This document shows positions 1 through 64,000 of a DNA stretch of 64,000 nucleotides, piece by piece. Each line of letters opens with the position of its first letter. Position 1 is the first letter of the stretch. Under the pieces are notes generated by a model that worked only from the letters and a program-made list of their open reading frames with translations, made no database searches and was not told the origin of the DNA. The translations under genes and the position numbers were made by a program. Location of the stretch: the NCBI GenBank assembly GCA_963965975.1, contig OZ014413.1:684501-748500 (forward strand), written 5' to 3'. Source of the stretch: Xestospongia bergquistia (lineage: Eukaryota > Porifera > Demospongiae > Haplosclerida > Petrosiidae).

Positions 1-51
1 ATGTCAACTGTTCTTGGTCTATAATATAGTAACTTGGCGCTAATTACATAC

Positions 52-300
52 ATGTACATGTACATGTATGATCATGTGATCTCTGATACATTGTGCATGT
101 ATAATCATGTGATCTATGACACATTGTACATGTATGATCATATGATCCATGACTCATTGTACATGTATGATCATGTGATCTTTGACACATTGTACATGAA
201 TGATCATGTGATCTTTGACACATTGTACATGTATGATCATGTGATCTTTGACACATTGTACATTCATGATCATGTGATATCTGATACATTGTATATTGTT
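52..300. repeat. 33-bp minisatellite, about 7.5 copies
   Basis: Unit around ATGATCATGTGATCTTTGAC, period 33 bp, with mild divergence. Because the period is a multiple of three and stop-free, it creates open frames on both strands (Tyr-Met-Tyr-Asp-His type repeats). It sits immediately upstream of the splice acceptor of exon 328-377, so I call it intronic. Confidence 0.9.
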
Positions 301-327
301 ATCTTTAGACACTTCTGCAATCTCTAG

Positions 328-3300
328 TCTACGATAATAATCGTCAAGAACCTGATCCAATCAACAGAACCTTAACGGTAATAAATACTCTAATTTAATT
401 AATAATCTTAATTATTTGTTTTATCTATTAATTTATTAGGTTCAAGTTAATGATGGCAGTTTCCCCAGTAATGTTCTTGCTGTTACCATAGTAACAGAGC
501 CTGTCAATGATGAACCTCCAGTTGTTAATTCTGATGGAGTTGAGTTCATCTTTATTGAAGAGGATGGTCCTATCAATATTGTAGGACCAGCTGCAAACAT
601 TACAGATATGGACAACCTACCTGAACATAATCGTGTTAACTATGTCTGTGCTCAAATAAATCAACCCAAACCTGGTGATGGACTAATGGCTCCTTTAATT
701 AATTCTTCAATTGTTACCGTGGAGATGAACAACTCAAAACTTTGTATTGATTTCAGTTCTTGCGATAATGATTTCACTGACGACAGTTGTTTTAATAGCT
801 TATTACTTGGTATTGAGTTTAACAATACACTAGATGAACCAGATCTTACTGATCGTATCATATCACTTATTGTAAGTTTAACAAAACATTAATAAATAAT
901 TTATTGTTATTAGTTTTTACTTTATTATCAAACCCTTAGTTAATTATATTAATTAATGTCTTGAGAATGAATTATTTCATTTGTATTTTCATAATAGGCT
1001 TATGACAGTAATTATAATCTCAGCTGGACAACTACTGTCACTGTGAAATTTAAAGCTATTAATGACAAGCAACATATCTTGTATCTTAATGGAACAGCCA
1101 TGACTACATATTCAAATGTTACATTCATTGAAGAAGGTCCAGCTGTTCTTTTAACACAAGATTTGTTAATCTCTGATGATGATACTGGATTGAAACAATT
1201 CAATGAAGCTACCATTACAATTCAAAAAGGTAGATTGCTATACAAACACCTTTTAATTCACCTGTCCATTTATTGACCTCTCTGTTTGTTCATCCACTGT
1301 CTTGTTCCTCCATGTAGCTCATGATGAAGACTATCTTGAAATCAATTGGTCTCTGGTGGATATTAATAACTTAACAAATAAAACTAACGCTAACCAAACA
1401 CAGATCACTATCTTAGGCAATGCTACTCAATACACATATGCATCTATATTACAAACAGCTAAATTTGGTAACACAGCTGACGAGCCTACCCCTCCATATA
1501 CACCTGTGAATCGAGACATCTTGTTTGAAGTTAAAGATAGCAACTTCTTTGCCACAGCTACAGCAACTGTTACTCTCGAACCTGTCAACGACCCACCAAC
1601 TATTCAAGTTGGTAATGTCACTTTTAACGAAACAACACGTGAGCCAATCTTCTTGTTTGCTTCATCTACTTTGATTGATGATACTGACCACAAACAACTG
1701 ATTTGGATAACAATAGAAATATATCCTCACATTGATTCCTTAGATAACCTGACTATACCTGATATTACAGGTGTCAATATATCACGTGAATACATTTGGG
1801 CTCCAACAAGTGTCTGTTTTCCAGCTGCTAATGAGTTTACTGTTCAACGTATTAACATTTCTGGACCAGCAAACAAAAGTGTCTTTCAAGATGCTCTTTA
1901 TAATATTACTTATAATAATGACTGTCCTGGTCTTGTTCTGACTCAACGATCAATTCGTATTGATTTATTTGATGGTGATGATATTGATATAGTGTGGACA
2001 TTTATTGATATAGAAGCATTTAATGATACACCAGTGTGTTTCTTTGGACCCTGGCCCGTAAGTAATTTTGTATTAATGTATTTGTACTCTTAAATAGAAC
2101 TTAGAACTTGATTTATGGTATTTATTATATGATTTCATCTTAGGGCTACAAGTCAAGGACAGCAACGTATACAGAAGATGACACACCTGTTTCTATAGCA
2201 ACAAACTTGACATTGGCAGATTTAGATGGGTCACCTGACTACACAGACATTGTAAATGTCACTATTACAGAGTTGGCAGATGAAGACCAAGAGATAATAT
2301 ATTTTGATAATACAACAACTAGCATTACTGTTGTACAGACTGTGTTTCCTACATCTGATAATGGTTTTACTGCAGTCTATGAATTGAGGAATGGGAGTAC
2401 ATATGCTGAATATAATCAGGTATGTATTAATAATGTATTGTAATTATATGATACATATATATAGTATATATAGTTGTAGTACACTATATGGTAGATATAT
2501 AGTGTATATAGTTGTAGTACACTATATGGTAGATATATAGTGTATATAGTTGTAGTACACTATATGGTAGATATATAGTGTATATAGTTGTAGTACACTA
2601 TATGGTAGATATATAGTATATATAGTTGTAGTACACTATATGATAGATATATAGTATATATAGTTGTAGTACACTATATGATAGATATATAGTATATATA
2701 GTTGTAGTACACTATATGATAGATATATAGTATATATAGTTGTAGTACACTATATGATAGATATATAGTATATATAGTTGTAGTACACTATATGGTAGAT
2801 ATATAGTATATATAGTTGTAGTACACTATATGGTAGATATATAGTATATATAGTTGTAGTACACTATATGGTAGATATATAGTATATATAGTTGTAGTAC
2901 ACTATATGGTAGATATATAGTGTATATAGTTGTAGTACACTATATGGTAGATATATAGTGTATATAGTTGTAGTACACTATATGATAGATATATAGTATA
3001 TATAGTTGTAGTACACTATATGATAGATATATAGTATATATAGTTGTAGTACACTATATGGTAGATATATAGTATATATAGTTGTAGTACACTATATGGT
3101 AGATATATAGTATATATAGTTGTAGTACACTATATGGTAGATATATAGTATATATAGTTGTAGTACACTATATGGTAGATATATAGTGTATATAGTTGTA
3201 GTACACTATATGGTAGATATATAGTGTATATAGTTGTAGTACACTATATGGTAGATATATAGTATATATAGTTGTAGTACACTATATGGTAGATATATAG

Positions 3301-6300
3301 TGTATATAGTTGTAGTACATCTCAATATGATATTTATTTTAAGTCCAGGTAATGTACACTATGTTCTTGTGTTTAATTTGTATCTTTTTATTTTGTCATT
3401 ATAAGTGAATATTGAAAACAACAAATAAAATGAGTCTGCTCCCATTGGTACTTTCCATCCAATGATTTTAATTTTTTAGAACGGGCATTTGTCATTGACA
3501 TGGCCAATTGAAACTTAAATATATAGATTAAAACACTTCCTTAGAAAGACATACAGTCCTTAAAAAAACATAGAAAGTATAACATCCAGCAACATTATTG
3601 TATAAAGTGATCCAAGGCCAATTTTCTACCAAGTTTAATCTTGTTCTTCTTTTTACAGATACTGAAATCCATGACATACTTGGACAAAAATCCTGAACCT
3701 CGTGATCAGTTACCACGTCCATTAACAATAGCAATTAACAACCCTGATTTTTCTGCATGCTCTATTCAAATTACTGTTGTCAATACACCTGATCCTCCTG
3801 TCATTGGTCTACCAGCTGAATTTAATAGAGAATACATAGAGGATGAAGGTGTTATCCTTGTGACCAATACCACTATCATCATTTCAGATGAAGATAACTT
3901 CCTCCTATATCAAGCTCGTATCTTTATCCCTAACACTCCAAATCAATATGGCTTCTCAGATTTCCTCTATCTCCCTTCTGACTTTCTTGATAGCTTTGAC
4001 ATTACAGGTAATGGTACTAACTTTATCACTGCTACCGGTAAATCTCTTTTATTGGAACATCCCATTTTTATCGAATTACTTACAAATATAAGTTTTGCTA
4101 CTGATGATCAAGCAACTGATATTACTCGTAATCTTACATTTACTGTTGAAGAGAATCCATTAGGAGACACTGGTCCTAGTATTGCTACTGTTGTTCCTAT
4201 TTATATTAAACAACTCAATGATAAACCAGTTTTAACTGGTTCTCATTTTGTTGTTAATACAACGCTTGATGATTATCTTCCAGCTGATAGTAAGAACCCT
4301 GGGTTTTTGCCATCTTACTTACTTAATTCTAGTAACGTCAATGACCCCGACTCCATATATCCTCCTAATCCAGATTTTATAGGGTTAGCTATTTACCAAG
4401 CAAACAATGGATCACTTGGCAGCTGGCAATATTGGTGGAATGGCACATGGTCTAATATCACTGACATCAGTTCTTGTAGTCCACTCTTCATCACTGATAG
4501 TCAGAGAGTACGATTTTTACCTGATCCTAATATAGACAAGATTAATGGTCATGTATCTTTTGACTATCGAGTCTGGGATGGTACATCAAAGTATGTATGT
4601 GTTGGTGATGTAATAAGATCAGATCAAGAAGCTTCTATTAGTAATGATACTGCTAGTTTCTCTTATTTTGTGAAATATCTTAATCGTGCTCCAGTTATTG
4701 TCATTGACCATTTTTATCTTTCTAGTATTCAGGAAGATCAACCCACTAATGGCGAACGTGTTTCTGAGTTAGCCAATGAAATTGCCGAAGATTACGACGA
4801 TCTTGAGATTAGCTTTGTAGTAGTTGCAGCAGATACCAGATATGGAGAATGGCAATACAGAGATACTGCTTCATCTCCATGGCAACCATTCCCTTCAAAT
4901 TTATCATCTCATAATGCACTTCACTTAGTCCCAGATAGTTGGGTACGTTTTGTACCGAGTACTAACTTTGTTGGTACAAGTTCTATTACCGTACATGCTT
5001 GGGATTTAACGAACCCTATTTATAGTATCAGTTACGTTGACAGTCTTTCAGTACCACTAAGACACTCTGGACCTTATTCCTTGATGTCTGCCGATTTTAT
5101 TCAACATGTACAACATGTCAATGACCCTCCAGTATTGATGTTATCACATACCAGTATTGTCTTTAGAGAAAATGGTCCTCAAATAAGATTGTTTAACTCA
5201 CTAAATATCACAGACTCTGATAATACTGAATTACAATCAGCTACTGTAACATTAGAATGTCCGAGTTGTCCTGGTAACATCCAGTTACAATCTATCCCTG
5301 GATCTGGTTCGTTAACTCCTGGCTCAAGTGATCAGATCATTTCTCAACATGGTAGTGGCTTTAATGTCAATAGATCTGATACTGGCTCTCAAATACGTCT
5401 AGATATAACACCAATCAATGACGCTAGCCTCTTAGCATTTCAAACCTATCTTCAATCGCTATATTTCACTAACATAATGGAGGAACCAATATTAGCTGAT
5501 CGTATAGTAACTCTCTTTGTCTCTGATGGCTACAATATTAGCAGTAATGTCATTGTAACTGTATCTATTCAACAAGATAACGATAATCCTCCAGTTATAA
5601 CACTTCCTTATCCTAGTTTTGACTATATTGAGGGTAGTGGAATGGTGGACTTATTTCCAATTGAAGCAGCTGTTATAACAGATTTAGATGAGTCTCTTGA
5701 TCTCTATAATCTTACAGTGTCTATATTAGGAGCTAATAATACCGAGAGTCTTCATACAACATACTCTGGTTTCGGTCTTAATGTTACATCATCTGATCAT
5801 TTTATATTATTTAGTGGTCCAGCAAGTTTAGCAATGTTCAATTATGCTCTTAATTCATTACAGTATTCTAACACAGAGGATGAACCTGGTCAAATTGATC
5901 GACTCATTGCTTTTGTTATTGATGATGGTCTTTACATTAGTACTGTAATGTTAACTGTCTCAGTACAACCCATTAATGACAAATTACCTATAATATCACT
6001 GAACACTACCACTTTGATCTACTATGAAGTTAATCCTATATCACCATCAATCCATATTGCTCCAGATATTATTGTTACTGATAATGATATACCTAATACA
6101 CCAGTCAAAATGGCAAGAATTCATATTATTAATGCACAAGATCCACCTAATGAAGAGCGTCTCTTCTTAATGAGTGTGGTACCAGGGGTAGAAGCTACTT
6201 CCCTAGACTATGAGAGAACTCTTATTATAAGAAGTGCCAGTGGAAATATGGAGTTAACAATTTGGCAAGTAGAACAGGCACTACGACAAGTTGTTTACCA

Positions 6301-9300
6301 AAACACAGCAGAAGAACCTAACCCAATGTCTCGTAATATCTCTATTGTTATTGGTGACAACTTGTATGAGTACAACTTGACCTATACTGATCCTGTCTAT
6401 ATAAATATTGAATATGTTTTAGCTAATGATGATCCTAAAGTGCTATTGAATCGTGAGGTTGTATATTATACTGAGGATCAAGTACCAAGTCACATTATGT
6501 TAGCTCCTAATGCTACAATTATTGATGTTGACAATACATACTTAGCTGGTCTTTATATAGAACTGAATACAACTGAAAATATAGATCATTCATATGAACT
6601 ACTATTGTTAAATGTTTCCTTAATACCTCCAAGTATTATTGTCTACACTTCTATTAATACTTCTGTAGGATTTGTGCTAACTGGAGTTGCCCCTGTTGAG
6701 ACCTATGAAACCATTCTTCGATCTTTAACCTACAATAACATAGACCCTTCTGGAAATCCTGAGATTGGAACAAGAAAACTTATCGTTACACCTGTAGGTA
6801 TAGACACTGGTATTGGAGTATCTGATGAATTGAACATTGACTTCAGTGCTGTGAACAATCCACCTATACTTGATCTCAATGGCATGGCATTATCTGGACG
6901 TAACCACATTGTATCTTTTAGAGAAGAGAGTAGAACACCTGTGAAAGTTCTTGCTGATGACTTTGAACTACTCGATGTTGACAGCACAACTTTAACTAGT
7001 ATTAATATAACAATGTCTCCATACCTTGATATAGGATATGAGACACTTACCATAACTTCTCCTAATGACATATCATTGTATCAACCTAATCCTTACTGGA
7101 TCTCATTACAAGCTAATCCTCCTGCTATCATTGACAGTTTTAGACAAGCTCTCTCTACATTAAACTATACAAACACTGCCGATGAACCTCAGGGTAACGA
7201 AAGACAAGTTGAATTTGTTGTTAGTGATGGAGAAGCATGGAGCTCTCCTGTTACAACTACAATCTTGTTTGTCCATGTTAATGACCAACCATCCCTCAAT
7301 CTTTCGGGATCTATGAAAAATTATACTACTGAATATGTTGAGAATACCACAGCTGTATCTATTGCACCCTCACCATCTCTCAGAGATGATGATAATGAAA
7401 ACTTTACTGGACTACTCATTGAAGTTATTCCTCCATATTTCACTGGTGATGTAATATCAATAGTTGGAATTAATCTAACATACATTTCTGGTATGTATTC
7501 TGCTTCATTTCCTCCAATTTTTCGACCAGATTTAGAGGATATCATTGGTACTTTAGCTTTTTCTAACAATGAAGAAGAACCACCAGTTGGTACTAGAATA
7601 TTCTGTGTGTATGTATCTGATGGTCAGTTATGGAGTGATCCTGCTTGTACAACTGTTCAGTTAATTCCTATCAATGATAACCCTCCGGTATTTTCACCAG
7701 ATCATTACAGTACCTCTGTCATTGAAGAAAGACCTAATCTTGTTGTACCTCATCTTAATCTAGCTGTTACAGATAAAGACTCTTTGAATTCAAATGTTAC
7801 TTTTAATTGGGCTATTGTTGCTGGAGATGACTGCCATCAGAGTAGCTCTGGAATGAAGACACCACCTTTCTTCTCTGGAGATGGTTCTACCTCAAATTAT
7901 ATTATGATACAAACTCCATGTCGTTTTTCTATTGATGATAATGGAGTCATTTCTACAACAGCTACTCCTCCTGATAGAGAGATGAAATCTTTTTATAATC
8001 TTACTGTATCTGTTAGTGATGGTGAGCACACAACTTACGCTCAAGTAGACATTATCATTGAAGATGAAAATGATAATCCACTTTGCTTTGATCCAAGAGA
8101 GTACAATATTAGTATATCAATTGGAGAACAAGCTGGTACTGTTCTTCGTCAACTTACTACAACAGACCCAGATACTGCTGATGGTCTCTTCATATTGTAC
8201 ACTCTTACATCTCAACAAATGCTCAATCTACCAATAATGATTGGGCGTACTACTGGTATACTGACACTAACAGTTAGTGAAAGTGATCCAAGTTTTCCAA
8301 GTGATGTTCCATTGTTTGTTATGACAGCTGATGTATCAGATGATAGACATACTGCTTCAGAAAATAATTGTGAAGCTACTATTTATGTAACTGTTCCTTT
8401 CAATGCTGAAGCTCCTCAGTTTGTTCAAGAAACATACTCCTTCTCTGTGTTAGAAAATACTCAATCAGAAACAAGTGTCTTCACCATTACAGCAACTGAT
8501 AGTGACGAAGGCACAAATGGTGACATCTCTTATTCCATCAATGCAAATGGTGCTCCATTTGTTATTAATAGCAATACTGGTATTATCACTCTAACATCTT
8601 CGTTAGATTTTGAAACTACTGAGAAATACATGTTTGCTGTTGAGGCTCGTGACCATGGTAAACTTCCTCGTTCATCAACAGTTAATGTAACAGCACTCAT
8701 TGGAAATGTCAACGAGTTCTCACCAATGTTTACCAAATTTGATTATAGTGAGTCCATATGTGAAAATGTACCAAATGGAACAAACATAGTACAGGTCACA
8801 GCAAATGATGGTGACAATGGTTTGTTTGGTGAAATAACTTATACTATATTTCAAACAGCTGGTTGTGTAGATTGTTTTAATATTAATCCTTCTACTGGTA
8901 TGATCTATACTATTGGTAGTATTGACTATGAGACACATCAGACGTCAATCCTCTTTGTAAATGCTCAAGATGGTGGAGGAAACATAGCCTTTCCTTTTGC
9001 AGATGTAACAATAAAGGTACTCAATGACAATGAACACGCACCTACTTTTGAAAGCACTTTTATTTCCATGGAAATACCTGAGAACTTCCCCGTCAATGCT
9101 ATGCTGCCTAAACAAGTCACAGCTACTGATGATGACACCACTTGTTCTGTAGATCAATGTAATGGTACTATTCCAATTGATACAACTTCTTGTCCAGATG
9201 TGAGTTCTCTAACTTATACCATTCAATCTGGGAATAGTGAAGGTCTTTTTAGAATCATTCCATCAACTGGTGTCCTGTTGCTTAATTCAACTCTTGACCA

Positions 9301-12300
9301 TGAGGCACTCACTCAAATAACCTTCTCACTTGAAATAGCTGTAACAGATGGTCAATACACATCACTAGCAACTGTACATATTACTGTCCTTAATATCAGT
9401 GAATTTAGTCCTGTCTTTGATAATAGTACCTACCAAACATCTATTGATGAGAATACCAGTATTGGTACTGTTATAATAACAGTCCATGCTACTGATGCTG
9501 ATAATACTCCCTTTACTTATGCATTATCTGGTGACAATGTCAATTACTTTAATATTGATCCAATCACTGGAGTAATCAGTATAGCACAACTTCTTGACCG
9601 TGAAGTGATTTCCTCCTTCTCATTAATTGCTACTGCCTCTGAAGCAGCATTAAAGAACATGACTGGTATGGCTACTGTTATAATTAATGTTAATGATCTC
9701 AACGATAACAAACCAATGTTTGTACAAGGGCAATACAATTTTAATGTACCAGAGAATCAAGCTGTGGGAACTATTATTGGAACCGTCTTGGCAACAGATG
9801 CTGATGCAGGAATTAATGCTGAGTTCCTATATTTCATATCATCCATACTGCCTGCTAATAGTACAGGATCGTTTGTTATTAATTCATCTTCAGGTCAAAT
9901 AACAGCTCTTAAAACTTTTGATAGAGAATTAAGAGATCAATATATGTTGACTGTTGTAGCTATTGACAGTGGTAACTTAAACAGCAGTGTCATGGTTCAT
10001 GTTGCTATAACTGACGTTAATGATAATACTCCAAGGTTCTCAATGGATGTCTTTACAGCTCAAATACCTGAGAATACTTTAGTAGGATCTCTTGTAGTAA
10101 CGTTAGTAGCCTATGATAACGATGTCGGCAGTAACGCTCAACTTAGTTATAGTATTGTCAGTGGTAATGATGGTCATTTCAAGTTAGATCCATCCAGTGG
10201 ACAGTTAAGGGTTAATAATACTTTAGACTATGAACAGCGGACATCATATAACCTTACCATCATTGTTACTGATAATGGAGACATACCACTTAGCTCTTCA
10301 ACTATTGTCTATATCACTCTTGAAGATGTTAATGACAATGCTCCTGAATTTACTAATTCTTTCTCTGCCTCTATTCCAGAGCACAGTAGTAATAACACTT
10401 TAGTACTCAACTTAACAGCCACCGATAATGATGAAGGGTCTAATGCAGTCATAAATTTCATCATCACTGGACCCCTTAATACCCCATTTACTTTAGATCA
10501 TGAAAGTGGACAAATTCGAGTATTGAATTCAGCTGAAATTGACAGGGAAGTACAACAAAAACACTATATAAATGTGGTTGCTTTTAACCCCCTTGATATA
10601 AGCGGTCCTAACACTACTGCCACGGTGACTGTTACTCTTACAGATATCAATGATAACTCTCCTCTTTTTGACGTTGACGTCATAATCTTCTCAGTTGATG
10701 AAGATGATACACCTGTCTCTAATGTTTTAATCCCTGGCAGTATCTTTGGTTCTGGTAATCAACGATATATAGCTACTGTTAATGCTACTGACAAGGATGC
10801 ACAGAATACTTTAAACTCTGAAATAACTTATACCATCACTGGTGGATCAGGTGAATCCACTTTTATAATAAATGGTAATTCTGGAGCTATTTATTCCATT
10901 TCTCCTCTTGACTATGAACAGATCACTACATATACTTTACACATCACAGCTAGTGATAATGGAGTACCTGTATTGTCGTCAAATGTGACAGTTATCATCA
11001 ATGTTCTTGATATTAATGATAACAAACCAGTGTTTGATCAAAGTATTTACACTATATCTATTTCTGAGGCCTTACAAGTTGGTGAAGAAGTTATTCAAGT
11101 AACAGCTAGTGATGCTGATAGCAATAGTAATGCTGACATAACATATACTATATTAAACACTGGACTACCATTTATTATTAATAGTTATACAGGTGATATC
11201 ATATTGAACCAAACACTTGACAGAGAGACAAAAGACTTGTACATATTTGAAGTTGTTGCCACTGATCATGGAACAATACCTCTCAGTTCTACAACACAGA
11301 TCAATGTAACAGTACAAGATGCTAATGATAACTCTCCAATTATAACTCCATTGACACTGGTATCTCCAATACCAGAGAATACTAACATAGGATTTGTAGT
11401 AGCTACATTTAAAATAACTGACGAAGATATTGGCTCCAATGCAGACACAACTTTAACATTGTCAGGTGATTCTGATCACTTTGCTGTCAATCAAAATGGA
11501 GTTGTTACAGTAAATGGTATTCTTGATTATGATCTTGGAGTATCTTCTTTTAATATCACCTTAACAGCTCGTAATACTGAGTCACCACACTTACATAGTA
11601 GTTATACTTTTATTATTGAAATTACCAACCTTAACGATAATGCACCCATTGTTGTTTTTGGAACAAATAATGTCCAATTCTCAGAAGGTAGTGATTTTGC
11701 TGTTGAATTAAATGTCGGTATTACAATTGAAGACCTCGATGGACGTAACTTTACTCAGATTTATGATGCTAAGGTTGAGTTTGTCAACCCAAATCCTCTC
11801 GAACCTAGTTACCCGTTCACACCTACATCAGCTGATAATCCATCAGAGTGTACTCTAGAAGACAAGGTAGCTAAAATGACTGCCTGTGGTCTTGCAAGTT
11901 CAGGCACACTGTCCGTTTTACCACCAGATAACAAACTAACGATATTTCCTAACTCAGATATCTTAACACAATCTGATACTACTCTATTGCTCAACGCTGG
12001 TCTTCAAAATTATGCCTATCTCAGCGCTCAACTTGGTTCCACTACCTTATCTATTCTTTCATGGATATGGTACGTACCAACAAATGGAGCTGCTACCATC
12101 TTCTCCTATGTAGCTAATGATCATACAATCTACAGTGCTGCCTGCCATGATCAAGTTGATTTACAATTCACTTATTATGCTAACAATTCAGAACAAACTG
12201 TTGTATTTGACGGAGTTTGTAATGCTTTAACTAATCAATGGCACCATCTTTCTTTGGTAATTCATTCGTTAACAGGTACTCCACAACTAACTATTTATAT

Positions 12301-15300
12301 TGATGGTACGTTCTATACTGAACGGAGTATCCTTCAACCTGAAGACACCAATGGAAAAAGGATTTATCTCGGGGCAAGACCCATTGCTGGTGTTTCTCCT
12401 CCAGTTAAAGATTATTTCACAGGTCGACTACACCGTATGGTAGTCAGTCCATCTGTTATCATTGATAACAATATTAACTGTATTATCGGATGTGGGGTCT
12501 ATCTGTATTCTTCCTCTCTTACTCCTCCAGTCCCTTACTATTATAATTACACCAAGAGACTATTGTTCGCCGAGGGAATAAGAGAGATACCAATCTACGA
12601 ACAGTTCCTAAACACTTTTATATTTGTGATAGCATTTACTGAGCCTCGTAGTCTTAGCTATGATTTGGATTATACTGTAACTGATGGCGGATTTAACTGT
12701 ATCCCTGTACAACTCAATATCACTATAGAACCTAGCAATGACGGACCTCCAGTACTTGATCTTAATGGTCCATATGGTACCAACTTTAATACAGTCTTTA
12801 CAGAAGAAGCTGGTCCTGTACACATTGTTAACACCACCTCTCTTACGCTAACTGACGTTGACTTACTTCCTTTCCCTTACATGATCAATGCAACCATTAC
12901 TAACTCTCCACAACCTGTGGGAGAAGAGATTTTAACTGTATCAAGTCTACCCATGGGTATGACCCAAATGTACACAAGTCGCTCTCTTATTATTGAAGGT
13001 ATGTTCTCCATTAGTTATTTTCAAACTGTACTCCGAACTTTGACCTATAACAACATAGCTAATGAACCTATTGGCACAACACGTATAGTTAGTATTGTTG
13101 TTAATGATCCATTCCAAGGACCAAGGATTAGTAACACTGCATATTCTACTATTACAATTCACTATGTCAATGATAAACCAGTTTTGCAAGTGGAGTCAAC
13201 TGGAATTGAATACGCAGAAGAAGATGGTGTTGTTCCCCTACTTGTAGGTGTTAACATCACAGACAGCGATAACATAAGTCTAGTCTCTGCTAGAATAGAG
13301 TTTACAGCTCCTGATGTTGCCTTGGAAATCTTATCTGTTAACACAACAGGCACAAATATCGCTAGTACATACAATATCTCAGTCAGTAGTAATGTGTTAG
13401 TATTAACAGGAGAAGACACTCTACAAGCTTACGAGAACGTCATAGCAAGTCTTAGCTATATCAACACTATGACTGACAATATTACAGCTGGTACTAGAGT
13501 CTTCACTCTAGCATTGTTTGACGGTGTTGATTACAGCGAGCCCAAAATTGCATACCTCTTCATAAAGGGTGTCAATGACGTGCCCATGATAGACCTCAAT
13601 GGAAAAAGTCAAGGTGATGACCATCTAACTAACTTTGTGGAGGAAGTTGATGTCACTATACCTATTGTATCACCAAATTTAACAATTACTGATGTTGATA
13701 GCACTTCACTAATTTATGTGAAAATAACCTTCTCATCTAGACTAGATGGACAATCCGAGTCTGTCTTATTAACCACGACAGGAACTACCTTAGCTGTCAC
13801 TGAGAATGGTGACACATACACTATAGCACCTATCTCATCTCTGTCTGCTCCTATTAATGAGTTCCAATCTGTTCTAAGAACTCTTCGATATCGAAATACA
13901 GCTGAAGAACCAACACCTGGACACCATACGTTAGAGATAATAGCTAATGATGGCATTGATACAAGTCCTATAGTATACAGTCGTATCAATGTAATACCAA
14001 CTAACGACAGACCAACATTAGATCTTGATAGTAGCGCTAATGGTACAAGTCATGATGGTGTCTTTGTAGAGGAGAGCATAGTTCCAACTCATTTGACTTC
14101 ATCTAATGTACAGGTAGCTGATAATGATAATGGTGCTTCCATTGCTACTGTTATGATTAATATCACTAATGCTTTAGATGGTATACATGAGGGAATTGTC
14201 TCTTTTGGTGAGAACATGACTCTCCCTATACCTGATTTAGTAGGTAATGAACTTCGTTATTCCATTACTCCATCTGATGGATCTCTTGAAAGTGTTACAC
14301 ATCTCCTCATGAATTTGGCATATACAAACATTCTTGTTGAGCCTACTGGAGGGAAACGTTATATTGCTATTTCTGTATCTGATGGTATAGAATATAGTAA
14401 TGTGGCTATTTCTATCATTAGTGTTGTTAATGTCAATGATAACTCTCCTATATTTGCTTCTATCTATACTGGTACAATATTTGAAAACAGACCAGCTAAT
14501 AGCTCTATAGTCACTGTTATAGCAACTGATGCTGATAGTGGTTATGATGGTATTGTATCATACTCCATCATTGGTGCATCTCCAGTTGAAGGAGAAACTC
14601 GATTTACAATTGAATCTAATACTGGACTCATAAAGACAATGACACCCCTTGATAGAGAAGAAATTAATTATTACATATTACATGTTCGAGCAACTGACCA
14701 TGGAAACACACCAAACTATGCCATTACTAATGTGACAATTGAAGTGTTGGATGTTAATGATAATGCTCCTACATTTACACAAGATCGCTACAATATTTCT
14801 GTATCAGAATTAATACAAGCCGGAACAATTATAGATACTATCGTAGCAACAGATCCTGATCTACCAGTTAACAGTGTTTTCTACGAGGGTATTGACAATG
14901 ACAACCTGTTCTATGTCAATCCAGATGGGACAATTATCGTGTTTTCTCCTCTTGATGCTGATATACCTCAACCTGTATATAACATTACTATAACTGCAGA
15001 AGATCTTGGTGGTATGAGTACATCAGTAATATACACTATTACCATATTAGATGCTAATGATAATGATCCAGTGTTTGATAAATCTTTGTATGAAGCTTCA
15101 GTTCCTGAGAACATGGCGGGAGCTTATGTGATCACAGTATCTGCTACTGATAAAGACTCTACAAGTAATGGAGAAATAACATATTCATTTGTAGATTCTT
15201 CTACCAGTCAAAATTTCATCATTGATAATACAACAGGAATAGTTACTACTGCTGTAGCATTTGATAGAGAAACAATCAATTTCTATGAGTTTGTAGTGAA

Positions 15301-18300
15301 AGCTGTTGATGGTGGTTCTCCAAGGAGAACAGGACAAACAACAGTTCGAGTATCGGTCTTAGATTTGAACGACAATGCACCTGTTTTTAACAAGAGTATC
15401 TATCAAGCCTCAGTCCTTGAAAATGCAGTTGGCACTTTTGTTACTCGCGTTTCTGCTACTGATAATGATAATGGTATCAATGCTAGTATTACCTACAGCC
15501 TACAAGATCAACAGACATATTTTGATATTATTGGTAACACTGGTGATATCATGGTATCTGCACCTCTAGATTATGAGACTGTACCATCACTCACAATTAC
15601 TGTTATTGCTCGTGATCAAGGACCAGGTCAGCTCTCCTCATCAACAACAGTTATAATCAATGTTATTGATGTCAATGATAATAATCCTGTATTTATCGGA
15701 CTCCCCTATATGGGTACGGTACCAGAGAACTCTGCTCAATATTCAATCTTGACCATAAATACCTCTGACGCAGACTCAGGTCTTAATGCTCAAGTTCGGT
15801 ATTATATTGATAACTATCAAGACCTTTTTTCTATTGACAACAGCGGAGTATTAAGAACATCTCAAGAACTTGATTTTGAAACTCAATGTTATTATGAGAT
15901 TGCTATCACAGCATATGATCTTGGTCAACCATCTCTTAATACATCAACTGTTGTCAATGTACAAGTTACACCATTAAATGATCAACCACCTAGTTTTACT
16001 GAAAGTCTCTATACTACACAAGTACTTGAAAATGTAGCACCTGGAACGTCTGTGTTCCAAGTTAAAGCCATTGATGATGACCAGACCCATTGCCAACGTT
16101 ATTCTGGACAATCTGGGTCTGGAGATATGAGTTTGACACCAGAACCATTAGAACTATCTAATGTTACTTATACATTGCTGAATAACAGAGAGGATTTTGA
16201 GATTGATTCATTAACAGGAGATATCAGCACAGTTTCCTCTCTTGATCGCGAAACTGTTGCTGCCTACTCTCTCATCATCTCAGCACTAGATATATCAGGC
16301 CTTTCTAGTAATGCTACTGTTTATGTTGCCATTGGCGACATCAATGACAATGAACCCAGGTTCATTCAGGCACAATATGAGCGTACAATTAATGAGAATA
16401 CAGCTATTGGTACATCTGTACTACAAGTATTAGCAACTGATCTTGACACTCTTGATGAGGGTAAACTTCGTTATGAGTTAACAGGACAGCCATCCTTTTT
16501 AGCTATTAACCATCAATCAGGAGTTGTCTCAGTAGCAGAGACTATTGACTTTGAAACTGTTGACTCTACATATAATTTCTTTGCTATCGTCAAGGATACA
16601 GCTATACCAAATCATATTGGTGCAGCTGATATAGAAATACAAATTGTTGACACTAATGACCTACCACCTTCCATAGATACACTGGCCATGACGTTAAAAT
16701 TTACAGAAGGAGAGGTTAGCCTGCGACCTTTTCCCAATATTTCTATTTCAGATCCAGATAGCTTCCAAGTCTTATCAAGTGCCGAGATCTCTCTGCATAC
16801 ATCAGATGCTATAAATAACACAGCTGCTAATTGTGCATGTAGTGACTCCTCAATGGCATCTTCTTGTACACCTGGTTGTGTTGAGTTCTTACAACTTCCA
16901 GCTGCTTCCTTTGATGGCGTTATAACACAATCATATGACGGACATGCACTAACTCTTACTGGTAATTTCTCTATTGCTGTTTATAAGTCTGCTATTGAAG
17001 CTATTGAGTATATTAATATAATCTCTAATCCATCACCAAGCAACAGAACTATATCTGTGACTGTCCACGATGGCTTCCTACCAAGTAACATCCTCATTAA
17101 CACAATTCAACTGGTCTTGTTAAACCAGTTTGCTCCAGTCATTGATTTGAATGGTCCAGATCAAATAGGTATTAACTACAATGCAACATTCACTGAAGAA
17201 GGACCATCCATAAGTGTTGTGGATTCCGATGCCACTATTACAGACTCAGACACAGCACTTGATACACCTGTACTCACAGGATTGGATATTTGGATTTCAA
17301 ACCCTCAAGATGGAGTCAGTGAGACAATTCGTTTAAAACCATCTTACATTCTTCCTCAAGGAATCAGTCACCAACAGCCTACATCACACCGTCTTTCTCT
17401 AACAGGTGTTGCCTCTGTAACGACCTATGCTAATGTTCTCTTACAGCTGGAATATACTAATAATGCTCTTGAACCATCTGACATTTCAAGACATATAAAT
17501 TTCCAAGCTCATGAATACTACCTCTCTAGCCAGATAGCCAGTACAACTGTTACCATAGTAACCTTCAATGATCATGCACCTATGATTATTGGCAACCCTC
17601 CTATGAACAATTATGCCACCATATACCGGGAAACTGCTCTTTTTATACCAATAGTTCCATCAAATGCCTTTATTGCCGATGAAGACAGTACAGAAGAAAA
17701 TATTGATGAGATGCAAATCTATCTGCTAACACCTGGTCAATTTGACAAACTATTTGTTGAAGGAGTTAACATATCACAAGAAATAACTCTCACTGAAGTT
17801 TCTAATACTCATCTCATCTTCTCTGGTAGCTCAACAAGAGACAATTACAGAGTGGCATTACTTGGTGCTAGGTACTCTTTTACAGGCGCTGAATTTACTC
17901 AAAGTGAAGCTCTCCTCCAAAAATACATTTTTATGCAAATTTCTGATCCAAGCTTAAGTTCTTTCTCTGTCTCACATCTAACACTTCGACCTGAGAATGA
18001 CCAACAACCTCAATTCCCTCAATTTCTATATGTGGTCAATCTACCTGAGAATACCAGTGTTGGCTATACAGTATTGCAGCTGTCAGCTAGCGATGGAGAT
18101 ACCTTTAATACATCAGAGATAAGGTATAATATCACAGCTGGTAATGATGAGGGTCTGTTTGCTATTTCCTATACTACTGGTACCATTACACTCAATAGTG
18201 CGTTGAACTTTGAACAAAACCCAATGCATATGCTCACAATACAAGTGAAGGATCTCCTTTATGAAACAGGAGGTGCCTCCCCTACTACTGCCACTGTGGA

Positions 18301-21300
18301 AATAGTTGTCGGAGATGCTAATGATAATGTACCACAATTTAATCAGACAAGATATAATGCTACCATTGGAGAAGGAGTTCCTCAAGGAACCTTTGTACTC
18401 CAAGTGTTTGCTACTGATGCTGATAGTGGTATACATGCCCAGCTGGTATTTGAACTTATAGGTACAAATGATTTCTCTATCTCTTCTGATGGTATCATCA
18501 AAACAGCAGCTGCTATTGATAGAGAGAACATAATGACATATTCCTTTAATGTCACTGTACGCAATCCAGGCTCATTAGCACATGACACAGCACAGATTTA
18601 TATTGAAGTACTTGATCTAGATGATAACACACCAGTTATAACTTTATCTCCACTAACTACAATTCTTCAAGAACCACAAACACAAGTTAACTTAGTTGAA
18701 ACACTTACTATATCTGATCCAGACCCTCTACCAAGTATAGATGTAGCAACAGTAACAATAATTGGTGCCCAGACCCCTGGCAGCCTTGTCCTACCATATA
18801 CTATAGCTGGTATTAGTCTCATTGGAAATGGTACCAAGACCCTACGATTATCAGGACTGAGTACTTTGCAATCTTATGAGACCCTATTGCAGTCAGTAGT
18901 ATATATGGATACATCTGTAGAACCTCTTGTGGTTAATAGAACTGTAACCTTCCAAGTGTCCAGTGGTGACTCAGTCTCAAATGTAGCTACTATTGTTGTC
19001 ACCGTGGCAACCATTAATGATAACCCACCAGTAATCCTCTTAACAACATCTACTGCTGATGGTTCTTATTACACTGAGTTTACTGAAGATGGATCACCTG
19101 TTCAACTTACCAACAACTCTTTAACAATAACAGATGCAGACTCAGGTTATAATCAAATTCATTACTCTGTTGTTGAATTGACAGCTGCACCAGATGGAAA
19201 TCAAGAAGAAATAACTGTTGTAATTTCAAGAGACCTGACACTTGACATTGCCTCTGATAAACACAGGTTAATTATAAGGGGTCCTGGAAGCCTGGAAGAT
19301 TTTCGCATAGTTCTCAGAACCATAAGGTAAATATTACCATGCAAACAAGGTTGACACTTACACTCATATACTTTTTTAAATAGTGGCTATTCATTTGGCA
19401 CAGGAAGTGCATACTTCAATGAGAAATTAATACTACACCTTAGACCCTAAATCCTAAACATCAGAACCTATATATCTGTATTAATTTCACATTGAAGTAT
19501 GTACTTGCTGTGCTGTATGAATAGTCACTGGATTTTTTAATGCTATGTATAATATATTACTGACAATATATTACAATATATACTATTGCTAATACTAAAT
19601 ACTATTATATTAGATGACTTACATATTGAGCTCTTTGTTATCTTGTTCTTTGTTCCTCAGATATAGCAGCACAGCTCAAGAACCAATAGGTAGTCAACGA
19701 CAAGTCACTTTCGTTGTTAATGATGGACACTTCAACTCGACTCCGGCAACAGCTCACATTAATATCGTAGCAGTCAATGACCCACCATTAATGACACTAG
19801 GACAAAATGGTAGTATTGATACAACTGTAGTATACAACGAGGGACAAACAGAACCTCTCCTATTAGCACCACTCCTAGTAATACATGGTGAGTAAGAAAT
19901 AATTATTAAAATAATTTAAATATATATAATTTTAAATTATAAGTATAGTTGTGTATAATGATAGTGCATATGTTTACATATAAATACTAATGTGTCTTTC
20001 CTTACTTCCTAGATGTTGATTCTGATAAGTTGACTTCTGCTGTTGTTCTTCTTTCTTCACCAACTAATGAAGAAACATTAAATATATCAATGATTTCTAA
20101 TGAACTAACAATTACAGTCTTACCTCATAGTATAATGTTATCATCACCATCTGGAGTATCATTAACTATATATGAGGCAGTATTACGAACTGTGACATAC
20201 TCAAATAACAGAGAAATGTAAGTATTAATAGTTTAATGTTTTACGAGTCATATTGTACCACAAATTTCAAGTAGTGAGTCATACACATATTACTATTGTT
20301 ACTATTATAAATGGAGGATAAATAAAAGCATTATTGTTTAGTGGATCATTACCACTTTAATATTATTATCTTATTTCCTTACAGACCTTTCTCTATGCCT
20401 CGTGAGGTATCATTTACTGTTACCGATGATCTAGGTGGTGTGAGCTCACCAGCTGTTGCTAGAGTTACATTTAATGCTATTGATGACACACCAATACTTG
20501 ATCTTAATGGTTTACAACAATTTAGTGTTAATATCTCTATACAATATACTGAAGGAGACAATGCTATCAAAGTAAGCCAATCATGACTAGATATACATAC
20601 CTTTCATATTTATAAAACTACAATGTACATGTAGTTTTTATAAATATGACATCCATGTCTATCTGTATATAACTACTTATTACACTATATCCTATATCAT
20701 TCACGTACATATATATCTACATATAGTTACTCAATACAGTATGTACTATATCATCCTTTGCTCTGTTCAATATTTCAGGTAGCACCTCAAGCTGTCATTC
20801 AAGATATTGATTCCACTCTTGCTAGTAATTTATCTGTTACCATAGCAAGTAAATATCCAGGTGACGTGTACTATCTACCATCTATCAATGGTATTACTCT
20901 AACTCAAGTACAAGGAAGTAATCAATATGTCTACTCCGGACAACAATCACTTAGTCTCTATGAACAACTTATTAGAAATATTACTTTTGTCAATACCAAC
21001 GAGGAGATAGAGGTATTACAGCCAAGGAAATTATATTTCCAAGTTTTCACACCAGTCAGTGGAAATGGAGCAACAGCTGGCAGTAACATTGCCATGGCTA
21101 CCATTACCATAGTTACTATCAATGACCAACCACCTATATTTAGTCAGAACATCTATTATGGCTCTGTTGATGAAAATCTACCAGCTGGATCTCCTGTTGG
21201 TGTCACGGTAACAGCCACAGATCCTGATATCCCTAGCAATGCTAACATCACTTATGCTATAAGTGGAGAGAGCGAAGAGTTCAAAGTTCATCCAACTACT

Positions 21301-24300
21301 GGTGTAGTAACTACACGTAAACCATTAGATGCCGAAACCCTTCCCAGTTACTTAACATTTTCTGTTGTTGCCGAGGATAGTGATGGAGTTACTGTACAAA
21401 GTTCTACAGCTGTAGTTAACATCAGTATCAATGATCTTAATGATAACCTGCCAGTATTCTCACAAGAATCCTATACAAGAGACCTTCCAGAAAACACAAC
21501 AGTCAACAGCATTGTTCTACAAGTCTCAGCCACAGATAATGATCGTTCTAGTATCAATTCAGTCATTACTTATTCTATTAGCAGTCACACTAATCTTCTA
21601 ACACCTGATGGTCAAGGATCTGGACATGTAGGATCGGGTTATCAAGAACTTCCATTTGTCATTGATTCAAAAACAGGAATTATCAAACTATCACAGATTG
21701 TGGACTATGAGGATATTAAACAATATATATTTAATGTCTTAGCTACAGACTCTGGTTCTTTTCCCACACAAAGCAGTGTTGCGGTGACTGTCAACATACA
21801 AGATATTAATGACAATGTTCCTGTTTTTGTCAATACACCTTACATAGCGGCTGTATCTGAGACAGCTTCCATAGGTACGTCCATATTGACAGTACAGGCA
21901 GTGGATGCTGACTATGGTTCTAATTCAGAAATTACTTATTCCCTCGTTGGTACAGATCTGTTTACCATTAACACTACCTCTGGTCAAATATCAGTTTTGG
22001 CTCCACTTGATCATGAAGCAACACGATATAATGTCTTCACAGTAATAGCTCATGATGGTGGACATATTTCATTGTCTTCAGAAGCAACTGTCAACATCTC
22101 TTTTGTCAATGAAAATGACAACCCACCAATCTTCAGTCATTCAATTTATTCTTTCTCCTTCCCAGAAAACACCCAATTTGAATTCTCAGTATATGCTAGT
22201 GATCTAGATAATAACATATTAAGTTATTCCATTATCAATGCTTGTAGTGATAATACCTTCACCATTGACACCCTTAATGGACGTATCTTTACAACCAAAG
22301 AACTTGATCGTGAAACCACACCTATATGTAATCTCACAGTTGAAGTTACTGATGGTCAATTCAGTGATGTCACTATTGTATCTATTGCAGTTAAAGATGA
22401 AAATGATAACACACCCACATTCACTCAAGACTTGTATGAAGCAACCATATCTGAAATCTCACCTCCTGGAACATTCGTTCATCAAGTAATAGCCAATGAT
22501 TTGGATGCTGGTGCTAATGGTACTGTGACTTATGAGATAGTGGGAGGGAATTTAGGCGGAGCTTTTGCTATATCCCCATCACAAGGTGTGGTGAACGTCA
22601 CCTTATCACTCGACTATGACACAGTTAATAAGTTCAACTTAACAATTGTTGCCAAAGATGGAGGACAACCATCGCTAACTTCATCCACTCATCTTGTTAT
22701 CACTCTAACAGATCATAATGATGTATCACCAGCTCTATTCCTAGCTCAAAATCAAATTATGTACACTGAACAATCAGGTATTGTCACCATTGCTAGTAAT
22801 ATACAAGTGATTGATCCAGACACTAGTCCTCTACAACAAGCTACCATTATTTTCTCTGTCAACGGTTGTCAAGGCAATTTTGATAACATTCCTAAGACAT
22901 GTCCAAACGACCTTGTCTGTTATTGGTTATGTGGTGAAGCATTAATACTCAATCAAACATTACTAAGTTCTATACAAGTGTCACATTATATTGGTGAGCA
23001 TGAAATACACGTCAACTTAACTGGAGAAGCTTTGACAACCAAATATCAATCAATTCTTTCAAGTTTAGCTTATACTAATATAGCTGATGAGCCTTCTACT
23101 GATTTTAGAGTTATTGAAATAGCTGTTAATGATGGAGTACATTATAGTAACGTACTAGCTATTAACATCACTATTATATTCGTTGATGATCATTGTCCAA
23201 TCATTACAGCATTTTATACTAACAACTTGAATTACACTGAAGAAATGACCGCACTCAATTTAGGTCAAAATATGGGTCTGGTATTATCAGACCCCGATCG
23301 TCCACCTCATCAGACCCTGTCAGGTATGACAATAACTATGAATGAACTTAGAGACGGAGAATTCGAGAACTTGACCATGAATGCCACTGATTTGCCTTTA
23401 TCTGTGTCTACTTCATCTCATATGGACTCCATTATAATTACCATTCTTGGTGATACACCAATACAGACATACAACACTCTTCTTCATACCCTATCTTATA
23501 GTAATTCTTTACCAGAACCCACACCAGGGGTTCGATCAATCACTATTGTACCAATTAAAGGCACACTTGTTTGTGCTGTTCTCACAGCAACCATCAATGT
23601 CAAATTAATTAACGATAATCCACCTATTATCAATTTAATCAATACATCCATCATTTTATATGAGGAAGAGAATGGACTATTAGCATTTGCTGAAATTGCC
23701 GGTCTTCAAATAACTGACGAAGATCAAGACTTTCCTTTACAATCTGCTACCATTATGCTTGAAGGAGTCCAAGATAACAATTATGAATCCTTAATATTTA
23801 ACTCTCTTTCACTACTAAATGGAGTATCAATTAGTAACAATACTACTACAAGTATTACCTTCACTGGAAGTGGTTCTATAGCGGCCTACCAATCTATTAT
23901 ACGTTCAATATATTATATAAATACAGCTGCTGAACCTACACCTGGTAATCGTGAAATCTCTGTGACTATATATGATGGAGAACATGATGCTGTTAAAGTT
24001 ATAATCATTATTGTAGTCCTTGCTAATGATAATCCTCTACAGCTTACACCAACTATTGTCCGTTTTACCTACTACGAGGGTAACACCTCTATTCCTATTG
24101 GAGGACTAACCCTTTATGATCCTGACCAAGATGCTTTTGTTTCTAACTTAACTATTTCATTATCAAGTCTTGAAACTAATATAGAGACAATATCTGTTAT
24201 GGCATTTGGTAATATTATATCTGATGCATCCTCTATCACAATATCTCAATCTGCACCTGTCTCTACATATCAGGTATGTATTAACATATAACATATGTAC

Positions 24301-27300
24301 ATATGACATATAACATGTATAATTATAAAACAATACATGTATATGTATTAACATATAACATATGTACATATGACATATAACATGTATAATTATAAAACAA
24401 TACATGTATATGTATTAACATATAACATATGTACATATGACATATAACATGTATAATTATAAAACAATACATATATATGTATTAACAATTAACATATGTA
24501 CATATGACATATAACATGTATAATTATAAAACAATACATATATATGTATTAACAATTAACATATGTACATATGACATATAACATGTATAATTATAAAACA
24601 ATACATGTTATATGTATTAACATATAACATGTGTAGTTATACAAGGTCTGTGTCCATGGTTCAACTTACTTATAGTAATCATGTACTATTAATAAAGGCT
24701 CATACCATGTATTATATATGTATAGTACATTGTATATTATATATGTATAGTACATTGTATATTATATATTGTCAAGTGGACATTAATAATCTTATTTAAT
24801 ATACTCACCCATTTCCTATCATTTCCTTATCATTTTCTTATCATTTTTCCTCTTCAGACTATTTTGAATTCTCTAACATATTCTTATGTTACACCCAATG
24901 GAGTTGAGCCCAAACCAGGAGAGAGAATGCTGAGGATAACAGTATCTGATGGAAACTTTCCAGCTGTGACAGCTGATCTTATAATTGAAGTTGTCATCTT
25001 CAATGATAATGCTCCTCAGATCAGTTTTGGTGGGAAAAGTGCAGTGACTTATAACGAGACAGTATTAGGAGGTGTGGCTTTAGTAGTGGGTTCTGTCATG
25101 CAGCCAGTTATCTCCGATGCTGATAACAATGATGTCTTCTTACTACAAGGAGGTGTAGTCAGGTTGATTGGAGCAGTGGATGGATCAAACGAGAGACTGA
25201 ACATTATTGGTGCTCTACCAGCTGGAATTTATGCCACAGGTATGAAAACAAGTCCTTAAAATATTGTTTCATTTAACTTTATTTCATTTCATTGTATAGT
25301 TACTAATCATAACATCACTTTTACTGGTTCTGCTTCAGTATTGGCATACCAATTAGCTCTATCTACCATAACATACCAAAACAATGCTTCAGAACCCTTA
25401 TTATCAAATCGACAACTAACATTCCAAGTGTTTGACGGTATTTTCTATAGTAATACTCTTAATGGAGTCATATCAATTGGTTTAATTGATGATAATGATC
25501 TCATTCTGGTATGTGGAAGTGAGTCTCATGTGTTCGTTGAAGGATCCAATACATGGTTACCTGTAACACCCTATTTGACTCTAACTGATCTTGATATTGA
25601 TCACATTGTGATTGGAGCTGATATATCAGTGTTAAATGATCACACTGGTGATATGATCTTGTTAAATAATACCATAGCTAATGAATTAAATGTAATAAGT
25701 ATTAATGATACTGTACTACAAGTTACAGGAGCAGGGACCACTACTAGCTATCAAGTAAGCACAGTATTTGTGATGATTATATTTTTGTATTTCATTAATT
25801 TCTTTTTATAATTATACATTTGTATTTTCTTTTTTTTTACTCTCATTATTTTTACTCATAGCATCTTCTCAGAACACTAATGTTCACAAACTCGGCTGAA
25901 GAACCTTCATCTGAGACACGTCAAATTGTTCTTACCGTTTACCAACCTTCAACTAATACAAGTTGTTTAGTACTTGTTACTATACAACTCGTGAATGATA
26001 ACAGACCAGTTCTGGATCTTAATGGTCCTAACAAATCTGGCATTAATTATACTACAACTGTGTCATATTATTTATATAGCAATAACCTGTTTGGTAATGT
26101 TGTCCGCATTGCTCCTTATGATATCACTATAACTGATGATGATGCTGACAGTCGTATTATTAGTATTGAATTGACTCTTAGCCCTGGTATGGAAGGAGAT
26201 AGAATTTTTATGGTATGCCAGCCTCTTTATGAAAATAGAGAAGCTGGTTCATGTTACCTCAGGTAAGAACATATGTGACATTATTAAGGATGAAGATAGA
26301 CAGACTAAACTGTCCAACATACATATAGACAGACAGATGGACAGACAGACAGACAGACAAATAAATGTACTTAGAGATAGAAGTGAGCAGAGAGACATAT
26401 TATCTTTAATAAAATATATAATATTAACATGTATCTGATGTTTTTTTTAGTTTTCCAAACAATGCCTACATTTCATGCACCTGTGGTGATCCTGTTCCAG
26501 CTGATCTTAACATCACTTATACTAGAACATCACTCACTCTTATACAAACTGGAGCATTCTCTAATTATATTATGCATTTAATATTAACAAAGTATATATA
26601 CTTTCAACATTCTGTTACAAGACCATCAAATTCTTATACAGCTGTTGTTACAGCAAGAGTTGGTGATGGTCAGTGGATAAGTGACCCAGCTACTACTACT
26701 GTGACAGTTGAATTTACTAACTTGTCTCCAATTGTTTACATCAAAGGACAAGTAAGAATATAATAATAAATGTATGAATTAATGAATGTATGAATGAATG
26801 AATGTATGAATTAATGAATGTATGAATGAATGAATGTAAGAATGAATGAATGTATGAATTAATGAATGAATGAATGTATGAATTAATGAATGTGTGAATT
26901 AATGAATTAATGAATGTATGAATTAATGAATGTATGAATTAATGAATGTATGAATTAATGAATTAACGAATGTATGAATTAATGAATTAATGAATGAGTG
27001 GATTGGTTCATGGTATAAGTACAGTAAATGTATGGAGAATGTATAGTCAGGTATCATTAAATTGAGTACTTCTTTTCTTTTTATCTAGTCTACATCTGCT
27101 GATGTTGACATTGTAGATGGTCAGATAACATTAAATGTTATACCAGAATTATCATTATTTGATGATACTAATATTTTAGCTCAAGTTATTATAGAACTAA
27201 CTAATCCAATACATTTAGACAATGAGAATATCAGTGTTACAATGATAGAAAATGGGAATATTACTATGGTAAGTAATACTATTATAATACATAATAATAT

Positions 27301-29719
27301 TACATTAGCTAATGTATTATATAATCTACAGTTCAATGCTAATATACTATATAATGTACTGGTAACTAGTAATTACATGATAATATGCAGCACTGTAGCT
27401 ATGATTTGTATGTTACCATTCAATACTGTAGTTAAGATGGTACATTATAATTTTTAATATTATAATTTTTTATCAACTATCTGTATTTTATATTGTATAG
27501 AACAATACGAGTACACCAACTTACATTATACTTGATGGACCTGCCTCTCTCATGGAATTTACCTCTGTCTTACGAAGTCTTCAGTATACTAACTCTCGCA
27601 TGTCAAGTTTACTCATACAACAACCTAATACTGAAAATAGGTAAGTACATTTTACAAACCTATTACATCTTGTGAAAGTTACATGTGAAAATGAATAGTT
27701 AATGAATTGAATAGAGAGATATAAGTTTAATAAATGGACAGTATTATTGAGCAGAAATGGACAGATAGATAGATAAATGGATGAAAAATGGACAGACACA
27801 AAATCCAGATAGATAGATAGATAACAAAAAGATTAATGAACAAAATTAATGGATATACAGTTAGATCAACAGACAACTAGAGAGCTATAGCAGCTGTATT
27901 CTGTATTTAAAACAATAGTTACATATGTACAAGATACAGCTGTTAAAATATATCATCTCTACTCATTTCTAGGCACATTACACTCACTGCCACTGACACT
28001 GAAGGAGGTACCAGTTTACAATCAAATGTAACAATAATATTTGACCGTACCTGTACTGTCTGGCCATATGGTGACACTATTACCATCCCCACGGATATAC
28101 CTGCAAATAACCTTCTCATCTGTACATCATTACCTTCTCTCAATGTCAGAGTAGCTGAAGGTAGTAGCGATCTATCTTCACTTGCTAGCATACAGGTCAG
28201 TTAGTCCACCATATTGCCTTCTCTGTGAACTCACTAGCTTAAATGGCTGACCCTTAAGTGCTTATTAACATGTTTTACAAGTTGGGTGGTCCCCCACTCA
28301 GGTCAACCTCACAGGGCTGTTTATGATTTATCTATATAAATTTTACTCAATATCTTGAGCCTTATGTAATGTGAGATTAGTGGAAGTAATAGCAGGAGTT
28401 AAGATAATAGTTAGAATGAGATAAGAGCTACCTTCTCTATGTAATGACATAGTTCATTCTATATTGTGTATTAAATACACAATATTGTTATACATTCTCT
28501 CTATAAAGAGATATAGTTTATATTATATTAGACAGTGATTTAGAAAGGGAGTTAGGAATATAACATGTAATAATGAAGTCTTACTCCATCTTCAAAGTCT
28601 TAAGTTGCTTAAAGCAATACTCTAATCTTTAAATATTATAATATATAATCTTAGGAACTGATGTAGGAGTGTCTTGTTGATAGTATTAATTAGAGGACAA
28701 TAATGTATTATAGACTAATATTGTGATTGGACTATAGTATATTAATTAATAAACTATATTTATTTTAATGTAGTCATTGGATACGCTCAGTATCAAGGGA
28801 ATACCTGCTATTCAATCGTTACAAGGTTTAGAAAACCTTGCTAACTTTACTGAACTAGTCATTGAGAACATGGCAAACTTAGTGACATTGGAACATCTTG
28901 GTGCTAACTTACCAGCAAATTATCAAACTACAGTTCAAAACATTGGTATCCATAACAACCCCAAACTGACTAACGTTGACGGCTTGAGGATTGTTAGCAA
29001 TGTTACATGTAAGTATATTATTATTATTAAGAGTACTTTTAGTATGAAGGTGTCCTACATTATTAATATGGGACTAAAAGAAGTGTCCCAAATATAATGA
29101 TGTCCTCATTTAACTGACAAATTAAATAATACAGTAAACTATTAATATTGGACTAAAAGAAATGTCCTCAGTACTTAGTTTTGACCTTTAAATTTAAATC
29201 TTTTTCTTTTCTTCTCATATATATAGCTGTGATATCATTACAAGATTGTGAATCATTGACTGATTTAAGTGGTCTTAATAACATCATATCAGCAAAGTCT
29301 ATTATTATATCTCATCTACCAATGAACGAAATTAACTCTTTTAATAATCTCTTTAATGTCTCTGATCTATGGATATATAGAAATTATGTAAGTGACAACT
29401 TAAGACTGTTATCTATCTAACATCCAACCATCCATTTATCTAACTATTGATCTCTACATCCATACAGTACATCCATCATTTCACTTATCTATCCATTAAA
29501 ATTTCATAATTTATTTATTGCAGCTGCTTACTTCTATTACTGGATTTCAAGGTCTACGTATTGCAGATAACATCAATATTATACAAAATCTTAATCTAGT
29601 TAGTCTAGATGGTTTAACTGGATTACAAAGAGTTGGTATAGCACGTATGTTCTTTAATGGAGCACTCTGCTATATCGGTACAAGTATACCAGATGCATCA
29701 TATTGGCAGGTCAGTTCAG

Positions 29720-29750
<31 letters not shown>

Positions 29751-30376
29751 GTTAAGTTAACATGGTATTCTTGTATCTTTGTTGGTATTAGCTATAGTCT
29801 ACATTATGTTAAATATATGGTATCCTTTTAATATGCTAATACACTAATGCTTTATCAAAGTAATGTAATGTTTGTAATTATGATCTTTTAATATAGTAGA
29901 TTGTTAATATTTTCTAGAATTTAATATTTGCTTCATCCATTTCTTAGGGACTTGGAGCAGTTACAATGGGAGACTTTGTGTCTAGTGATTGTCCATCTCG
30001 TACTTGTTCAGATCAGCCATGTCTTAACAATGCTCTCTGTGTCAATACTACCGAACTAGCTGTCGATACAAACTACATGTGTTCGTGTTCAGATAACTAT
30101 TTTGGAACCAGCTGTCAATATTACAACGTATGTACAACCAATCCATGTCAGAATAATGGTGTCTGTACTCCTAATATTAACGTTGTTACTATTAACCAAT
30201 ACTTCTGTAACTGTCCTGCTGAGACAACTGGTATGAACTGTGAAACACTCCTCAATCCTTGTCTCTCCGATCCATGTCAAAATGGTGGTACTTGTGAATC
30301 AACCAATGACGTAGCTGTGTGTCACTGTCCCTCAGGATTTACTGGTGACCGATGTCAAACACAGTTACCATCTTAA
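328..30376 (+). CDS. Giant secreted or matrix cadherin, 5' end outside the window
   Basis: Calcium-dependent adhesion-type extracellular protein. Exons chained in frame: 328-377, 440-871, 998-1229, 1318-2057, 2144-2419, 3659-19326, 19661-19887, 20013-20217, 20385-20571, 20779-24273, 24858-25239, 25300-25754, 25862-26262, 26451-26751, 27089-27268, 27501-27640, 27973-28195, 28774-29008, 29227-29387, 29524-29709, 29948-30376. The sum is 24,605 nt, about 8,200 residues, ending in TAA. The first exon opens in the middle of a module (YDNNRQEPDP), so the start lies upstream. Canonical EC repeats show PEN, DRE/DYE and DxNDN motifs; I count about 26. They alternate with about 32 modules of the form LNG...EEG...DxD...YxNxxxEP...DG...NDxPP. 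One LamG-like domain, receptor-L-like repeats and three EGF domains follow. No hydrophobic anchor precedes the stop, so the product is probably secreted, or needs an unseen alternative exon. The cadherin call is sure; orthology to a named family is not. Confidence 0.93.
440..7680 (+). other. Cadherin-like module block 1 (non-canonical)
   Basis: About 13 consecutive modules of roughly 110-150 residues. Each begins after an NDxPP linker, has an acidic Glu-rich strand (for example FIEEGPAVLL), a D-x-D turn, a YxNxxxEP motif and a final DG before the next linker. They lack the DRE motif and A/B-strand pattern of EC repeats. They recur between the later EC blocks and are extremely Asn-glycosylation-rich (many NxT/S). 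Two modules at about 4,340-5,100 are of a different sub-type and are treated separately as a finding. Confidence 0.75.
2420..3658. repeat. Cadherin intron with a 38-bp tandem array (about 23 copies)
   Basis: From about 2455 to 3320 a 38-bp unit centred on TAGTTGTAGTACACTATATG is repeated head to tail about 23 times. Variants are mostly GTATA/GTGTA and ATGGT/ATGAT. The rest of the intron (3321-3658) is unique, AT-rich sequence ending in a pyrimidine tract and CAG at 3658. Confidence 0.95.
7686..11645 (+). other. EC cadherin repeat block 1 (about 12 repeats)
   Basis: Regular repeats of roughly 105-115 residues. Each starts with a PxF linker and an EN motif (VPEN, IPEN), has DxD, a central LDRE or LDYE, and ends in DxNDN. 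The best conserved are the sixth to eleventh. The set of calcium ligands (E, DRE/DYE, DxNDN) looks intact in most; a few early linkers are degenerate (FNAEAPQF, GNVNEFSP, NISEFSP). Confidence 0.88.
11860..12720 (+). other. LamG/concanavalin-like domain nested in a cadherin-like module
   Basis: The stretch has the LamG pattern: WHHLSLV, LTIYIDG, RIYLGARP and YFTGRLHRMVVSP, with paired cysteines. It is preceded by the first half of a non-canonical cadherin-like module (FSEGS...IEDLDG) and followed by what looks like the second half of that module (a Y-x-x-FL segment, TEPRS, TVTDG, then SNDGPPV). It lies wholly inside the 15.7-kb exon. Confidence 0.7.
14440..16660 (+). other. EC cadherin repeat block 2 (about 7 repeats)
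   Basis: Seven canonical EC repeats with EN, DxD, LDRE/LDYE and DxNDN motifs, flanked on both sides by non-canonical modules (about four upstream from 12735, about three downstream to 18000). One repeat (about 16,075-16,160) carries a Ser/Gly-rich loop insertion. Confidence 0.85.
18000..18640 (+). other. EC cadherin repeat block 3 (2 repeats)
   Basis: Two canonical EC repeats (starts near PQFLYVVNLPEN and QFNQTRYNATIGE; the second has a clear IDRE) isolated between runs of non-canonical modules. They show that the two module types are interleaved and not confined to separate halves of the protein. Confidence 0.8.
21125..22725 (+). other. EC cadherin repeat block 4 (5 repeats)
   Basis: Five canonical EC repeats in the 3.5-kb exon 20779-24273, with DEN/PEN starts, LDAE/LDHE/LDRE cores and DxNDN ends. 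The fourth is short (about 90 residues). Non-canonical modules follow up to about 28,195. Confidence 0.85.
24274..24857. repeat. Cadherin intron with a 67-bp tandem array at the splice donor
   Basis: The donor of exon 20779-24273 is the first unit of an array with a 67-bp period (starts at about 24278, 24345, 24412 and 24479). About five copies of GTATTAACATATAACATATG-type units run to about 24,660. The remainder (24,660-24,857) is unique AT-rich intron with short TATA repeats. Confidence 0.9.
26752..27088. repeat. Cadherin intron with AATG/AATT-type short tandem repeat
   Basis: About 26,763-27,000 is an imperfect 4/8/12-bp repeat built from GAATGTATGAATTAAT. Nothing else is recognisable in this intron. 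Confidence 0.9.
28196..28773. other. Unique AT-rich intron
   Basis: Intron between cadherin exons 27973-28195 and 28774-29008. No repeat, ORF or RNA gene was seen. The neighbouring introns 27641-27972 and 29710-29947 hold only GATA-type and (TA)n micro-repeats (29,719-29,746). Confidence 0.7.
28774..29709 (+). other. Receptor-L/LRR-like segment of the giant cadherin
   Basis: Three exons (28774-29008, 29227-29387, 29524-29709) encode about 190 residues of irregular leucine-rich turns such as LQGLENLANF, LTNVDGLRIV, LTDLSGLNN and LVSLDGLTGL. This is the pattern of the receptor L-domain seen in insulin/EGF receptors and related surface proteins. The family label is a pattern call. It sits just before the EGF repeats, so the protein ends in a receptor-like ectodomain arrangement. 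Confidence 0.65.
29985..30373 (+). other. Three EGF-like domains and C-terminus
   Basis: Last exon of the giant cadherin. Three six-cysteine EGF domains begin at CSDQPCLNN, CTTNPCQNN and CLSDPCQNGG; the last ends CPSGFTGDRCQ. Only five residues follow before TAA. There is no transmembrane helix, GPI-type hydrophobic tail or cytoplasmic domain. Confidence 0.92.
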
Positions 30377-30703
30377 GGCATCTTTTTGACCCAGACCTTC
30401 TCGTTTTAAAGGACTTTGTTTTTTATGGACCCTCTATTACATATAGAATACTAGGCTCTAAGACAAAGTTATTTTTATAAGATTAACATACAAATTAAAA
30501 TGTTCCTTGTTTCTTTATAATTATATTAACAACCACACATCACTTATATAACATTATATATGACATATTTAGCAAGTTTCTTTATGACTCTATAACAGTG
30601 ATGTCATTTTTTAGTTTTATTTAATGAAGAATTTTTTTTAGAACATATTCCTATCAATTTAACGTAACTATATTGTCACATGACTAATTTAAGTTTATAC
30701 ACT
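30377..30703. other. Convergent 3' intergenic region
   Basis: Lies between the stop codons of the cadherin (+) and the OCIA-domain gene (-), 327 bp. AT-rich, presumably overlapping or abutting 3' UTRs. No gene seen. Confidence 0.7.
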
Positions 30704-32398
30704 TCAATCTTCATAGATAATATCACCATACTTGTTACGTCTGACAGGACGACCAGAACCTAATAATGTAAATGATTGTATACATGATCACAGTTCAACA
30801 AGAAACTAACCAGCTGGTTTTTGCTGTGGTTCCTTATGTTCATTTTCCACAATGTGTTTCTGAGGAAAGTTCTTCTGCAGTTGGTGTAATCGATTTTCTT
30901 CTCTTATCTCATCAAATGTACGTCCTTTTTGTGGACTTGGTGACAACTCCCAACTAAATATAACAAAATCTATCATACACTACAATAATATAATAATCCA
31001 TTACCTTTTAGAAGTAGTGTCGCCAAAGGCAACAGGTTGATCAGCAAGTGGTTCCTGATCTATTTCTTTGCTTGAGAATACAATCTTGTCATCTATTAAA
31101 ATAAAGAAATTAATTATAGTGACATTAATTCTATTATTAAGACTAATTAATTACCTGGTTTATCAGCACTGGATTTATTGTCATCATCAAGAATAACATC
31201 AAGTCTAGAATATTTACGAGCTCTCGGCTGTTGATAAGGAGCACTATCAGAAACTTTATCTATAATAATACATTAATAATACATTAATAATACAGTAATA
31301 ATACATTAATAATACATTAATAATACAGTAATAATACATTAATAATACAGTAATAATACATTAATAATACATTAATAATACAGTAATAATACATTAATAA
31401 TACAGTAATAATACAGTAATAATACATTAATAATACATTAATAATACATTAATAATACATTAATAATGTCATTGTATATAATCTAAATTAATGATACTAT
31501 ACCTCTTGTTTTAAAATCACTTGAAACTTGTATACCAGCTCTGTTAATTCAAAAAACATTATTAAACTTTTTAATTTTATTTCTTTTTTCATTTGTCTTT
31601 AATTGTCTACCTTGCCATGTGCTCTCGTACTTGGTCCGCTAATCTTGAGTTTTCTAAGGCCATGATCTTTTCCATGCACTTTTGACGATATGAAGACACA
31701 CCCATCATAAAAGTTACTATAAATGCTCCACTGTAATAAAAAAGAGACCATTTTTGAACAGACGCAGGAACACGACCTTGACAATAAACAGTACAATAAT
31801 AACAGTTATAATAATAATAATTATTATTATATCACTAATATATACTCAATAATATAATATAATAGACAAAATATGAACTCAAATACTAAATTTTCAGAGT
31901 CCAAAACCACTAATTTAAAATGTCTGAACAATTTACACACCATAAACAACAATATATAATTTTAATTCATTAAACAACATGTACCTTGTCTCACAAAATA
32001 TCTCAATCCTAGAACACTTAACACTCCCAATGGTAGACCTAATTATTAAACTATTATAATACATTTTCATACTGTGTACCATTTACCTCGAGCTATAGAA
32101 TTTCTTCTACATTCAACAAGAACAGCCTTCTCTTCATCAGTCAACTATTAGAAATATAATTATACTAATAAATTAATATATGTTACAATGTACAAATGTA
32201 TAGCAGGAAATATTGGAAATGGAAAGTATATTGTGAGTATTCTAATTTATATTTCAACATTGCTTTGTCATCTTTGGGTTTTAATTCTTTTCTATTATAG
32301 ATTATTTTCTTGTCCATTATTATGACCTGTATTGGAGGACCTCTGTGTCTCTGGTCATGAGATCTGTGTTCATTGGAGTCTGGACTATTGCCAGCCAT
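30704..32398 (-). CDS. OCIA domain-containing protein (OCIAD1-like)
   Basis: The OCIA family acts at mitochondrial and endosomal membranes. Exons on the minus strand: 32327-32398, 32087-32144, 31985-32038, 31611-31776, 31503-31540, 31155-31259, 31005-31092, 30811-30953, 30704-30759. They join in frame to 259 residues, close to the family's usual size. The OCIA domain covers about residues 25-115: LTDEEKAVLVECRRNS, GLPLGVLSVLGLRYFVRQG, two short hydrophobic stretches, then SYRQKCMEKIMALENS. The C-terminus ends RRNKYGDIIYED, resembling the conserved acidic NKYGD tail of OCIAD1. The start is the first ATG, 224 bp below the p62-like stop. Whether it is the OCIAD1 or OCIAD2 co-orthologue cannot be told. 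The intron after exon 6 holds a 12-bp repeat array. Confidence 0.85.
31262..31470. repeat. 12-bp minisatellite in OCIAD-like intron
   Basis: About 17 copies of AATAATACATTA or AATAATACAGTA between exons 31155-31259 and 31503-31540. Confidence 0.93.
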
Positions 32399-32622
32399 TT
32401 TAGTTTGTAGACACTAGACAGCCACACCCACATAAACTACTACATGTAGGTGTTAAAGAAATAACAAAATTTGCTTTAAGTAAATTAATTTTTTAAAAAG
32501 AATTTATTACGATTTTATAACGATTTCAACATCAAATTTAGGGACTAATAAAATTACGTTCTTTATAAAGAGAAAAAGAATTGTTTTGTTATTGAACTGG
32601 CTAAGTATCAGCTCAATGATGT

Positions 32623-33832
<1,210 letters not shown>

Positions 33833-34251
33833 CAGGTCTTTTAAAGTCTAAATTTGGCTCTGCTTTCTTTCCAAAAAATTTTTTTCCTCTATTAATTTCT
33901 TCCTTTTAAACTTGCAGTTCGCTGGATGCGTAATATGGTGTACTGCTCCCGGTATTTATACATAAAGTATAGCAAAATGTATACACGCAAGCAATTGATG
34001 ACGATTCAGGTCCCAAAATACGCTGACTGCGCGATTTGTACTATTATTAGTAACATTATGACGTGTCGTCAAGTCAGCATTTTCGTAAGACATCTAATAG
34101 TCCAGCATTGCAATTTTATTTCTTACAGTCAGCATTCCGTATTTGATCTAAAATAGCGTAAACATTTTTAACCCTATATGGACTTTCAGCAGTGGGTGGG
34201 GTTGACTAGTAAATTCCTAGTTCAGTGACCGTTTAATTTAACTGTTTCCAA
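33833..34251. promoter_or_regulatory. Divergent promoter region, p62-like / SH3 gene
   Basis: 419 bp between the two start codons, reading outward in both directions. It contains an AT-rich stretch with TATTTATACATA near 33,953 and less AT-rich flanks. No ORF homologous to a known protein. Promoter role is inferred from position only. Confidence 0.5.
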
Positions 34252-41287
<7,036 letters not shown>

Positions 41288-41811
41288 CTGTACTCACAAT
41301 TTATTAAAAATATTACACTATACAGCTGTTGCTACATCACATGACATTAGCATGATTATCGCTTCAAAAAATCTGATTTATATTAATTAAATTAGTTAAT
41401 TAATTTAATTGTATGTTTAGTTTATTATCATTCAAAATATAAATTGTTAACTAAAATTTGATATTGTTAAGGTTTGTTTCTATTAATATTACTTACAAAT
41501 AACTATTGTTCAGTTACTTGGATTTGATAAACAACTTGTATTATAATTATTAGAAATGATAATTATAATAATTCATTCCAAATAGTTGGTCATTCAATTT
41601 TGGAATACGTTGATAATATCATCAGTTGTTTTGAATACTGTGACATTCTTTCCTCAATAACTATGAAATAAGTCAACTTATATAATACAATTCTGTATAA
41701 GGTAATTAATTATCTAATTAATATAATGTCTCAGCCCACACAACACTTGTATCACGAGTACAGAGGTCAGAAGTTCTAATTCTTAACTTCATATGAACTA
41801 AAACAGTTGCT
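41288..41811. other. Intergenic region before the PRPP synthetase gene
   Basis: 524 bp, AT-rich, between the SH3 gene stop and the next start. Presumably the 3' UTR of one gene and promoter of the next. No ORF, repeat or RNA gene seen. Confidence 0.6.
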
Positions 41812-43729
41812 ATGGCTACTTCAAATGTTCATCGATCTTACAGTATGAGTCAAGAAATGGATGTTCCATTTCCTCCTGGTCTGTGGAAGCCAGTCAAGTT
41901 ATTTTATCATCCGTCAATGAAAAAGTTAGCAGAATCAATAGTTACAAGAGTTACAGAGAAAAAACTTAGAATGGGAAAGAGTATGGTAAGTGAGGATACA
42001 AAGACAGGTTTATCAAATGATATAGACATATATAGATGTGTTTACTGTTTCTCTTTGACTTTCCATCAAGATATGTTAATATTTTCTCTCTCTTTCTCTC
42101 CCTAGGATAATATTCGTTCTGTTGAGCTCTGTGACACTATCCAATGGGATAGATTTCGTGATGGATGGCCGAATATATTTATTAAAAAAGTAGAAGAGAT
42201 AGCAGGAAGAGATAGTATGTGAACTCACTACCTGTTAACATAATGAGTTGACCTTTCTTTAGTTATTTTTGTGGCTAGTTTTCATACTCCTGAAGTGATA
42301 TTTGAAGAACTGTCTTTAATATATTCATTCCCAAGGTAACTCAAATATGCCAACAATGTAGACATAGTTATGAAGTTAAAAGGTCATGTATAGGGTTCAA
42401 AGGTCATTAGTATGAGGGTATATATTATTATTAGAAGAAAACATTGTTTTCCTTTGATACTTTAGGTATTTGGTAAGATCATTTCGCCTCATTCTTGCTT
42501 ACTTTCCAACAGCTACAATGGAAAGAGTTGATAAAGAGGGACAGATTGTCACAGCTAAAGTCAGTAACATACCACTAGTACCTCCTAATTTACCAATATA
42601 CTTATACTATATTGTATGACCTCTACTGTATTCTTATTAGAGTGTAATGGCTTTCATTATAAGTACTGATACATTGTGAAATAGATGTTCTCTTCTTTTT
42701 ATTAGAGTTTAGCTACAATGTTGTCTGTGATACCACTGGCTGCTAGAGGACCTGCTCAAATCTTTGTTTTTGATATTCATGCACTTCAGGAAAGGTTCTA
42801 TTTTTCTGATCAAGTCATTCCAAGGTACTTGAAACCTCAGAAATTTACACTTATCTTTGATCTTCTTCATTTAGGCTATTAACTTTTATGCCATATCTTA
42901 TTAAAGAACTTAAAAAGTTACCTGATGTTAATAATCTTGCTATAGCTTTCCCTGATGAAGGAGCTTATAAAAGATTTCACGTCTCCTTTGAACAATGGCC
43001 TATTATTACTTGTAGTAAAACTAGAAATGGTGACCAGAGAAAAGTTGTCATTAAAGAAGGTTTGTATAACAGCACTGTATATCGCAGAGAGGAATTGTAC
43101 ATAGTATAAAATAGACATGTGCTCTCTCTATATGTTAATAGTATCTAAAACTAATTGTATGAGATTGTTATAAAACAGTTATCTACCTTTAATATGGTGG
43201 TAAAGCTGATGTTAGGATGTAATTGAATTATATTGTATCTTTTAATTATGATGAAACTGTCTTGACTTATCCAACAATGAGATTAAATAATATAAATTAG
43301 TTTTAAAGTGTATTATTATTAAGAGTATAACTTTGTTATTGAGTCTGTTGTTTTATATATGATTTCAATTTATCAGGTGATCCTAAAGGTAGACATGTTG
43401 TTATTGTTGATGATCTTGTACAAACAGGAGGAACTCTAATGGAGTGTGCTAAAGTAAGTTTGTCCTTAATTTATTACATTAATTCATTGTTTAAATTCCA
43501 GGCTATAAAATTACAAGGAGCTACTGATATAAGTCTGTTTGTTACACATGCTGTGTTTCCTGAGAGATCATGGGAACAATTTACAACAAGTGATCTTCAA
43601 TTTGCTAATTTTTGGATCACAGACTCCATTCCTCATGCTAATGAAATATCTCAACATAAACCATTTAAATTATTATCACTGGCTGAGGGTATTGTTGACG
43701 CTCTTCTTTCATTTGATCTCCTGCAATAA
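41812..43729 (+). CDS. Ribose-phosphate pyrophosphokinase homologue, class II (plant-like)
   Basis: PRPP synthetases make phosphoribosyl pyrophosphate from ribose 5-phosphate and ATP for nucleotide synthesis. Exons 41812-41985, 42106-42214, 42263-42335, 42466-42559, 42706-42824, 42875-43059, 43377-43453 and 43502-43729 join in frame to 352 residues. Diagnostic stretches are [57 protein letters not shown] (PRPP-binding loop) and [12 protein letters not shown]. These match the class II enzymes known from plants (PRS3/PRS4 type, about 340 residues), not the class I PRPS1/PRPS2 of animals (318 residues). The plant type is less strict about phosphate activation; whether this copy is catalytic is not shown. 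The start is the first ATG. No transit peptide is obvious. Confidence 0.88.
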
Positions 43730-44196
43730 TAAATATACCTCTGTTATTATAGTAAACCCTATTAATATAAGTATATCTTTGTAATAATATATGTTGCTGT
43801 AATCTTGTATTTCTAAATTTCATTCTAGATATATATTGAGTGACTACAGATATGTAATTGGGATTGACTTCCTTATTTGAATAGTTAACTTCAAAGGATG
43901 TTATTACCAATATATATAATATATCAATTTCATTTCCTTGTTAGAAATATTTTCTAATTACTATTGGGAGGAGCATATGATTTCTAGGTATTGTAATAAT
44001 TAAGTTAATATGAATGTGTAAACAAGTCTAGATAAAGGAAATATAAATTAGTTAAATTGATTTATATAATTTACTTAGATAATTTGTTTTGAAACAATTC
44101 TCTATTGAAGATCAAGGAAATATAAAGTAGTCATATATTAATACACATTAACATTAGATATACATATTTTGTAAATTTAAACTAATTCAAAATGTG
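43730..44196. other. Convergent 3' intergenic region
   Basis: 467 bp between the stops of the PRPP synthetase homologue (+) and the first Ig gene (-). AT-rich, no recognisable feature. Confidence 0.65.
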
Positions 44197-46544
44197 TTAT
44201 TTAGTAGTTGTAATTATATTGGTTATCTCCATCTTGTGGTTCACTTCGTATGTCCTTTGTGATGACTCAAGGATAGCTATTTTACCAACAAGAAGAAAAA
44301 TAATAATAATTAATACAACTACTATTATTAATAGAAGCCCTGATACTATGGTAACCAATATCAATGCTATGTCATTGATGTCTTTAGACTGTAACACTTG
44401 TGTAGGAGAAGTAGTAAGGCTGCTACTTGTAACAGACAAAGTATGAAATGAAGTGAAAAGGTAGTTTGTGGAGGTGTGACTGATATAAGGACTCATGTCT
44501 ATCTTAACACTTTCCATCATCATTTGTGTAGAATGTCTGGTACTGTTACTTGAAAATGATGAAGATGGAGTTAGATAGGGAGTTGATGATTTTGGATGTG
44601 AGGTAGTGAAGATAGAGCTGTGAAATGTCTCACTTATCTTTAAAGTAACACTGTCATGAACTTCAATATTGAACTCCTTAATAACAGCTATACAAGTATA
44701 GTTTCCTTTATGATCTTCTGATGTTACATTGTGTAGTAATGAAATGTATTGAAAGAAATTGGGGGTTGATTCTTGTTGAGGTTGTAGTTCCCTTATTGTA
44801 CCATTTGTCATTTCATGTATTATAGTAACATTAGTTTTTAATAGACCAATATCACTATATACTAAACAAGTAAGAGTAACTGTACTACCAGAAACTACTG
44901 GAGAGATAGAAGGAGTAATGGAGGCTGTTACACAAAGAGATGGAACTAGTTCAGGAGCTGTATAAAACAAAAAGAAGGTAAAAGACATACATTGCTGTTC
45001 AAAATTTCATAACCTCTTACCTCCTATGTCAAACTTTACTCTATAACTATATGACTTTTTCTCCCATATTGTTTTAGCTATACAAACAAACACAAAACTC
45101 TCTATAAAATGACTGCCTGTGTTTGGTATCAACTGTAATGTTGATAAATGTTCTCCAATAGGTGTTCTCCAATGATAGGTGCTCTCCAATCCACCAATAA
45201 ATGATCCTCCAGTATAAAATTGCAGAAAAAACTCATCCAATGATAGAGAAGAGTACACAGCACAGAGAGGAGGTGGAGTGTTAGAGTTTATATTGAAAGG
45301 TAATCTGATGGTTATTGATGTCCCATTTGGTAAAATGAATTCTATTGGTTCATAATCTGTAATTAATAAGAAAAACATCAACAATATGACAATCCATTTG
45401 TCCTTCCTTCCATCTATTTATCATCTATCTGTCCATCTATTCACCTATATCATACATACCTTTAATACTGACATAATGTATCTCTATTACTGTATTCTCA
45501 CTAACACATAGGAACTTCCCTTGATCTTTTGGACTAGACACTGTTATAACTCCACCCACTACAGGTACTAACTCTGTAGTATTAGAGAGTACTTTATTTA
45601 AAGTACTAACACAATTAATAGTGATATTATCCCCAGGAGTATCCACATAATGTCGACTAGTTGTAATGTTACTAGCTAGAGTGGTAGAGAGAAATATGAT
45701 CATGATATTCTGCTACTATCCTCTCTCTCTCTCATTCATTCATTCATTATTAAGTGACTATTATATATTACATATCATTATTATATATTATAATATAAAT
45801 ATTATAATATACTACTATTTGATGATGCACAAGTGTCTGTTGACTGTATCAGACTTTCTGAGAAATGTTATTGTGAATCTGTTACTGTAAGTGTAATTCC
45901 CCTTTTTATCCTATCAGTCAATTATAACATCAAAAGAACAACAAAAACAGTCCAGCAGGATATGGTTATAGCAGTCATTAAGATGAAAGATCATAATTTA
46001 TTAAGTACTGCTAATATTAACAATATAGTGTACTAACTTACCTATAGGTATAGCTGTAACTGATATATTCTCACTGCAGTGATGAACATAGGACTTTGTC
46101 TCTATTAACTTGTGTAGTTCATTTAAAGTATAGTTTTGTCTGTTATAACATTGACAAGTATATATACCATAATGTGCTTCAGTTATATTGTCAATATTTA
46201 ATATTGAACTAGTAGAAGTCACCACTTTATTAACATTACTATAGTTGACTTCAATATTGCCTTCAGTCCATATCAACTCTTGACCTGATAATAAGGTAGC
46301 ATTGATAAGAGAACAAATGAGACTAAGTCGATTATTGTCTTCAAATACAGCACTGACAGAGAGAGTATAATCATCATGAGGCTCTGCAGGGAGAACCAGT
46401 AAACATAATAAATTTTGCTGATTCTTTAAACTTAGTTACACATTTAGTACCTGTAGGTTTTGGAGTACTACCATCAGTACATTGTTGGCCAACAGCAATA
46501 GAATACGAGAACAGTAGTAAACACAACACAGGAGCCACTAACAT
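44197..46544 (-). CDS. Ig-type single-pass membrane protein, copy A
   Basis: Cell-surface receptor or adhesion protein of unknown ligand. Exons 46451-46544, 46042-46383, 45460-45675, 45021-45356 and 44197-44957 join in frame to 582 residues; all introns are phase 1, typical of Ig exon shuffling. The signal peptide is LVAPVLCLLLFSYSIAVG. Ig-like domains follow: exon 2 (LSLICSL, then HYGIYTCQCY), exon 3 (ITINC, GKFLC), exon 4 (C-poor, less certain) and the start of exon 5 (VTLTCLVYSD, GNYTCIAV). A Ser/Thr-rich stalk, one transmembrane helix (LILVTIVSGLLLIIVVVLII) and a tail of about 30 residues with one Tyr complete it. No kinase or ITIM/ITAM-like motif is evident. It is a tandem duplicate of 46942-48859. 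Confidence 0.87.
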
Positions 46545-46941
46545 CTTTCTACGTGGTTAAAGTTAATTTCCTGGTAAGGTCATAAGGTCTCACTGAAGGC
46601 AGTCCAACAGTCAAGCAGTTATATTATTATTATTATTACTATTATTATTAATATCCGTACCAAAATGATTTGTTGAGGTGAAGCAATAATTAAAATATCT
46701 ATAACATAAATCAATATTGGTTTATGTTTCTATTTTCTACTATAAAGTGGATAGTTTTATTGTTTTCAGTTTCATTACATAATATTTAACTGAATCAATT
46801 AATTATACAAATATTTAAAATTGTCCTTCAATATTATAACTAGTTTCCTATATATAACAACTTACAATACAAAAAAAGAAAAAAGAAAACAAGAAATACA
46901 CTAAAATATCAAAAAATATAATTTCATAATATAACTCAATG
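46545..46941. other. Intergenic region between Ig paralogues
   Basis: 397 bp holding the promoter side of copy A and 3' side of copy B. Contains a short (ATT)n run near 46,623-46,650 and A-rich sequence near 46,870. No gene seen. Confidence 0.6.
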
Positions 46942-48859
46942 TTAAGAAATGATGTAGGGATTTTCCATAGCTACTTTGTCCTTCGTTGTTGTTATTTCAT
47001 ATCTTCTCTGTGAAGACCTTAGGACAAGGTTAACAACAATTACAGACATAATAGCAATAATTAATACTATCACTATTATTATAAAACATGGTACTATGGT
47101 GACCAGTATCAACTGAATGTCAATGATGTTTTTAGACTGCAACACTTGTGTGGGAGAAATAGGACTGTCACTAGTAACAATTAATGGTGAAGATGAAGTA
47201 AACACTGAAGTCGTTGGTTGTGGATTTGAGTAAGTAGATGTTGTGTAAGAAGTCTTGTTTATTTTTAAAATAACACTTTCTTCAACTTTTATATTGAACT
47301 CTGTAATAACAGCTCTACAAATGTATTCTCCATCATCTTCAGTTATACTTATATCATGTAGTGTTAATATATAACGATCAGATTGAAATAAATTGAGTGT
47401 TGAGTCTTGTTGAGGTTGTAGTTCTCTTATTATACCATTTGTCATTTCATGTATTATAGTAACATTAGTTTTTAATAGACCAATATCACTATGTACTAGA
47501 CAAGTAAGAGTAACTGTACTACCAGAAATTACTGGAGAGATAGAAGGAGTAATGGAGGCTGTTACACAGAGAGAAGGAACTAGTTCAGGAGCTGTATAAA
47601 ACAAAAAGAAGGTAAAAGACATACATTGCTGTTCAACATTTCATAACTTCTTACCTCCTCTGTCAAACTGTACTCTATAACTATATGACTTTTCCTCCCA
47701 TATTGTTTTAGCTGTACAAACAGACAGAAGGTTCTCTATTACATCATTGCCTGTGTTTGGTATCAATTGTAATGTTGACAAATGTTCTCCAATAGGATAT
47801 CTCCAATGATAGGGATATAATCCACCAATAAATGATCCTCCGATGTAAAAACTCAAAGATAATTCCTCCAATGATAAAGGAGAGTACACAGCACAGAGAG
47901 GAGGTGGAGTCTTTGAATTTATGTTAAAAGGAATTTTAATTTTCATTGATGTTGGTAAAATAAATTGAACTGGTTCAAAATCTACAATAGAAAAATTGAT
48001 AATATTCAAATCTTCTATTTCTCTATCTGTTGATCATTCATTTATACCTTTAATAATTACATAATGTATCTCCATTACTGTACTCTCGCTAATGCATAGG
48101 AACTTCCCTTGATCTTTTGGACTGGGCACTGTTATAACTCCACCCACTACAGGTACTAACTTCATAGTATTAGAGAGTACTTTATTTAAAGTACCAACAC
48201 AATTAATAGTGACATTATCTCCAGGAGTATCCATATAATGGTGTTTAGTTATAATGTTACTGGCTAAAAAGAAAAGAGATTTTATGCTAATATTAACAAT
48301 ATAGTGTACCTATAGGTATAGCTGTAACTAATATATTCTCACTGCAGTGATGAACATAGGACTTTGTCTCTATTAACTTGTGTAGTTCATTTAAAGTATA
48401 GTTTTGTCTGTTATAACATTGACAGGTATATATACCATAATGTGCTTCAGTTATATTGTCAATATTTAATATTGAACTAGTAGAAGTCACCACTTTATCA
48501 ACATTACTATAGTTGACTTCAACATTGCCTTCAGTCCATATCAACTCTTGACCTGACAATAAGGTAGCATTGATGAGAGAACAAATGAGACTAAGTCGAT
48601 TATTGTCTTCAAATATAGCACTGACAGAGAGAGTATAATCATCATGAGGCTCTGCAGGAATATATAAAATGTTTAGTAAATGATAAATTGAATGAATTGA
48701 TGGAGGGAGGGATAGATAGATTCCTTGTTCTGTAGAGCATAGAAACTAGTGAACAAATGAAGTCTCTTTACCTAATGATTCAATTTTGGTTCCATCATTA
48801 CAATGCTGTCCATTACAAAGAGAGAGAATGTAGAGAAAACAAAAAAGGAGTCCAGTCAT
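46942..48859 (-). CDS. Ig-type single-pass membrane protein, copy B
   Basis: Paralogue of copy A with the same five-exon, phase-1 structure: 48772-48859, 48310-48651, 48048-48263, 47655-47981 and 46942-47591, giving 540 residues. The signal peptide (TGLLFLFFLYILSLCNG) is unrelated to that of copy A, but exon 2 is nearly identical and exactly the same length (342 bp). Exons 3 and 4 are close. Exon 5 begins nearly identical and then diverges through the Ig C-terminal half, the stalk and the membrane helix (LILVTIVPCFIIIVIVLIIA). The short tail has two Tyr. Ligand and function are unknown; role at the cell surface is inferred from topology. Confidence 0.87.
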
Positions 48860-49595
48860 TTCTTCCTCACTTAACTATAACAATATATCACAACTAAGTA
48901 GCAAGAAGCAAGTGTTGCACAATATATGAGCAGATGTCGTCACAAAGTCAACAGTATATTTCCTCTAATTATATCTGGCCACAAATTATGTATAACAGTT
49001 GGTCATGTTACCTTTATGTCATCATCTCATATATCCTATAATACACAAACAGTACTTTATCTCTAAAGATCTGTTTACATAGTATGCTATTTCCTCCTTA
49101 ATAATAAAATATGATGTCAGCATTCTTGTATATGCTCAATTACATATCAAGTAGAAAATAAATGTATTATATAAATGGTCTATGACACGGTTGGTTGATA
49201 CTATCATAATATCACACACATTTGATAGATATACTAATCAGATACAATATTCAGCAAAGAATTTGAGAACAATATAGTCATGATCACAACATCTATTAAC
49301 CAACAACTTGGTAGTTCTGCATGTTGATTATATTATGATTGATGTACAAAGTATGCTATCATGAACTAGTCATGCAAATATCTAAGTTCTGATATTTCGA
49401 CTTGTTATTTAAAATATTTTTTCCAATAAATGAAACATTAAAAGGTTTAATATACAAATTGTGATAATTGTAACCTTATAGAAGACAAAGTTTGCCTTTA
49501 CAGAAATTACTTTAATTATCATTGTTATTAATAAAAAAAGATATTGTTTGATCTGTTTATGACATAAGTGTATTACTCTTGAGAAGACAATTGTG
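48860..49595. other. Intergenic region between Ig copy B and SREBP
   Basis: 736 bp, AT-rich: the upstream region of copy B and the 3' flank of SREBP. No ORF with recognisable homology, repeat array or RNA gene. Confidence 0.6.
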
Positions 49596-52500
49596 TTACG
49601 TCTGTGCTTGGAGAGGGTTACGATGACGAAATGAAAGCTCACCAAAACTCAAGAATGAGTCAGCAAGAATAGGATTTCCTCTGCTAATAATTCTCTCATA
49701 GCCTTTGTACTTGCTTAACTAAAAAGAAAACAGTCTAGGTAAGTTTTAGTCTAGAGCATACAATGGCAATGACTATCCTTAGGTCAATGTGATAAGTACT
49801 GATGTTCACTAGTCTAGAGCTTACTAATGGTAGCTATCCTAGGTCACTGTGGTAAGTACTGATGTTCACTAGTCTAGAGCTTACTAATGGTAGCTATCCT
49901 AGGTCACTGTGGTAAGTACTGATGTTCACTAGTCTAGAGCTTACTAATGGTAGCTATCCTAGGTCATTGTGGTAAGTACTGATGTTTACTAGTCTAGAGC
50001 TTACTAATGGAAACCATAATATTCATGTACCTGTGGAAATGCTCCAGGTAGATATGACGTCAGACGTGACAAAACTTTGATGTCCTGTTTATAACCAGAG
50101 ATGACATGTTTAACACGAGCCTCTTCCTCCTCTTTATTGGACTCATTTTCTTGCCAAAGAGAATAGCGTAAACTAAGTAACCAATCACAAGCTAAAAATA
50201 AACCCAGCTGGAAGAATAAATGGACAAGATAGTCAATAATATAGTTAACAATTATATAGTGTAGTTATTAAAAAAGATGAAAGCTAATATAATGGAGACT
50301 TTATTAACATTACAATGATATAGATCATAAGACAAAGGGATGGACTGTCAGTAAAATAAATGTACAGTCAGCAGATACAAATTAATATGATATATAATAT
50401 TAACACAGTATATAATTATTCCATAGCTTACTAAATGTAGATGATCTTCAGATGCCATATTTTGATCACAAGTCTTGAGGGAATGACTGGCTGTAGCACA
50501 AAGCTGATTGATTACGCTGAGAGGTGGAGTTGCAGATTGACGATGGAGGCGTTGGGCTTTGAAAGCTAAATGCAAGGCAGTAGGCACTGGAGTACTAAAA
50601 TTGAACAGAAAATGGATGGATAGTATAGCAAAATAGATGCATAGGTAATAAAATGGATACATAGTTATTAAAATGGATGCATATCCATTGTACCTTTCCT
50701 CCGATAAATCTTCTATTATTGGGGAATGTTCCTCTCCTCCATTTTTTCCACTTGCCCATTCACAGGCTACAAGACCAACCGATGCCCACCACATAAGGAC
50801 TTTAAAACCACAGTCACGAGTGGTCACTGTATCACTCAACGAGGGTAGTCCCCCTGTTAGAAGCTAGAAAATAAACAAAGCAGTAATGAATATTGTTAAA
50901 TAATGGATCAATAGTCAGAGAAAATGGACGAATACTTAAACCAAATGGATACATACTTTCATATCCTCAACAATATAGCTGTTAGCTTGTCTAGTCATTT
51001 CCAAGACACAATGTAAAACTTGTTTACATTCTTCAATATCAGCAGTGGGTGTGGCAGGAGAGTTAGAGAGATTGTGATGGGAAAGGAGAAGGTCACGATA
51101 AGCTTCCGTTAACAGGGCCTTGTTGTAGCTACGAGCAACAGAGTACTTTGGAAATACTATAATACAAAAGATAAAAAATATGGCTTAGTGCTCTGACAAA
51201 GATCACACATCCTACCTGCAACACCTTTGTAGAATTTTGTAGCTACCTGAACATCTCTGACCCATTCTTTACTCATGAGGAAGTCCCAGCCATCATCAGT
51301 GTTAATAAAAGAGAGGAGTCCACCCATATTACCAGCACATACAAAATAGTAACGCTGGGAAGAAATAAAATACAAGTACATGTACATTACATGTAATTAA
51401 TGAAAACATGTTAATGGTTCTGTCATGTGTCTCCATATCCATCCATTTCTTTATCACTCCATCTGTCCTTTCACTTACAGCTAGTAAAGAAGCTATACAT
51501 GCACAAGAGAATTGACATTGGACTCCCATAGCAAACAAAAGCTCCGCCCACTGATCTCGAGTAAATCCACCTTGTTCAACTTCACCATAATTCAAAGCAG
51601 TCAAACCGAGATAGAATCCAAGACCATGCATTGTCCGTGCATCATAACCTATAGATAAAATAGATAAAAAGAAGATATGGAATACATACAATATTTACTT
51701 GCAAGACTTATTTGATGAAGCAAATGAAGAGTCTTAGAGACGTCAGCATATCCTACTTCTTGCGGACATGACTTCTTGTTAGTACCATTAGGTTCTTTCT
51801 TACGACGTAGAACAAAAGAGACAAAACTGACCATTATTCGACCAATATATAACTAAATAAGAAAGTCAATAAAAATTGAATTGAATATCATGTAGTATTT
51901 ATGAAAATATAAAATTTAATTTTGTACCTGAAAGAGGAGATGTGAGAGACTGTTCCAAAATAAACTGATAGTAAGAGTTGAGTATGAGGTTGGAAGAGGT
52001 AGACCAATCTCTGTTAGCGCAGAGACAAGATGGATTTGTGCAGAAGAGAAGTCACCCTATAAGAGATAATATAAATCATTCCTACTTGTCTATAAATTAG
52101 TCCTTCTCTTTATCTGTCCCTCCTCTTAATATCTTCTATCCATCAAGTAACCATAATCATTAAGTATACCCATTCATATAAAATCTTTCAATCTATTTCT
52201 CTCTGTTTATCTATTAAATTATTTATCATCTGTCCTCCATTAACTCACATTCTTAATCTCTTGTTCAGCTTGTTTACGTAATCTCCAAAACCTCACTCCC
52301 TCCCAGTCAGGATTGTGTTTAGGTAATGAGGATATCCAGACAATACCATAACATATCCCAGCAACTAGAAACCTGAATATCCATGTCAAAAACCATTCTA
52401 GGGTAAATACCCCATCCTCCTCTGCCCCACCCATCCAATTAAGAGTTCTTTGAGAGCCGTGGGTAGTTCCCATATCAGATCCTTGACTACCAGTCATGGA

Positions 52501-54377
52501 GAATGGGTCGATAAAGAAACACAAAACTAGCATAAAACACATGAAGATTTGACCAGCCATTCTTGAACTGGAAGATGAAGAGGGGTAAGAATGAAGGGAA
52601 GGTGGAATACTAAGGGGAGGACTACCGGTTGGACTGATGTCCTGCAGTAATAGATAGACATATGTTTGAAATGGATACATAATGATGGATGGATGTTTGC
52701 ATTAATGGTGCATAGACTTATAAATAGATGTATAGTGAGTTAAATGGATGGATTGATACTTACACTTAAGAAGACATCCACATCAGGTGATGAGGGATGA
52801 CCCTCGTCACTGAACTCACTCCAAGATAAAGGTGAGCCATTTGATTGTAATACTGTAACTTCAGTAGGCGGAGAACGGTTTTTACGATTGACTTTTTCAG
52901 GAAAATTAAGACCTAAAAATTAACAATGAATAATAAATAGGTAGATGAATTAAAAGATAAAATGAATACCTTTACTACTAAGTATTATTTTCATTTTTTT
53001 GTTTTCCTCAAGAATTTTACGATTAGTATTCTCAAGATATCGTATATAATCAATTGTCTTCTGTAAGACAGCAGACTTTTGCATCTGAGAGGAGAGACAG
53101 AATTTGTCACCAACATACAAACACAATGTACATTACTTTTTTATCATCCTTAAAATGTTTAGAAACCAGATCCCTCAATACACCAATACGATCATTAATA
53201 CTGGTACGATATTTCTTCTCAATCAAGTTATGACTTTTCTTTTTTCCTTCAGGGAATTCTTCCATATCCAAACAAACGGATGATGAATTAGGTGATGACA
53301 CAACTGTAGGTTGCTGACTAACAGGAACATTGCGTGGGATAGCTACATGAGTAGCACCATTTCTGTTCACTAGACGGCCAGTGACACTAGTGGGTGTGGC
53401 TAAGGACATTTGAGGTGGAGGCGACTGGACTCCACCTATTGGACTGGGACGATTAGAGAGAGCTCCAATGAGCTGAGTTTGTAGTTCTGGTGAGGCATGT
53501 TTCAGATTACTGACAATTTCAAGACGATTCTTGAGTATCTCCGTCCTCAACAATGTCTGCAGTAAGGTTATTAGTAGTTATTAATAGTTATTAATAATTA
53601 TTAATTAATAGGGTGTTAGTAATTGTAATATTTTGCCATTTGCTGTACCTGTTCAAGTTCTAATAACTTTTGTTGCTGTAGTTGTTGTTGACGTTCCAAT
53701 TTTTGACTTTGTTCAAAAAGCCATCCGGAGTTGTCACCTCCTGATTGATTATCACCTGGTCCAGTGAAAGTAGATGAAGGTAGTCCTGTATTTCCTGGAA
53801 CAAATCCAGTATGTTCAGCCATTCCTGCTGAGGTAGGTGCTCCAGTAGTAGGGTCAAGGAAATCTAAACCTTCTAGTTCAGTACCAGTAAAGAGAGAGTT
53901 CCACTCAGAGGGTTCTAGTTCATTAGGATTAGCTAATTGGATGAGAATTAATTAACATATATTAGTATTAAATTGAGGAATATTTATTACATTAAATGCC
54001 TTTATTTAATACCTCATATAAGCTAAATATGTGGACATGACTCTACATTAAGTCAAGCCTATACTTTTATGATAATACCATTATTACTATAACTCAACTA
54101 CATACACAATAGTTAATACATACATATATATATATATATACATATATATACATGTACATATTATACACGTAATATAATGATATTTAGCATTAGTTAACTA
54201 GTAATAAGTACTATTGCTATACTTACCAACAATATCTGATTCTCCCAAGAATTTTGTTAAGTCCATATCAAAATTACTCTCTTCACCTTGATTTTCTAAT
54301 GGATAGCGAAATCCACAGCCAGGACTGAAGTCTGGTTCCTTTTTGATCGTGAAAGTGGTGTGATGATGGCCTGCCAT
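49596..54377 (-). CDS. SREBF: Sterol regulatory element-binding protein
   Basis: Membrane-bound bHLH-zip activator of lipid synthesis genes, released by site-1/site-2 proteases after SCAP escort to the Golgi. Exons: 54227-54377, 53649-53932, 53137-53556, 52970-53084, 52764-52912, 52249-52641, 51928-52056, 51699-51852, 51479-51648, 51216-51354, 50957-51156, 50694-50863, 50432-50594, 50031-50207, 49596-49718. They join in frame to 978 residues (human about 1,145). The N-terminus is acidic (FDMDLTKFLGESD). The bHLH has the SREBP-specific Tyr: HNLIEKKYRTSINDRI, then KSAVLQKTIDYIRYLENTN. TM1 is IFMCFMLVLCFFIDPF, the short luminal loop contains QRTLN (candidate site-1 cleavage), and TM2 is WFLTWIFRFLVAGICYGIVW. 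A long regulatory C-terminus (about 500 residues) follows, as needed for SCAP binding. Confidence 0.95.
49745..50012. repeat. 60-bp tandem repeat in the last SREBP intron
   Basis: About four copies with an exact 60-bp period around CTAGTCTAGAGCTTACTAAT. Lines starting at 49,801, 49,861 and 49,921 differ at only a few bases. Confidence 0.95.
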
Positions 54378-55334
54378 GTTACCTGATCTAGTTATTATAT
54401 GAAGTGATCCTACCTTGCATGAATTGACTTAAGATAGATCACCAGAGTATAACTGACCAATCAGATTGCAGAATAGAGATCGGTCCACTTTGTAACCACA
54501 CCTATTATTATACCTATTATTGGTAACACAATAGTGTAGCCACGCCCAATTCTAAAATCAGTTAATTATAATATTTGACTACGTAACAATCTATGATTAT
54601 AATTATGTACGCTCAAGAAACCACACCCATTTGCGCTCTTTTCGCGCTATCTGGACTCTATAGGAAGAGTTTAAAATAAAAGGATAATATTATGCAAACA
54701 CATTCATGGTAACTACACTCAATACCACAAATTATTTCTGGAAGATAATCTATAATTTTAATATTGCTACATTTTTTTATAACTACAGTAAAAATATTAA
54801 CTTATTGGATGGATCATATAATATTTAATATGATAGTATTAATATGTCATAAATTAAGTCCACAATACAGTACTCAGTACCTATAATGACTAATTTCAAA
54901 ATTACAATGTAGCTATGTCATTTGAAGTGTATAGGTGCTGTGAGACCATAATGAGACAGAGTTTTGGGATCATTAAATTTTATTGCAAACTTAGGCAATG
55001 ATGTATGTTTTTAGCTAGAAACTTTATTCTAACAATCTGATATGATGTGTTATCACTGGAAACTAGAAAAATAGGAAATCTCGAAGTCATAAGTCATGAT
55101 GCTAGGATATAGTAGAATATTAAATAAACTGTATTATCTGTGATGATATTGAGTACATGTAGTGAGTTATTTAGTGGGCCATGAGAGAAGATACCATATA
55201 AAGGAGTAAATCCATGTCATTACCACAACTATAGTAGAGCCAGCCAGGAAGAACAATATTAATTAATAAACTGCAAGGAAGTCAAAATGTTTAAATTATC
55301 TCAAATTATTAAAACATAATCACAAATACTATCA
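54378..55334. promoter_or_regulatory. SREBP upstream region
   Basis: 957 bp between the SREBP start and the stop of the death-domain gene. It has a CCAAT box at 54,457-54,461 (ACTGACCAATCAG) and, about 15 bp away at 54,437-54,446, GATCACCAGA, a partial match to the sterol response element core. From 54,726 to 54,880 there is a 155-bp repeat shared with 59,236-59,399. The rest is unique AT-rich sequence. Function is inferred from motif and position only. Confidence 0.45.
54726..54880. repeat. Dispersed repeat, copy 1
   Basis: Starts CACAAATTATTTCTG and ends CAGTACTCAGTAC. It matches 59,236-59,399 in the same orientation along its length with scattered substitutions and small indels. No coding potential and no obvious terminal inverted repeats. 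Confidence 0.88.
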
Positions 55335-58300
55335 TCAATTACAGAGAACATAATTAATCACTAAATTATTCAATGTTTTATTATGATTCAAAATCTCAGA
55401 TAAATGATGTCTACCAAATTCAGTAATGTTGTGACAGTTGTTAAACTCTAGTTGTTTTAATGTTGTATTAACAGTTAACATTTTACATAAGTGTGGTATG
55501 TCTTCGTCTGTGATGGTATCATCGCCACTCATCATTAATGTCTTAAGTGTAGTATTGGTAGATATAGCATCAGTTATCATTTGTAGAGAGTTATGTGGAA
55601 GAGGAGAGGAGTAAAGACGTAGAGTTTCTATTGTTTCATAATAAGTAAGTACATGAGATAATATAAAGACACAGTGACTATTAAGAGGAGTATCAACAAT
55701 ATTAAGTTCCCTCACTAAACATTTGTCGATATTATTAAGGACTCTTAGTAAAATGTCGGAAGATGATAACTCAATAGTAATCTCCCAGTGTTTCCTTGTT
55801 TCTTGTTCATTCCTTAATTGGCTCATCACTTCTTCACATTGTTCCACTGTAGGTGAGATAAGAGTAACTCCATCACTATTCCACTCAACACTAGTTGTAG
55901 TGTCTCCTATAAAATAGAATTAGGACATAATATAGTTGATACATAAACAAGCATACACTAATATCACTATTATAAGTGAATTATTAGGATAGAAAGAGTG
56001 ATATTTTTTTCCAATTAGAAGGAAATTGTTACATTGATGATTCTTAAATTGACAACTTGATGTTATTATAGTTTATGCATAAATTTACAAAGGAAACTGA
56101 TTTTTTGGGAGGGGAGAGATGTCCCACTAAAGGTCTTAATTGTTCACTATTTAAGTCAATATGGTATGATGTCAACAGTTAACAAGATTGTAAGTTTAGT
56201 ATTATGAAAGGATTCCAAAATTGTATTTTCATGACTAGAATCCCAAACCTTGCCTTTAAATTCCTATAGAAAAAATGAGGACACCTGCTTTAACACCCTC
56301 GTTATTCTAGTTTTAGTCAGACATATATTATAGCACAGTAATGCTAACAATATAGAAAGGTGTATGTCATATATGATATCAACATTATACTATATAGTTG
56401 TATCCTAAGCAGTATTATTAAAGATTACATATCAATTAATTTATTGATGATCAAGAACAATCCAGAACTTCTAGCAGTAAGACAAGTCATTCCAGTATTA
56501 ATGTATTTGGTCTTAGAATATATTAATTATGAGCTATAGAACCTACTTTGTTCTGCATATGTAAGTCTTTCGTTATCAATATTTTCCTCATTTTCTTTTT
56601 TTATTTCAGTTAATTCTGAAATAACTAAATCTGTGAATTCACAAATAGTTATATGTTATTATAATGTTATATTGTACCTATTAAAGCAATGATCCTTTTC
56701 TTTTGGATGCTGTTTGATTTTACTTCTTCTTGTAGTTCTGTTAACTCTTGTTCATAATCAGTTATTAATTGTATCTGGTAATCTGGAACAAAATCATTAT
56801 AGTATAGATATAAATAGCAACCTTCTTTTTCTTTGAGTGTAGATTTTAACAAAGATATCTCATTACGCATTGGTTCTGACGTTTTCTTTATTAATATCAA
56901 TTCCTCTTCTGTTTCTACATATATGTGGTTCATAGTTTTATATTAATGAATTAAGTGAACTAGTATTAATGTTTGGTTTCTTACTTTCTTTTTCTTTGAG
57001 AGTGACTCCTAACTTTTGCTTCTCAGACTTTAGCTCCTCTTCAAGAACTAAAAAATAGTCTGAAACATATATATTAGTTATACACACTGTCACCTTCTTT
57101 TTCTTTAACTATTGTAGATTGTAACTGTTCCATTTCAGTCTGCTTCTGTACCAACAACTGTTTTACTTTAATCACTTCATCTGTGTGTATTAGATAGAGG
57201 CCAGCTGACATCAATATCATGAGTTTACCTTCCATTTCTTTAACCATACAGTGCAATTGCTTTGTTTCACTTTCTTTCTTATCAAATTCAAGTCTACTCT
57301 CATTAAGTCTTTCAGTTAGCTCTTTTATATAATCACTTGTCTCCTAGTAACATAAGAACAAATCACAAATATAATAATCCATGTTCTTACCTCATATCTG
57401 TTATGACGATGTGCATCCCAAACGACATGGTATCCTACTGTCAGTTTGGTCACCCTCATCTGTTTCAATAGGTCAAGATTCTTTTCCGCTTCAAGCTGAA
57501 AAAGATCCATTATATTTCGAGGAGCATAGCAAGTCACAATGATAGAGTTGCCTTTCTTTGCTTGTTTTACCAATACTCTTTTGGCCATACTTCCAAAAGC
57601 CTTCCATAACAGCTCTTCTATTTCCTTCAGACTATGTTCATCTGCACACCATTCAAGCACAAATTCAATAGTTTCACATTTCAGAAGAGAAGATGAACCT
57701 GTTATGAAGTCCTTGCTTTCACATAGACTGATTTTGACATTTTCACAGAACTTGTCAACTTCTAACTGGTAGGCTTTGACACACACCTTGGCCTTTTCAA
57801 TGTTGTAATAATTGATAATGGTCTCCAAACAGACAATGTTAATAATGGTACATTTTTCTTCCACTATATCCATAACGTCATCAAATGATTTAGCTATAGA
57901 CAATTGAGGTTTTAGCTCTCGGAAACATCTTCCAAGGAATTTTTTAAATTCTTTTAGTAAAGATGCTTTTCTTCCAAACATAAACGAAGAAGATGGCAAA
58001 ACAGCAGATTTTATAAGAGGAATAACAGTATGAAAAAACTCTCCAAATTTCCCTCTCATTTCGTCAAAAGCATGTTGAAATGTAGGTGAAATATGATGTA
58101 CTGGAGGATGCATTTGCTCTGTACATGTGAAATATTTAATTCAATTTCTACATAAATACAAACAACTTACGGTGATATTTCATAAGTGCACATTTTCCTA
58201 CATGCACAGTGTCTTTTGATCGTAGTAAAATACTAAAGAATACTTTCAATTGGTTAGGATTCTCAGATAACGTAGTGTGTAGTGCTCCCAATGAACTATC

Positions 58301-58823
58301 AGTTAGTGACCCTCCTGATTTCTCTATTTCATCAAATATCTCCTTAGAGATGACTCTCTCAGTATATAACAATTGAAGCACATCCATAGGAAGAATGAGT
58401 TGTGAGAGACTTTTAGAATGTATTTGATTAGTGAGATCATAAACTGAAAAATAATAAGAAAAGAGGCAGATCATTTAAACTTGGTTGTTACACTAGCCAC
58501 ACTGACTCACTTTCTCTTAAAGCTTCTTGATATTTCTCAGCAAGTGTATTCTCACCGATTGCTTCCATTGTCAATGTTTCTATAATCTCTCTTCTTGTAG
58601 CGTTGGGATGGGTAGTCAGCCATAATTCAAACATTTTAACAACTTTAAAATCAGTGCCTTCATTCATTACTCTGATACCATCCAATTTAGTGGTAGCTAA
58701 TTTGAGGAAGACACCAAAGTTGTACCATTTAGTACCAACTCTAGCATGCTCACACAACTCAGCAAGAGTTGGTTTTTTGCTTAAAAACACGTCAAAGTCC
58801 GCTAACTCTCCCCCAACAGCCAT
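55335..58823 (-). CDS. Death-domain / coiled-coil / LRR protein without NACHT
   Basis: Looks like an innate-immune or cell-death adaptor. Exons 58511-58823, 58171-58443, 57391-58118, 57229-57343, 57094-57180, 56985-57047, 56822-56914, 56678-56782, 56547-56630 and 55335-55906 join in frame to 810 residues. Residues 1-104 form a death domain (KWYNFGVFLKL, LWLTTHPNATRREIIETL). Residues 105-195 are a second helical domain that may be CARD- or DED-like (LILPMDVLQLLYTERVISKE). Residues 196-438 are an all-helical region I do not recognise. Six short exons then give a coiled coil with a recurring KEKE motif. The C-terminus has LRRs of the NLR type (VRELNIVDTPLN, TNTTLKTLMMSGDD, VNTTLKQLEFNNC). No Walker A/B, NACHT or NB-ARC motif is visible. 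Confidence 0.82.
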
Positions 58824-59089
58824 TGGAACTATTTTGAAAGCGTCAGAGGATGAGGGGGCATGGCACTATGAAAAAGTTTGACGTATTAATTATTATTTTT
58901 ATGAATTAATTCACAGGATATGATAATATTAGTGCAATATAGAAAAATCCTTTACATAATGTTATTGTTAGTAACTCAAAACATTATATAAAATATATTT
59001 GCTAGAAATAATAATATGATATACTTACACAAGTTCATTTTCAATAAGTATATCAGTATGTATTGTAAGAAAATGAATTATTTTTTAAT

Positions 59090-59226
59090 CCAGTCTCATA
59101 CTGTCTCCACTCATTCCAGCAGCTCCTCTACTACCAGACAGAGGAGGGAAGCCTCTCATTCTACCTCCATCCATTCCTTTACTCACTTTTGACAAGATCT
59201 TTTCTATAACATATTTTTGGATTAGA
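59090..59226 (-). pseudogene. Decayed duplicate of the ST13 last exon
   Basis: Closely resembles the 3' part of the ST13 terminal exon (59,648-59,785), starting at the equivalent of KYQSNPKI and ending at the equivalent of the final MGLD plus stop. Relative to the intact exon it lacks five bases just after the start, shifting the frame. Several Gly codons have changed to Arg or Ser codons. There are no matching upstream exons nearby, so it is a partial, non-functional duplication. Confidence 0.88.
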
Positions 59227-59235
59227 TTGATATTT

Positions 59236-59399
59236 CACAAATTATTTCTGCAAGATAATCTATAATTTTAATATTACTACCGTTTTTTATAACTACATTA
59301 AAATATAAAGTTATTGAGTGGATCATATAATATTTAATATGATAGTATTAATATGTCATTGAATTAGATAAATTAAATCCACAATACAGTACCCAGTAC
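59236..59399. repeat. Dispersed repeat, copy 2
   Basis: Same orientation as copy 1 at 54,726-54,880; about 164 bp, ending CAGTACCCAGTAC. It directly abuts the ST13 pseudo-exon. Confidence 0.88.
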
Positions 59400-59647
59400 A
59401 TGTTATTACGTAGACTATATCATCTTGTGGGGTTCTGCAAGGAAGACAATACAACTCTACTATGTACCACACTATTATTATATGAGTGAAACAAAAGTCA
59501 GAACATTATAATACTGCTAGAAATTATAAGATAGAGTGCCTATCACGATCATAATCATAATAATTATATATTAGTCTCATATTAATATAAAGTTCATTCC
59601 AAAAATCAATAGCTATGCATCATAGGAAAAAAAGTATAGTTTTCTAT

Positions 59648-62052
59648 TTAGTCCAGTCCCATACTGTCTCCGCCCATTCCAGCAGCTCCTCCACCACCAC
59701 CAGATGGAGGAGGGTGGCCTCCCATTCCAGCTCCACCCATTCCTCCACCCACTTTTGATGAGATCTTTTCCATAACACGTTGTATTTTAGGATTAGATTG
59801 ATATTTAGCAATATTAGCAGGATTAGTTTGAATGTCAGCAAAGGCAGCTTGAACCTCAGGGTCCTAGAAATAAAAAAATTAATATTTTATTCCACAATAA
59901 AAGTCTATCATATAAAGGCCTAGTGTAACATGCTGTTTAACTTTTCTATGTTAATAATACCTGCATCATAGTTATCAACTCTGGGTCTTGAAAGAGGGAG
60001 TTAAGATCTGGTCCACCTAATGGTACTATGTAGTCAAACTACATCACAAGTAATGTTCCTTTACCTCCTGGGGGTCCACCTCCCATTCCCCCTCCAAAGG
60101 GCATTCCTCCAGGTCCTCCCATACCTCCGAAAGGCATCCCTCCAGGTCCTCCCATACCTCCAAAAGGCATCCCTCCAGGTCCTCCCATACCTCCAAAAGG
60201 CATTCCTCCACCCATTCCACCTGGGAAACCACGACGTTGCTGTTGTTGTTGCTTTTCACGTTCCTCCTAATATGATATTAAATATTCATGATGTTAGAAA
60301 TATTAATCATTTACTTGTTCTTTACGTTCTCTCTCTCTAGCCTCTTGTCTAAAGAATAGATTGATAAATACATATACTAAATCAGAAGTATATAGTTAAA
60401 AGTCAAAGGTCAAGTTATAGTTAAACAAGAGCTAGAATAATATAATAAATTGACTTTCTTACATGCGACGTTTCTTTTCAGCTGCCTCTTTGTCTCTTTT
60501 CTTTCTTTCCTGCTTCAATTTGTGCTCTCTAATCTTCTCAACCTATCAAATCAACAATATTAAGTTATACTAGACCTCTATTATACAATGATAGTAACTA
60601 TATTGTAGTATAATACTGTTGTATAATATGTACTGTATCACTGTTGTACTTACCTTAGGTTTAACACCCTTCAACATTTCATTGACATCATCATCATAAT
60701 CTAATTTGCATGCTAATTGAAGATCTTTACCTGCTTCCTCCCATTGGCCTAACAGACTAAAGTACAAAGGTCAAAGGTTATGTATACTCCCACTGAAGTT
60801 TAGGTCAACTGTTGTACCTGTGGGCTTTGCCTCGCCATTTATATCCTTGGGCAGAGTCTGGGTTTAATTTAACTGCCTCATTACAATCTCTAATAGCAGC
60901 ATTAGGTTTTTGGAGTTTAATATAAGTACTATAGAAATAAATACAGACTCATACTAATAGACTCAAATCCATTCTATATGAGAATGAGACTCACCTTGCT
61001 CTTTTAGCATATAACAGAGCAGAATTAGGATTGTTTCTTATAGCATTAGTAAAGTGTTCTATAGCCTTCTCCAAGTCGCCTGCAAGAGCAACATAGAGTG
61101 AGAACTTTCAAAGACTAAAGTCTTACATACCATCAGAGACAGCTGACATGGCTAGACCACGTTCTTCCTGAGACTTCTCTAACATTTCCTCGGTCACCTT
61201 TGAAACAATACATGTCCATATTAACATTCACACTGTATGCATTCACTTAACATACCTCTTTACTACTATCTCCCATTTCCTGAGGAGGATCTGTATCAGG
61301 TGGAATAGTTCCTTCGTTATCAAGTTCTAATAAGTTAGAGAGAGAGAGAGAGAGTGATATTTTAAAATTGAAATAAAAAAACTTACCAAGATCACTTCCT
61401 TCGCTCTCTGGTTCTTTCTATATCAATTCATATTAAGTATTATATATAGTACAATACATATTAAGTATTATATATAGTACAATACATATTAAGTATTATA
61501 TATAGTACAATACATATTAAGTATTATATATAGTACAATACATATTAAGTATTATATATAGTACAATACATATTAAGTATTATATATAGTACAATACATA
61601 TTAAGTATTATATATAGTACAATACATATTAAGTATTATATATAGTACAATACATATTAAGTATTATATATAGTACAATACATATTAAGTATTATATATA
61701 ATATAGTACAATATATATAATATAATATAACACATACTGGTGGTGGTGCTGGAGGTGGTTCAGGTTTATGCTCAGTTTTAGGAGCAGATGGCGGGGATTT
61801 AGGTGGTTCTGTTTCCATGGACTCAGGAGGTGGGGCTTCAGCTTTGACAATTGGAATACTACCTCCCACACTATTAATGCAAAAGAGAACAAGTCAAGAA
61901 ATCAGTAGTTGCTATATATACCTCTCTATGTATTGCTTGAAGAAGCCAAGTTCTGGTAGCTGGAGAACTTCTGGTCGTGCACGACATAATCGTATAAAAT
62001 CCCTCAGCTGAGTTAATTTGGAGGGATCTAGTTTTAGAGGATCAGAAGACAT
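59648..62052 (-). CDS. ST13: Hsc70-interacting protein (Hip)
   Basis: Co-chaperone that binds the Hsp70 ATPase domain and stabilises its ADP state. Exons: 61922-62052, 61738-61870, 61387-61417, 61256-61326, 61131-61197, 60995-61079, 60818-60928, 60654-60756, 60463-60542, 60315-60348, 60065-60266, 59961-60016, 59648-59863. They join in frame to 439 residues (human 369). The N-terminal dimerisation domain is [21 protein letters not shown] Pro-rich linker and an acidic segment follow. Three TPRs contain [20 protein letters not shown] and [20 protein letters not shown] charged helix ([15 protein letters not shown]), the [12 protein letters not shown] repeats and the C-terminal STI1/DP domain ([21 protein letters not shown]) come next. 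The protein ends in a Gly/Met-rich tail, SMGLD. The extra length lies in the linker and Gly repeats. Confidence 0.97.
60085..60205 (-). repeat. ST13: 33-bp coding repeat (GGMPF-type) in ST13
   Basis: Nearly identical 33-bp units encode [11 protein letters not shown], about four copies. This is the counterpart of the GGMPG repeats of other Hip proteins. Confidence 0.92.
61427..61700. repeat. 28-bp tandem array in ST13 intron
   Basis: About 9.7 almost perfect copies of a 28-bp unit starting AGTACAATACATATTAAGTA, between exons 61387-61417 and 61738-61870. Confidence 0.97.
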
Positions 62053-62175
62053 GATTAATGGAAATTGGAATATCTTCTAGATGCTTCTGACACGTGCTTG
62101 CAGAAATGGGTGTGATGGAGGTGGGGCTGTGGTGCAAACGCCCACATACTTAATTGCTGTCCTTGAGGGCTAATA
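62053..62175. promoter_or_regulatory. 123-bp divergent promoter, ST13 / GATB
   Basis: Only 123 bp separate the two start codons. It contains a palindromic E-box CACGTG at 62,091-62,096 and GC-rich GGGTGTG/GGTGGGG boxes at about 62,108-62,126 of the Sp/KLF-binding type, with no TATA box. A housekeeping bidirectional promoter is the simplest reading. Confidence 0.65.
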
Positions 62176-64000
62176 ATGAGGTTGTCTTTCTTCTGTTGTT
62201 ATTCTTGGGTATCTGCTGTGGGATTAGAAATTCATGCACAGATATCTTCTCAGACTAAGATATTCTCTGAAAGTACAACAAGAACTAATGATGCATCTCC
62301 TAATAGTTGTGTGTCACTGTTTGATATAGCAATACCAGGAACATTACCAGTATGGATGTATAGTTGAATGGATGATGGATTGATGGATGGATGGATAGAC
62401 AGATTAAATTCAATAGACAATATACAAATGATGTACTATGATAGTATCTAGTGTATGAAAATTAATGATGAACAAATTAATTAATTAATGGTAATTATAA
62501 TTAATATATATATTATAATACATTTTAGGTTCTCAACATATCTTGTGTTAAAGCTGGTGTATTAACAGCATTAGCTCTTAATGCAAGCATCAATATTCGC
62601 TCATACTTTGATCGTAAACATTACTTCTATCCAGATTTACCAGTAAGTCAAGTCATACTAGTTTGACAACTTGAGTTCTCTTGATAGGCTGGTTATCAAA
62701 TAACTCAGAAACGAGTTCCACTTGCCGTGGGAGGTTCCCTTGATGTACCACATAATGATAGTCTAATGACTGTTAAGTTGAGACAGCTTCATTTAGAGCA
62801 AGACAGTGGAAAAATTGTATTTGGAGAGAAGAAAGAAGGCCAGAGAGAGACATTAGTGGATTATAATAGAGCAGGTAAGTTCTTAGAACTTAAATATTTC
62901 TTAGAATACTTAAATAGACCTTGAACCCAATCCTAAATGTAACTATATGTATTATTAACCCTTTAGTACATAATGTACATTGACATTACATTAGGTATAG
63001 GTCTATATGTATTATTAACCCTTTAGTACATAATGTACATTGACATTACATTAGGTATAGGTCTAATGGAACTATATGTATTATTAACCCTCTATTATAT
63101 AATGTACATTGATATTACATTAGGTATAGGTCTAATGGAGCTATATGTATTATTAACCCTCTAGTACATAATGTACATTGATATCGCATTAGGTATAGGT
63201 CTAATAGAGCTATATGTATTATTAACCCTTTAGTACATAATGTACATTGATATTACATTAGGTATAGGTTTAATGGAGCTATATGTATTATTAACCCTCT
63301 AGTACATAATGTACATTGATATCACATTAGGTATAGGTTTAATGGAGATATATGTATTATTAACCCTTTAGTACATTGATATCACATTAGGTGTAGGTCT
63401 AATGGAGATAGTTACTGAACCTGATATGAGAAATGGTGCAGAAGCTGCAGCTTTTGTTCGAGAACTCCGTCTGTTGCTACGGCAACTAGGTACATGTGAT
63501 GGGAACATGCAAGGTAGTAAACTAATTAATTATTTATAAGTTATATTCATTAATTAGATGGTTCATTAAGAATTGATGCTAATATATCAGTAACATCTGA
63601 TGATAGATCTGTAACAGGTGCTAGAACTGAAGTAAAAAATATCAGTGGATTAAAATTCCTTACTAAAGCTATAGGTCTGTTTATTAAATTATATTAATAC
63701 TAATTAATGAACTAAACTGTTAATCCATCCATCTATATCATTCATTCATTTCTTTTAAAATATATGTCACTAAAGATTATGATATTTTGCGACATATTAA
63801 AGTGTTAGAGAATGGAGGACAAATTGAAGAAGAGACTCGAAGTTTTGATGAAAGGAAAAGGTATTATTATATCTCATTTCTTGTTGTTATTGTGTGTTAT
63901 AGTGTGACCACACCTACCAGAGGAAAGTCTCTTCGTCAAGATTATCGTTTTATGGCTGAACATGATCTACCTCCATTAATTTTGTATTCTAAGGAACACC
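62176..64000 (+). CDS. GATB: Mitochondrial glutamyl-tRNA(Gln) amidotransferase subunit B, 5' part
   Basis: Subunit of the GatCAB complex that converts Glu-tRNA(Gln) to Gln-tRNA(Gln) in mitochondria. Exons 62176-62349, 62529-62642, 62688-62874, 63391-63513, 63558-63674, 63776-63860 and 63903-64000 (runs off the window) give about 299 residues in frame. Diagnostic segments are [50 protein letters not shown], the GatB signature [49 protein letters not shown] and [13 protein letters not shown]. The short Ser/Cys-rich N-terminus ([13 protein letters not shown]) may serve as a mitochondrial presequence but is brief and not basic; an upstream in-frame start was not found because the promoter is so short. 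Confidence 0.97.
62938..63390. repeat. Tandem array containing copies of a 3' splice site, GATB intron
   Basis: About seven units of 60-68 bp (TATATGTATTATTAACCC...AATGTACATTGATATTACATTAG|GTATAGGTCTAATGGAG). The last unit is the true acceptor and first 20 or so bases of exon 63391-63513 (CATTAG|GTGTAGGTCTAATGGAG). The array therefore consists of diverged copies of that splice site and exon start. Confidence 0.92.

Follow-up and report, generated by a model that had tools for sequence, protein, structure and literature searches.

Fat, Dachsous, Flamingo and the invertebrate classical cadherins are membrane proteins with EC arrays, EGF and LamG domains. In Fat, Dachsous and Flamingo a single or seven-pass anchor follows the EC, EGF and LamG part, while classical cadherins carry a transmembrane segment and a catenin-binding tail. 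Lefftyrin, coherin and hedgling, cadherins of sponges and choanoflagellates, are distinguished by extra phosphatase, cohesin and hedgehog N-terminus domains, and the sponge aggregation factor by Calx-beta repeats and a Wreath domain. We know of no blocks of a second module type in Fat, Dachsous, Flamingo or the invertebrate classical cadherins. Calsyntenin, as described in PMC9064300, has two cadherin domains, one LNS domain, a transmembrane region and a short cytoplasmic tail.

Here we analyse a gene in a 64,000-nucleotide stretch of DNA (the window) from the sponge Xestospongia bergquistia. Judged by its domains, the encoded giant is a member of the cadherin superfamily, sharing EC arrays, EGF and LamG domains with Fat, Dachsous, Flamingo and the invertebrate classical cadherins. 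In its model, however, both the transmembrane segment and catenin-binding tail of classical cadherins and the anchor of Fat, Dachsous and Flamingo are absent, and two module types stand in blocks, so the original prediction was right to separate it from these four architectures. We favour the view that this is a conserved gene for a secreted giant of about 63 tandem cadherin-fold domains, an LRR-like stretch and three EGF domains, the centre of which shares a cassette with calsyntenin.

Domain organisation

The window corresponds to C3:684501-748500 in a 146-Mb genome of 21 contigs. For gene modelling, 30 kb upstream of the window were added, and a codon and splice-site model was run with its end forced at the observed stop, splicing being predicted from sequence only. 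Of the 37 exons predicted in all, the first two tiny ones were dropped and the methionine of a signal-peptide-like sequence was chosen as the start, giving the model a signal-peptide-like N-terminus. The resulting single plus-strand gene starts at about -4223 relative to the window (C3:680277), i.e. about 4.2 kb upstream of it, includes the giant exon and 20 further predicted exons within the window, and ends with the stop codon at 30374-30376; the spliced prediction is a protein of 8,779 aa.

The order of domains is m9 w2 m6 E12 [LamG in split module] m4 E7 m3 E2 m4 E5 m8, LRR, EGF3, where E stands for EC repeats, m for modules of the second type and w for a third kind (Table 1). Five modules and four ECs of the giant served as seeds for the HMMs that gave this order; these were iterated on the giant itself, and modules were counted above 3 bits. 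The iterated HMMs recovered the proposed 26 EC repeats, divided into runs of 12, 7, 2 and 5, and 35 second-type modules in the gene, 32 of them wholly or partly inside the window, in agreement with the earlier estimate of about 32. Thirty-three of the 35 were strong and long enough to serve as rows. The two weak ones scored 10.9 and 16.1 bits, the latter being the C-terminal half of the LamG-split module; in the homologue-scale HMM run, the 10.9-bit module, third in the protein, fell under the threshold, and the split one was counted within m5. The original observation holds; it missed the LamG domain in the split module, the two w domains and the upstream N-terminus.

Pfam PF00028 matched four pieces at 291.9, 297.2, 472.9 and 299.4 bits (cut-off 28.8), and NCBIfam gave no match over cut-off on four pieces of the gene. 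The second w domain matched Big_9 at 29.2 bits (cut-off 23.6), and the best match of the first was Cadherin_5 at 23.2 bits, under the cut-off of 26.5; most orthologue-like proteins carry one or two w domains at the same place. No Calx-beta family was among the matches listed for the exon pieces scanned, which cover part of the exons. At the C-terminus, the EGF domains are present as predicted, three in number. The repeats before them had been called receptor-L-like, but no Pfam receptor-L family was among the matches listed: the spliced stretch instead reached 35.9 bits with LRR_EndoS (cut-off 27.9), and a PDB sequence search returned LRR proteins, with internalin B best (E 1.1e-4).

Table 1. 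Features of the giant cadherin gene in window coordinates.
Feature	Position	Strand	Basis
N-terminal modules within window	exons 309-377, 440-871, 998-1229, 1318-2057, 2144-2419	+	spliced model
Giant exon (15,668 bp) with modules, three EC blocks (12, 7, 2) and LamG-split module	3659..19326	+	open frame, splice sites at both ends
Two cadherin-like w domains, third kind, GxWQYW type	4229..5125	+	Pfam
Six non-canonical modules	5162..7678	+	module HMM
EC block 1, 12 repeats	7685..11638	+	EC HMM; PF00028
LamG-split module: half module, cysteine pair, LamG, CxxGCG pair, half module (12503-12742)	11642..12742	+	
LamG domain	~11996-12505	+	Laminin_G_3, 44.4 bits (cut-off 27.6)
Four non-canonical modules	12797..14440	+	module HMM
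EC block 2, 7 repeats	14447..16660	+	EC HMM
Three non-canonical modules	16700..18001	+	module HMM
EC block 3, 2 repeats	18008..18625	+	EC HMM
Four non-canonical modules	18668..21126; exons 3659-19326, 19667-19887, 20013-20217, 20385-20571, 20779-24273	+	module HMM, spliced model
EC block 4, 5 repeats	21133..22722	+	EC HMM
Eight non-canonical modules	22762..28039; exons 20779-24273 to 27973-28195	+	module HMM; last ones collinear with P0011
LRR-like stretch	28774..29709; exons 28774-29008, 29227-29387, 29524-29709	+	LRR_EndoS; collinear in P0011
Last exon: three EGF domains and stop	29948..30376	+	Pfam EGF, 66.3 bits, 3 stretches

The second module type

The signature ascribed to the non-canonical modules is real: among the 35, E is found in 30, the two positions of DxD in 34 and 32, those of EP in 26 and 30, R in 31 and those of ND in 28 and 29. 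The predicted Ca2+-binding motifs of the 26 ECs comprise E in 24, DxD in 26 and 26, DxE in 25 and 22, and ND in 23 and 22.

By sequence the modules are not ordinary EC repeats, but their predicted fold is that of cadherins. None of the 19 modules scanned reached the cut-off of PF00028 or of any other Pfam family. Over all pieces of the giant scanned, the best score with CLSTN_C (PF19699) was 22.0 bits, under the curated cut-off of 27. AlphaFold2 (AF2) modelling of the last two modules of the block of four after the LamG-split module, together with the next EC, gave a mean pLDDT of 90.8 and predicts for the second module type a cadherin fold with an extra helix. A PDB profile search with 19 modules gave three rows of protocadherin-15 (E 0.29, 0.29 and 1.4).

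Modules of this kind also occur in a protein from a cyanobacterium and in the Pfam family for the C-terminal region of calsyntenin. The calcium-binding protein of Microcoleus sp. FACHB-1515 (P0055, 2,929 aa) contains 16 tandem modules by the module HMM, so the module type is not private to the lineage of the giant, and matches Pfam CLSTN_C at 143.6 bits; it differs from the giant in its RTX repeats (HemolysinCabind) and in that no EC was found in it. A contig scan with a two-module piece of P0055, which reaches close relatives only and is no measure of spread, found two loci, in Microcoleus FACHB-1515 and a Leptolyngbyaceae MAG.

Homologues and conservation

A search with the central region gave 73 homologous proteins, four of them with an organism name and one (P0002) being the window's own exon. 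As read by the HMMs, the domain order is conserved among homologues: in 26 of the 73 a LamG is followed by precisely the core E7-m3-E2, and in P0028 and P0031 part of the order is kept. Another group (P0041, P0045, P0050 and others) is arranged as E8 m5 E7 m5 E16 m5 E8. A further one (P0029, P0030, P0032, others and P0058 of Oopsacas minuta) combines modules with w domains; the HMM found no EC in this group, which has a strongly hydrophobic stretch in the C-terminal part. Pfam PF28399 and PF28393 match some homologues.

The close relative that carries an organism name is P0004 (7,231 aa) from Amphimedon queenslandica, named "Cadherin domain-containing protein" in UniRef, which has the same type of start, modules, w domains, EC blocks and LamG, at 52% identity over the central query. 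By HMM it differs in having E7-m3-E5 where the giant has E7-m3-E2-m4-E5, and its record, perhaps an incomplete model, ends before the LRR and EGF part. With this sponge relative, the giant is likely lineage-specific, as had been suggested, and the grade stays at likely because organism names are attached to four of the 73 homologues; the module type itself, shared with the cyanobacterial protein, is not.

Nine of ten other cadherin regions of the same genome, some of them cut at their ends, contained ECs and no module at 14 bits (C1, C4, C5, C9, C10, C14, C15, C3:10.74 Mb and C3:11.36 Mb). The tenth, on C12, mixes both (19 modules and 31 ECs), and the genome may hold further mixed genes. When the genome was searched with the split LamG piece, the giant's gene alone matched.

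The split LamG module and calsyntenin

In several proteins, the piece before LamG matched the N-terminal halves of ordinary modules and the piece after it their C-terminal halves; the best reversed decoys for these half pieces scored 3.7 and -0.2 bits. Calsyntenins were retrieved by sequence search; the set used is the listed 120 out of 1,515 matches, and those bearing a name are calsyntenin-1 from vertebrates. A profile-profile comparison of the split module and the next module with 12 calsyntenins gave a probability of 96.3 and E 1.5e-9 over 378 columns in the same order. In this collinear alignment, the calsyntenin-type order EC - LNS - CLSTN_C-type region is present in the giant; the EC - half module - LamG - half module - module series at its centre runs collinear, in sequence, with the calsyntenin ectodomain, contrary to the earlier statement that no calsyntenin architecture was matched.

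Block against block, the EC scored 44.4, the LamG 84.9 and the following module 74.7. The block before LNS scored 10.8, which is not significant, and that after LamG 16.4 (probability 1.7, E 0.028), a weak match aligned end to end. Since the latter scored as high (17.4) against calsyntenin's next module, it indicates a half module and not, by itself, its place. A full module scored 31.6 against the post-LNS block, the outcome to be expected of a half-module block. A module HMM was also built from 500 modules sampled out of 937. The top score among 240 decoys was 6.5 bits, and 119 of the 120 calsyntenins exceeded it with both matches, whose medians were 12.6 and 15.6 bits and highest scores 19.9 and 23.9 bits. 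Cysteine pairs on both sides of LamG, by patterns written after the sequences were seen, occurred in 29/29 rows of the giant's group and 120/120 calsyntenins, the first pair being spaced differently in the two and the second alike. Together, these comparisons suggest that the LNS of calsyntenin is also inserted in a split module.

The giant thus resembles calsyntenins in the EC - LNS/LamG - CLSTN_C order, the cysteine pairs, and the half module and module after LNS, and differs from them in its 26 ECs, its length and a model with neither anchor nor cytoplasmic tail. We regard it as more likely that its centre and the ectodomain of calsyntenin go back to a single cassette. Independent insertion of LamG in the two, with the module type alone in common, is a less probable alternative: LamG domains are common in cadherins, the flank before LNS gave no significant alignment, and that behind LNS is as compatible with one module half as with another. 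Moreover, LamG scores do not strongly single out calsyntenin; matches of other sponge-type proteins nearly equal its own (14.5 vs 17.0 bits), so LamG alone does not establish common descent. Independent insertion would nevertheless have to account for an order that both share (EC, LamG, directly a half module, then a full module), and for cysteine pairs that flank LamG throughout both sets.

Several other searches bear on the cassette. CLSTN_C (PF19699) did not reach its curated cut-off in the giant's pieces scanned. AF2 modelling of the split module gave a mean pLDDT of 73.0 (five models, 73.0 to 46.4); fold searches with it returned ECs, or lectin-like folds for LamG, and calsyntenin was not among the best 50 matches listed for each, with its presence beyond those possible. 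In a PDB profile search with the split cassette, the best stretch lay within profile positions 1-136, which cover the EC plus the opening part of the half module, in the 60 of 175 matches listed. A second protein search gave 11 proteins at E 1e-10, all with EC or module matches and no calsyntenins among them. A stand-alone calsyntenin was sought in the genome with calsyntenin P0128; this insensitive single-sequence search gave 21 places, all in query residues 50-318 (the cadherin part and a little beyond) and none in LNS or CLSTN_C. A PF19699 search gave no match in the genome, nor in the controls. Among the matches listed from open-licence PMC literature, titles and abstract openings showed no link between calsyntenin and sponges, and none placed the LNS of calsyntenin within a split module.

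Descent from one cassette would imply that the ancestral LamG/LNS already interrupted a cadherin-like module of a type that bacteria also have. On balance we lean towards this, with calsyntenin as a short piece, anchored in the membrane, of a giant secreted adhesion rod from animals without nerves, or with the giant as the expanded form of an ancestor resembling calsyntenin. Common descent would tie the synaptic calsyntenin family to a giant protein of neuron-less animals. It would also offer a likely domain solution for the calsyntenin region around and after LNS, for which passages of PMC9064300 give no more than two cadherin domains, LNS, membrane region and tail.

Proposed function

Given predicted secretion, length and domain types, the giant may function as an extracellular adhesion or matrix rod. 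Its domains, 26 ECs, 35 second-type modules (one with inserted LamG) and two of the third kind, make up the roughly 63 of the array. A cadherin-type domain adds about 4.5 nm, and if each does so here, the rod would be about 280 nm long. EC blocks may form Ca2+-stiffened segments. The second modules retain the acidic residues of the E, DxD and ND motifs but carry EP..R in place of the DxE of ECs, so that lower Ca2+ binding and greater flexibility are probable at their joints. The LamG in mid-protein and the LRR and EGF domains at the end could bind partners, and the whole may be an extracellular link or matrix rod, a few hundred nanometres in length. The giant, a conserved protein that unites EC repeats of animals with a cadherin module of bacterial type in fixed blocks, is a natural test case for how rods gain stiff and flexible stretches.

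A collar role, in which the giant belongs to the links or mesh between choanocyte microvilli and is held at the membrane through a partner or an unseen splice form, seems unlikely, although candidate link cadherins of choanocytes exist in Ephydatia according to PMC4942974. The legend of the domain figure there explains TM and LamG3, but its panels also cover proteins of vertebrates and cnidarians, and the LamG3 does not necessarily belong to a sponge protein. None of the four Ephydatia candidates was linked to the giant's gene by sequence, and the model is without a membrane anchor. An extracellular adhesion or matrix rod remains our preferred reading.

Support for the gene model

In keeping with the original prediction, no transmembrane or hydrophobic segment was found in the model, which, as predicted by splicing, ends after EGF 3; the giant is probably secreted. 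Between 30377 and 35400, where minus-strand exons also occur, at least 10 plus-strand open frames have hydrophobic stretches (the nearest at 31059-31194), and an alternative anchor exon may lie downstream of 30376. Under stricter splice scores several exons near both gene ends were lost. The model is nevertheless supported at both ends: P0004 aligns with residues 10-1199 (of the first 1,200 aa) at 42% identity, and P0011 is collinear with it through the last modules, the LRR-like stretch and two EGFs, ending right after the second EGF, possibly at an intron, and so not independently proving that no anchor follows. Splicing predicted from sequence alone could have joined two adjacent genes or overrun, making the unusual order an annotation artefact, but this is very improbable, as one 15.7-kb open exon already spans modules, EC 12, LamG, EC 7 and EC 2, and P0011 (6,872 aa) spans modules, EC and module blocks, then LRR and EGFs. 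The motif ATTAAA is located at 30494, 3' of the last exon.

Non-canonical modules in other proteins

The non-canonical cadherin-like modules were also found outside the giants bearing ordinary cadherin (EC) repeats. P0055, a calcium-binding protein of the cyanobacterium Microcoleus sp. FACHB-1515, carries 16 modules in tandem, of the same kind as those of the sponge cadherin, and has RTX repeats in addition. A two-module piece of it located two loci (L031 and L032), in Microcoleus FACHB-1515 and in a Leptolyngbyaceae MAG. Among the retrieved homologues, a group of giant proteins (P0029, P0030, P0032, P0033 and others, together with P0058 and P0067) combines modules with w domains (GxWQYW type), and towards the C-terminus each has a segment of strong hydrophobicity; no EC repeats were found in these proteins. 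Two members carry organism names, the glass sponge Oopsacas minuta (P0058) and the acorn worm Ptychodera flava (P0067).

A second mixed cadherin of the genome that holds the window was observed on the minus strand of G000:C12:2244001-2274000 (L017-L019). It comprises about 31 EC repeats and 19 modules arranged in blocks, the order of which resembles that in homologues P0070-P0073.

Repeats and neighbouring genes

Features within and downstream of the cadherin gene
Feature	Window	Strand	Remark
Long minisatellite, 38 bp x 22.7	2457-3319		predicted cadherin intron
Long minisatellite, 67 bp x 5.4	24275-24635		predicted cadherin intron
ZZ zinc finger open frame	32727-33449	-	42.4 bits; ~2.4 kb past cadherin stop, opposite strand
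228-bp tandem repeat	36385-37540		5.1 copies, 96% alike
SH3-coding exon	40633-41085
Two adjacent, very similar Ig-type genes	44200-48745	-
Protein stretch with 'SPTxxQCE..M'	55338-55919	-

The 228-bp repeat sits within an 816-aa open frame, upstream of the SH3-coding exon. Judged by eye, the Ig-type pair appears to be a tandem duplication. Protein stretches alike by eye only lie on either side of the cadherin gene, at the last tabulated position and at L006:1-558 (a piece from the opposite flank); they have the 'SPTxxQCE..M' stretch in common, and perhaps belong to the same local family.
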